Assembly: GCA_029532415.1 (NCBI GenBank)
Contig: JAQOTA010000046.1
Coordinates: 2,281,739-2,345,738, forward strand
Length of the DNA stretch: 64,000 bases
Reading direction: 5' to 3'
Source: Marasmius tenuissimus
Taxonomy: Eukaryota > Basidiomycota > Agaricomycetes > Agaricales > Marasmiaceae
The notes below the pieces were generated by a model, which ran no database searches, was not told where the DNA came from, and saw nothing but the letters and a program-made list of their open reading frames with translations. Within the stretch, counting starts at the first letter, position 1. Each line of letters begins with the position of its first letter. Below, in pieces: positions 1 to 64,000 of the stretch. The position numbers were made by a program, and so were the translations under genes.

Positions 1-917
1 CACTGTGCTTTGCCGCCGTGGGTTCGGGGGTTGAGTTGTTGCTGTCCGTTGGGGTAGATCTATCTTTCCTCCAACCTCTCTCTATCTCTGCTGCCTTATC
101 CGGTGTCAACCACTCCTTAATCTTCTCGAAATATGACTTAGTTTTCAACTTCTCTTCCTCCTCTTCCGTGTATGCCCATAACGAGGCTTGTGGTGAAGCC
201 GGGCGGCAGTCTAGCATTGCCACTGGTTGGTTTGAGTTTGAACCAGTTTGATGTTGGTTCAGCCCAGTTTGAACTGGTTTAAACCACCTTGAAATATAAA
301 ATCTCATTATGAATAAATTGGCATTTGAAGTTGACTGAATAGATGAATATAGTGCCTCTGAGGTCTTTGGAGTCATGAAGAATGCTAGCTGAAGGATTAA
401 CTTGAGTAAAAGAAGAAATTTTTCTGAAGGGGTGTCTGACCCCATCCAAGCCTCATCTGACATGTCATGGGAAATGATAGCTACAGCTATCTCTTGATAT
501 CCAAAACTCTAAAACAATGTTAGAGGTCTCTCACTTGGTCATAAACAACTGCTAAATCAGTATAACGCACTGTCAAAATTACTTTCAAAATGCTCATTAC
601 CAAACTGGTTTGTCAAACCATTTTTGAAACCATGGTTCAAACCAACCATTGACAACACTACGGCAGTCCTCTGAGTCGAGGTTTGCGATGCTTTGTCCAT
701 CTTGGGCCTTCTTGTCGTTATTGCGCTTCCATATCGCCAGATTCTCCTTTAACTTGTACACCAGACCTGCTGTCCTCATGATTTCAACGAGTTTGGCAGG
801 TGTATGTGTCTTGCGTTGACGATTTTTGTTCGACAGGGAATTTGCTTTGACCAGGCCGAGTCTGGCTCTCAATCTGTCGGTTCTCGTTGGGGGTGGTGGC
901 GAATTACCCTGGGTCAT
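1..917 (-). pseudogene. Unidentified basic ORF, split by a MITE and running off the window edge
   Basis: Read on the minus strand, an ATG at 915-917 opens a frame that runs to the insertion at 660. Removing bases 212-660 and one copy of the 8-base duplication CGGCAGTC rejoins the frame exactly, and it continues to base 1 without a stop. The N-terminal part is basic (RLRARLGLVK, KNRQRKTHTP) with a Lys-rich middle. The part beyond the insertion has an acidic run (TEEEEEKLK) followed by a charged helix-like stretch and a Ser/Thr/Pro-rich end. I recognise no domain. The C terminus lies outside the window. The clean in-frame rejoining suggests this was an open coding sequence when the MITE arrived. 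Whether the MITE is spliced out or kills the gene cannot be told from the sequence alone. Confidence 0.5.
212..660. mobile_element. hAT-like MITE, 449 bp, with perfect 8-bp target duplication
   Basis: The ends are imperfect terminal inverted repeats, TAGCATTGCCACTGG on the left and TAGTGTTGTCAATGG read inward from the right. CGGCAGTC lies directly outside both ends (204-211 and 661-668), an 8-base duplication as made by hAT transposases. The interior holds several copies of GGTTTGAACC-like palindromic words and no ORF, so it is non-autonomous. The termini match those of the element at 14188-14768, which makes the two members of one family. Confidence 0.9.
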
Positions 918-1209
918 GTTCGAAGTGTGATGAGACGCAAAAAAAGAGCTGGAGAGCGATATGGAGGTGAGGAGATGAGCACAGAAGAGAGGAAACGTTT
1001 AGGCGCCTAAATGGCATACGTGCTCATCTTCTCACGTCAATCTCATCCTATGATAAGAGGCGAGGCACAAGCCTCTTACCTCGGAATTTAAATTTGCGTT
1101 TTCATGTGAAGCTGCTGCACATAGACATATAATCACATTGTGGCCATATAAGACAGGTCGCTAAGTGAAAAATAATTTTCAGCACCCCAAGGAACCCTCC
1201 TCCATTTGG
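918..1209. other. Upstream region of the split ORF
   Basis: No convincing coding region. The stretch could hold the promoter of the minus-strand ORF that starts at 917. I see no clear TATA box at a typical distance. Confidence 0.3.
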
Positions 1210-1218
1210 AGTCGGGAA

Positions 1219-1292
1219 TAGTCTTGCCAAGCCAGGCAGCTACATCCACCCTAAAAGGGAACCCGGCTACAGCATCTGGCTTGGCAAGACTA
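1219..1292. mobile_element. 74-bp fold-back miniature element
   Basis: TAGTCTTGCCAAGCCAG (1219-1235) and its exact reverse complement (1276-1292) enclose about 40 bases. AGTCGGGAA is directly repeated immediately outside both ends (1210-1218 and 1293-1301). Perfect 17-base inverted termini plus a 9-base direct repeat fit a tiny transposon insertion. A 9-base duplication is typical of Mutator-like elements, while the TAGT.TTGCCAA start resembles the hAT-like MITEs nearby, so the superfamily is open. Confidence 0.7.
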
Positions 1293-1332
1293 AGTCGGGA
1301 AATACACCCTCGGGCTTCCAAAGGTATCTTGT

Positions 1333-2048
1333 TGTTACATCCATGCCGGTTCCGGGGTTTCCGAAGGCTTCTATCCACCTTCCGGAGATTCCGATACTCG
1401 GAATCTACTTTATGTTTCTCTTCCTTCACGATCCTTTCTGGAACATGACTTTGGATTCCGACGTTGTGTCCCTGGTACTTACAGATCGGAGATACATATA
1501 CACCGTTCATTTCCAAGTAGTACGTAGACTCTACATTCCGACATTCCACTTTCCATTCTATCATGACTCATCCCGTACATTCCATTCTGACACTTCATTT
1601 CCGATTCATCTCCGACTCCGGGACTTCACCCTCCGTCTTGGTTTCCGTACTGTACATATATTCTCTCCCGCTCTTGACTCACCTTCGGTACTACGATTGC
1701 TGGAACCCCTTTGGAGGTCTTGGAGATCAACACATATATAAGCTAGGTACTTCACGACTTGTATTCCTCAGAATTAAAATCAACTTGGTTTCTGTTTTAT
1801 CTCATTTGTCTCATTCTGTCTCTTTATCTCTATCTCCTCTACATCTTTATCTTCCTTTCCCTTCCAGTCAAGGACAACTCAACTCAACGGTGTCGTTGGC
1901 AAAACCTTCAGCTATTGTCCAGCCATCCGTTCGGCCTTCCGGTCGTCGGAACCTCTCTCCAACTCCAACTAGTCCATCCCGGCTCGTCAGCTTCCGTCTT
2001 TTCCGCTCGGACTTCCGTCCGGGCTGTCATATCTGCACGATCCTAACA
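1333..2048 (+). mobile_element. Solo LTR of the Ty3-B chromovirus family
   Basis: 716 bp, starting TGTTACATCC and ending ATCCTAACA, collinear with both LTRs of the element at 19762-28416. It is flanked by CTTGT on each side (1328-1332 and 2049-2053). Full LTR length, a 5-base duplication and no internal sequence show an LTR-LTR recombination product. Long ORFs on either strand here recur in every copy of this LTR and are non-functional frames of the repeat. Confidence 0.95.
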
Positions 2049-2053
2049 CTTGT

Positions 2054-3542
2054 TCAGATTTGTGGCCAGTGATTTGACGGCTGAAGCTCTCCAGTGCTTT
2101 GAATTCTTCAAAGACACTCTCCGTGAGCTTGACCACTTCTGTGCTTCTGTCCTCTGATCCAGTGGACACCTTGACTTTGGACCTTGGGACGACAGAGCCT
2201 GGTGGAGTACTCACTACAATGTAAGTTACTATCAAGTACGAAGCACTATTGACAACATCTGATCCTTCTCACTACTTCCCATTATAATTGCAGATGTTCA
2301 ACAATTGAATTCACAATGCAGCAGCCTGCGCAGTGAGAAGTTTTCGCCATTCTTCCAAACAGTGCAGAATACCTAATTACTTTGTGACTGCAGCACCACG
2401 ACTACTCCACGCCTGTAAGCATGCATTTCCTCTAGCTGCAAGAAGTCAAATTGGTTAACATTTGCCATGCAGAGAACCGCTCGTTGTGTCAACTGTCCAG
2501 GAAACTATTGTTGTTGTGACCACTCTGACTCCTGGCACGCTTTCTTTGTTGCTGCGATGGTGAGCACTTGACCAATCGACCACAACAATTATTCCAAAGG
2601 TTTAATCTAATTTGTTGCCTCTATGTAGCCCGCATTCAGCTACAGGCTCTGTGCCACTGAGGTTCTGGAGCTGACCTTCATTGTTATGACTGCATGCTAA
2701 AGCCGATCCTTCTAGCGTCCTTAATTCTGGCTGGAAGTCTGTTTCGTTGATTGGTTGCGAGCCACGTGTATTGACGACATCCTCAGAAAACTCGGCGAGG
2801 ACTTCATGTGGCATAACTTGGGGGTTGATGTCTGTCACTCCACTGGCTGCTCATACTTCAATACTGTAATGACTCGTTTCTCGAGCCTCCTGAACTTTCC
2901 TCTAAGGTTGACAACCTCTGCTATTGCAGCTCTAGCACACTCACATCACTCCAGCCCTCATGTAAAATGTAGGCTTTCATTCTCTATCACACATGCTTAC
3001 GTGGGCTAATCCCTTCGTCCCACTCCAGAGAGCCCAGCAACGCCGTCCCATCCAATTCTGGTGAGGCTCGGCTTTTGAATGATGGACAGGCCCCATGCCA
3101 CAATTCGGGCCTGCCATCGCGTTCTGCTCTGAGCTCAGGTGGGGCCAGAATGATGAGCTTCCAATATGCTGCCATTGTAGCACTAGTATACCTCACTATT
3201 TCCCCCTATCTCTTTGGTTACTTGTGAACAATAATTGTTTGATCCTGAATCTGCAATTTCCATATTTGACCACTTGTGTTACAAAGACTTATCACTTGTG
3301 TATCAATCTAGAGTGGCACTGGCATGGTCTCCAAGCCTTATATATCAAGCACGAGTGCCCATAGTGCAGCCAATCGCCTTGTTACCATTGTGTCTCCAAT
3401 TCACCACTCTGCACGGGGGCGTGCTTGGAAATTGCCGAGAAAATGGGAGCTCTGCATATTGAAGAAATGATTGCATCCAGTCTTTGCGTCGGCCCAAGCG
3501 CACCATAATCCTTCGACGAAAAAAGGCAGGTAGACTGACATC
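2054..3542 (+). other. Gene-like remnant, not identified
   Basis: No long frame. Several short open pieces are bounded by good fungal splice signals, for example GTAAGT at 2221 with ATAATTGCAG before 2295, GTAAGC after 2426 with a CAG near 2470, and GTGAGC after the piece ending near 2559. The piece 2471-2559 would encode a Val/Thr/Leu-rich peptide. This could be a decayed multi-exon gene truncated on the left by the solo LTR. 3000-3542 shows no coding signal that I trust. Confidence 0.25.
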
Positions 3543-4263
3543 TGTCATGAATTTCCCTCCTATCTTGTCTTTTCTCCTTATCTTATCATTTTCCATCTTA
3601 TCTATATCTTATCCCTCACATGACTCATATCTTATCATATAGACACATGGTAGATACATGAAGGGACCCACATGCTGTAGACACATGTTGGTCCTGTTTC
3701 AGATACTGTTTCATGATGTCATACCTTGATGTCATACCTCACCGTAGACACACGCCGTAGTTCTCTCAGTAGAATACTGACCTATTTCAATCAATTCGGA
3801 TGTCACAGGTCACACACCCCCTAGTATCTGAAATTTTTTCGGATGGTCACTAGGTCACAGGGGGGTCATCCGAAATGTTCCGAAATGTGACAAAATTTCG
3901 GGCAGCCCAGAAAAGCCAGAAAATCCGATTTTCTGCCATTTTTCGGCCCGAATCCGGTGCATTCTGCCAATTTTGACTGCAGCCTGCTGAGTCCCTTACA
4001 GTTCCATACAAAATTTCCGTTGGTGTCACCAGTCACCAACCTGCCATCCGAATTTACGCCAGAAAATTTTTTGGTCACACGGGAAACCCCATCCAAATTG
4101 ATTGAAATAGGTCAGTATAAGAAGTAGATACTCTGCATGTATTCCCCAGTCTTGAGCTGGTTTATTCCTCACCAGTATATAGTTCTCTCTTCTTTGCTTT
4201 GTTCCCTCTTGTCTGAAAGCTTAGTGCAATGCGTCACCAGGTCAGATCTGGTGATTGCTGACA
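3543..4263 (+). repeat. 5' LTR of Ty3-A, with a MITE inside
   Basis: 721 bp including a 339-bp MITE and its TA duplication. The LTR proper is about 380 bp and pairs with 9309-10197. Its ends are TGTCA..TGACA. Confidence 0.92.
3777..4115. mobile_element. TA-flanked MITE in the Ty3-A 5' LTR
   Basis: The terminal inverted repeats begin CTGACCTATTTCAATCAATT and extend over about 26 bases with few mismatches. TA occurs at both borders (3775-3776 and 4116-4117). The empty site is seen in the 3' LTR near 10052. No ORF of note. TA duplication suggests mobilisation by a Tc1/mariner-type transposase. Confidence 0.88.
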
Positions 4264-5002
4264 TTAGCTCAAGACTTCCTTATTCCTCTTGACTGTCACA
4301 CATCCCTCTACCCCAAACCTTTGATCTTTCATATTACATCCTATCCTCTATCCTGAAACCTTGATCCTACACACTACACCTCCCTTATCTTATCCTACGC
4401 ATTCCATAACCTCACACACCTTTTCCCATTTCATCATCTTTCCCCTCCGCCGGTGACTGGATAAATCCCACGTATATTTCCAGGTATACTGTTGGTCTCG
4501 CTGAGTTGGCTGCCCGAAGAAGGTCCAGCGCACCCAATCAGTGAAAGAAGCCACTTTTATTGAAACGAGCTTTGGCTATTCTCCTTCATTGGGGGTAGTT
4601 TAGGGGCCAATTCCCCTTCCCAGGAAGACTTTGGCTATCTCAGCTTCTAAACTGAGAGACATCAGCTGGGCAATTGCAAATTGATAGAAGTTCTCAGGCT
4701 CTGTTGCTATGTATTTACATTTACTTACATACGGTACAACCCAGGGTTGGTTTCCTTACAAAGCCAATTGACAAAGAACAAGTTTAGTTTCGAAGGAAAG
4801 TCAAACTAGACAAGTTGATACAATAGATACCTTTACGATAGAACCCGCATCTACCTGAGTGAGGTAGTCGGTGAAGAAGGAGACGAATGATTGATCTGTG
4901 ATCAAAAATATAAGATCTCAATCAGTTTAGTAGTGGACTTTAGATTACATTTTACCTTACAAAACCAAGAATACCACACTTTAACCCGCACACCCACACA
5001 CC
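4264..5002 (+). other. Leader of Ty3-A
   Basis: About 740 bases between the 5' LTR and the first ATG of the long frame. I cannot match the start of this stretch to a tRNA primer-binding site. The gag region downstream is short before its zinc knuckle, so part of an ancestral capsid coding region may have been lost here. Confidence 0.4.
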
Positions 5003-8000
5003 ATGAACCACGTTCAACAACCCGCTCCTGACTTCCTCACTCTCCTATGGGTCTTATATCAGACGATCCTCCTATGGTACAAGGGTGTAACAGCCAACAC
5101 CACCCAATCCATTAACCCTATTGAAGTAATTCCCAACTGCACACAACCACCCACAACACAAGAACCCAAGATAGATCTATCACCACCACCAAAGAAAGAT
5201 ACCATCCCAGTTCCAGGGAAAATGGACAGGGAAACCATGAAGAGGAAAGGCCTGTGCTTTAAATGCCAAAAGCCAGGACACAGATTCTTTGATTGCCCTG
5301 AAGAAGGGGACAAAGAGAAGGAGAGACCTGATGTTCAGACAATGACACAGGAAGACAGAAACGGATTGTTGAAAAATTTGTTGGACCAGGACCCTGAAAG
5401 AACCCCTGGAAATAGTGAAAACTCCAGAGGGAAGCACACTTTTCGATTTGTAGACCATAGCTTAGTCATTCCAGAAATAGACGATGCACTGAAACAAATT
5501 GAAAAGAGTCCACGGTTCAACAACTGGCAGCTGCAACCCTGGACAAGCCAGTGGTACGCACAACGGTTATGGCAAATGCCCTTGGACATGGGAATCATCT
5601 TACTCAGAACAATGGTACACCCAAAGAGACGAGTTGAATGCACTGAACTAGTTCTAAGAGAGCTCAATCTACTGAATAACTGGAATGTTGTTGAAGCTCT
5701 TAATGAACTAAAGACACCACCCCGCTACATTCGAGGAAACGGAAGCCAAACGAACATAGATCTGGTTGTCACTACACTAGATGATCAAAGATCTCTAGAT
5801 GTAAAGGCACTACTCGATAGTGGGTGCACAGGCAGTGCAATCAATGAACGATTCGTTTGAGAACATGGCATTAATACCAAGAAGTATGTCAGATCGATCC
5901 CTGTATACAATGCAGACGGAACACTCAATTCCGGAGGTCCAATCTCGGAATATGTTGATCTGAGAGTCACAATAAGAAATCATGTCGAGACACTTAGCTT
6001 TGCAGTTACCAACCTTGGCAAAGCTGATATATTTATTGGTCATGAATGGCTTAAGCAACACAACCCTAGTGTTGACTGGCAAACAGGAGAAATTCTGTTC
6101 AATAGATGCCCTGAAGAATGCTGACCCGTTGAATCTGATGCCAAACCAGAAGATGATCCTGATGAGGACGATGATCCAGAGATAGAAGCTGGAGATTGAA
6201 TACTTGTAGTAGACATCCAACAGGAATTACACATACGAGCTCAAGAAAATGTGTTCACCAAACTGGCACATGAAGCCAAGAAGGGAAAGGAAGAGCAGAC
6301 CTTTGAAGAGATTGTTCCAGAAGCATACCAGGACTTCAGGGACATCTTTGATAAGAAGGATTTTGACCAATTACCACCAAGACACCCCTGGGACCATGCC
6401 ATCGAATTGATCCCAGGAGCAAAAGGTCAGAACTCTGCTAAGATATACCCTCTCAGCCCGGCAGAACAACAAGAGCTTGATGTATTCCTAGAGGAGAACT
6501 TGAGAACTGGTCGAATTCGACCATCTAAGTCACCAATGGCATCACCCTTCTTCTTTGTCAGAAAGAAGGATGGGAAACTGAGACCTGTACAAGACTACAG
6601 AAAACTCAATGAGCAGACAATCAAAAATCACTATCCTCTGCCATTGACACAGGAACTCATTGACAAACTCAAAGGCACTGTTTGGTTTTCAAAGATGGAT
6701 GTTCGATGGGGTTTCAATAATATCAGGATCAAGGAGGGAGATGAATGGAAGGCAGCATTCCTCACAAACAGAGGGATGTTTGAACTGCTTGTCATGTTTT
6801 TCGGTCTGACCAATTCACCTGCAACATTCCAGACAATGATGAATACCATTCTCCATGAAGAAATCAACACAGGGAAAGTCGTTGTATACATGGACGATAT
6901 CCTTGTCTTCACAAAGACGTTGGAGGAACACAGGGAGATGGTCTGCCAAATCCTAGATAAGCTTCGTGCACACAAGTTGTACTTGAAACCAGAGAAATGC
7001 CAATTTGAACAACTAGAGATTGAATTCCTTGGTTTGATTGTTGGAAAGGGACAAGTCAGAATGGATCCAGTCAAGGTGAAAGCTGTCAGTGAATGGCCCA
7101 CACCAAAAGACAAGAGGGATGTACAACAGTTCCTCAGATTCATCAACTTTTACCAACGTTTCATCCGAGATTTCTCACATGTGGCACATGCTTTGCACAA
7201 GCTAACTGGGAAACAGAGCTGGGAATGGATAAATGCACAAGAAGAGGCCTTTAACAACCTGAAGATAAGAGTCATAATGGCCCCTGTGCTAGCCATACCC
7301 AGAGATGATGGGAAATTCCGCATTGAAGCAGATTCATCAGACTTTGCAGTAGGGGCTATACTATCACAGTACCAAGATGGCAAATGGAAACCAATTGCAT
7401 TCCTTTCTCACTCGCTAAATGAAGCAGAGAGAAATTATGAAATCTACGACAAGGAAATGCTTGCCATTGTGATAGCCCTTCGTGAATGGAGACAATACCT
7501 GTTGGGTACTATGGAAGATTTTGAGATCTGGACAGATCATAAGAACCTCGAATACTTCAGAAAACCACAGGATTTGAACCAACGACAGGCCAGATGGGTA
7601 ACTATGATGCAGGACTACCACTTTACCCTGCACCATAAACCTGGATGGCAAAATGCTAAAGCGGACTACCTGTCAAGACAAGCAGGTCATGAGAGGGGGG
7701 TAAATGACAACAAAAATGTTGTTTTACTCAAACCAGAACTTTTTCGCCTCATTGTCATAGCATCACTAGACAAAAGCATAATGACTCGGATCAAAGAAAA
7801 CAAAGATTGAGATCAGTCTGTGATTGAATCATTGACTAAGAAGGAAAAAGGCTGGGAAGAGAATGACGATGTTGTCACATGAAAGGACAGGGTCTATGTT
7901 CCTAAAGATGAAAAGCTTAGGGAAGATATTATTCATCTTCATCACGACACCTCCCTAGCTGGACATCCAGGATGGTTTAAGACGCTAGAGCTGATTACCC

Positions 8001-9268
8001 AAAAATATTGGTGGCCTAAGATCAACTTTGATGTCAAACGCTATATCAATGGATGTGACAGATGTCAAAAGGCTAAACCAAGAAGAGAGAAGCTCGCAGC
8101 ACCGCTCCAGCCAAATGAAATTCTGGAGAAAGCATGGGAAATAGTAATGATTGACTTCATAGGCCCACTCCCGTTATCTCAGGGCCGAGATATGATCATG
8201 GTTGTTGTAGATCGTTTGACCAAGAAGGCAATCTTCATTCCCACAAACCAACAGATCACTTCGGAAGGAACAGCACGGCTTTACATTGAACATGTGTTCA
8301 AGGAACATGGATTACCCCGAAAGGTCATCTTGGACCGAGGGCCTCAGTTTGATTCGAAATTCATGGAGAGCTTATTCCACATACTTGGAATTGACTTGAA
8401 CAAGTCAATGGCATACCACCCTCAGACAGATGGTCAGACAGAACAAGTGAACCAAGAAATTGAAAAGTACCTACAAATCTTTGTCAATTTCAGACAAGAT
8501 GACTGGGTCGACTGGTTAGCTATTGCCCAGTTTTCATACAATGATAAGGTTCATTCAAGTACTGGTCAATCCCTGTTCTTCATGAACTACGGACAACACC
8601 CTTGGAAAGGAATGGAACCAAGAAGGAATGGAACTAGGAGTCCCCGAGCAGAGCACTTCAGTAAAACTATGGATCAGATCCGAGAAGAAGCTGCCTCGTC
8701 CCTAAAACGTGCAGCGGAAACCATGAAGCACTTCTATGATCGGAACCAATCTGAATCTAGGGAATATGAAGAAGGCGACCAAGTCTATGTTGAGGCCACG
8801 AACATATCCAGTAAACGTCTGGCCAAGAAACTAGATAATAAGCATGGTCCTTTTAAAGTCTTGAAAAAGATTGGTCCTTCATTGTACAAACTTGAACTCC
8901 CGAACACTTGGAAGATACATCCAGTCTTCAATGAAGCTCTCCTTACTCCATACCATCCTCCCGAATTCCCCTCACAAGAGAAACCCTCTCCTCCCCCTCC
9001 TATTGAAGCAGATGGCGGAAAGGAATACGAAGTTGAAGAGATTGTAGATAGTCAACTGAATGATAAAGGAAAGATAGAATACTATGTCAGTTGGAAGGGT
9101 TATCCAGTTGAGGAAAATACTTGGGAACCCATGAGTAACTTAAAGAATGCAAAAGAAGCAATTATGGACTTTTATAGAATAAATCCTACAGCTCCTAAGC
9201 CAAAGAACTTTCAATATTTAGTTATGTACACATTGCTATATCCTATCTCTCAAATAACAGGAAAATGA
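5003..9268 (+). pseudogene. Ty3-A gag-pol polyprotein with five in-frame TGA codons
   Basis: One continuous register of 1421 codons. Domains in order: CCHC knuckle (CFKCQKPGHRFFDC, near residue 90), aspartic protease (LLDSGCTGS, near 273), reverse transcriptase with intact YMDD (VVYMDDILVF), RNase H (EADSSDFAVGAILS and WTDHKNLEYF), integrase zinc finger (H-H-C-C ending CDRCQKAK), integrase core (MIDFIGPLP, LDRGPQFDS, QTEQVNQEIE), and a chromodomain (YYVSWKGYPVEENTWEP). Stops lie at 5858, 6122, 6197, 7808 and 7880, all TGA. Four replace a position where Arg is usual or plausible and one (7880) a Trp. There is no frameshift, TAA or TAG. With standard decoding the element cannot make full Pol, but the catalytic residues I can see are intact. 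Confidence 0.93.
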
Positions 9269-9290
9269 TCCTCTCATCACGAAGACGTAA

Positions 9291-9308
9291 TCCTTAAAGG
9301 GGGGGTAA
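9291..9308 (+). promoter_or_regulatory. Polypurine tract of Ty3-A
   Basis: A purine run with seven consecutive G lies directly before the 3' LTR start at 9309. It is the expected plus-strand priming site for reverse transcription. Confidence 0.7.
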
Positions 9309-10197
9309 TGTCATGAATTTCCTTCCTATCTTATCTTTTCTCCTTATCTTATCATTTTCCATCTTATCTATATCTTATCCCTCACATGACTCATATTCTA
9401 TCATATAGACACTGTCACAAACTGCCACTATTCTTTTGTCCTGTCCACCCCGGTGCTGGCCCTACTTCCCCGGATCTTGCCATTTACCATCACCAGAGTC
9501 ATTCCAATCAATTCTCCCATCGGCATAGCATTGGCACCTGTCATCCTCATTTACTTATTGAGCCATATCAGTTATTTTGGTCTTTCATCATGGAACAATT
9601 ATCTTTTGATCTCTTTCTCATACCTTACCATCGGTTACAACTATACATGTTTGGTTTGACTTCCCTGCTTTTCTCTCATGGATACTTTTGACAGTTCTCA
9701 TCATTTCATTCATTCCTTGTGATGCATATTCTCATATATACTCATGGTCTCTGTAGGTAGTTTCCCAGCTTGTCCACTTTGTCTCCCCACCGCTTGTAGC
9801 ACTTGTGCTGGGTTGAGCTTTTGGCTGCTCAATCTACTCTTTTACTTTTCTATCAACTAGTCTTATCTCTGAGTGAGTTCAGGTGGCTTGAGAGGTTTCT
9901 TCACAGAGGCCATTCGTGACAGACACATGGTAGATACATGAAGGGACCCACATGCTGTAGACACATGTTGGTCCTGTTTCAGATACTGTTTCACGATGTC
10001 ATACCTTGATGTCATACCTCACCGTAGGCACATGCCGTAGTTCTCTCAGTAGTATATAAGAAGTAGCTGCATGTATTCCCCAGTCTTGAGCTGGTTTATT
10101 CCTCACCAGTATAGAGTTCTCTATTCTTTGCTTCGTTCCCTCTTGTCTGAAAGCTTAGTGCAACACGTCACCAGGTCAGATCTGGTGATTGCTGACA
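9309..10197 (+). repeat. 3' LTR of Ty3-A, with a foreign solo LTR inside
   Basis: Starts TGTCATGA and ends GCTGACA. After removal of 9413-9921 and one GACAC it is about 375 bp, matching the 5' LTR. Confidence 0.92.
9413..9921 (+). mobile_element. Solo LTR nested in the Ty3-A 3' LTR
   Basis: 509 bp, TGTCACAAACTGCC.. to ..CATTCGTGACA, with GACAC on both sides (9408-9412 and 9922-9926). The uninterrupted site is seen in the 5' LTR near 3641. Its ends and interior resemble the solo LTR at 10543-11011, so both belong to one diverged family with no full-length member in this window. Confidence 0.93.
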
Positions 10198-10202
10198 ACA
10201 TC

Positions 10203-10537
10203 CTTCCCTTGAAGGTATTAATGATAAAATTCAATGTCAACTCCAGTAAATATATACATGCGAGAAGTAAGAGGTAGACTACAGCAGTCTCAATTAGGAA
10301 CTGCAGGGATCCGTAGCTTGTGCATTGGCCAAGTTAGTCGCACACTACGGCACAGATACGGCCATACCATTTCGATAGACACTTTTTAATGTCTTCTCAT
10401 GGGCCAATGGCATGTACCTGCGGGTTAACCACTATCTTTGGTATGGCTCTGATCACTGTAGGAGGTGTGAATGTGATTTGGAAGGAATGTCAGAATGAGG
10501 TAAATCGACGCGTAATTATCGTAGTTATTAGTATCAT
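10203..10537. other. Short unique stretch between LTR insertions
   Basis: No coding region, inverted termini or RNA gene recognised. Confidence 0.4.
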
Positions 10538-10542
10538 GTAGG

Positions 10543-11011
10543 TGTTACGAATCCACCTATTGTTTTCCCTTCCCTTGGTTCCCAGGTACTTTTTCCCCAT
10601 GTTATTCTCTTTATTTCCCATGGTTACATGTTCTCACCATTGCATTCTGGCCCCCATATCATTACCTGGTACTACCTGGTGTTCCACATTGTTCCCAGAT
10701 ATTTTCCCAGCACACCATATGGTTTCCATCATGACAATGTTTCCACATGTATCCCTTGATTTTTATCACTTGTTCTTTCATTTTTCCTCTTTTATCTTCG
10801 TTCCCATGATATCTCTACAGCTTGGCTCTGTCATATATAATCATGGACACTTCTAGATAGTTCCCCAGTCTGACAACTTTGTCTCATAGTGCTTGTTTCC
10901 AGCATGTACTATCTTACACTTGCCCTACTCAAATCTATCTTCTCTCCTTCGCACTCTTGACCCTGTTGGTGGCCTGAGGGGTTTTCCTAGTCATTGGCCT
11001 CGTTCTTGACA
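10543..11011 (+). mobile_element. Solo LTR, related to 9413-9921
   Basis: 469 bp, TGTTACGAATCCACC.. to ..CGTTCTTGACA, with GTAGG on both sides (10538-10542 and 11012-11016). There is a TATA-like word inside (near 10833). Confidence 0.92.
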
Positions 11012-11017
11012 GTAGGA

Positions 11018-11687
11018 TCATAACTTTCTAATGATCATTGATAGGTCATTTATAGGTAATCGTCTCCCTCTTTGGGCACAGTGAAGATTTTGGGTACATA
11101 CCCCGTCATCTTGAGTTGGCACGTCAAGACTGTCGATGTCACATTCGGAGGGAATGTGAACGGGTACCTCATTGAAGATCCCCATGACCTTATGGATAAA
11201 AGCGGCCAGGCTCGGGATGGTGCGCTCGTCGTAAGGGCACAGTTTGTGTCGTAGTTGAGACATCTAGTCTCCAGTGGTGTTGTTGTTAGCAGGGCATCTG
11301 AGCCAAATGAATATGTTATCTGGTGCTCATGATTCATGTATAAGAGCGCAAGAATGTGCTGTGAGGATGAGTGGGAGCCCAGATATGAGTGTTGTTCTTT
11401 TGAGACATAGGCCAAAGCGCTGTTGTGGTACTCCAGTGAAGGGTTGAGGAAGGCAGGATGAATGTCATTGGTGGTGATTTTCGCTGTAGTAATGAGGGTA
11501 GTGGTGACGCCAGAGGGGGCATCGCAGGTGGGCAACTGTAGACAAATCCCATGTTCTTCGTTGTGCAATCAGGGAGACATTGTGATAGAGGCGAGTTAGC
11601 GATGTGAAAGCTACTTGAGGGTGGTATGCTGGGGTAGAGGTGGAGGGAAGTATCGTCCATCTCATGATTTCCGCCCTTTGGATTCAT
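11018..11687 (-). pseudogene. Possible remnant of a host gene
   Basis: Two overlapping minus-strand frames look partly coding. One, 11050-11568, gives 172 residues rich in Ser/Thr/Leu. The other, 11018-11263, has a balanced composition (LRHKLCPYDERTIPSL) and ends at a stop at 11018. The second frame is closed upstream by a TAG just before its ATG, so a frameshift or an intron would be needed to join them. I recognise no family. Either a degraded gene or chance frames; no splice pattern that I could settle on. Confidence 0.25.
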
Positions 11688-12196
11688 CCTGCATCGATAA
11701 GCAGGCGTTAAAGTCCATTATTGCACACTGTAGAGCACTTTGCTTCTATAAATCATTTTCCTCATCCTTTTGCCGTTGATGGAGGTCAATTGGTGTCGCT
11801 GCATCGTCGTCGGGAGCGTTGGCAGCCGTGGGAAAGTTAGAGATGGTGGTGGATGAGCTCAAAGCTAAGATTTATACAAGGCCGGCAAGCGGCAGGGCCC
11901 ACTACTGCCTTCAGTTGATCCTCACGGCAGGGCCAAGTCTGAAGTGTGTAATATGAACTCTAACTACAGGTGCCTTGGATTCCTCAACAGAATGAATCAA
12001 GAACAATCTTTGGACATGGGTAGTGTACAACTTGTATTGCACTTCCACCCACAGTTTGGGGATGATAGGGTCATGATGAAGTCACAGACAGGAAACATAC
12101 CAGGCTCATTCAGGGGGAAAGATGTAGTAAACAAGTGGTAAAACAATGAAGTTGGAGGATAGCATCATCAGCAATAGTGAGGACAGAATCCAGATG
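11688..12196. other. Non-coding stretch before the nested block
   Basis: No gene recognised. The word GCCGGCAAGCGGCAGGGCCC (11881-11900) recurs near 34116 and, reversed, near 49505, so a dispersed repeat fragment lies here. Confidence 0.4.
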
Positions 12197-13740
12197 AACG
12201 GTGTAAAGTGCCACTCGCAGTGTATAATAAAATCTAACTCGTAGGTCAAATCCTCCCAACACTCAAGAGTGTAGCTGAAGGGTGTGGGAATCGGGGATCG
12301 GCGTTGATCATCGGTTCCGCTCTTAGCCAGACTGCAATAGTAGGCTGAAGGAAATCTGACTCAAGAAACTATCCAACTAAGGTAGCTTCTCCTCTGAAAC
12401 CAGTTTGGAGGTCAAAAGTGGGGTTCGGAAGAGGGGTTTATAGGTTATTTTGGGGAGTATAGAGTTTGTTTGGTGCTTTGGAAGTGCGTTCTTAGGCTTC
12501 AACTAGCTTCAGAACCACTCGAACAGCGAGGGGCAACAAGACAATCAAATCAAACAAATGCAATAAGACTCCAATCAAGTCTGTCAATAACCAAAGACCA
12601 ACTGTCAACAGCAAACAATATCCTCAGCCCAATTAGCTTTGGAAGTTCAACAATAGCTCAGCCAGTCAAATCGGTGTTGCAGACAAACAATGCAAAGTCA
12701 AGGTCAAGCAAGTGTTCAATGGATTTTCTAGGTTTTGGGCAAAACAAAGTTCTATTCCGTTCTAATGTCTCTCCAGAAGCGCTCCTGAGTCAACTAACTA
12801 CCCAACAAGTGGAATAGCTTTGTCTCCTCTGAATACTAATCATACAGATTGCTTGGGGATCCTTGATGAAAACCCCACTGCCTATATACTCTAGGATGCG
12901 CTAATTCTACCGAATCGTACAAATATCAAATAAACCATGCCTCAGAGGCATAAACTACCTACTTTGGAATATACTTGGAGAGTTTTTGTGTTTAATCTAT
13001 GCTTTTGAACCCCAAAGTCAAAACCAATAATTTGCTTCAGAAGTATCATCAGCCTCAAACATTCTCTAACATTCTTTTCTTCCAGGTCTCTCTTATCTAT
13101 GGTTCTGTTCTGCCTATCTGCCTCCGCAGCATTGATTCTCCAGTTCTAGACTCTTCAATTGTCATAGGTCATCTTGTTCTGCATGCCTCCGAAGTGTATA
13201 CTCCCTTTGTCTGAAGTAAAGTACGTGCCTCCGAAGTGCTACTAGATGCCTATATTCGTTGAGTTACCCAGCCGTCCATGGCCAGGTCGATGTCCCTTCT
13301 GTAGCTTGTATAGTTCCGACGTCCTGCCATCCTTATGGCCGCCCCACTATATCCCATCTTGGTACCTTGGATACCGGGTAATAGTTCAATGGTTCAGCCA
13401 GAACTCCTACTCGATTCTTCAGTACACCATTCCTTTCTTTCTTAGTCCCTTGCCTTCTAGCGCAGTTGAGCTCTGTTGTTGCTACCAGCACCAACTATGC
13501 CCTTATTGAGGTCAATATCTCAATGTACAAGTATGAGTGAGGTATACCAAAGGTGCAACACCTCTGATCACTTCTCGATCATTGTTTAGCGCCCAGTGCC
13601 TGGTTCAGATCCACGCCTCTGAAGCGCTAATTTCCTAGCTTCCAAAGTAAAATTTCCACTTCGGCGGCAAGTCCAGAGGTCAGTAACAGCAAGTACTAGG
13701 TTTTTCCCAATTCCTTGCTTACTTTTCTCCCGAGCGCACT

Positions 13741-14187
13741 ATGGCACACTTGCATAACATTGAAGATCACCTCCGCAACTTGCTCTATAGTAAGTCTTTC
13801 TGATTTCTAGATTCCGAGGCGGCCTTCTGACTTCCTCTCCAGAGTTGTATAAGCTCTGGTGGTATCCAGAAGATTACTCTGATAAAATCAAAGAGCGCCG
13901 CATCATCCTACCCATTCCACTCGACGCAGAACAAGAAGCTATCCTCGGAATGATTTTCCAGCAGTTCTTCCTCAGTCGCCACAGATCCATCTACTGGGGC
14001 TACGTGATTCGTTACGACACAATCCAGGACGAAATCTATCTCTGCGAGGACACATTCGACCACTTCATTCCTCACGATGCCAGGTCTGTCATCGACATGG
14101 TCGCCGAGTCCATTGCTTGAGTTGGTTTCCTCGACTTCAAAACCACTCGTACTCCTGGAGCCGTCAACGCTTGGATTGACGCCATCA
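13741..14187 (+). pseudogene. Orphan gene of TGTA-element copy 1, 5' part, with a nonsense codon
   Basis: Exon 1 is 13741-13789 (MAHLHNIEDHLRNLLY), the intron is 13790-13842 (GTAAGT..CAG), and exon 2 opens at 13843 with KLYKLWWYPEDYS. The frame matches the intact gene in copy 2 residue by residue until TGA at 14118-14120, where copy 2 has CGA (Arg). The hAT-like MITE then interrupts it at 14188 and the copia element separates the 3' part, which resumes at 32771. Confidence 0.8.
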
Positions 14188-14768
14188 TAGTGTTCCCAAT
14201 GGCTCGGCTCAAACTGCAGCTCAAGCGGCTCGGAGCTGGACTGGGGCAGAGCCACTCAGGGAAAATGGCTCACCAGGAGCCAATTTACGGGAGCGGCTCC
14301 GAGCCAGCTCCGAACCAGCTCAACCGGTTGGAGCTGCTGTAAAGTATTTTCAAGTTGTCCCTCATTTTTAAACATGGTATGGACTTTCTAAATAATTTTA
14401 CAGACATTTGAGACCAGGTAGAATACAAAGACATTGAAATTTTAGCAAATACCAGTCATTTCCAGGTGGATGGGCCCTGGTCTTGGTGTGGGAAAGATGT
14501 CCCACCAGTGGGTCATCATGTGCGGGAATCTCTGTGTGGGTGCGGATGCCACTTCTTGATGTACAGTAGCCTTCCAATGCCAAAGGCCTCCATATAAAAT
14601 AGCTAGAAGGGCTCTGTATACCATAAATTAGGTTTTTATTTGTTTTGAAAGTTTTTTTTTTCTGTAGTAGCTCAAGCTGCTTCCTGTCAACGGCTCATGG
14701 AGCCATGGTCCGGTTTGAGCTGCGGCTCCCGAGCCGGAGCCAAGCCGAGTGGACCGTTGGCAACACTA
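14188..14768. mobile_element. hAT-like MITE, 581 bp, second family member
   Basis: Termini are TAGTGTTCCCAATGG and, inward from the right, TAGTGTTGCCAACGG, nearly the same as those at 212-660. The flanking octamers CGCCATCA and TGCCATTG differ at three positions, all transitions, so this is an aged 8-base duplication. Copy 2 of the host element supplies the empty site. The interior is full of GGCTC/GAGCC words, giving many possible hairpins. Confidence 0.82.
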
Positions 14769-15076
14769 TGCCATTGTCAGTTGTGCTGAGTGCCCAGCAC
14801 TGATGAGCTGGCATGACGCCTAGCGCAGAGGACTACAACATGGCTACACTACTACTTACCAGAGAGGAGCTTAGAGAGGTAGAGGCAAGATGTAGAAGCT
14901 CAAGCACACTGTAGATTCAGGTAGAGAACTATGAGCTTATATACATGAAGATACAATAGATTTACCATATAAGGATGACAATAGAAATTGTACATATGAG
15001 CATAGTGAACAATGAAGTATAGAACAATAGCGAATGCATTGTCCCGCATAATACAATGATGGGAAGTATGAACCGG

Positions 15077-17783
15077 TGTAGCGCCTGCTATTAAAAAGCA
15101 GCTTCGGAGCCTTGTTTTTGTGCGATTTTAGCATAAAACAGATAAGAAATGACTAGGTAATACGAGTACTAGAGCGAGTCCCGAGCGGCTAGTAAAAGGC
15201 TCAGATCCTAGCATAAGGAGAGAATAGCGCCTCGGAGGTGTCTCTCCTTATCTCTGAAAACTGTAGGAGTTGTATAACTGACGAAAGTATCACTTCGGAG
15301 GCACAACTAGGACCTGTAGTCATAACAAGGGAATATCTCCAGTGGCTCGGAGGCATCGTACTAAGGATTAGAATAACAGAATCAGACTTAACGAAGACCC
15401 GTACTAGTAGGGATAGACAGAGGAGGTCACCGCAGAAGCATGGATGGTCGGAAAGCGAGACTAAGTCGAGCCTCAGAAGCTTGGTATAAGGTTGAGGCCT
15501 CTCTTTGGAGGCATGATTGATTCAAGTATACTAGGTATACTACAGGTTACGCTAGTCATCCATATTGGCTAGAGCTACCTCATCCCAACCAAAGTAATTA
15601 TCTACGTCGGAATCTTCAGGATAATAAGAATCGATGAAGGTTTCATGATCTAGATAATCGGTATAGAATGGATCGCATAGAATAGGATTATAGAAAGAAA
15701 AGGATCGAGAGAGCCAACGACCCATGACAGGGGAGTACTTGAAGAACGTGAGCTTGGTATAGTCAAGCTTCGGAGGTGCTGGGCACTCGGCACAACTGAC
15801 GACAGCATTGATCCAAGCGTTGACGGCTCCAGGAGTACGAGCGGTTTTAAAGTCGAGGAAACCAACTCGAGCAATGGACTCGGCGACCATGTCGATGACA
15901 GACCTGGCATCGTGAGGAATGAAGTGGTCAAAGGTGTCCTCGCAGAGATAGATTTCGTCCTGGATCATGTCGTAACGAATCACGTAGCCCCAGTAGGTGG
16001 ATCTGTGGCGACTGAGGAAGAACTGCTGGAAGATGATTCCGAGGATAGCCTCTCGTTCTGTGTCAAGTGGAATGGGTAGGATGATGCGGCGCTCCTTGAT
16101 CTTATCAGAGTAATCCTCTGGATACCACCAGAGTTTATACAACTCTGGAGAGGAAGTCAGAAGGCTGCCTCGGGATCTAGAAAATAGAAAGACTTACTAT
16201 AGAGCAAGTTGCGGAAGTGATCTTCAATGTTATGCAAGCGTGCCATAGTGCGCTCGGGGGAAAAGTAAGCAAGGAATTGGGAAAAACCTAGTCCTTGCTT
16301 TTACTGACCTCTGGACTTGCCGCTGAAGTGGAAATTTTACTTCGGAAACTAGGAAATTAGCGCTTTGGAGGCGTGGATCCGAAACAGGCACTGGGCGCTA
16401 AACAATGATCGAGAAGTGGTCGAAGGAGTTGCACCGTCGAGGTACCTCCCTTGTACTCGTACATGGAGATATTGACTGTACTAAGGGCATAGTTGGTGCT
16501 GGTGGCAAAACACAGTGCTCAACTGCACTGGGAGGCAAGGGACTAGAAAGAAAGGAATGGTGTACTGAAGAATCGAGTAGGAGTTCTGGCTGAACCATTG
16601 AACTATTACCCGGTATCCAAGGTACCAAGATGGGATATAGTGGGGCGGCCATATGGATGGCAGGACGTCCAAATTATCCGAGCTACGGAAAGGACATCGA
16701 CCTGGCTATGAACGGCTGGGTAACTCCATGAATATAGGCATCTAGTAGCACTTCGGAGGCACGTACTTTACTTCAGACAAAGGGAGTATACACTTCGGAG
16801 GCATGCAGAACAGGATGACCTATCACGATTGAAGGGTCTAGAACTGGAGAATCAATGCTGCGGAGGCAGATAGTCAGAACGGAACCATCAATAGGAGAGA
16901 CCCGGAAGAAAAGAATGTTAGAGAATGTTTGAGGCTGATGATACTTCCGAAGCAAATTATTGGATTTGACTCTGGGGTTCAAAAGCGTAGATTAAACACA
17001 AAAACTCTCCAAGTATATTCCAAAGTAGGTAGTTTATGCCTCCGAGGCATGGCTTATTCAATATTTGTACAATTCGGTGGAATTAGAGCCTTCTAGGGTA
17101 TATAAGCAGTGGGGTTTCATTAAGAATCCCCAAGCAATCCGTACGATTAGTATTCAGAGGATATGAAGCTATTCCACTTGTTGGGTAGTCAGTTGACTCA
17201 GGAGCGCTTCTGGAGAGACATTAGAATGGAATAGAACTTTGTTTGCCCAAACCTAAAAAAATCCATTGAACACTTGCTTGACCTTGACTTTGCATTGTTT
17301 GTCTGCAACACCAACTTGACTGGCTGAGCTATTGTTGAACTTCCAAAGCTAATTGGGCTGAGGATATTGTTCGCCGTTGACAGTTGGTCTTTGGTTATTG
17401 ACAGACTTGATTGGAGTCTTTATTGCCATTGTTTGATTTGATTGTCTTGTTGCCCCTCGCTGTTCGAGTGGTTCTGAAGCTAGTTGAAGCCTAAGAACGC
17501 ACTTCCAAAGCACCAAACAAACTCTACACTCCCCAAAATAACCTATAAACCCCTCTTCCGAACCCCACTTTTGACCTCCAAACTGGTTTCAGAGGAGAAG
17601 CTACCTTAGTTGGATAGTTTCTTGAGTCAGATTTCCTTCAGCCTACTATTGCAGTCTGGCTAAGAGCGGAACCGATGATCAACGCCGATCCCCGATTCCC
17701 ACACCCTTCAGCTACACTCTTGAGTGTTGGGAGGATTTGACCTACGAGTTAGATTTTATTATACACCACGAGTGGCGCTTTAC
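15077..17783 (-). mobile_element. TGTA-element copy 2, intact, 2707 bp
   Basis: Inserted in the copia 3' LTR with ACCGG on both sides (15072-15076 and 17784-17788), or CCGG if the last A belongs to the element. The empty site is present in the copia 5' LTR near 32717. The gene-containing strand is minus. Sequence is collinear with copy 1 throughout. Variants of the word GCCTCCGAAG or its complement recur many times along it. About 1.5 kb upstream of the orphan gene holds no frame shared and open in both copies. Confidence 0.9.
15552..16246 (-). CDS. Orphan protein of the TGTA-element, about 213 residues
   Basis: Exon 1 is 16246-16198 (ATG; MARLHNIEDHFRNLLY), the intron is 16197-16145 (53 bases, GTAAGT..CAG), and exon 2 is 16144-15552, ending in TAG. 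642 coding bases give 213 residues. The same splice sites and ATG are present in copy 1. The protein is acidic and aromatic-rich (YKLWWYPEDYSDK, FFLSRHRSTYWGYVIRYD, VDNYFGWDE). It has no signal peptide, membrane segment, zinc motif or catalytic signature that I know. Near residues 100-140 a region reads like a helical bundle. It is the only gene in either copy of the element, so it could be a transposition accessory protein, a captured host gene, or an unrecognised enzyme. I do not assign a function. Confidence 0.75.
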
Positions 17784-18055
17784 ACCGGGACTTTGGATAT
17801 ACCGGGATCTTATTATAGTCCACGGATTCAACACACCCCCTCGCTGAGTGCAGCTGAAAAGCGCATCTGAGCGAATCAAGTGGACGAATAGAATTCAAGT
17901 CCAAGGTGATCTCTGAAGCATAAGAACTTCTCATGTCCGAGATTCTTCGTAAACATGTCTGCGGGATTATAGACTCCTTTGATAAAAAACAATTTGACCT
18001 TGCCATCTTCAACACACAATCGAATATAATGATATCGAATATCAATGTGCTTGGT

Positions 18056-19761
18056 TCAGTGTTCTTGAACTGGATTAGATGCAATGACGATAGAGCCCTG
18101 ATTATCTCCGCAGATTGGAATAGGACCTAAGTCAATTCCAAGTTCAGAGAGTAGCGATCTTATCCAGGAAGCTTGATGACTGCAATCTGACAGTGCCATA
18201 TACTCAGCCTCAGTGGAAGAAAGAGCTACAGTCTTCTGGGCGTGTGATTGCCACGAGAAGATGCTGCCTGCTAACTTGAAGAAGTAGCCAGTGATCGAAC
18301 AGCATTTGATAGGATCGGCAGCCCAATCCGAGTCTGTGAATGCAAGAAGACCTCCATCAGAGTCACCATCGTAGACAAGTGAATAATCTGATGTGCCAGC
18401 AAGATAGCAGCAGATATACAGAGCTTTATCAAGGTGTTCCTTCGTTGGATTAGAAGAGAACTGGGAAAGCTTCGTAACTGCATAGGCAATATCAGGATGT
18501 GTGCCCAGCATAATGTACAGAAGCGATGCAATCACAGACTGGAATCTGGAGCGAATGGCAGGATTGACTGGACCATTGTTGGGAGTTGGCACATAGCCAG
18601 CAGGTAAGGGCGTAGGAGCTCCTTTTGCATTCTGCATCCCGAAATGTTCAAGGACTTTCTTCAGATAATCCTTCTGGTCAATCATGATCTTATTGCCTTC
18701 GCGACGAATGCTCATGCAAAGAAACTCGCTAGCATCACCCATATCGCAGCATTCCCATCGAGCCATGAACTCGGCTTTCTTCTTGTCAACAAAAGCTTTG
18801 TTAGGACCCATGAAGAGTGCATTGTCAATATATATTATCGCATACACAATTTCACCACTCTTCGGGTCTTTGCAGATGAAGAGTCCAGCATCAGAAGTTA
18901 GACGTTTGAAGCCTAGTACTTCCATGGACGAGCTGAGGGTTCGCCACCACTCAAGGGCAGCTTGCTTCAGTCCATATAATGCACGACACAGGCGTAGTAC
19001 CTTACGTTCCTGGCCCTTGACTTTGAAGCCTTCAGGTTGTTCCATGTAAATCTCCTCAACAAGATTGCCATAAAGGAAGGTGTTCTTAACATCAACGGAG
19101 GTGATGTACCAGTTCTTGAGAGCTGTGAGAGCAAGCATCATACGAACAGTCTCATAACAAACAACTGGTGAGAAGATCTCATCAAAGTCGACACCTTCGA
19201 CCTGAGAGAAACCTTTGGCAACAAGTCTTGCTTTCTTGCGACCATTCGACTTAACGTCGAAGACCCATCTATTTCTGATGGCTTTGCGACCTTTAGGCAA
19301 GTCACAGAGTTTGAAGACCTTGTGTTTACGAAGTGCCTCAAGTTCTTCGTGGCAAGCATTCTTCCATTCCTTCTGTTGCTCAACAGGCAACTTTAGAATA
19401 TCACGGAGTGTCCACTTTCTGATGTTAGAGAAATCAGGAGTATCAGACGTTGGAAGCGAATTGTGAACTGGAACGGCATTGTTCAGCAGGTAAATCACGA
19501 ATCCTACTCCCCCTTCTTGGGCAAGTCTTTCAACTACGCTTTCTTCCTCATGTGACTCAGTGCTTCCACTGGTTTCTGGAGCAGGCGGAGGCGGAAGTGG
19601 ACCAGGAATCCCCTTTTTACCACCTTTGCCTTTCCTAGATCGCAAAGAGCTAGGACGATCAACTGGATGTGTAGGTTCTTTATCTCCAGTGACGTTTCTC
19701 CAAGTATTCTTATTCTCTAAGTCGCAAATAATATCTGAGGGTTTATTTGGGTTCCGCTTCT
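18056..19761 (-). pseudogene. Copia reverse transcriptase and RNase H, cut by Ty3-B
   Basis: Minus-strand frame from the Ty3-B junction at 19762 downward. RT signatures in order: RNRWVFDVK, SVDVKNTFLYGNLVEEIYM, QPEGF, YALYGLKQA-type motif (CRALYGLKQAALEW), and YIDN where YxDD is usual (codons 18833-18822). RNase H: FTDSDWAAD and SSTEAEYMALSD, then GDNQGS. The frame is closed by TGA at 18058-18056 after NPVQEH; beyond it TKHIDIRYHYIR, the normal copia C-terminal motif, continues in register, so this TGA most likely replaced an Arg codon. The lost second Asp of the YxDD motif alone should abolish polymerase activity. Confidence 0.9.
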
Positions 19762-20477
19762 TGTTACATCCATGCCGGTTCCGGGGTTTCCGAAGGCTTC
19801 TATCCACCTTCCGGAGATTCCGATACTTGGAATCTACTTTATGTTTCTCTTCCTTCACGATCCTTTCCGGAACATGACTTTGGATTCCGACGTTGTGTCC
19901 CCGGTACTTACAGATCGGAGATACATATACACCGTTCATTTCCAAGTAGTACGTAGACTCTACATTCTGACATTCCACTTTCCATTCTATCATGACTCAT
20001 CCCGTACATTCCATTCTGACACTTCATTTCCGATTCATCTCCGACTCCGGGACTTCACCCTCCGTCTTGGTTTCCGTACTGTACATATATTCTCTCCCAC
20101 TTTTGACTCACCTTTGGTACTACGATCGCCGGAACCCCTTTGGAGGTCTCGGAGATCAACACATATATAAGCTAGGTACTTCACGACTTGTATTCCTCAG
20201 GATTAAAATCAACTTGGTTTCTGTTTTATCTCATTTGTCTCATTCTGTCTCTTTATCTCTATCTCCTCTTCATCTTTATCTTCCTTTCCCTTCCGGTCAA
20301 GGACAACTCAACTCAATGGTGTCGTTGGCGAAACCTTCGACTATTGTCCAGCCATCCGTTCGGCCTTCCGGTCGTCAGAATCTCTCTCTAACTCCGACTA
20401 GTCCATTCCGGCACGTCGGTCTCCGTCTCTTCTGCTCGGACTTCCGTCTGGGCTGTCATATCCGCACAATCCTAACA
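19762..20477 (+). repeat. 5' LTR of Ty3-B
   Basis: 716 bp, TGTTACATCC..CCTAACA. The TATA-like word ACATATATAAG at 20160-20170 is a candidate promoter. Confidence 0.95.
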
Positions 20478-20766
20478 GTATTTTAATTCTCGAACCTTGA
20501 GTTGAAATTACTGAATGTCCAGACAAGTCAATCCTGAATTCCCTGGACACTTCAACGAAGATCCACCCAACCAATTCGTAGGAAGTATCTCCGCTTCCGA
20601 ATCCATCTCAACCAACCGTTACGGTTGACGTAAAAAACGACAAGCGGTTTTCAGCAGCAGTGTCCATGCTTCCGAATATCAAATCGACGTACAATCAACT
20701 CCACGTATCGGCACACTTAATACCGTCGCACCACTTCCACCTAGCAAGCTCTGACGTCCTACAACA

Positions 20767-22456
20767 ATGGCTTTGAAATACAGGACACTTGAGGATGGCA
20801 GAACAGTCTATGTAGGGGACAAGGTACCTGAAACTTCCAGTCGTCCTCCTCCACCTCCAAAACCCGCATCCCGTCAAGTTTTCTCTCCAGCTACTATTGA
20901 AGATCCTCGAGGGGTGCTTGATCCTGCAAAACTAGCACTAGCACTTGACAAGGCTCATAACGAACCTCCTCCGAAAACAGCTAAGGGGAAAAACAAGGCC
21001 AATGAGGGGATAATTGATGACTTTACTTTCGATGCCGCCGTTGACAAAGAACATCCATCCACTCCTCCAGTTACAGCTCCAGTTATGCCCCGGGATACTG
21101 ATCTACCAACAGAAACAGCGTTACCCGAGGGATTTGATCCACACAAACAGGTCAAAGAACCCAAGGGCTCTCGAGGTGGCAGTAGGGGCGGATCCTGAGC
21201 AGGTAGTAACAAGTGTGGAGACACGGATACGGAGCCAGAAGGTGATGACTCATCCGATCACAAACCCGGTGATTCCGGACCACCCGGACCCCCTGGACCT
21301 CCTGGTGGTGGACCTCCTGGCGGAGGACCCTCCAGTGGACAAGGTGGGGGACCAGGATTCCCTAGAGGTCCCGGGAACGATCTCTACCAATTCAATATGA
21401 TGGCACTCGTACAATCCATGCTTGAGCACAACAAAATCATTGCCCAGCTCCTTGGGAAGAAGCCGGAAAAGAAGGGGAACGTCAAGGAACCTGATACCTT
21501 CAACGGAACTCAACCCGACAAACTTCTGAGCTTCATCGTCTCATGTATGATCATTTTCAATCACTGTCCCTCCGACTTTCCTACTGATGCTGATAAAATC
21601 CACTACATCATTTCCTACCTCCGTGGCATGTGCCTTGAATATTTCCAACCCGAAATCCTATCCTACGAAACCGATTCCGATCCACCCGCTTGGATGTTCA
21701 GCCTCCAAGCATTCCTGAAATGAACTTGAAATGTTCTTCGGACAGGTGGATACAATAGAGGAAGCCGAAAACAAGTTCGACAACCTCCGGATGGGAGAAG
21801 GGGAGAAAATCGGGAAGTTCGAGGTTCAGTTCAACACTCTCGCAGCCAAGATCGGTTACGGCGAGAACGCTCTCCGTCATGCCTATTATCGCGCTATGCC
21901 AAAGCATATCAAAGATTTACTTCCGAACGTTGGTGCTTGTCCTTCGACTCTCAAACAGTTGTGTGTGGTGTGCCGGGAATACGACCGGACGCACTGGGTA
22001 CGTGAAGGGGAGAAATCCCAAGAGGGCCGAGCAGTGAAGTGCGCCAACAACAACAACAACAACAATTCCAATTCCAACTCCAGATCCAACAACAACTCCG
22101 GAAATCGTTCAAACAACTCTTCTGGAGGTTCCGGTGGCTCTAACAAGAACTCCGGTAATTCTTCCGGCAACTCTTTGAGCAACTCTTCCGGCAACAAGTC
22201 CAACACCAACAACAACTCTGGGTCGAATCCGACTTCCAACATTACCAACCCGGTTGCCCAGTATCTTGGTAAGGACGGAAAGTTGAAGCCGGAAGAGAAT
22301 GAACGTCAGAAGAAGAATAACTTGTGCATGTTCTGTGGCGGAAAGCACAAGACAGATGATTGTAGGAAGCAACCTGCGGCCGGTTCTCAGGCTAAAGGTC
22401 ATGCTGCGGCTACTTCGGACGCCTCCACATCCAAACCGGATGAGGCGAAAAAATAG
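20767..22456 (+). pseudogene. Ty3-B gag
   Basis: Starts at the first good ATG after a 290-base leader (MALKYRTLEDGRTVYVGDK). The N-terminal third is Pro/Ala-rich, followed by a Gly/Pro linker, the capsid-like part (PPAWMFSLQAFLK / ELEMFFGQVDTIEEAENK), an Asn/Ser-rich linker partly coded by AAC repeats (22048-22066), and a CCHC knuckle (CMFCGGKHKTDDC). Defects: TGA at 21196 in register, and one extra base near 21721 that shifts the frame between the two capsid pieces. The frame ends at TAG 22454-22456 immediately after six A. Confidence 0.88.
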
Positions 22457-25400
22457 TCCGCAACTCCGAACCCTTGGAATGAGTTCGGAGTTGCGTTGAG
22501 CCGGATCGTTCCACCGAGGTAACCCTCAACGCAGCCACTCTTTCTTCGCCTAATTCTCTTACTCTTACTCTTTCTTCAAATATGTCTATTTCTTCTGATA
22601 CACACGAACAGTCATCTACTACTGTACCATTATCTTTTTCTGCTCTCATTGATTCCGGTTTGTCCCACTGCTTTATAGATACGAAGTATGTGGAACGTAA
22701 CCAAGTACCTACCATTCCAATACCACCTATTTCTCTTCGCCTTCTCAATGGTTCTCATGGTTCCACTATTTCACGCATGGCCTCTTTACCTATCATTTTT
22801 TCTTCTGGAGACATCCTTCCGATTGACTTTTATGTCACTCAACTTGATTCGGCTTGCAGCCTAGTTTTAGGATATAACTAGCTTCAACGCTACAACCTGT
22901 TGGTTGACTGGTCAAACAACAGTATCAAATTCCGGACACAGCCTATTCCGTCTCAGCCGGCCCTTCCGACTCACTCTTCCGAGCTCTCGGAAGTCTCTCC
23001 TCAGCCTAAATTGCCTCAGCGCAAGGCTAAGTCTCCATCTTATCCATTCGAGCCCATCTATTCCTACGCTGATCTTCTCTCAGCTCCATCTGCTATAGCT
23101 CCGAAGGTTTCCCTCATATCCGCTGGCGCTTACCTCCGAGTGAAATCCGAATCCGGTGCTCGGGCATTCACCATCCAGATGACGCTTTCCGACACGGTTT
23201 CCGGACGCGCAGCGGAACTTTCTGAGGAAGATTTGGCAATCATTCCGCCTGATTATCATGAATTCACTGACGTCTTCAGTCCAGAAATGTCGAAACAGCT
23301 TCCGTCGCATCGGGGAGAAGACGACATGAAGATTCAGTTAGAGGAAGGAATGGAACCACCTCTCAGTCCGATCTATTCCCTTTCTCAAACGGAGATCACA
23401 GCTCTCCGAGAATTCATTGATAAACATCTCCAGGCCGGGCTCATCACTCCATCCAAATCTCCTTTCGGCGCTCCCGTTTCCTTCGTCAAGAAGAAGAGTG
23501 GTGATCTTAGACTCTGTGTCGACTTCCGGGGTCTCAACAAGATTACCAAAAAGGATCGCTATCCGCTCCCTCTCATCTCCGACCTTCTCGACGCTCCGTG
23601 GAAGGCTCGGATCTATACCAAGCTTGACCTCCGTCACACTTATCACCTTGTGCGTATCACCGACAGTGATGAATACAAGACCGCTTTCCAGACCCGTTAC
23701 GGCTCATTCGAGTGGCAGGTTATGCTGGAAGGACTATCCAACGCACCTGCAGTCTTCCAACGCTTCGTCAACAACATTTTCTCCGATATGCTTGATGTTA
23801 ACGTTTTAGTTTACCTAGACAACATCCTTATCTATTCCGATGACATTTCCTCTCACAAGAAGCATGTCCGGGAGGTTCTCAAATGCCTCCGGGCAAACGG
23901 ATTGTACTGCAAAGCCTCCAAGTGCGAATTCCATACCGATACTATTGAATACCTCGGCTACATTCTTTCGCTGGATGGTCTTCGAATGGATATGTCCAAA
24001 GTGGATATCATTACCAAGTGGCCTACACCACGCAAAGTTAAGGATATTCAATCTTTCCTTGGCTTTTGCAACTTCTATCGGCGTTTTATCTTCAACTATA
24101 GCGCCATCACCGTTCCTTTAACCCGCCTCACTCGGAAAGACATTCGTTGGAACTTCAGCCCGGAATGCCAGGCTGCCTTCGATACTCTGAAAGAGGCATT
24201 CACTCATGCTCCTATCCTTACGCACTGGATTCCTGATCAAGAAATCATTGTGGAAACTGACGCATCCGACTATGCGTTGGCGGCTATCCTCTCTATCCGG
24301 ACCGACGATGGTGAGATCCATCCTATCGCATTCCACTCCCGGACTTTCACTCCTCTGGAACTTAACTACAATGTGCACGACAAAGAGCTCCTCGCCATCT
24401 TCAAGGCATTCAAACGTTGGCGGCACTATCTGGAAGGTTCCAAGAATCCAGTCAACGTGGTAACAGATCACAAAAATCTTGAATATTTCACCACTACGAA
24501 GATTCTCACCCGACGACAAGTACGCTGGTCCGAGTACCTCTCTCACTTTAACATGGTAATTCGTTTCCGTCCTGGCAAGCTCGGTGCAAAACCGGACGCT
24601 CTGACTAGACGATGGGACGTCTATCCTAAAGAGGGGGATACGCCTTACACCCATCTCAATCCACACAACTTCCGACCTGTATTCACTCAAGAACAACTCA
24701 CCGCTTCCCTCCGCGCTACATTCCTTGAAGGTCCAGTTCTTCGCACAAGCGTTATCATGGACGTCGAGCAGCTCCACGAAGACATCCGGACTGCTCAGAC
24801 AGAAGATTCCTCCCTCATTCAACACTTCTGATCCGCTTCCGACACTTCCGACGAGACTAGATGGACTGTTGACGAGACAGGTTTCCTCCGTTTAGATGAC
24901 AGAATCTACGTTCCCGAAGCCAACAACCTCCGACTTAGAATCCTCCAACAATATCATGATCATGTCATCTCTGGTCACTTTGGACCGAACCGGACTCTAG
25001 AAACCATCCGACGTCAATATACATGGCCTCTCATCCGAGAATTCGTGTGAGACTACGTTCACTCCTGTGTAACTTGTGCACGGAATAAGACTCCACAACG
25101 TCGGCCATACAGACTTCTACGACCTCTTCTGGTTCCAGCACAACCATGGGACTCTATATCCATGGACTTCATCGAGGAACTTCCGAACTCTAACGGTTTC
25201 AATTCCATCCTAGTTATCATCGACCGCGCTTCGAAACAAGCAATCTTCATTCCTACAGACATCCATATCACTTCCAAACAACTCGCTCGACTCTTCGTTA
25301 TCCATGTGTTCTCTAAGCATGGAGTTCCTCAGCACGTCACCTCCGACCGTGGTTCCGAATTTGTTTCCCACTTCATGCGTTCCCTTAGGAAAGCCCTTGA

Positions 25401-26244
25401 CATGAATCTTCATTACACTTCCGGTTATCACCCTTCCACCGACGGACAGACTGAACGGGCAAATCAGACACTTGAGCAGTATATCCAAGTCTACTGTTCT
25501 TACCAGCAGGACAACTGGGATGAACTCCTGCCTCTTGCCGAGTTCGCTTACAACAATGCTCCAAACGCTTCCACTGGAATCTCACCATTCTTTGCCAACA
25601 AGGGTTATCATCCGAACATCACCATCCACCCGGAACGAGACATGGCTTCCGCCCGTGCACAAGAGTTTGTAGTTGATCTAGATGAGCTCCATTCCATGCT
25701 CCGAGAAGAACTTACTCACGCCCAAACCCGTATGAAGGAACAGAAGGATCAACATCTCCAGCCTCAGCCGGAATGGAAGATTGGCGATAAAGTTATGGTC
25801 TCCGCTAAGTACATTAAAACGACCAGACCTACTGCTAAAATCTCCGAGAAATTCCTAGGTCCTTTCGAGATCATTGCTACACCATCTCCAGTTACTTATA
25901 CCCTCCGACTTCTGACTGAATTCAGTACCATCCATCCAACTTTCCACATTTCCCAACTCGAATCCATCCTTCCGAACACCATTCCGAATTGTGTCCAGCC
26001 TCCTCCGGGTCCCGTCGAACTCGACACCGGAGAAGAAGATCATTACAAGATTTCCGAAATCCTAGACTCCAAGATCGACCGTCGTTTCAAGTGCAAGCTA
26101 CAATATCGCATCCGATGGCTTGGATACGAAGGCACCGACGAGGAGTTTTCTTGGGTCATGGCAGACAACTTCAACGCTCCGGACCTCCTCCGAGCATTCC
26201 ACGAGCGCTATCCTCATAAACCTGGACCTATTAATTCTCTCTAA
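22447..26244 (+). pseudogene. Ty3-B pol, minus-one register to gag, with four stops and YLDN
   Basis: One register without frameshift. Protease (LIDSGLSHCFID near 22660), RT with [12 protein letters not shown] (AAC at 23821-23823 where GAC or GAT is expected), RNase H (ETDASDYALAAILS; VTDHKNLEYF), integrase zinc finger around 24960-25090, core (SMDFIEELP, TSDRGSEFVS, QTERANQTLEQY), and a chromodomain near the end (YRIRWLGYEGTDEEFSW). Stops: TGA 22480, TAG 22879 (Trp expected, GYN*LQRYN), TGA 24829 and TGA 25048 (Arg expected before DYVHSC). A 643-residue frame, 22900-24831, is unbroken here but is broken in the right-arm copy. Confidence 0.92.
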
Positions 26245-26388
26245 GTCCTATCCATCATTCTGTTTCCATTTCCGATTATCTTACGATTACTCATGATTCC
26301 GAGAAAGGCCTTCCGGCCGGGCGACGTTTCAAGATTATTCTACCAGTACAAAAAACGAGAAAATTCCGGATTCCACACGTTCCATCCA

Positions 26389-27461
26389 TCACTCTTCCAT
26401 CCTATCCTTATCTGCTTCATCTTCTTCCTCTTCCGGGATCGTTTCCGCGCTCTTCACCTTCTTCCGGAGTGTCTTCGGGGATTGAGATGCTGGCCTCTTG
26501 CTAGGCCGTGACGACAGTCCTTCCTCCTGGTCCTCTTCCCCTTCCTCTTCCGCTTTGTCCTCACCCTCATCCGAGCTGTCCAGGAAATTGACACCATGAA
26601 CACTAAGCAGAAGTTGTATTCTGCGGTTGATCTGCCGCAGATCCTTCTCTACCTCTGGTGCCAAGTGTACTTCCTTCCTGCCCGCAGACTTCTGTTTCCC
26701 TTCTGAGTTCTTGGACTTCATCGAACCCGCATCAGACCTCGTTCTGTCTCCACTTCCGTCTGGGAACACACACTTTGCTTTCTTCTTGTGGCATCGGAAG
26801 CATGTGTTGGTCGGACCACAGAAGTTGGTTCCAGCCATCACATTCCGGCGACATTCCGCATTCACAACGGAACATTTCTTGCAGGCTATAAAAAGTTAGA
26901 AGAAATCGGATTCCGGACATGTTGAACTTACCAATCGGAAGAAGCGGTCCCGTTCCGACCTCCTCCACATCCGTAACCTTTCCGCTGCTCTGTTTCGCCT
27001 TCGCCTTCCGTTTAGCTCCCGAGGTTTCCGACGTTTTTTTTCCGGCGACGAACCCGGACTGGAAAATCATTTGTTGATGAGGTGTCAGTGTGGGGTAAAA
27101 CTAAAAGAAGTTAAAAAATTCGGAAGGAGAAAACATCTGACAAGTCAGACACACCAATTCCCAGTCCATATCCATGGACTGTCTGTCAGCGTTGGAGAAT
27201 GTATATTCGAGAGGTTTGGACTTCACCTCTGTTTCTGGAACTGCCATCTTCGCTCGTACTTCCTCCTCCTCAGCCTCCCGTTGCTTCCGCCTCGTTTCCA
27301 TCCAACCATCCCTATCCTTCCGCCTCCTCTTCCAGATACTGAGCCAAGTATTCCGCGAGTTTTGGTTTCTTGGTGATATATTCCGGAATCACTTCATCCA
27401 GATGCGGAGTGAGGAAGAGAAGATCGGTGGGAGTTGGTGAACAAGAGGGTGTAGGTGACAT
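26389..27461 (-). CDS. Antisense Cys-rich basic/acidic protein carried inside Ty3-B
   Basis: Between pol and the 3' LTR, on the minus strand. A likely start is ATG 27461-27459 (MSPTPSCSPTPTDLLFL). A coiled-coil-like Glu/Arg-rich part follows (RRKQREAEEEEVRAK), then an exon ending ..VGTGPLLPI at a GTAAGT donor (near 26934), and a last exon from about 26886 to 26389. Spliced there, it gives CKKCSVVNAEC, then CFRCHKKKAKC: two Cys clusters spaced like a fungal zinc-cluster domain, followed by a basic stretch and an acidic tail (EEEGEEDQEEG). The early part appears to need one frame correction near 27310 in both arms, so the 5' structure is uncertain. A DNA-binding role is an inference from the Cys pattern only. 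Confidence 0.55.
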
Positions 27462-27700
27462 TTTTGGAGTTGGGAAAACAAAGTTGAGATTCGCTTGGTG
27501 CGCTTCTTATATATCTTTTTTCTATTTGTTCCTTGTTTGGATTTCCAGAATATTCTTTCATGTTCCAGAACGTTCTATCGACTCATCAAGTTTCTATTGT
27601 TTTACGTCTTCTTTCCAAATGCTTCCGAACTTTTACGTCTTACAATTTTTTTCTTACTTCCTCCGCGGCTCTCAAGGCGAGAGCCTTAAGAGGGGAATAC

Positions 27701-28416
27701 TGTTACATCCATGCCGGTTCCGGGGTTTCCGAAGGCTTCTATCCACCTTCCGGAGATTCCGATACTTGGAATCTACTTTATGTTTCTCTTCCTTCACGAT
27801 CCTTTCCGGAACATGACTTTGGATTCCGACGTTGTGTCCCTGGTACTTACAGATCGGAGATACATATACACCGTTCATTTCCAAGTAGTACGTAGACTCT
27901 ACATTCCGACATTCCGCTTTCCATTCTATCATGACTCATCCCGTACATTCCATTCTGACACTTCATTTCCGATTCATCTCCGACTCCGGGACTTTACCCT
28001 CCATCTTGGATTCCGTACTGTACATACATTCTCTCCCGCTTTTGACTCACCTTTGGTACTACGATCGCCGGAACCCCTTTGGAGGTCTCGGAGATCAACA
28101 CATATATAAGCTAGGTACTTCACGACTTGTATTCCTCAGAATTAAAATCAACTTGGTTTCCGTTTTATCTCATTTGTCTCATTCTGTCTCTTTATCTCTA
28201 TCTCCTCTTCATCTTTGTCTTCCTTTCCCTTCCAGTCAAGGACAACTCAACTCAATGGTGTCATTGGCAAAACCTTTGACTATTGTCCAGCCATCTGTTC
28301 GGCCTTCCGGTCGTCGGAATCTCTCTCTAACTCCAACTAGTCCATTCCGGCACGTCGGTCTCCGTCTCTTCTGCTCGGACTTCCGTCTGGGCTGTCATAT
28401 CCGCACAATCCTAACA
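27701..28416 (+). repeat. 3' LTR of Ty3-B
   Basis: 716 bp, preceded by the purine run AAGAGGGGAA (27688-27697), the likely polypurine tract. Confidence 0.95.
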
Positions 28417-28421
28417 CTTCT

Positions 28422-30626
28422 CCCCAAATATATTACCAGGTTGTGTTGTACCCTTCTGCTGCCTCAAAGACCGGCATGGACCATCCGCTGCTGGTGCAGG
28501 CAGAGGAATGGCGGGTTCGCCTGGAGGCGTCGGAGGACCAGATTGAGGGAGTGGCACATCCCCTGGCGCAGGGCCACCTGCAGGTTTGTCAACCTGAGGT
28601 TCTGATCTTTTAGAAGGTTCAGAGCGACGTCTGAGATCTGGTAATGGAGCATCAAAACCGTCATCATCAGAGTCTTCATCTTCCATCTTCCGAAGGAATG
28701 TTGGGATTTTCACCCAAAGTAAATGGTTCACTACCAACAGGTGTGAAGCCACAAGTTTTGGCATCAGGACACTTATTGTATAGTGTTTCATCGAATAGTG
28801 CAGTGCTACCTTTGAATACAGATTTATTACTTCGCATGAACAGGAAGCCTTTCATCCCATCCTGGTAGCCGATGAAAGTCATCAACTCACTACGAGGAGC
28901 GAGCTTATTCTTCCTATGATCTTCAGGAATAAAGATGTAGGCTGCACAACCCAATACTCAGAGATGTGAAACATCAGGTGCTTCGCCGTAAAGCATTTCG
29001 AATGGAGTTCACCAGCTCAAACATTGCACAGGAGTGTGATTGTAGAGGTGGACAGCGTGCACATGGCAGAATTCCCACCAGAACTGAGGCATACAAGCTT
29101 CAAAGCAAAGAGCTTCAGCCTTTTCATGAATAGTCCTGTTGAATCATTCAGCACGACCGTTTTGTTGTGGTGTATACGGTATGCTTTGATCCCTTTGAAT
29201 CCCATACTCTTTCAGTACTGCATCGAACTTATCTCCTTTGTACTCTCCCCCTTCATCGGACATCCAGGTCTTGACAACAGCATTGAATTGCGTCTTGACC
29301 ATAGTAAGGAAGTCCCTCAAAGCGGGTACTGCCTTGTCTTTCGTCTTGAGCTTGGAGGTCCAAATGTAGGATGTGCAGTCATCGAGAAAAGAGATGTAGT
29401 ACTTGTACCAGTGATACGATTCAGCCGGGTACGACTTCAAATCCGAATGTATGTGTTCAAACGGTTTAGAAGCTCTCATTGTAGAGTTGGGGAACGATTT
29501 CTCATGCATCTTGCCTTCAGCATGTTGAACATGATGGATATCATGTGATACATTGTTGACGTGTTATTTACGCGTTACACACTATTTATAGAGCTACACC
29601 TCTATGAACACTTGCGCTCTCATGCAAGAAGAATCTACGTAGCTATTGCTTCACAAATGACACTGTAGATACTCACTACGTAGTACTTGCATCAGGTATG
29701 ATGCTCATAGTCCTTAGTGCGAGGCACAACGGACTTTAGTAGCTAAGCAGTCCAATAGGACTGCAGACACACTCATTAGTATTATGACTATACGGCTAAA
29801 TACCTACTTCTAGTAGTAGTTTCATACGATGGTAATGACTCTTACATGTACTGAAACTTGTGTATAAAAGCTGGTATTCCAAGGCCTTAAGCCTTAGGAC
29901 AATCTACTTGATTATCACCTCTCAAGCATCTCAAAGCATTCTAACTACTAGCTCTACAAGCTATCTAACCCAAGGTGAGGTTTAGGACGTTATAACCCAC
30001 TGTGCAGTTTGACTATGCTGGCTCATCACAGCACAACCACGACACAGAGGTGTCTTCTTAGTAGGCATCTTAAGGTCAAGTGGGAAACCTTGCGTATGTT
30101 TCCAAGCTTTGTTCAAGGCTTTATCCGATGGATGCCCAAGGCATCTGTGCTCAATATCGTAGTCGACGTTGTAAACAACCGACTTGGCCATTAAAACCTC
30201 AGCAGATGCCTTCCACAAGTGTACCCAATAAATGGTTTGACCAGGCATATGAGGGTAGGAAACAAGCAACTGTTGTCGCTGTGATGAGTAGAAGGCTAAC
30301 TTCTTCGCATTTCCACGAATTGAAAGACCATCTTGAAGGAATTCTCCCATTGATAGTAGATGTATGTCCAATTGAGGTATGTAATAGACAGGATAGAGAC
30401 GTGAAACACGCTCAGTAAGTTTCCCATCATGTCCTTCAATGTTATGCTTAATGAAGACAGTGCCTTTACCCTTGATCTGTATAGGGTTGCCCTTGTTCGC
30501 AGTATTTACGATGGGACCATCAAGCGATTCATATTCAGCAAAGTCATTCATATTGTTCGTGAAATGTGAGGAGGCACCAGAATCAAGGAGCCAACCTGTG
30601 CATTTTTCACACTTTTCTTTCCCTTA
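28422..30626 (-). pseudogene. Copia protease, GAG-pre-integrase and integrase region
   Basis: From 30626 downward: protease (WLLDSGASSHFTN), GAG-pre-integrase (HRCLGHPSDKAL, CRGCAVMSQ), then a foreign insertion (29999-29554), then integrase (HSDLKSYPAES, WMSDEGGEYKGD, PQQNGRAE: the three acidic residues are all present) and a Pro-rich linker that ends at the Ty3-B junction. TGA stops at 29146-29144, 29011-29009 and 28960-28958 each fall where Arg is usual (RAE*FN, LSW*TPF, SHL*VLGC). A frameshift lies near 28680. Not functional. Confidence 0.88.
29554..29999 (+). mobile_element. Probable solo LTR inserted in the copia integrase region
   Basis: 446 bp of non-coding sequence separates the pre-integrase and integrase motifs. 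It starts TGTTGACGTG and ends TTATAACCCA, and has TATAAAAG at 29863-29870. I could not find a matching target duplication, so the borders are approximate and the element type is inferred from TG..CA ends and the promoter-like word. Confidence 0.55.
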
Positions 30627-31021
30627 CATTGAGTACATCCCACAAAGTGGGTCGAAATAGCATTGCAAAATTTTACAAGTGATACCAGCTCACTACGACT
30701 ACCGCGCGCACTACTGATACCAACTAGTTGAGAGCAGCGCTGTAGGTTTGCATCAGCTTGGGAAAACAGGTCAAGGTATGGTACTTGCCTGTCATTGTGG
30801 AACGATCCAAGAGAGACATCATCCGGGATGTCCTCTACTCCTGCAGCTTCGGCAATATCGTTGTCAACATCGTTACCGAATAGAGAAGTCATATTGTCCA
30901 TACCATCATCAGATCCCCAGTCCATCTCTACATCTTCATCAGGATCAACACTGCGAGAGCGTTTGGAAGAAGTAGGAGAAGGATGTCCGGTTCCTTCATC
31001 TTCTGAATCGTCCTCCAGAAC

Positions 31022-32383
31022 TCACTTGGATGAGGAGCCAGGCTTTGAGATACAATCCTGGAGCGAACGATTGGCGGCGGACGTGACGATCTGTTCGAAT
31101 GGTTTGAGATGCCGCGCCATCTTAGGGACACCAAGTCTGTCAGCAAGTGAACATGCTTCATATACATCATCAAATACTGACTCAGATGACTTGAAGCCAG
31201 TGAAGCACTGCATGGCAGCTGGATTCTTCTTGACAGCGGGAGCGATGGTGCTGTCACAAGACTTGTCCCAGTGACCAGTGAAGTGTGCTGGGGGCAGAGA
31301 TCCTCTAGCACAGCTAGAAGGGGCACTGGCGATTTCGGCACACAAGGAGTTGTTGACTGCGTTCAACGCAATACGTTCCCTGTGGTCAGTGATCGAGGAG
31401 TAAGGACGGACAGGAGGAGGGGAAGCGACAACGGATGCATATGACGCAAGATGAGAGTGACCATGAGACCGATTGTTACCGCTGTTACCACCGGTGTTGC
31501 CGGGACCCTGGTGCTGGTTGATACCACCGCAGGTGCCACACTGCTGCTGCTTCTTCTTCTTACCCTTGTTCTGGTTCGAAGATTGGCGTTGCTGCTGCTG
31601 CTGTGGTGGACGGGTGTTGGTCTGCTGCTGATACCCACGCTGCTGATGTTGCTGCTGACCGAACAATGGTTCACAATTACCAGCACGCTTCACCGCAGAG
31701 AGGCGGTTGGCAAGCTGAGGGTTCTGGCGTTCGTACTCGACCATGATGGCGTCATGGACTTTCGAAACGGTAATGCAGTCTTCATCCTCGGGATCCCTGA
31801 CATAGTCGTGAAGGGATTTGGATGAGGCGGCATCCCATTCGGGAGGAATAGCGGCAATGAGCAAGAGGGACTTGATCAACTCAGGGAGAACCACTCCTAC
31901 CTCAGAGAGTCGTTCGATGTAGGACTTGAACTTGGCGATGCCGGCTTGGGGATGAGAGGTGGTAAGTCTGAAAGAGACGAGTTTAACAAAGTTGCCATAG
32001 ATGGCAGACAAAGTGGGCTCGCCGTAGGTGAGGTTCAGCTGTTCCCAAGCCTTCTGGGTGTTCATGTCCTTGATCGGATCGAAGACTTCCTTGGTGGTCG
32101 TGATCTGGATAATCCCCATGAGCTGGAGATCTTCCTTATCCCATGCAAGACTCTCCTTTTGCCATGCGGCATGCTCTTCAGGAGGGACAGTGTCACGGAC
32201 AACGGGAGTAACCCCTGCGGGGCTAGTGACAGTGCCAAGGGGCATGGAGGGACGTGGTTCGTCACCAGTGAGATGACCATAAAGACCTTGGGTCTTGCAC
32301 ACAGCTTCCATCTCGCTGTAGTAGGTCTGTTTGAAGTTGGTGCCATTGAAGCAACCAGAGAAGTATTTCTTAACGTCAAACAT
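31022..32383 (-). CDS. Copia gag-like protein
   Basis: 453 residues from ATG at 32383. Begins MFDVKKYFSGCFNGTNF, with an N-terminal helical capsid-like region (residues about 20-230), a Gln-rich low-complexity part (residues about 245-285) and a single CGTCGGINQH motif that resembles half a zinc knuckle. It stops at TGA 31024-31022; the same register continues for about 150 codons afterwards (VLEDDSEDEG..), so this TGA also looks like a lost Arg codon. The switch to the protease register is one base back, near GGGAAAG (30623-30617). Left copy open, right copy (51250) shifted by a one-base G deletion. Confidence 0.8.
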   Translation of the reverse strand: MFDVKKYFSGCFNGTNFKQTYYSEMEAVCKTQGLYGHLTGDEPRPSMPLGTVTSPAGVTPVVRDTVPPEEHAAWQKESLAWDKEDLQLMGIIQITTTKEVFDPIKDMNTQKAWEQLNLTYGEPTLSAIYGNFVKLVSFRLTTSHPQAGIAKFKSYIERLSEVGVVLPELIKSLLLIAAIPPEWDAASSKSLHDYVRDPEDEDCITVSKVHDAIMVEYERQNPQLANRLSAVKRAGNCEPLFGQQQHQQRGYQQQTNTRPPQQQQQRQSSNQNKGKKKKQQQCGTCGGINQHQGPGNTGGNSGNNRSHGHSHLASYASVVASPPPVRPYSSITDHRERIALNAVNNSLCAEIASAPSSCARGSLPPAHFTGHWDKSCDSTIAPAVKKNPAAMQCFTGFKSSESVFDDVYEACSLADRLGVPKMARHLKPFEQIVTSAANRSLQDCISKPGSSSK

Positions 32384-32524
32384 GGTAGTAAGAGGTTGAG
32401 AGGTTTGGTGTTGGATCTAGAAAAGACAGCATCAGCATGCGTCTAATCAACACAGGGAGCTGCCATCAAGGCGCTATGCTCAACGGGGAGCATTGGATCC
32501 TTGAGATCCGATGTCGTCAAAGGA

Positions 32525-32765
32525 TATACATCAATGCCATAGCTCAAGCACACTGTAGATTCAGGTAGAGAACTACAAGCTTATATACATGAAGATACAA
32601 TAGAGTTACCATATAAGGACGACAATAGAAATTGTACATATGAGCATAGTGAACAATGAAGTATAGAACAATAGTGAATGCATTGTCCCGCATAATACAA
32701 TGATGGGAAGTATGAACCGGGACTTTGGATATACTGGGATCTTATTATAGTCCACGGATTCAACA
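32525..32765 (-). repeat. 5' LTR of the copia element (minimum extent)
   Basis: Begins TGTTGAATCC at 32765 and runs to the word GTGTGCTTGAGC; beyond that it differs from the 3' LTR. ACCGG at 32716-32720 is the uninterrupted target of TGTA-element copy 2. Confidence 0.75.
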
Positions 32766-32770
32766 AGCGC

Positions 32771-32994
32771 CTCCAAAGCTTGACTATACCAAGCTCTCAT
32801 TCTTCAAGTACTCCCCTGTCATGGGTTGTTGGCTTCCTCAATCCTTCTCATCCTATAATCCTATCTTATGTGATCCATTCTATACTGATTATCTAGATCA
32901 TGAAACCTTCATTGATTCTTATTATCCTGAAGATTCCAACGTAGATAATTACTTCGGCTGGGACGAGGTAGCTCTAGCCAATATGGATGACTAG
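32771..32994 (+). pseudogene. Orphan gene of TGTA-element copy 1, 3' part
   Basis: Continues the gene broken at 14188, reading PPKLDYTKLSFFKYSPVMG and ending WDEVALANMDD with TAG at 32992-32994, the same C terminus as copy 2. It is separated from its 5' part by the MITE and the copia element. Confidence 0.8.
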
Positions 32995-33474
32995 TGTAAC
33001 CGGTAGTATACTTAGTATACTTGAATCAATCATGCCTCCAAAGTGAGGCCTTGACCTTATACCAAGCTTCTGAGGCTCAACTTAGTCTCGCTTTCCGACC
33101 ATCCATGCTTCTGCAGTGACTTCCTCTGTCTAGCTTCTGCTAGTATGGGTCTTTGTCAAGTCTGATCCTATTATTCTAATCCTGAGTACGATGCCTTCGA
33201 GCCACTGGAGATATTCCCTTGATATGATTACAGGTCCTAGTTGTGCCTCCAAAATGATACTTTCTTCAGTTATACGACTCCTACAGTTTTCAGAGATAAG
33301 GAGAGACACCTCCGAGGCGCTATTCTCTCCTTATGCTAGGATCTGAGCCTTTTACTAGCCGCTCGGGACTCGCTCTAGTACTCGTATTACCTAGTCATTT
33401 CTTATCTGTTTTATGCTAAAATCACACAAAAACAAGGCTCTGAAGCTGCTTTTTAATAGCAGGCACTACAACGG

Positions 33475-35460
33475 GCCTCCCAGCAAGGAGGGGGGGAACC
33501 CCCCTCACCCCCATCCAGCAATAAGCCAAGAGTCTATACCTTTTGTGTTGACAAATTGATGGCCGCCGGTCTCTAGTAATAACAACTGGAGGCCAGCTTG
33601 AATATGTGGCTTATCATCTCGAAGAATCGAAGAATCCCCGGGGGCCAGAACTACTAGATTGAGTCGTTTGACTCATGGCCAGAGTGAGGGACTGAGGGTG
33701 GGTTGAGGTTCAAGATCATCTTGACACGGTCTTCTAGGAAGCTTTGCCCAAAACATACATTCAAGTAATGGGCACACATGAATAACCAAGAGCAAAAACA
33801 CAAACACTCACCTCTTCTGTGTGAGAAACACGTTGCACTCAAAACTGCCTTGAAATGAACCTAAAATCTGCCAGTTGCAGGCTCTGAATACTTTGCAAGT
33901 GAGTTTGCAAGACATCCTTGCATTTGCGAGTTCTTTCACGGCCGCTTCTTCTTTGCTTGGACTGACATTTGGCAATTGGCACGACGGGAGACAGAAGAGA
34001 ATGCCGCAGCGGCAAAAATATTGAAATTCAGATGCTTTAGATGTGTTGTGACTGTGCAAAAGTACACGTGAGTCGTGGGAAGGGCCCAAAGGAGGGGTGC
34101 GCAGATTTCACCGACGCCGGCAAGCGGCAGGGCCCGATACTGCCTGTTCCTCACTAGTACAGTTACTCTCGATCTCAACCTACATTTCTAGTGTTATGGG
34201 TTCCCAGCTCCCTACTTGTAGGCCACAATAAAAATCTCAGATTTTATTGCTCAACCAACCTGCTCGTACTCAGACTATTTACATAAGTGCGGTATTGATA
34301 GCCAGTGATAACCACAGGAGATAATCAAGTTTTACTTAACGGCCTCCCTCCTGGTCGTTGCTCGGCCTTCGGCCAGCTCCTTCCAGGAGGGAGGAGGGGA
34401 AGTCCCTTGTACCCATCCAACGTATAACAGAATGGATCCCTTACCAATGTCGTGGGGAAGTGACATTGATACCATAGCAAAGCTGAAGCCAAGAATGCAA
34501 AACAGCCTTGATTAAACACCCCAGCGCATGTTGAAGGCGAGCAACTTCCTGCGCGACTTTCGGCATGCAGATTGTTTGAAAGCAACATAATAATAAAGCA
34601 GCAAACCGGGGCAATTCGCAAATCAAATCCGTCAGAAATTGAATGTCAGCAGTAAAGCACAGAAGCCAATGTCAATGAGTACTGGCCAATGAGAAATCGA
34701 GAAAATGCAAGATAAAGGCTCTTACAAGACATTCCAAACTGGAGGAGAGTGGCAGAAGAGTTAGAACGAGCTTACCCTTGATATGACTTCGTCAAACTAG
34801 GGTCAGCTCAATACATGTGATCGCGGGTAAAAAGTCACGAGATCAGATTGGATGCCCGCAGAAACGATTTCTTCGCACTTTTGGTAAAACCCAATACTTA
34901 TCAGTATCGGGAAATCGGTTTTTCATGAACCGGTAAAACCCTCTACTTAACAGTAGCGGGAATCGTCCCACTTCCCCACGTTTGTTCTCTCCTAACCTCC
35001 TTCAACATCCTTCGCCGTCGCACCCTCCCGGCTCCACTATCACCGAATGGAATCAAAACTATATGGGGAGAGCTCTGAATGAATCATAGCCACGTATGGA
35101 CGCATCTCTCTTCAGATCTTAACTCCTGATATCTTGAATTTCGAAACAAACCGTGGATCATATTCGTACGTGTGCTAGCCTTGATTTCAAGATGTAGAAG
35201 CTACTTCATGCCACAAAATCCACTCGTTGTCGAGCTTGTTTTGCGGCATCAATACCACTCGAGATCTCATCGCATCCGTCGCTATCAGTGCTGATGCTTG
35301 GGCGACATAGGATCCGGATATTCTTTTTTCAGGAAATGAAAGCACACGTCTGAGTCAATGTTCTCGATGATTGATCAACGACTGGGGGAACCACTCTCGA
35401 TCACTTCACCTCCTTCCTTCCTAACATCTCAACTTGGACGCCCCTTCCTTCGCATGCGCA
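33475..35460. other. Non-coding repeat-like region with GC-rich hairpins
   Basis: No gene I can support. GC-rich inverted repeats occur at 33484-33515 (G7..C6) and 34343-34394 (CCTCCCTCCTGG with its exact reverse complement). Both are followed by a CCCATCCA word and then an AT-rich stretch, so they may be two copies of one short repeat. A minus-strand frame at 33808-34089 is conserved in the right arm, but it is in a stretch conserved at DNA level. From about 34800 the sequence is the upstream region of the seven-helix gene. Confidence 0.4.
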
Positions 35461-36855
35461 ATGGCCAATCCGGATGACTTCACTTTGATATCTATCATCG
35501 GTTCCAACCTTTTCTCGAACGGAGTTGGGTTGTTGGTAACGACGATTCCCTACGGTCCGTCTGCGCTCGTATCCTTCGATATCACAACGTCTGAATTAGA
35601 AAAATAGGCATCTATGTGGTACTCTTCTTCTTCGCTGTTATAATTCTGTGGTCCGTCATTCCCTCTCAATCTCGACTTTATTGGCTTGTTCAAGAACGTC
35701 GTCCATTAGTCGGGACGGGGTCAAACCGCAGCCAAAGATCGCCTTACTACTAGCCGTGTTCTCCATGTTTGCCATATCAACGTTCTTTGTCGCCACCTAC
35801 GCGCATATCTTTCTCGAGACAATTAGGATTGTTCTGGTCAACGGTGTCACTGAGCCGGTTGCAAACAAGATCATATCATACCAGGATCGATTCACCTTCC
35901 TATCCCTTATTCAGGAGGTCCTGTTTTTTGTTGAGGTGAGCGAGCCTCCTTGCAATGAATCGAACTTGACCATGCTCATATGCCTGATACCTCTGACGAA
36001 GGTGTTGATCGGGGATTTTGTAGTGGTTTGGAGAGCCTGGGCGCTATGGTCAGAGAACCGGAAGATTGTTCTAATCCCCATCGCGTTACTTCTGGGCTCA
36101 GCAGGTACGTGCAGTTCTAGGAAAACAAACATTCTTGAGGTCTTTAAAGTGGTCCCGTAGCGTCAGCGGCATCTTTCTTTGGCTGTTTTGTGCATTACAA
36201 CTGGCCACTCGACATGCCTCCAACTTGCAATGCTCTCAATATCTCGACATATGTTCTATCCATGGCCACAAACGTTGCTAGTACTACCGCCATCGGTTAT
36301 AAGGTTTGGTAAGTATTCCTGCCGCATCAGCACCAAACTTGTTCTAATGGAAAGTAGGGTACAACGGAGCGCCTTCAAGAGATACTTTGCCACGAGTCGC
36401 CACGGCTTAGGGATGGAGAAAATTCTCGTGTTGCTAATGGAATCTGGAATGGTCTACACTACTCTTTGGGCGAGTTGTTCTTCTTCATGCGCCTATATCT
36501 TGCATGCTCTAACACAATGCGTAGATTCTTCAATTGATCACCTGCATCCCGTCTATTGGGAACACCTATTCTGGGCAGCTCGTACAGCAGGTCTTCAACT
36601 CCATCAGCGTTCAAATAGTGGTAGGTTTAATATCTTTCTGCGAGAACCACCTACTGATAGGACGTGGCAAACCCCAAGGGCATCTACCCGACCTTAACAA
36701 TTGTTCTTGTTTTCCTTCACCGTTCACTATGGGATGCGTCCGGCTCAGCTTTACATCTCGAGAGGCCCCCTGCACCGCTGTCTTCTGGTGTCGGCACCAA
36801 AAGTTTTGATCTCGAAATGATAACCAACAGACATTCAGTTCTCCGCCGCCATTAA
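35461..36855 (+). CDS. Seven-helix membrane protein, agaricomycete type, about eight exons
   Basis: Exons as I read them: 35461-35554 (MANPDDFTLISIIGSN), 35608-35650 (IYVVLFFFAVII), 35710-35935 (KPQPKIALLLAVFSMF..FVE), 36002-36104 (VLIGDFVVVWRAWALWSENR), 36161-36308 (SFFGCFVHYNW..AIGYKVW), 36355 onward (FKRYFATSRHG..EKILVLLMESGMVYTTLW), and a last exon containing GIYPTLTIVLV, ending at TAA 36855. Introns are 50-75 bases with GT..AG. The WRAWALW motif after a membrane helix, the VLLMESG helix and the YPTLTIVLV helix are familiar from a large family of uncharacterised seven-helix proteins in agaricomycetes. The exon joint around 36470-36660 is uncertain. Ligand and function are unknown; it would sit in a membrane. 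A partial decayed copy lies at 41161-41752. Confidence 0.72.
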
Positions 36856-38939
36856 GCCACTATACCGTAATTCATACCGTTCTCACTCTTTATACCCTTA
36901 CGTTCTCTACATTCTCCCCTTTATGAACGGTTCTGAAATCACTCACTTCTAATGAAAGCTTCCGTGCTGACCGTGATCCCTGCCAAGATGATCATCTCAG
37001 CTAAATGTCACCAGAGATGGTTTCCCTCCCGGCGTGATGAGGTAGGGAGTCAGGATCACTGATCACACACTGACACTGTTGGTGACTCAGCAGCAGCACT
37101 TCGGTATCCCACCTACCCGTAGCAACGAAGAACGATGCCAACTCTTCTATGTAACGACCGTTTTCGGGGGAAATAGGATAGAAAGTACCAGTCTCGGAGG
37201 TGAGCAACTTGCGTCCTCATGTCCGGCGACGTCGCTTGGTGGGTTCCCTGTTTTCAACGCGAGCCACTTGCGGAGCTGTTATATGTCGGTAGTACGACCG
37301 GAGTTGGCGAATCTCTTGACATGAGCACACACTCTCCCGTTACTTGAGTGACAGGTAATGTCCGATGCCTCTCTCACCAACGCCTGCTCGATATACCTGT
37401 GATAGTCTGGAGCCCGAAGCAGTTGGCGGATTCCAACCTATCAGGCGAGTACTGTATGACACACATGTACATCTACTGATACTTCATCCTCATAACTGTT
37501 GAATCACTTTCAGTACAGTCACTGCAGTGTCGGTGCCAGCCTCTAGCATATCTAAGAACCATCCCTTGCCTGCAACCGCCGCTCCGTCGATCCCGTGGTA
37601 AGTTTATATTTACCCTTCGAGAAAACAAGAGCCAAAAATCGAAGAGTCTTTCGCCGTCATTACGCAGTTCATCTTCCAAAGGAGAGGCAAGTCACCCGCG
37701 CCCCTAGTGACTTTTATAACCATCTGGTTCACGGAGACGTTTGTCGTACTCCATGGTGTCACCACTGGAGATCTTCTAGCCGTGTCGCCGAGTGGTAGTA
37801 TTTCCCCCTAAACAGGCGCTGTTCCGCCACAAAGCATCATCGATTCAGGCCTCGGCTAGATCGCATCGTGGGAACTTATTGCCAAAGAAGGAGTTTTCTT
37901 TTTACATCGCTCTCGAAGTTTGAAAGTTCAAAGTTGACGTTAACCTGGACCACCCGGCAGTGACCAAATCTACTGGTGATGATATCGTCCAAAGTCGTAC
38001 CCTCTTCGTCCCCAAGTCCCGACACCATATCTTGAGGACTAGAAAACAGCCATGAACTATCATGGTCTCCTATCGGTCGCATCTTTATTGGCATGAAATC
38101 TCACCTCCCCAACCATCAAATTTCGAACAAATCGCAGTCCTTCGCAGATTCTGCAGTCTGCCAGGCCCGAAAACTCCGACTTTACTCCGAGATCGCCGCT
38201 CCCAGCGTTACAGCAACGCCACTTGAGCTTCCATCGCCATTCGTTTTTTAGTATGAGCGCCGACCGTCTTTGGGCAAAGTAAAATATTGTTTTAGGCCGA
38301 GGACAGATGTACGTGTCGATGTCGACCTCGATTAATGGTTAAAGGGTCGATGGTCGTCCTTGTTTCTTTTCACTGTTTGCTATAGGATCCATCTGGTTTA
38401 GCTTCGCACCTCTGCATTGCCGTCCTTGAATGTCGGAGAAATTGAGTGATTTGACATTGAGACGTTTCCCAAAAACAATTGGTTCGTCGCCGTTATGGAC
38501 AAGCCAACATACTTCAACTATTCTCATTTCTTGCCCTTCCACTCTTTCTGCTCTCCCTTCAGGCTGGATTTATCCCGAAATCATCTGTCTGACGAGTGCG
38601 TCACTTATCTCCAACGAATGCTTCCGCGCTGTAATAGTGATCTTTACCACGGCCTCGTTAGAGATGAGTTCCGCTTTTAGTATGATGAGTGGGAGCCGGG
38701 GACCACACACCGAGTAACAACGCTATCTCAGCACCGACGCTTGACAGCGGTATCCTTTGGTATCTCACCTAGGCGTGGCAACAACTTGAAACAATGCCGA
38801 CCCATTCTTGAAACAGCTGTTGTCGGGGGCGATAAAATGCACCACTTCCTGGACGCGAAAAAGCAATCAATGTCTTGCGACGCTACTCTCGTATCGACAA
38901 ACGGGTGGGTCCCCACTTGCCACAGTATTGTGATTTACT
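36856..38939 (+). other. Spacer with a degenerate Ser/Thr-rich coding stretch
   Basis: From 37515 (after a TTTCAG acceptor) to 37593 and again from about 37675 to 37820, open pieces separated by a 70-base GTAAGT intron encode a Ser/Thr/Pro-rich peptide. They parallel the better preserved stretch at 39196-39960. In this arm a TGTCACC-like match is broken by stops; in the right arm (45.64-46.02 kb) the same region reads through as SSSKGEASHPPPVTFTTI. 37870-38939 holds only short frames (for example 38495-38680) that I cannot support as genes. Confidence 0.35.
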
Positions 38940-38959
38940 GAATCTGCATCTACTGCAGT

Positions 38960-39949
38960 ACGACTGTCGACGAGCCTCGTGTTGGGAGCTTGCATGTGGC
39001 CCTGCAAACCCCCGAGGGTGCTCATATTTCTATCGAAACCCATAGGTGATGTCTAGCGTTGATCGCTAGTGCTCAATACGTTTGTAAATCGTGATAGGTT
39101 GACACAGGACGAGCGGGAACCCCCTGCCAGGTGCGTGCTACGTAACTCGTATGCACTGATGCTTCATGCACACCACTGACTATCACATCACTTTCAGTAC
39201 GGTGACGCCGGAACCAGCCAACACATTTGCAAATCATTGCTCGTTCACGGCTATTGTTCTGTCGAGCCCATTGTAAGTTTGATCTTACCCAAGAATGATA
39301 ACTAGGGCCTAAAGAGTTCTTCGTGGTCATTGTGCAGTCCAACTCCCGAAGGAGAAGGAAGTTCCCCACCCCCCGTGACGTCTACCATAATTGGGTCCGA
39401 GGAGACGTCCACCGGCACTGTCTTGATCACTAGCACCATCTTGACACAAAGCATCGCTACGTCCAGCGTTTTTGCTCCATCTACAAACCCGACCACGAGT
39501 GCGACTCAAGTGTCTGAGTCCTACCTTCTCTCCCAGGTTCTCCCGAGGTATCTTTCCTTTCGGGTGTTCGAAGCAAAATCCCTGAAGATATTCGCACTAG
39601 TACCAGATCTACAGCTTCAGCGGTCCATCCGGAGACCGTCAGCTCAGCCATCCCGTCGAATACGACGACGGGAGACTTCGGCACAAGTCAATCATCATCA
39701 CCGTCAGTTTCTGAGAACTCCTCTTCACTCACATCGTCGCGAGCCGACACTCTATTGCTACTGCTATTTTTTATAGCCTTATTTTGGTTCGGATTAATCC
39801 ACCTAATTGGTCTACTTGACCTGAGTATTTCTGAATACAGTTCTAGTGATTGGGCAAGTCGGAGCCCTGCCATAAATCAAGGCATTGGAAGTGTACTTCA
39901 ACACGCTCCTCCTCGAAAAAACCATATGGTATCTCCAGAACCGTTTTGA
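38960..39949 (+). CDS. Candidate Ser/Thr-rich, single-pass membrane protein
   Basis: Candidate exons: 38961-39046 (TTVDEPRVGSLHVALQTPEG), one after the TTTCAG at 39197 to 39271 (TVTPEPANTFANHCSF..) ending at GTAAGT, and a long one from about 39337 that is rich in Ser, Thr and Pro. Near 39755 a strongly hydrophobic segment appears (LLLLLFFIALFWFGLIHLIG), followed by a polar tail to TGA 39949. Ser/Thr-rich ectodomain plus one helix suggests a surface or wall-sensor-like protein, but I recognise no named family. The register changes once between 39330 and 39600, so an intron or a frameshift is missing from this model. The N terminus is not located. Confidence 0.35.
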
Positions 39950-41160
39950 CTGTGAGTAGGGAACATGGGCCGGGATCGAGGCCAGGTCGCTGATTGGGAC
40001 CCGCGATTGGAGGCCGGAGCAGACAAGTTCTGTCATCGGTTCATATCAACGTTCTGATGACAGTTCGACTCTCCCAATCAAGTACTATGTATCTTCGCAT
40101 GTCCATCTCCGTCTGACATCCTGCATAAACCGGTACGTTTCCTCGTTTAACAATCGAAAAGACAACGCCGCAATAGCACGAGGACTTAAAAGTGTGACAT
40201 ATCCAAGATGCTCGCTCGTTGCTGTTACTGGCTGGAATAGCCAGCCCAGCGGCGTCGTCAATCATGATCAGAGTGCCAATTCTTGACTCGTATTTGCGAA
40301 TTTATCGGCTGGTTTCCGTTGGCGCTGTCACAGATAGCTACTAAAGAATAATAATTGCGGGCTTTCTGCATCATGATGATGCATATGTGCATCGTAATAC
40401 TACTTCGGAGTCGACTCAGAGTCGACACTCCAGAGGCATCCGAACAACGTTCCAGATTGATTGCGCCCTCTATATACTATACCGACAAGAAAGCAATCCT
40501 GGAGTCTGACTTGCAATTGGGAGACTAGAACAACGTTGTGCCATGGTGGCACTGCTTCCAGCTGAATACTATGATTATGTTCAAAGGCCCCCGCCCCCGA
40601 AAATCGGCTGCTCTGCTGAGGAACCCGTTTGTACTCCACAATAGTATCACTGCGCCCACTAAGGCCTGGGCCTGAGGCCTGAGGGCCGCAACATTACCTG
40701 ACACGACGCGCCTGGTCCACGGAGGAGGGGTTTCAGTTTATTACGCGGTATGGTCCACGTGCTGATCATGAACGCCGTCGGAGACTAGAATCTAGTGTTT
40801 ACGTAAAATTGAAGTTCTTGATTCTGACCACCGACAGTGCCAGCAGTTCCAGTCTGAGTTAGGCCTCTAACCAGCGCCCCACAAGACAGTGTCAATCGAC
40901 GCTTGCTCATCATGCATCATGCATCAACATTGACGAGTCTGTGACAAGCCTAGCTAGTAGTAACCAACCGTCCGATGTCCTTCGAACTCGTCTCACCCTC
41001 TTTGCGCTACCAGATCCGGAAACTTCAACTTCATTCTTGCGGTACATATACGCACATCGCTTGCGATTGTCAGCGTATATCTTCAGTCTGGATACACCAG
41101 ACTAGCTTTGCGGCATCAATGCCACTCGAGATCCGATTGCCTTCTGTTGCTATAGTATGA
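39950..41160. other. Spacer with clustered short palindromes
   Basis: No gene that I can support. A perfect 17-base palindrome TGCATCATGATGATGCA (40367-40383), GAGTCGACTC (40408-40417) and a second GTCGAC word precede a TATA-like CTATATACTATA (40471-40482). CATCATG units repeat near 40908-40926. The end, 41100-41160, resembles the region upstream of the seven-helix gene near 35250. Confidence 0.4.
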
Positions 41161-41752
41161 AGTTGGACCGTTGAAGACTGCAATTAAAGTTCGCCCCTGC
41201 TCACCAGGAGCAGCGCAATAGGCAGTTGGAGTACTCTTTTCCTTCGCTGTCATAATTGAGCTGTTGATGGATTTCGTTCACTAATCGTACCGAGGGCAAA
41301 GCACAGCCAAAGATCGCCTTACTTGCGTGCTCTCTCTGTTTGTTATCTCGATGTTTTTTGTCGCCACCTACGCACAGATCTTTCTCGATTCTCGAGGGAA
41401 TCAGTATGGTTCTGGTCAACGGGGTCACGGAGCCGGTCGCCAATAAGATGGTATCGTACCAAGATCAATCTACCTTCCTGTTCAGGAGGTCATGTTTTTG
41501 TTGAGGTGTTTTTGTTGAGGTGAGCGGGCTTATTCATGACACATTTCATTCTCACCACGCTCATGTAGTTAGCACGCCTGACAAAGGTGTTGATCTGGAA
41601 TTTTGTTGTGGTTTAGAGAGTCTGGGCATTATGGTCAGAGAACGGGATAATTGTTTCCGCACCCACCGCATTACTTCTGTGTTCAGCAGGTACGCCAGTG
41701 TGCACTGGCTCTCGCAAATCAAGCGTTCCCGAGATCTCAGTTGTTCCGTAGT
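41161..41752 (+). pseudogene. Decayed partial copy of the seven-helix gene, cut by the palindrome centre
   Basis: Pieces match 35620-36104: the ATAATT..GCAAAGCACAGCCAAAG stretch, the MFFVATYAQIF-like helix, VLVNGVTEPVANKM and SYQDQSTF, then the GLESLG region equivalent to the WRAWALW exon in a wrong frame. Frameshifts and stops throughout. The sequence ends at the fold-back point 41753, just after the equivalent of the exon 4 donor site. Confidence 0.75.
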
Positions 41753-41753
41753 C
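41753..41753. other. Palindrome centre with one-base loop
   Basis: CCGTAGT, then C at 41753, then ACTACGG. The symmetry continues outward without a spacer. There is no unique sequence between the arms. Confidence 0.97.
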
Positions 41754-42345
41754 ACTACGGAACAACTGAGATCTCGGGAACGCTTGATTTGCGAGAGCCA
41801 GTGCACACTGGCGTACCTGCTGAACACAGAAGTAATGCGGTGGGTGCGGAAACAATTATCCCGTTCTCTGACCATAATGCCCAGACTCTCTAAACCACAA
41901 CAAAATTCCAGATCAACACCTTTGTCAGGCGTGCTAACTACATGAGCGTGGTGAGAATGAAATGTGTCATGAATAAGCCCGCTCACCTCAACAAAACACC
42001 TCAACAAAACATGACCTCCTGAACAGGAAGGTAGATTGATCTTGGTACGATACCATCTTATTGGCGACCGCTCCGTGACCCCGTTGACCAGAACCATACT
42101 GATTCCCTCGAGAATCGAGAAAGATCTGTGCGTAGGTGGCGACAAAAACATCGAGATAACAAACAGAGAGAGCACGCAAGTAAGGCGATCTTTGGCTGTG
42201 CTTTGCCCTCGGTACGATTAGTGAACGAAATCCATCAACAGCTCAATTATGACAGCGAAGGAAAAGAGTACTCCAACTGCCTATTGCGCTGCTCCTGGTG
42301 AGCAGGGCGAACTTTAATTGCAGTCTTCAACGGTCCAACTTCATA
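41754..42345 (-). pseudogene. Mirror copy of the decayed seven-helix gene
   Basis: Reverse complement of 41161-41752. Two T5 runs of the left arm are T4 here (41993-41996 and 42006-42009 on the plus strand as A4). Apparent ORFs spanning the centre on both strands are products of the symmetry. Confidence 0.75.
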
Positions 42346-43556
42346 CTATAGCAACAGAAGGCAATCGGATCTCGAGTGGCATTGATGCCGCAAAGCTAGT
42401 CTGGTGTATCCAGACTGAAGATATACGCTGACAATCGCAAGCGATGTGCGTATATGTACCGCAAGAATGAAGTTGAAGTTTCCGGATCTGGTAGCGCAAA
42501 GAGGGTGAGACGAGTTCGAAGGACATCGGACGGTTGGTTACTACTAGCTAGGCTTGTCACAGACTCGTCAATGTTGATGCATGATGCATGATGAGCAAGC
42601 GTCGATTGACACTGTCTTGTGGGGCGCTGGTTAGAGGCCTAACTCAGACTGGAACTGCTGGCACTGTCGGTGGTCAGAATCAAGAACTTCAATTTTACGT
42701 AAACACTAGATTCTAGTCTCCGACGGCGTTCATGATCAGCACGTGGACCATACCGCGTAATAAACTGAAACCCCTCCTCCGTGGACCAGGCGCGTCGTGT
42801 CAGGTAATGTTGCGGCCCTCAGGCCTCAGGCCCAGGCCTTAGTGGGCGCAGTGATACTATTGTGGAGTACAAACGGGTTCCTCAGCAGAGCAGCCGATTT
42901 TCGGGGGCGGGGGCCTTTGAACATAATCATAGTATTCAGCTGGAAGCAGTGCCACCATGGCACAACGTTGTTCTAGTCTCCCAATTGCAAGTCAGACTCC
43001 AGGATTGCTTTCTTGTCGGTATAGTATATAGAGGGCGCAATCAATCTGGAACGTTGTTCGGATGCCTCTGGAGTGTCGACTCTGAGTCGACTCCGAAGTA
43101 GTATTACGATGCACATATGCATCATCATGATGCAGAAAGCCCGCAATTATTATTCTTTAGTAGCTATCTGTGACAGCGCCAACGGAAACCAGCCGATAAA
43201 TTCGCAAATACGAGTCAAGAATTGGCACTCTGATCATGATTGACGACGCCGCTGGGCTGGCTATTCCAGCCAGTAACAGCAACGAGCGAGCATCTTGGAT
43301 ATGTCACACTTTTAAGTCCTCGTGCTATTGCGGCGTTGTCTTTTCGATTGTTAAACGAGGAAACGTACCGGTTTATGCAGGATGTCAGACCGGAGATGGA
43401 CATGCGAAGATACATAGTACTTGATTGGGAGAGTCGAACTGTCATCAGAACGTTGATATGAACCGATGACAGAACTTGTCTGCTCCGGCCTCCAATCGCG
43501 GGTCCCAATCAGCGACCTGGCCTCGATCCCGGCCCATGTTCCCTACTCACAGTCAA
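42346..43556. other. Mirror of the palindrome-rich spacer
   Basis: Equivalent of 39950-41160; nothing additional seen. Confidence 0.4.
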
Positions 43557-44546
43557 AACGGTTCTGGAGATACCATATGGTTTTTTCGAGGAGGAGCGTG
43601 TTGAAGTACACTTCCCAATGCCTTGATTTATGGCAGGGCTCCGACTTGCCCAATCACTAGAACTGTATTCAGAAATACTCAGGTCAAGTAGACCAATTAG
43701 GTGGATTAATCCGAACCAAAATAAGGCTATAAAAAATAGCAGTAGCAATAGAGTGTCGGCTCGCGACGATGTGAGTGAAGAGGAGTTCTCAGAAACTGAC
43801 GGTGATGATGATTGACTTGTGCCGAAGTCTCCCGTCGTCGTATTCGACGGGATGGCTGAGCTGACGGTCTCCGGATGGACCGCTGAAGCTGTAGATCTGG
43901 TACTAGTGCGAATATCTTCAGGGATTTTGCTTCGAACACCCGAAAGGAAAGATACCTCGGGAGAACCTGGGAGAGAAGGTAGGACTCAGACACTTGAGTC
44001 GCACTCGTGGTCGGGTTTGTAGATGGAGCAAAAACGCTGGACGTAGCGATGCTTTGTGTCAAGATGGTGCTAGTGATCAAGACAGTGCCGGTGGACGTCT
44101 CCTCGGACCCAATTATGGTAGACGTCACGGGGGTGGGGGAACTTCCTTCTCCTTCGGGAGTTGGACTGCACAATGACCACGAAGAACTCTTTAGGCCCTA
44201 GTTATCATTCTTGGGTAAGATCAAACTTACAATGGGCTCGACAGAACAATAGCCGTGAACGAGCAATGATTTGCAAATGTGTTGGCTGGTTCCGGCGTCA
44301 CCGTACTGAAAGTGATGTGATAGTCAGTGGTGTGCATGAAGCATCAGTGCATACGAGTTACGTAGCACGCACCTGGCAGGGGGTTCCCGCTCGTCCTGTG
44401 TCAACCTATCACGATTTACAAACGTATTGAGCACTAGCGATCAACGCTAGACATCACCTATGGGTTTCGATAGAAATATGAGCACCCTCGGGGTTTGCAG
44501 GGCCACATGCAAGCTCCCAACACGAGGCTCGTCGACAGTCGTACTG
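43557..44546 (-). CDS. Mirror copy of the Ser/Thr-rich membrane protein candidate
   Basis: Same features as the left copy, including the Leu/Phe-rich segment (codons around 43750). A run at about 44131-44143 has five C/five C on one strand where the left arm has four/six. The same limits on exon structure apply. Confidence 0.3.
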
Positions 44547-46766
44547 CAGTAGATGCAGATTCAGTAAATCACAATACTGTGGCAAGTGGGGACCCACCCG
44601 TTTGTCGATACGAGAGTAGCGTCGCAAGACATTGATTGCTTTTTCGCGTCCAGGAAGTGGTGCATTTTATCGCCCCGACAACAGCTGTTTCAAGAATGGG
44701 TCGGCATTGTTTCAAGTTGTTGCCACGCCTAGGTGAGATACCAAAGGATACCGCTGTCAAGCGTCGGTGCTGAGATAGCGTTGTTACTCGGTGTGTGGTC
44801 CCCGGCTCCCACTCATCATACTAAAAGCGGAACTCATCTCTAACGAGGCCGTGGTAAAGATCACTATTACAGCGCGGAAGCATTCGTTGGAGATAAGTGA
44901 CGCACTCGTCAGACAGATGATTTCGGGATAAATCCAGCCTGAAGGGAGAGCAGAAAGAGTGGAAGGGCAAGAAATGAGAATAGTTGAAGTATGTTGGCTT
45001 GTCCATAACGGCGACGAACCAATTGTTTTTGGGAAACGTCTCAATGTCAAATCACTCAATTTCTCCGACATTCAAGGACGGCAATGCAGAGGTGCGAAGC
45101 TAAACCAGATGGATCCTATAGCAAACAGTGAAAAGAAACAAGGACGACCATCGACCCTTTAACCATTAATCGAGGTCGACATCGACACGTACATCTGTCC
45201 TCGGCCTAAAACAATATTTTACTTTGCCCAAAGACGGTCGGCGCTCATACTAAAAAACGAATGGCGATGGAAGCTCAAGTGGCGTTGCTGTAACGCTGGG
45301 AGCGGCGATCTCGGAGTAAAGTCGGAGTTTTCGGGCCTGGCAGACTGCAGAATCTGCGAAGGACTGCGATTTGTTCGAAATTTGATGGTTGGGGAGGTGA
45401 GATTTCATGCCAATAAAGATGCGACCGATAGGAGACCATGATAGTTCATGGCTGTTTTCTAGTCCTCAAGATATGGTGTCGGGACTTGGGGACGAAGAGG
45501 GTACGACTTTGGACGATATCATCACCAGTAGATTTGGTCACTGCCGGGTGGTCCAGGTTAACGTCAACTTTGAACTTTCAAACTTCGAGAGCGATGTAAA
45601 AAGAAAACTCCTTCTTTGGCAATAAGTTCCCACGATGCGATCTAGCCGAGGCCTGAATCGATGATGCTTTGTGGTCGAACAGCGCCTGTTAAGGAAGAAA
45701 TACTACCACTCGGCGACACGGTTGGAATATCTCCAGTGGTGACACCATCGAGTACAATAGAGGTTTCCGTGGACCCGCCGATGGTGGTAAACGTCACTGG
45801 GGGCGGGTGGCTTGCCTCTCCTTTGGAAGACGAGCTGCGTAATGATGACGAGCGACTCTTCAATCTTTGGCTCTTGTTTTCTCGCAGGGTAAATACAAAC
45901 TTACGACGGGATCGACGGAGCGGCGGTTGTGGGCAAGGGGTGATTCTCAGATATGCTGGAAGCTGGCACCAACACTGTGACTGTACTGAAAGTGATTGGA
46001 CAGTTATGAGCACGAAGTATCAGTGGATGTACATGTGTGTTATACAGTACTCACCTGATAGGTTGGAATCCGCCAACCGCTTCGGGCTCCAGACTATCAC
46101 AGGTATATCGAGCAGGTGTTGGCGAGAGAGGCATTGGACATTACCTGTCACTCAAGATCGGATTATGAGGTATCAAAGGCATGTATGCCTCCTCTAGCTT
46201 CAGCGTATAAAAGGCCTGCTATAATGCACAAAGTCAGTGACGGTGAGTCTGGACACGCCGAGGAGTAACGGGAAAATGTGTGCTCACATCAAGAGATTCA
46301 CCGACTCCGGTACTACCAATGTAAGTTTAGCGAAATCAAACAGCTTCGCAAGTGGCTCGCGCTGAAAAGAGGGAACCCACCAAGCGACGTCGCGGGACAT
46401 GAGGACGCAAGTTACTCACCTCCGAGACTGGTGCTTCCTATCTTATTGCCCCCAAAAATAGTCGTTACAAGTAGAAGGGTTGGCACCATTCTTCGTTACT
46501 GCGGGCAGGTGGGATACTGAAGTGCTGTTGAGTCACCAACAGTGTCAGTGTTCGATCAGTGATCCTGACTCCCTACCTCATCACACCGGGAGGGAAACCA
46601 TCTCTGGTGACATTTAGTTGAGATGATCATCTTGGCAGGGATCACGATCACAGCACGGACTTTCATTAGAAGTGAGTAATTTTAAAAACCGTCCATAAAG
46701 GGGAGAATGTAGAGAGCGCAAGGGTATAAAGAATGAGAACGGTATGAATCACGGTATAGTGGCTTA
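44547..46766 (-). other. Mirror spacer with a better preserved Ser/Thr-rich stretch
   Basis: Up to 45640 it mirrors 37860-38939. From 45.64 to 46.77 kb it is clearly diverged from the left arm. Here the Ser/Thr-rich piece reads open (SSSKGEASHPPPVTFTTI..DGVTTGDIPTVSPSGSIS, minus strand, about 45680-45845). There are about 100 bases near 46.15-46.35 kb that the left arm lacks, including a TATAAAAG word at 46207-46214. Confidence 0.35.
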
Positions 46767-48166
46767 TCCATGGCGGCGGAGAACTGAATGTCTGTTGGAT
46801 ATCATTTCGAGATCAAAACTTTTGGTCCCGACACCAGAAGACAGTGGTGCAGAGAACCTCTCGAGATGTAAAGCTGAGCCGGACGCATCCCATAGCGAAC
46901 GGTGAAGGTAGACAAGAACAATTGTCAAGGTTGGATAGATGCCCTAGGGATTTGCCACGTCCTATCAATAGGTGATCCTCGCAGAAAGATATTAAACCTA
47001 CCACTATTTGAACGCTGATCGAGTTGAAGACCTGCTGTATGAGTTGCCCAGAATAGGTGTTCCCAACAGACGGGATGCAGGTGATCAATTGAAGAATCTA
47101 CGCGTTGCGTTATGATGAGCATGCAAAATATAGGCGCATGAAACAGGAACAACTCGCCCAAAGAGTAGTGTAGACCATTCCAGATTCCATCAGCAACACG
47201 AGAATCTTCTCCATCCCTACGCCGTGGCGACTCGTGGCAAAGTATCTCTTGAAGGCGCTCCGTTGTACCCTACTTTCCATTAGAACGAGTTTGATGCTGA
47301 TGCGGAAGGAATACTCACCAAACCTTGTAACTGATGGCGGCAGTACTAGCAATGTTTGTGGCCATGGATAGAACATATGTCGAGATATTGAGAGCATTGC
47401 ATGTTGGAGGCATGTCGCGTGGCCAGTTATAATGTACAAAACAGCCGAAGAAAAATGACGCCGACACTACGGAACCACTTTGAAGACCTCAAGAATGTTT
47501 GTTTTTCGAGAGCTGTACGTACCTGCTGAGCCCAGAAGTAACGCGATGGGGATCAGGACAATCTTCCGGTTCTCTGACCATAGCGCCCAGGCTCTCCAAA
47601 CCACCACAAAATCCCCGATCAACACCTTCGTCAGAGGTATCAGGCATATGAGCATGGTCAAGTTCGATCCATTGCAAGGAGGCTCGCTCACCTCAACAAA
47701 AAACAGGACCTCCTGAATAAGGGATAGGAAGGTGAATCGATCCTGGTACGATATGATCTTGTTTGCAACCGGCTCAGTGACACCGTTGACTAGAACAATC
47801 CTAATTGTCTCGAGAAAGATATGCGCGTAGGTGGCGACAAAGAACGTTGATATGGCAAACATGGAGAACACGGCTAGTAGTAAGGCGATCTTTGGCTGCG
47901 GTTTAACCCCGTCCCGACTAATGGATGACGTCCTTGAACAAGCCAATAAAGTCGAGATTGAGAGGGAATGACGGACCACAGAATTATAACAGCGAAGAAG
48001 AAGAGTACCACATAGATGCCTATTTTGCTAATTCAGACGTTGTGATATCGAAGGATACGAGCGCAGACGGACCGTAGGGAATCGTCGTTACCAACAACCC
48101 AACTCCGTTCGAGAAAAGGTTGGAACCGATGATAGATATCAAAGTGAAGTCATCCGGATTGGCCAT
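46767..48166 (-). CDS. Mirror copy of the seven-helix membrane protein
   Basis: ATG at 48166-48164 (MANPDD..). The exon 3 and 4 frames (KPQPKIALLLAVFSMF, VLIGDFVVVWRAWALW) are preserved, as is GYKVW. Scattered substitutions distinguish it from the left copy, mostly from exon 5 on. The last exon ends RRHG followed by TAA, because of a GGA absent on the left. Near 46920 the final exon has substitutions within the helix equivalent to YPTLTIVLV. Could be the other allele rather than a second locus. Confidence 0.6.
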
Positions 48167-50166
48167 TGTGCATGCGAAGGAAGGGGCGTCCAAGTTGAGA
48201 TGTTAGGAAGGAAGGAGGTGAAGTGATCGAGAGTGGTTCCCCCAGTCGTTGATCAATCATCGAGAACATTGACTCAGACGTGTGCTTTCATTTCCTGAAA
48301 AAAGAATATCCGGATCCTATGTCGCCCAAACATCGGCACTGATAGCTACGGATGCGATGAGATCTCGAGTGGTATTGATGCCGCAAAACAAGCTCGACAA
48401 CGAGTGGATTTTGTGGCATGAAGTAGCTTCCACATCTTGAAATCAAGGCTAGCACACGTACGAATATGATCCACGGTTTGTTTCGAAATTCAAGATATCA
48501 GGAGTTAAGATCTGAAGAGAGATGCGTCCATACGTGGCTATGATTCATTCAGAGCTCTCCCCATATAGGTTTGATTCCATTCGGTGATAGTGGAGCCGGG
48601 AGGGTGCGACGGCGAAGGATGTTGAAGGAGGTTAGGAGAGAACAAACGTGGGGAAGTAGGACGATTCCCGCTACTGTTAAGTAGAGGGTTTTACCGGTTC
48701 ATGAAAAACCGATTTCCCGATACTGATAAGTATTGGGTTTTACCAAAAGTGCGAAAAAACTGTTTCTGCGGGCATCCAATCTGACCTCATGACTTTTTAC
48801 CCGTGATCACATGTATTGAGCTGACCCCCACCTAGTTCAAAGTCATATCAAGGGTAAGCTCGTTCTAACTCTTCTGCCGCTCTCCTCCAGTTTTGAATGT
48901 CTCGTAAGAGCTTTTATCTTGATTCTTGCAATCGTCTCGATTCCTCATTGGCGAGTCCTCATCGACATTGGCTTCTGTGCTTCACTGCTGACATTCTGAC
49001 AGATTTGATTGTGAATTGCCCTGGTTTGCTGCTTTATTATTATGTTGCTTTCTAACAATCTGCAAGCCGAAAGTCGCACAGAAAGTCGCTCGCCTTTAAC
49101 ATGCACTGGGGCGTCTGATCAAGGCTGTTTTGCATTCTTGGCTTCAGCTTTACTATGGTATCAATGTCAGTTCCCCACAGCATTGCTAAGGGATCCATTC
49201 CATTATATGTTGGATGAGTACAAGGGACTTCCCCTCCTCCCTCCTGGAAGGAGCTGGCTGAAGGCTGAGCGACAACCAGGAGGGAGGCCAATAAGTAAAA
49301 CTTGATTATCTCCTGTGTTATCACTGGTTATCAATACTGCACTTATGTAGACAGTCTGAGTACTCAGAGCAGGTTGGTTGAGTGATAAAATCTGAGATCC
49401 TTGTTGTGGCCTAGAAGTAGGGAGCTGGGGAACCCATAACACCAGAAATGTTGGTTGAGATCAAGAGTAACTAGTGACTCATGAGGAACAGGCAGTATTG
49501 GGCCCTGCCACTTGCCGGTGTCGGTGAAATCTGCGCACCCCTCCTTTGGGCCCTTCCCACGACTCACGTGTACTTTTGCACAGTCACAACACATCTAAAG
49601 CATCTGAATTTCAATATTTTTGCCGCTGCGGCATTCTCTTCTGTCTCCCGTCGTGCCAATTGCCAAATGTCAGTCCAAGCAAAGAAGAAGCGGCCGTGAA
49701 AGAACTCGCAAATGCAAGGATGTCTTGCAAACTCACTTGCAAAGTATTCAGAGCCTGCAACTGGCAGATTTTAGGTTCATTTCAAGGCAGTTTTGAGTGC
49801 AACGTGTTTCTCACACAGAAGAGGTGAGTGTTTGTGTTTTTGCTCTTGGTTATTCATGTGTGCCCATTACTTGAATGTATGTTTTGGGCAAAGCTTCCTA
49901 GAAGACCGTGTCAAGATGATCTTGAACCTCAACCCACCCTCAGTCCCTCACTCTGGCCATGAGTCAAACGACTCAATCTAGTAGTTCTGGCCCCCGGGGA
50001 TTCTTCGATTCTTCGAGATGATAAGCCACATATTCAAGCTGGCCTCCAGTTGTTATTACTAGAGACCGGCGGCCATCAATTTGTCAACACAAAAGGTATA
50101 GACTCTTGGCTTATTGCTGGATGGGGGTGAGGGGGGTTCCCCCCCCTCCTTGCTGGGAGGCCCGTT
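48167..50166. other. Mirror of the upstream and hairpin region
   Basis: Equivalent of 33470-35460, with about one to several percent substitutions, mostly transitions (for example around 48750-48830 and 49440-49540). No gene supported. Confidence 0.4.
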
Positions 50167-50868
50167 GTAGTGCCTGCTATTAAAAAGCAGCTTCAGAGCC
50201 TTGTTTTTGTGTGATTTTAGCATAAAACAGATAAGAAATGACTAGGTAATACGAGTACTAGAGCGAGTCCCGAGCGGCTAGTAAAAGGCTCAGATCCTAG
50301 CATAAGGAGAGAATAGCGCCTCGGAGGTGTCTCTCCTTATCTCTGAAAACTGTAGGAGTCGTATAACTGAAGAAAGTATCATTTTGGAGGCACAACTAGG
50401 ACCTGTAATCATATCAAGGGAATATCTCCAGTGGCTCGAAGGCATCGTACTCAGGATTAGAATAATAGGATCAGACTTGACAAAGACCCATACTAGCAGA
50501 AGCTAGACAGAGGAAGTCACTGCAGAAGCATGGATGGTCGGAAAGCGAGACTAAGTTGAGCCTCAGAAGCTTGGTATAAGGTCAAGGCCTCACTTTGGAG
50601 GCATGATTGATTCAAGTATACTAAGTATACTACCGGTTACACTAGTCATCCATATTGGCTAGAGCTACCTCGTCCCAGCCGAAGTAATTATCTACGTTGG
50701 AATCTTCAGGATAATAAGAATCAATGAAGGTTTCATGATCTAGATAATCAGTATAGAATGGATCACATAAGATAGGATTATAGGATGAGAAGGATTGAGG
50801 AAGCCAACAACCCATGACAGGGAGTACTTGAAGAATGAGAGCTTGGTATAGTCAGCTTTGGAGGCGCT
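50167..50868 (-). mobile_element. Mirror copy of the TGTA-element copy 1, 3' part
   Basis: Starts GTAGTGCC and runs to GCGCT at 50864-50868 next to the copia LTR. The orphan gene C terminus lies at about 50642-50863 on the minus strand. Two one-base losses (C4 to C3 near 50821; TT to T near 50853) shift its frame compared with the left arm. Confidence 0.8.
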
Positions 50869-51249
50869 TGTTGAATCCGTGGACTATAATAAGATCCCAG
50901 TATATCCAAAGTCCGGTTCATACTTCCCATCATTGTATTATGCGGGACAATGCATTCACTATTGTTCTATACTTCATTGTTCACTATGCTCATATGTACA
51001 ATTTCTATTGTCGTCCTTATATGGTAACTCTATTGTATCTTCATGTATATAAGCTTGTAGTTCTCTACCTGAATCTACAGTGTGCTTGAGCTATGGCATT
51101 GATGTATATCCTTTGACGACATCGGATCTCAAGGATCCAATGCTCCCCGTTGAGCATAGCGCCTTGATGGCAGCTCCCTGTGTTGATTAGACGCATGCTG
51201 ATGCTGTCTTTTCTAGATCCAACACCAAACCTCTCAACCTCTTACTACC

Positions 51250-52704
51250 ATGTTTGACGTTAAGAAATACTTCTCTGGTTGCTTCAATGGCACCAACTTC
51301 AAACAGACCTACTACAGCGAGATGGAAGCTGTGTGCAAGACCCAAGGTCTTTATGGTCATCTCACTGGTGACGAACCACGTCCCTCCATGCCCCTTGGCA
51401 CTGTCACTAGCCCCGCAGGGGTTACTCCCGTTGTCCGTGACACTGTCCCTCCTGAAGAGCATGCCGCATGGCAAAAGGAGAGTCTTGCATGGGATAAGGA
51501 AGATCTCCAGCTCATGGGGATTATCCAGATCACGACCACCAAGGAAGTCTTTGATCCGATCAAGGACATGAACACCCAGAAGGCTTGGGAACAGCTGAAC
51601 CTCACCTACGGCAAGCCCACTTTGTCTGCCATCTATGGCAACTTTGTTAAACTCGTCTCTTTCAGACTTACCACCTCTCATCCCCAAGCCGGTATTGCCA
51701 AGTTCAAGTCCTACATCGAACGACTCTCCGAGGTAGGAGTGGTTCTCCCTGAGTTGATCAAGTCCCTCTTGCTCATTGCCGCTATTCCTCCCGAATGGGA
51801 TGCCGCCTCATCCAAATCCCTTCACGACTATGTCAGGGATCCCGAGGATGAAGACTGCATTACCGTTTCGGAAGTCCATGACGCCATCATGGTCAAGTAC
51901 GAACGCCAGAACCCTCAGCTTGCCAACCGCCTCTCTGCGGTGAAGCGTGCTGGTAATTGTGAACCATTGTTCGGTCAGCAGCAACATCAGCAGCGTGGGT
52001 ATCAGCAGCAGACCAACACCCGTCCACCACAGCAGCAGCAGCAACGCCAATCTTCGAACCAGAACAAGGGTAAGAAGAAGAAGCAGCAGCAGTGTGGCAC
52101 CTGCGGTGGTATCAACCAGCACCAGGGTCCCGGCAACACCGGTGGTAACAGCGGTAACAATCGGTCTCATGGTCACTCTCATCTTGCGTCATATGCATCC
52201 GTTGTCGCTTCCCCTCCTCCTGTCCGTCCTTACTCCTCGATCACTGACCACAGGGAACGTATTGCGTTGAACGCAGTCAACAACTCCTTGTGTGCCGAAA
52301 TCGCCAGTGCCCCTTCTAGCTGTGCTAGAGGATCTCTGCCCCAGCACACTTCACTGGTCACTGGGACAAGTCTTGTGACAGCACCATCGCTCCCGCTGTC
52401 AAGAAGAATCCAGCTGCCATGCAGTGCTTCACTGGCTTCAAGTCATCTGAGTCAGTATTTGATGATGTATATGAAGCATGTTCACTTGCTGACAGACTTG
52501 GTGTCCCTAAGATGGCGCGGCATCTCAAACCATTCGAACAGATCGTCACGTCCGCCGCCAATCGTTCGCTCCAGGATTGTATCTCAAAGCCTGGCTCCTC
52601 ATCCAAGTGAGTTCTGGAGGACGATTCAGAAGATGAAGGAACCGGACATCCTTCTCCTACTTCTTCCAAACGCTCTCGCAGTGTTGATCCTGATGAAGAT
52701 GTAG
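51250..52704 (+). pseudogene. Mirror copy of copia gag, frameshifted
   Basis: Identical to the left copy over most of its length except two missense differences (Glu/Lys, in YGKPTL and VKYE) and one at SEVHD. At 52339-52342 it has C4 where the left complement has C5. This changes the last 100 or so residues into a different frame and gives a spurious 484-residue ORF. Confidence 0.8.
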
Positions 52705-55208
52705 AGATGGACTGGGGATCTGATGATGGTATGGACAATATGACTTCTCTATTCGGTAACGATGTTGACAACGATATTGCCGAAGCTGCAGGAGTAGAGG
52801 ACATCCCGGATGATGTCTCTCTTGGATCGTTCCACAATGACAGGCAAGTACCATACCTTGACCTGTTTTCCCAAGCTGATGCAAACCTACAGCGCTGCTC
52901 TCAACTAGTTGGTATCAGTAGTGCGCGCGGTAGTCGTAGTGAGCTGGTATCACTTGTAAAATTTTGCAATGCTATTTCGACCCACTTTGTGGGATGTACT
53001 CAATGTAAGGGAAAGAAAAGTGTGAAAAATGCACAGGTTGGCTCCTTGATTCTGGTGCCTCCTCACATTTCACGAACAATATGAATGACTTTGCTGAATA
53101 TGAATCGCTTGATGGTCCCATCGTAAATACTGCGAACAAGGCAACCCTATACAGATCAAGGGTAAAGGCACTGTCTTCATTAAGCATAACATTGAAGGAC
53201 ATGATGGGAAACTTACTGAGCGTGTTTCACGTCTCTATCCTGTCTATTACATACCTCAATTGGACATACATCTACTATCAATGGGAGAATTCCTTCAAGA
53301 TGGTCTTTCAATTCGTGGAAATGCGAAGAAGTTAGCCTTCTACTCATCACAGCGACAACAGTTGCTTGTTTCCTACCCTCATATGCCTGGTCAAACCATT
53401 TATTGGGTACACTTGTGGAAGGCATCTGCTGAGGTTTTAATGGCCAAGTCGGTTGTTTACAACGTCGACTACGATATTGAGCACAGATGCCTTGGGCATC
53501 CATCGGATAAAGCCTTGAACAAAGCTTGGAAACATACGCAAGGTTTCCCACTTGACCTTAAGATGCCTACTAAGAAGACACCTCTGTGTCGTGGTTGTGC
53601 TGTGATGAGCCAGCATAGTCAAACTGCACAGTGGGTTATAACGTCCTAAACCTCACCTTGGTTAGATAGCTTGTAGAGCTAGTAGTTAGAATGCTTTGAG
53701 ATGCTTGAGAGGTGATAATCAAGTAGATTGTCCTAAGGCTTAAGGCCTTGGAATACCAGCTTTTATACACAAGTTTCAGTACATGTAAGAGTCATTACCA
53801 TCGTATGAAACTACTACTAGAAGTAGGTATTTAGCCGTATAGTCATAATACTAATGAGTGTGTCTGCAGTCCTATTGGACTGCTTAGCTACTAAAGTCCG
53901 TTGTGCCTCGCACTAAGGACTATGAGCATCATACCTGATGCAAGTACTACGTAGTGAGTATCTACAGTGTCATTTGTGAAGCAATAGCTACGTAGATTCT
54001 TCTTGCATGAGAGCGCAAGTGTTCATAGAGGTGTAGCTCTATAAATAGTGTGTAACGCGTAAATAACACGTCAACAATGTATCACATGATATCCATCATG
54101 TTCAACATGCTGAAGGCAAGATGCATGAGAAATCGTTCCCCAACTCTACAATGAGAGCTTCTAAACCGTTTGAACACATACATTCGGATTTGAAGTCGTA
54201 CCCGGCTGAATCGTATCACTGGTACAAGTACTACATCTCTTTTCTCGATGACTGCACATCCTACATTTGGACCTCCAAGCTCAAGACGAAAGACAAGGCA
54301 GTACCCGCTTTGAGGGACTTCCTTACTATGGTCAAGACGCAATTCATGCTGTTGTCAAGACCTGGATGTCCGATGAAGGGGGAGAGTACAAAGGAGATAA
54401 GTTCGATGCAGTACTGAAAGAGTATGGGATTCAAAGGGATCAAAGCATACCGTATACACCACAACAAAACGGTCGTGCTGAATGATTCAACAGGACTATT
54501 CATGAAAAGGCTGAAGCTCTTTGCTTTGAAGCTTGTATGCCTCAGTTCTGGTGGGAATTCTGCCATGTGCACGCTGTCCACCTCTACAATCACACTCCTG
54601 TGCAATGTTTGAGCTGGTGAACTCCATTCGAAATGCTTTACGGCGAAGCACCTGATGTTTCACATCTCTGAGTATTGGGTTGTGCAGCCTACATCTTTAT
54701 TCCTGAAGATCATAGGAAGAATAAGCTCGCTCCTCGTAGTGAGTTGATGACTTTCATCGGCTACCAGGATGGGATGAAAGGCTTCCTGTTCATGCGAAGT
54801 AATAAATCTGTATTCAAAGGTAGCACTGCACTATTCGATGAAACACTATACAATAAGTGTCCTGATGCCAAAACTTGTGGCTTCACACCTGTTGGTAGTG
54901 AACCATTTACTTTGGGTGAAAATCCCAACATTCCTTCGGAAGATGGAAGATGAAGACTCTGATGATGACGGTTTTTGATGCTCCATTACCAGATCTCAGA
55001 CGTCGCTCTGAACCTTCTAAAAGATCAGAACCTCAGGTTGACAAACCTGCAGGTGGCCCTGCGCCAGGGGATGTGCCACTCCCTCAATCTGGTCCTCCGA
55101 CGCCTCCAGGCGAACCCGCCATTCCTCTGCCTGCACCAGCAGCGGATGGTCCATGCCGGTCTTTGAGGCAGCAGAAGGGTACAACACAACCTGGTAATAT
55201 ATTTGGGG
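52705..55208 (+). pseudogene. Mirror copy of copia protease-integrase region
   Basis: The same motifs and the same TGA stops as at 28422-30626 occur. Additional frameshifts near 53140 (one G lost) and near 54345 (bases lost beside CAATTCATGC) break frames that are open on the left. Confidence 0.82.
53632..54076 (-). mobile_element. Mirror copy of the probable solo LTR in copia
   Basis: 445 bp, TGGGTTATAACG..CGTCAACA; one base shorter than the left copy. No target duplication found. Confidence 0.5.
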
Positions 55209-55213
55209 AGAAG

Positions 55214-55927
55214 TGTTAGGATTGTGCGGATATGACAGCCCAGACGGAAGTCCGAGCAGAAGAGACGGAGACCGACGTGCCGGAATGGACTAGTTGGAGT
55301 TAGAGAGAGATTCCGACGACCGGAAGGCCGAACAGATGGCTGGACAATAGTCAAAGGTTTTGCCAATGACACCATTGAGTTGAGTTGTCCTTGACTGGAA
55401 GGGAAAGGAAGACAAAGATGAAGAGGAGATAGAGATAAAGAGACAGAATGAGACAAATGAGATAAAACGGAAACCAAGTTGATTTTAATTCTGAGGAATA
55501 CAAGTCGTGAAGTACCTAGCTTATATATGTGTTGATCTCCGAGACCTCCAAGGGGTTCCGGCGATCGTAGTACCAAAGGTGAGTCAAAAGCGGGAGAGAA
55601 TGTATGTACAGTACGGAATCCAAGATGGAGGGTAAAGTCCCGGAGTCGGAGATGAATCGGAAATGAAGTGTCAGATGGAATGTACGGGATGAGTCATGAT
55701 AGAATGGAAAGCGGAATGTCGGAATGTAGAGTCTACGTACTACTTGGAAATGAACGGTGTATATGTATCTCCGATCTGTAAGTACCAGGGACACAACGTC
55801 GGAATCCAAAGTCATGTTCCGGAAAGGATCGTGAAGGAAGAGAAACATAAAGTAGATTCCAAGTATCGGAATCTCCGGAAGGTGGATAGAAGCCTTCGGA
55901 AACCCCGGAACCGGCATGGATGTAACA
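55214..55927 (-). repeat. 3' LTR of the mirrored Ty3-B
   Basis: Shorter than its left counterpart by two bases; one is a T3 to T2 contraction at 55550-55551 (A2 on the plus strand). Confidence 0.93.
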
Positions 55928-56165
55928 GTATTCCCCTCTTAAGGCTCTCGCCTTGAGAGCCGCGGAGGAAGTAAGAAAAAATTGTAAGACGTAAAAGTTC
56001 GGAAGCATTTGGAAAGAAGACGTAAAACAATAGAAACTTGATGAGTCGATAGAACGTTCTGGAACATGAAAGAATATTCTGGAAATCCAAACAAGGAACA
56101 AATAGAAAAAAGATATATAAGAAGCGCACCAAGCGAATCTCAACTTTGTTTTCCCAACTCCAAAA

Positions 56166-57236
56166 ATGTCACCTACACCCTCTTGTTCACCAACTCCCAC
56201 CGATCTTCTCTTCCTCACTCCGCATCTGGATGAAGTGATTCCGGAATATATCACCAAGAACCAAACTCGCGGAATACTTGGCTCAGTATCTGGAAGAGGA
56301 GGCGGAAGGATAGGGATGGTTGGATGGAAACGAGGCGGAAGCAACGGGAGGCTGAGGAGGAGGAAGTACGAGCGAAGATGGCAGTTCCAGAAACAGAGGT
56401 GAAGTCCAAACCTCTCGAATATACATTCTCCAACGCTGACAGACAGTCCATGGATATGGACTGGGAATTGGTGTGTCTGACTTGTCAGATGTTTTCTCCT
56501 TCCGAATTTTTTAACTTCTTTTAGTTTTACCCCACACTGACACCTCATCAACAAATGATTTTCCAGTCCGGGTTCGTCGCCGGAAAAAAAACGTCGGAAA
56601 CCTCGGGAGCTAAACGGAAGGCGAAGGCGAAACAGAGCAGCGGAAAGGTTACGGATGTGGAGGAGGTCGGAACGGGACCGCTTCTTCCGATTGGTAAGTT
56701 CAACATGTCCGGAATCCGATTTCTTCTAACTTTTTATAGCCTGCAAGAAATGTTCCGTTGTGAATGCGGAATGTCGCCGGAATGTGATGGCTGGAACCAA
56801 CTTCTGTGGTCCGACCAACACATGCTTCCGATGCCACAAGAAGAAAGCAAAGTGTGTGTTCCCAGACGGAAGTGGAGACAGAACGAGGTCTGATGCGGGT
56901 TCGATGAAGTCCAAGAACTCAGAAGGGAAACAGAAGTCTGCGGGCAGGAAGGAAGTACACTTGGCACCAGAGGTAGAGAAGGATCTGCGGCAGATCAACC
57001 GCAGAATACAACTTCTGCTTAGTGTTCATGGTGTCAATTTCCTGGACAGCTCGGATGAGGGTGAGGACAAAGCGGAAGAGGAAGGGGAAGAGGACCAGGA
57101 GGAAGGACTGTCGTCACGGCCTAGCAAGAGGCCAGCATCTCAATCCCCGAAGACACTCCGGAAGAAGGTGAAGAGCGCGGAAACGATCCCGGAAGAGGAA
57201 GAAGATGAAGCAGATAAGGATAGGATGGAAGAGTGA
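56166..57236 (+). pseudogene. Mirror copy of the antisense Cys-rich gene of Ty3-B
   Basis: Starts at ATG 56166. Two one-base losses at 56259-56265 (A3 to A2, A4 to A3) shift the first exon. The splice donor at about 56693 and the Cys-cluster exon up to 57236 are unchanged from the left arm. Confidence 0.5.
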
Positions 57237-57380
57237 TGGATGGAACGTGTGGAATCCGGAATTTTCTCGTTTTTTGTACTGGTAGAATAATCTTGAAACG
57301 TCGCCCGGCCGGAAGGCCTTTCTCGGAATCATGAGTAATCGTAAGATAATCGGAAATGGAAACAGAATGATGGATAGGAC

Positions 57381-60300
57381 TTAGAGAGAATTAATAGGTC
57401 CAGGTTTATGAGGATAGCGCTCGTGGAATGCTCGGAGGAGGTCCGGAGCGTTGAAGTTGTCTGCCATGACCCAAGAAAACTCCTCGTCGGTGCCTTCGTA
57501 TCCAAGCCATCGGATGCGATATTGTAGCTTGCACTTGAAACGACGGTCGATCTTGGAGTCTAGGATTTCGGAAATCTTGTAATGATCTTCTTCTCCGGTG
57601 TCGAGTTCGACGGGACCCGGAGGAGGCTGGACACAATTCGGAATGGTGTTCGGAAGGATGGATTCGAGTTGGGAAATGTGGAAAGTTGGATGGATGGTAC
57701 TGAATTCAGTCAGAAGTCGGAGGGTATAAGTAACTGGAGATGGTGTAGCAATGATCTCGAAAGGACCTAGGAATTTCTCGGAGATTTTAGCAGTAGGTCT
57801 GGTCGTTTTAATGTACTTAGCGGAGACCATAACTTTATCGCCAATCTTCCATTCCGGCTGAGGCTGGAGATGTTGATCCTTCTGTTCCTTCATACGGGTT
57901 TGGGCGTGAGTAAGTTCTTCTCGGAGCATGGAATGAGCTCATCTAGATCAACTACAAACTCTTGTGCACGGGCGGAAGCCATGTCTCGTTCCGGGTGGAT
58001 GGTGATGTTCGGATGATAACCCTTGTTGGCAAAGAATGGTGAGATTCCAGTGGAAGCGTTTGGAGCATTGTTGTAAGCGAACTCGGCAAGAGGCAGGAGT
58101 TCATCCCAGTTGTCCTGCTGGTAAGAACAGTAGACTTGGATATACTGCTCAAGTGTCTGATTTGCCCGTTCAGTCTGTCCGTCGGTGGAAGGGTGATAAC
58201 CGGAAGTGTAATGAAGATTCATGTCAAGGGCTTTCCTAAGGGAACGCATGAAGTGGGAAACAAATTCGGAACCACGGTCGGAGGTGACGTGCTGAGGAAC
58301 TCCATGCTTAGAGAACACATGGATAACGAAGAGTCGAGCGAGTTGTTTGGAAGTGATATGGATGTCTGTAGGAATGAAGATTGCTTGTTTCGAAGCGCGG
58401 TCGATGATAACTAGGATGGAATTGAAACCGTTAGAGTTCGGAAGTTCCTCGATGAAGTCCATGGATATAGAGTCCCATGGTTGTGCTGGAACCAGAAGAG
58501 GTCGTAGAAGTCTGTATGGCCGACGTTGTGGAGTCTTATTCCGTGCACAAGTTACACAGGAGTGAACGTAGTCTCACACGAATTCTCGGATGAGAGGCCA
58601 TGTATATTGACGTCGGATGGTTTCTAGAGTCCGGTTCGGTCCAAAGTGACCAGAGATGACATGATCATGATATTGTTGGAGGATTCTAAGTCGGAGGTTG
58701 TTGGCTTCGGGAACGTAGATTCTGTCATCTAAACGGAGGAACCCTGTCTCGTCAACAGTCCATCTAGTCTCGTCGGAAGTGTCGGAAGCGGATCAGAAGT
58801 GTTGAATGAGGGAGGAATCTTCTGTCTGAGCAGTCCGGATGTCTTCGTGGAGCTGCTCGACGTCCATGATAACGCTTGTGCGAAGAACTGGACCTTCAAG
58901 GAATGTAGCGCGGAGGGAAGCGGTGAGTTGTTCTTGAGTGAATACAGGTCGGAAGTTGTGTGGATTGAGATGGGTGTAAGGCGTATCCCCCTCTTTAGGA
59001 TAGACGTCCCATCGTCTAGTCAGAGCGTCCGGTTTGCACCGAGCTTGCCAGGACGGAAACGAATTACCATGTTAAAGTGAGAGAGGTACTCGGACCAGCG
59101 TACTTGTCGTCGGGTGAGAATCTTCGTAGTGGTGAAATATTCAAGATTTTTGTGATCTGTTACCACGTTGACTGGATTCTTGGAACCTTCCAGATAGTGC
59201 CGCCAACGTTTGAATGCCTTGAAGATGGCGAGGAGCTCTTTGTCGTGCACATTGTAGTTAAGTTCCAGAGGAGTGAAAGTCCGGGAGTGGAATGCGATAG
59301 GATGGATCTCACCATCGTCGGTCCGGATAGAGAGGATAGCCGCCAACGCATAGTCGGATGCGTCAGTTTCCACAATGATTTCTTGATCAGGAATCCAGTG
59401 CGTAAGGATAGGAGCATGAGTGAATGCCTCTTTCAGAGTATCGAAGGCAGCCTGGCATTCCGGGCTGAAGTTCCAACGAATGTCTTTCCGAGTGAGGCGG
59501 GTTAAAGGAACGGTGATGGCGCTATAGTTGAAGATAAAACGCCGATAGAAGTTGCAAAAGCCAGGAAAGATTGAATATCCTTAACTTTGCGTGGTGTAGG
59601 CCACTTGGTAATGATATCCACTTTGGACATATCCATTCGAAGACCATCCAGCGAAAGAATGTAGCCGAGGTATTCAATAGTATCGGTATGGAATTCGCAC
59701 TTGGAGGCTTTGCAGTACAATCCGTTTGCCCGGAGGCATTTGAGAACCTCCCGGACATGCTTCTTGTGAGAGGAAATGTCATCGGAATAGATAAGGATGT
59801 TGTCTAGGTAAACTAAAACGTTAACATCAAGCATATCGGAGAAAATGTTGTTGACGAAGCGTTGGAAGACTGCAGGTGCGTTGGATAGTCCTTCCAGCAT
59901 AACCTGCCACTCGAATGAGCCGTAACGGGTCTGGAAAGCGGTCTTGTATTCATCACTGTCGGTGATACGCACAAGGTGATAAGTGTGACGGAGGTCAAGC
60001 TTGGTATAGATCCGAGCCTTCCACGGAGCGTCGAGAAGGTCGGAGATGAGAGGGAGCGGATAGCGATCCTTTTGGTAATCTTGTTGAGACCCCGGAAGTC
60101 GACACAGAGTCTAAGATCACCACTCTTCTTCTTGACGAAGGAAACGGGAGCGCCGAAAGGAGATTTGATGGAGTGATGAGCCCGGCCTGGAGATGTTTAT
60201 CAATGAATTCTCGAGAGCTGTGATCTCCGTTTGAGAAAGGGAATAGATCGGACTGAGAGGTGGTTCCATTCCTTCCTCTAACTGAATCTTCATGTCGTCT

Positions 60301-61161
60301 TCTCCCCGATGCGACGGAAGCTGTTTCGACATTTCTGGACTGAAGACGTCAGTGAATTCATGATAATCAGGCGGAATGATTGCCAAATCTTCCTCAGAAA
60401 GTTCCGCTGCGCGTCCGGAAACCGTGTCGGAAAGCGTCATCTGGATGGTGAATGCCCGAGCACCGGATTCGGATTTCACTCGGAGGTAAGCGCCAGCGGA
60501 TATGAGGGAAACCTTCGGAGCTATAGCAGATGGAGCTGAGAGAAGATCAGCGTAGGAATAGATGGGCTCGAATGGATAAGATGGAGACTTAGCCTTGCGC
60601 TGAGGCAATTTAGGCTGAGGAGAGACTTCCGAGAGCTCGGAAGAGTGAGTCGGAAGGGCCGGCTGAGACGGAATAGGCTGTGTCCGGAATTTGATACTGT
60701 TGTTTGACCAGTCAACCAACAGGTTGTAGCGTTGAAGCTAGTTATATCCTAAAACTAGGCTGCAAGCCGAATCAAGTTGAGTGACATAAAAGTCAATCGG
60801 AAGGATGTCTCCAGAAGAAAAAATGATAGGTAAAGAGGCCATGCGTGAAATAGTGGAACCATGAGAACCATTGAGAAGGCGAAGAGAAATAGGTGGTATT
60901 GGAATGGTAGGTACTTGTTACGTTCCACATACTTCGTATCTATAAAGCAGTGGGACAAACCGGAATCAATGAGAGCAGAAAAAGATAATGGTACAGTAGT
61001 AGATGACTGTTCGTGTGTATCAGAAGAAATAGACATATTTGAAGAAAGAGTAAGAGTAAGAGAATTAGGCGAAGAAAGAGTGGCTGCGTTGAGGGTTACC
61101 TCGGTGGAACGATCCGGCTCAACGCAACTCCGAACTCATTCCAAGGGTTCGGAGTTGCGGA
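57381..61161 (-). pseudogene. Mirror copy of Ty3-B pol
   Basis: Same motifs, the same four stops and the same YLDN as on the left. In addition, one-base losses near 57936, 59032, 59560, 60090 and 60170, and another near 60925, break the long RT frame into several pieces. Confidence 0.9.
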
Positions 61162-62848
61162 CTATTTTTTCGCCTCATCCGGTTTGGATGTGGAGGCGTC
61201 CGAAGTAGCCGCAGCATGACCTTTAGCCTGAGAACCGGCCGCAGGTTGCTTCCTACAATCATCTGTCTTGTGCTTTCCGCCACAGAACATGCACAAGTTA
61301 TTCTTCTTCTGACGTTCATTCTCTTCCGGCTTCAACTTTCCGTCCTTACCAAGATACTGGGCAACCGGGTTGGTAATGTTGGAAGTCGGATTCGACCCAG
61401 AGTTGTTGTTGGTGTTGGACTTGTTGCCGGAAGAGTTGCTCAAAGAGTTGCCGGAAGAATTACCGGAGTTCTTGTTAGAGCCACCGAACCTCCAGAAGAG
61501 TTGTTTGAACGATTTCCGGAGTTGTTGTTGGATCTGGAGTTGGAATTGGAATTGTTGTTGTTGTTGTTGTTGGCGCACTTCACTGCTCGGCCCTCTTGGG
61601 ATTTCTCCCCTTCACGTACCCAGTGCGTCCGGTCGTATTCCCGGCACACCACACACAACTGTTTGAGAGTCGAAGGACAAGCACCAACGTTCGGAAGTAA
61701 ATCTTTGATATGCTTTGGCATAGCGCGATAATAGGCATGACGGAGAGCGTTCTCGCCGTAACCGATCTTGGCTGCGAGAGTGTTGAACTGAACCTCGAAC
61801 TTCCCGATTTTCTCCCCTTCTCCCATCCGGAGGTTGTCGAACTTGTTTTCGGCTTCCTCTATTGTATCCACCTGTCCGAAGAACATTTCAAGTTCATTTC
61901 AGGAATGCTTGGAGGCTGAACATCCAAGCGGGTGGATCGGAATCGGTTTCGTAGGATAGGATTTCGGGTTGGAAATATTCAAGGCACATGCCACGGAGGT
62001 AGGAAATGATGTAGTGGATTTTATCAGCATCAGTAGGAAAGTCGGAGGGACAGTGATTGAAAATGATCATACATGAGACGATGAAGCTCAGAAGTTTGTC
62101 GGGTTGAGTTCCGTTGAAGGTATCAGGTTCCTTGACGTTCCCCTTCTTTTCCGGCTTCTTCCCAAGGAGCTGGGCAATGATTTTGTTGTGCTCAAGCATG
62201 GATTGTACGAGTGCCATCATATTGAATTGGTAGAGATCGTTCCCGGGACCTCTAGGGAATCCTGGTCCCCCACCTTGTCCACTGGAGGTCCTCCGCCAGG
62301 AGGTCCACCACCAGGAGGTCCAGGGGTCCGGGTGGTCCGGAATCACCGGGTTTGTGATCGGATGAGTCATCACCTTCTGGCTCCGTATCCGTGTCTCCAC
62401 ACTTGTTACTACCTGCTCAGGATCCGCCCCTACTGCCACCTCGAGAGCCCTTGGGTTCTTTGACCTGTTTGTGTGGATCAAATCCCTCGGGTAACGCTGT
62501 TTCTGTTGGTAGATCAGTATCCCGGGGCATAACTGGAGCTGTAACTGGAGGAGTGGATGGATGTTCTTTGTCAACGGCGGCATCGAAAGTAAAGTCATCA
62601 ATTATCCCCTCATTGGCCTTGTTTTTCCCCTTAGCTGTTTTCGGAGGAGGTTCGTTATGAGCCTTGTCAAGTGCTAGTGCTAGTTTTGCAGGATCAAGCA
62701 CCCCTCGAGGATCTTCAATAGTAGCTGGAGAGAAAACTTGACGGGATGCGGGTTTTGGAGGTGGAGGAGGACGACTGGAAGTTTCAGGTACCTTGTCCCC
62801 TACATAGACTGTTCTGCCATCCTCAAGTGTCCTGTATTTCAAAGCCAT
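61162..62848 (-). pseudogene. Mirror copy of Ty3-B gag
   Basis: ATG at 62848. The left-arm TGA and the extra base at the capsid junction are both present. A further CC to C loss near 61486 shifts the Asn/Ser-rich linker, and small losses in the Gly/Pro linker near 62300 remove the left-arm register. Confidence 0.85.
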
Positions 62849-63137
62849 TGTTGTAGGACGTCAGAGCTTGCTAGGTGGAAGTGGTGCGACGGTATTAAGT
62901 GTGCCGATACGTGGAGTTGATTGTACGTCGATTTGATATTCGGAAGCATGGACACTGCTGCTGAAAACCGCTTGTCGTTTTTTACGTCAACCGTAACGGT
63001 TGGTTGAGATGGATTCGGAAGCGGAGATACTTCCTACGAATTGGTTGGGTGGATCTTCGTTGAAGTGTCCAGGGAATTCAGGATTGACTTGTCTGGACAT
63101 TCAGTAATTTCAACTCAAGGTTCGAGAATTAAAATAC

Positions 63138-63850
63138 TGTTAGGATTGTGCGGATATGACAGCCCAGACGGAAGTCCGAGCAGAAGAGACGGAGACCGAC
63201 GTGCCGGAATGGACTAGTCGGAGTTAGAGAGAGATTCTGACGACCGGAAGGCCGAACGGATGGCTGGACAATAGTCGAAGGTTTCGCCAACGACACCATT
63301 GAGTTGAGTTGTCCTTGACCGAAGGGAAAGGAAGATAAAGATGAGAGGAGATAGAGATAAAGAGACAGAATGAGACAAATGAGATAAAACAGAAACCAAG
63401 TTGATTTTAATCCTGAGGAATACAAGTCGTGAAGTACCTAGCTTATATATGTGTTGATCTCCGAGACCTCCAAGGGGTTCCGGCGATCGTAGTACCAAAG
63501 GTGAGTCAAAAGTGGGAGAGAATATATGTACAGTACGGAAACCAAGACGGAGGGTGAAGTCCCGGAGTCGGAGATGAATCGGAAATGAAGTGTCAGAATG
63601 GAATGTACGGGATGAGTCATGATAGAATGGAAAGTGGAATGTCAGAATGTAGAGTCTACGTACTACTTGGAAATGAACGGTGTATATGTATCTCCGATCT
63701 GTAAGTACCGGGGACACAACGTCGGAATCCAAAGTCATGTTCCGGAAAGGATCGTGAAGGAAGAGAAACATAAAGTAGATTCCAAGTATCGGAATCTCCG
63801 GAAGGTGGATAGAAGCCTTCGGAAACCCCGGAACCGGCATGGATGTAACA
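63138..63850 (-). repeat. 5' LTR of the mirrored Ty3-B
   Basis: 713 bp; three single-base losses relative to the left copy, near 63320, 63346 and 63470, each in a run of two or three identical bases. Confidence 0.93.
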
Positions 63851-64000
63851 AGAAGCGGAACCCAAATAAAACCCAGATATTATTTGCGACTTAGAGAATA
63901 AGAATACTTGGAGAAACGTCACTGGAGATAAAGAACCTACACATCCAGTTGATCGTCCTAGCTCTTTGCGATCTAGGAAAGGCAAAGGTGGTAAAAAGGG

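What the first reader, a model, noticed from the sequence alone, without database searches (positions are those of the whole stretch)
19506..64000. Giant palindrome: two arms of at least 22.2 kb with a one-base centre at 41753
Everything right of 41753 is the reverse complement of what lies left of it, through two Ty3-B LTR pairs, a copia element and single-copy genes. The centre is CCGTAGT-C-ACTACGG with no spacer. Known large eukaryotic palindromes usually keep a unique spacer, and spacer-free joins of this kind are a classic product of fold-back (snap-back) template switching or of a misjoined haplotype. If real, it would be a striking hairpin-forming locus in a fungal nucleus, possibly from sister-chromatid fusion.
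Basis: seen in the sequence. Interest (0 to 1): 0.9.

Follow-up and report, generated by a model that had tools for sequence, protein, structure and literature searches.

The report
Fold-back artefact at a contig end
The last 22 kb of this fungal contig repeat the preceding 22 kb backwards, most likely because a sequencing read ran down one DNA strand and back along the other, so it is probably an assembly error and not a real chromosome structure.

Summary
The palindrome is in the letters: one-base centre at 41753, left arm 19611-41752, right arm 41754-64000, about 98.4% identical. The window's last base is also the contig's last (C30). Outside one 3.7-kb block the arms differ by 12 substitutions but 36 small indels; 31 of 35 one-base indels are bases missing from the right arm, 30 of these 31 in runs of identical bases, at even density from the centre on. 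At the 7 of 36 sites where a third copy was in hand, it supports the left arm 7 of 7 times. So the right arm carries sequencing error. The block is 6.7% diverged without a third long copy, as if from the other haplotype. The centre cuts a decayed gene copy at an intron/exon border. Best explanation: a fold-back long read extended the contig past its true end (0.83). No raw reads were available; a real end fusion or hairpin is not excluded. Against me: no contig carrying the left arm across the centre was found, and none of 29 other ends probed folds back. Organism: Marasmius tenuissimus.

The parts
19611..41752 (+). Left arm (22,142 bp), continuous with the rest of the 2.35-Mb contig; taken as the genuine sequence
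   Evidence: third copies support its letters at 7 of 7 testable indel sites
41753..41753 (.). One-base centre (C30:2323491), no spacer; perfect palindrome for 243 bases each side
41754..64000 (-). Right arm (22,247 bp): reverse complement of the left arm, ends at the contig end, enriched in losses of single bases in runs; read as the second half of a fold-back read
34116..37826 (+). Left-arm version of the divergent block (247 substitutions, 6.7%, sharp edges), containing a 7TM-like gene (35461-36852, PM082_019070)
45675..49519 (-). Right-arm version of the divergent block (limits worked out from the indels): probably the other haplotype's allele; no third long copy in the assembly (45680-49390 was searched)
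41231..41751 (+). Decayed third local copy of the same gene family, cut by the centre just after the intron that precedes the 36161 exon in the intact copy

Best explanation
An assembly artefact made by a fold-back long read. A DNA molecule covering the left arm was read along one strand and then straight back along the other, through a library-preparation hairpin or a missed or absent adapter. The assembler took this as sequence beyond 41753, extended contig C30 by the return strand, and stopped where the read stopped, about 22 kb further. SHOWN: spacer-free palindrome; right arm ends with the contig; error-type differences that sit in the right arm and start at the centre; a block that looks allelic; a gene copy cut at the centre. 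INFERRED: that one read (or very few) caused it, that it came from the other nucleus or haplotype, that error correction brought it to about 99.8% outside the block, and that the chromosome continues beyond 41753 in some other way.
For: Right arm ends exactly at the contig end, whose last 300 bases show no telomere repeat. Outside the block: 12 substitutions against 36 indels; 31 of 35 one-base indels are losses in the right arm (binomial p 3e-6), with no departure from even spread from the centre on (KS p 0.54, n 32); 30 of the 31 lie in runs of two or more identical bases (18 in runs of three or more), where 45% of bases lie (p 9e-10). Third copies in hand cover 7 of the 36 indel sites, all right-arm losses, and favour the left-arm letters 7 of 7 times, 11 of 11 copies. 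Left-arm retroelement frames of 649 and 397 aa are broken in the right arm into pieces of at most 206 and 227 aa. Substitutions sit in one sharp block without a third long copy. The centre interrupts a gene copy whose homology runs to 2 bases from the centre. Fold-back reads were about 0.55-0.6% of nanopore genomic reads and typically fewer than half of flagged artefact reads had more than 11 bp between halves (PMC12870357, parts 1-3 of 5 read). Nanopore quality falls, with missed bases, from the junction of inverted duplicates onward (PMC7229812, parts 1-2 of 4 read).
Against: No raw reads, depth or platform were available. A right-arm loss rate of about 0.17% is too low for one raw read, so correction or several reads must be assumed. 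No other contig holds the left-arm sequence near the centre, although an overlap with another contig end was indicated for 11 of 29 other ends probed: if reads crossed 41753 into true continuing sequence, such an overlap would be expected. The missing second half of the cut gene copy was not recognised elsewhere. None of 29 other contig ends showed a terminal inverted copy in the capped lists, so this is not a frequent fault in the assembly. Two frames are longer in the right arm than in the left: 495 against 464 aa (copia gag) and 330 against at most 158 aa. Lower quality at a contig end is also expected from thinning coverage.
Confidence: 0.83

Rival explanations
1. A real inverted duplication made by U-type fusion of sister (or homologous) chromatids at a broken end in at least one nucleus of the culture; the assembly caught the first 22 kb of the second chromatid.
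For: Spacer-free centre, as the U-type model predicts (PMC3907307, passages); only 12 substitutions over 18 kb outside the block, so a recent event would fit; no contig found that continues the left arm normally.
Against: Sisters would be identical, but 3.7 kb differs by 6.7%, so homologues would be needed; the fused chromatid should continue far beyond 22 kb, yet the contig stops with the palindrome; right-arm base losses start at the centre and show no trend toward the end and are errors where testable; a dicentric chromosome would be unstable (established knowledge).
Confidence: 0.07
2. Haplotype misjoin: contigs of the two haplotypes were joined head to head at 41753 without a fold-back read.
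For: The divergent block looks like two alleles in one contig; phase switches and misjoins occur in dikaryon assemblies (PMC8957140, passages).
Against: Assemblers join on overlap; two copies of the same stretch have no head-to-head overlap unless some read is itself palindromic, so this reduces to the fold-back read (inference). The arms have no substitution for the first 3.9 kb around the centre apart from one adjacent pair at 2.4 kb.
Confidence: 0.06
3. The chromosome really ends at 41753 as a covalently closed hairpin (a broken, unprotected end sealed on itself), so every read reaching it comes back along the other strand.
For: Would give a spacer-free terminal palindrome and no continuing contig. 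In a Borrelia long-read assembly, hairpin telomeres were sought as palindromes at contig ends (PMC6945570, passages).
Against: Both arms would be the two strands of one duplex and should be equally accurate and free of allelic differences; neither holds. The end cuts a gene copy, no terminal inverted copy was seen at 29 other ends, and one of 30 left ends carries CCCTAA-type telomere repeats in its first 500 bases, so ordinary telomeres exist here.
Confidence: 0.03
4. An old palindrome kept alike by gene conversion between its arms, with one block that escaped.
For: Gene conversion between palindrome arms is known from the human Y chromosome (as cited in PMC5490193, passages).
Against: Outside the block the differences are mostly single-base losses in runs, biased to one arm, and errors where testable; the palindrome ends exactly at the contig end; the centre cuts a gene copy.
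Confidence: 0.01

Closest known systems
Fold-back read artefact (Heinz, Meyerson and Li 2026, PMC12870357)
   Same: Second half on the opposite strand of the same place, often with no sequence in between
   Different: Described there in raw reads; here seen only as a contig end, so read-level criteria could not be applied
Inverted-duplicate quality loss in nanopore reads (Spealman et al. 2020, PMC7229812)
   Same: Missed bases begin at the junction and last through the second arm
   Different: Here a residue of about 0.17%, not the raw effect; the platform of this assembly is unknown
Palindromic reads from missed or missing adapters or amplification (Pacasus, PMC6218980, passages)
   Same: [quoted passage not shown] they attribute inverted duplications in an assembly to amplification palindromes
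   Different: No evidence here on amplification or platform
DSB fold-back inverted duplication (PMC3907307, passages)
   Same: Terminal inverted duplication
   Different: Those keep a single-copy spacer of 766-70,466 bp with short inverted homology; here there is no spacer, and no inverted partner of the last 5-9 bases within 300 bp
Hairpin telomeres of Borrelia (PMC6945570, passages)
   Same: Palindromes at contig ends of a long-read assembly
   Different: There at ends of linear replicons with a partly recognised motif; here one end, inside a decayed gene copy

Membership tests
Fold-back read artefact | Second half lies on the opposite strand within 200 bp of the turn | tested here: met
   One-base centre
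Fold-back read artefact | Turn near the middle of the READ, other reads at the site being non-palindromic | not testable with these tools
   No raw reads held
Fold-back read artefact | Return half less accurate than the outgoing half | tested here: met
   31 of 35 one-base indels outside the block are losses in the right arm; third copies favour the left arm at 7 of 7 testable sites of 36. This feature follows from PMC7229812 for nanopore data; the platform here is unknown
Fold-back read artefact | The true sequence continues beyond the turn elsewhere | tested here: inconclusive
   Gene copy is cut at the centre, but no continuation was recognised
U-type sister-chromatid fusion | No spacer | tested here: met
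U-type sister-chromatid fusion | Arms identical at origin | tested here: not met
   247 substitutions in a 3.7-kb block; fusion of homologues would relax this
U-type sister-chromatid fusion | Duplication continues until a break or telomere | tested here: inconclusive
   Contig stops with the arm, no telomere repeat in its last 300 bases; an assembly break could hide it
DSB fold-back inverted duplication | Single-copy spacer with inverted microhomology at its edge | tested here: not met
   No spacer; no inverted partner of the last 5-9 bases within 300 bp
Covalently closed hairpin end | Both arms are strands of one duplex, so no allelic difference | tested here: not met
   Divergent block; haplotype mixing in the assembly could soften this
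Covalently closed hairpin end | Closed end in native DNA | not testable with these tools
   Needs DNA

The most novel reading that the evidence does not exclude
In one nucleus of a Marasmius dikaryon, chromosome C30 truly lost its end at position 2,323,491 and the break was sealed, either by fusing with the homologous chromatid of the other haplotype (which would explain the allelic block) or as a hairpin that turns into an inverted dimer at each replication. This would be a live breakage-fusion intermediate kept in culture. That the sequenced strain is a dikaryon is itself inferred from the block alone.
Probability: 0.08. Interest if true: 0.7.

Novelty: not a real feature. Interest (0 to 1): 0.12.

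Why it matters
If it is an artefact, genes and retroelements in 41754-64000 are counted twice in this genome, some right-arm copies with false frameshifts, and a public 2.35-Mb contig should be trimmed at 41753. The diagnostic used here needs no raw reads: indels far outnumbering substitutions, biased to one arm, polarised by third copies, starting at the centre, at a contig end. It can screen other reported giant palindromes. If it were real, it would be a chromosome-end fusion caught in a mushroom culture.

Tried and rejected
Snap-back at a short inverted repeat: no inverted partner of the left arm's last 5 to 9 bases (centre base included) within 300 bp. Ancient palindrome under gene conversion: rejected on the kind and bias of differences. 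Finding the true continuation through the cut gene's second half: the DNA search found only the known local copies; the protein search gave 63 matches at E up to 10 on several contigs, none identifiable as the missing half. A protein-database search named the organism; it gives no genome context. Testing whether terminal fold-backs are common in this assembly: 29 left ends probed with one 80-base piece each, 0 of 29 with an inverted copy in the same contig among the rows shown (40 of 108 and 40 of 51 candidates were scored, so this is not exhaustive; one telomeric end, C64, was left out; left ends of C21-C60 and right ends other than C30's were not examined).

Literature: searches are listings (20 of 24 listed; 10 of 79; 10 of 21,276; 6 of 7). 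Opened from them: PMC7229812 and PMC12870357 in parts; PMC3907307, PMC5490193, PMC6218980, PMC6945570, PMC8957140, PMC11053350, PMC12915580, PMC8581569 and PMC7593179 in passages only (the last held nothing on this question). None of the 3 papers was opened. Sequencing details of this Marasmius assembly were not found in the passages read. I recall, from no call, that early Adineta palindromes were later doubted; this was not checked.
Full report
WHAT IS THERE. The window is C30:2281739-2345738 of a 71.06-Mb, 70-contig assembly. Contig C30 has 2,345,738 bases, so the window's last base is the contig's last base. A protein-database search with a gene of the left arm returned as best hit, 99% identical, PM082_019070 of Marasmius tenuissimus on a contig of 2,345,738 bases; the organism is therefore this agaric (taxonomy). 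The palindrome is centred on 41753. Its left arm is 19611-41752 and its right arm 41754-64000; BLAST gives 98.48% over 17,776 bp and 98.44% over 4,415 bp. The first 243 bases on each side are perfect.

THE ARMS DIFFER IN TWO WAYS. An arm-to-arm alignment has 259 substitutions and 56 gaps; one gap, at the outer end of the left arm, is an edge effect and was dropped before counting. First, 247 substitutions and 19 of the gaps lie in one block 3,927-7,637 bases from the centre (6.7% substitutions), with sharp edges; transitions over the whole alignment run in both directions. The right-arm version of this block has no third long copy in the assembly, only its left-arm partner, relatives of up to 89% and short pieces of up to 98% (40 of 55 candidates scored). 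That looks like two alleles. Second, in the remaining 18.3 kb there are 12 substitutions and 36 indels. Of the 12, seven cluster at 9,672-10,015, two are adjacent at 2,384-2,385 and three are single. Of 35 one-base indels, 31 are bases absent from the right arm and 4 are bases absent from the left arm (p 3e-6); the 32 right-arm losses (31 of one base, one of two) do not depart from even spread along the arm (KS p 0.54), and five lie within 600 bases of the centre. Thirty of the 31 are in runs of two or more identical bases, which hold 45% of the arm's bases (p 9e-10). Mutation does not make three indels per substitution, nearly all of them single-base losses in one arm; consensus error does (established knowledge).

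WHICH ARM IS WRONG. Seven of the 36 indel sites, all right-arm losses, lie in repeats of which another copy was in hand (window left of the arms and 36 fetched stretches). The other copies match the left-arm letters better at 7 of 7 sites, 11 of 11 copies. The frames mostly agree: left-arm frames of 649 and 397 aa fall into pieces of at most 206 and 227 aa in the right arm. Two frames go the other way: a copia gag frame is 464 aa left and 495 aa right, and a 330-aa right-arm frame has only pieces of up to 158 aa in the left arm.

WHERE THE CENTRE FALLS. About 5 kb to the left lies a gene of a local 7TM-like family (35461-36852, annotated as PM082_019070). A decayed copy of the same gene starts near 41.2 kb and is cut by the centre. 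Its alignment to the intact copy runs through the intron to the acceptor AG at 41751, two bases from the centre, and the following exon is missing (translations with stops). The centre is therefore a break in sequence that once went on. A DNA search with the later part of the intact gene (871 bases) found the two arms, one paralogue at C30:2266454 and the first part of the central copy in both arms, but no further place. A protein search with 87 residues gave 63 matches at E up to 10, on several contigs, none identifiable as the missing half.

THE ASSEMBLY. Of 30 contig left ends in hand, one (C64) carries CCCTAA-type telomere repeats in its first 500 bases; the last 300 bases of C30 show none. 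For the other 29 ends I searched one 80-base piece each. By my reading of those tables, 11 of 29 (C1, C2, C3, C6, C9, C10, C12, C13, C14, C17, C61) have a copy of 98-100% identity (C6: 95%) lying 14-42 kb from another contig's end in the orientation of an unjoined overlap; reciprocal hits support this for C2/C3 and C6/C61, while for the others it rests on one probe. Overlapping, unjoined ends of read length are thus probably common here. No end of the 29 had an inverted copy in its own contig among the rows shown, so the terminal fold-back at C30 is the only one seen. The DNA nearest the centre (37400-41753) occurs full-length only as the two arms. Two further stretches of the arms match many other places at 91-95% over 0.7-1.1 kb because they include dispersed repeats, whereas the two arms match each other at 100% in rounded identity.

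EXPLANATION. A read that passes along one strand and returns on the other gives a spacer-free palindrome, and a contig extended by it ends where the read ends. Both hold. The literature gives rates and a signature. Fold-backs were about 0.55-0.6% of nanopore genomic reads and typically fewer than half of flagged artefact reads had more than 11 bp between halves; the three PacBio samples showed no systemic fold-backs (PMC12870357, parts 1-3 of 5 read). Nanopore reads through inverted duplicates lose quality and miss bases from the junction on (PMC7229812, parts 1-2 of 4 read). Palindromic reads also arise from missed adapters and amplification, and amplification palindromes put inverted duplications into assemblies (PMC6218980, passages). 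The allelic block fits a read from the other haplotype set against a left arm built from the first. That the rest of the arm shows almost no allelic difference requires either that the haplotypes are nearly identical there or that correction against other reads overwrote small differences; I cannot tell which.

AGAINST IT. The right arm is about 99.8% accurate outside the block, so it is not one raw read. No contig was found that carries the left arm across the centre into other sequence, though such overlaps are indicated at 11 of 29 other ends. That leaves room for a true DNA end or a coverage gap at 41753. The platform of the assembly was not found in the papers searched. The error bias could partly be ordinary contig-end quality, though it begins at the centre and shows no trend toward the end.

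RIVALS AND KNOWN KINDS. Repair of a broken end by fold-back leaves a spacer of 766-70,466 bp with inverted microhomology (PMC3907307, passages); here there is neither. U-type fusion predicts no spacer but identical arms continuing further; a fusion between homologues would allow the allelic block, and this is the best real reading left. A hairpin-capped end would look the same in an assembly (compare Borrelia replicons, PMC6945570, passages), but its arms should not differ by alleles or in quality. Verdict: most likely not a real feature; confidence 0.83, and raw reads would settle it.

Noticed in passing
34116-37826 and 45675-49519: A 3.7-kb block with 6.7% divergence between two apparent alleles and almost none in the flanks, holding a 7TM-like gene (PM082_019070). 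Sharp edges suggest introgression, conversion or long-kept alleles.
   Followed up: partly
C30:2221901-2318207 and clusters on C1, C2, C23, C61: The gene at 35461-36852 belongs to an expanded family in clusters; the three unspliced window frames over it or its mirror copy that were scanned had no Pfam match (the spliced protein was not scanned). Database relatives named are in Marasmius and Moniliophthora.
   Followed up: partly
G000, left ends of C1, C2, C3, C6, C9, C10, C12, C13, C14, C17, C61: Single 80-base probes suggest unjoined overlaps of 14-42 kb with other contig ends (11 of 29 left ends), so terminal duplications may inflate this assembly.
   Followed up: partly
L007:6986-7631 and 7776-8421: A 646-bp inverted repeat, 99.5% identical, with a spacer of 144 bp, in the same contig about 115 kb left of its end.
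   Followed up: no
28081 and 20142 (left arm) against their mirror places: The right arm lacks a base in the same run at the same place in both LTR copies (contexts), which points to a systematic reading error and not to chance.
   Followed up: partly
1328-2051, 19762-20477, 27701-28416: LTR-like repeats of about 715 bp, 95-97% alike, flanking Ty3-type domains.
   Followed up: no
41561-42217: A 218-aa open frame across the palindrome centre; probably an accident of the junction, no Pfam match. A gene caller might annotate it.
   Followed up: partly
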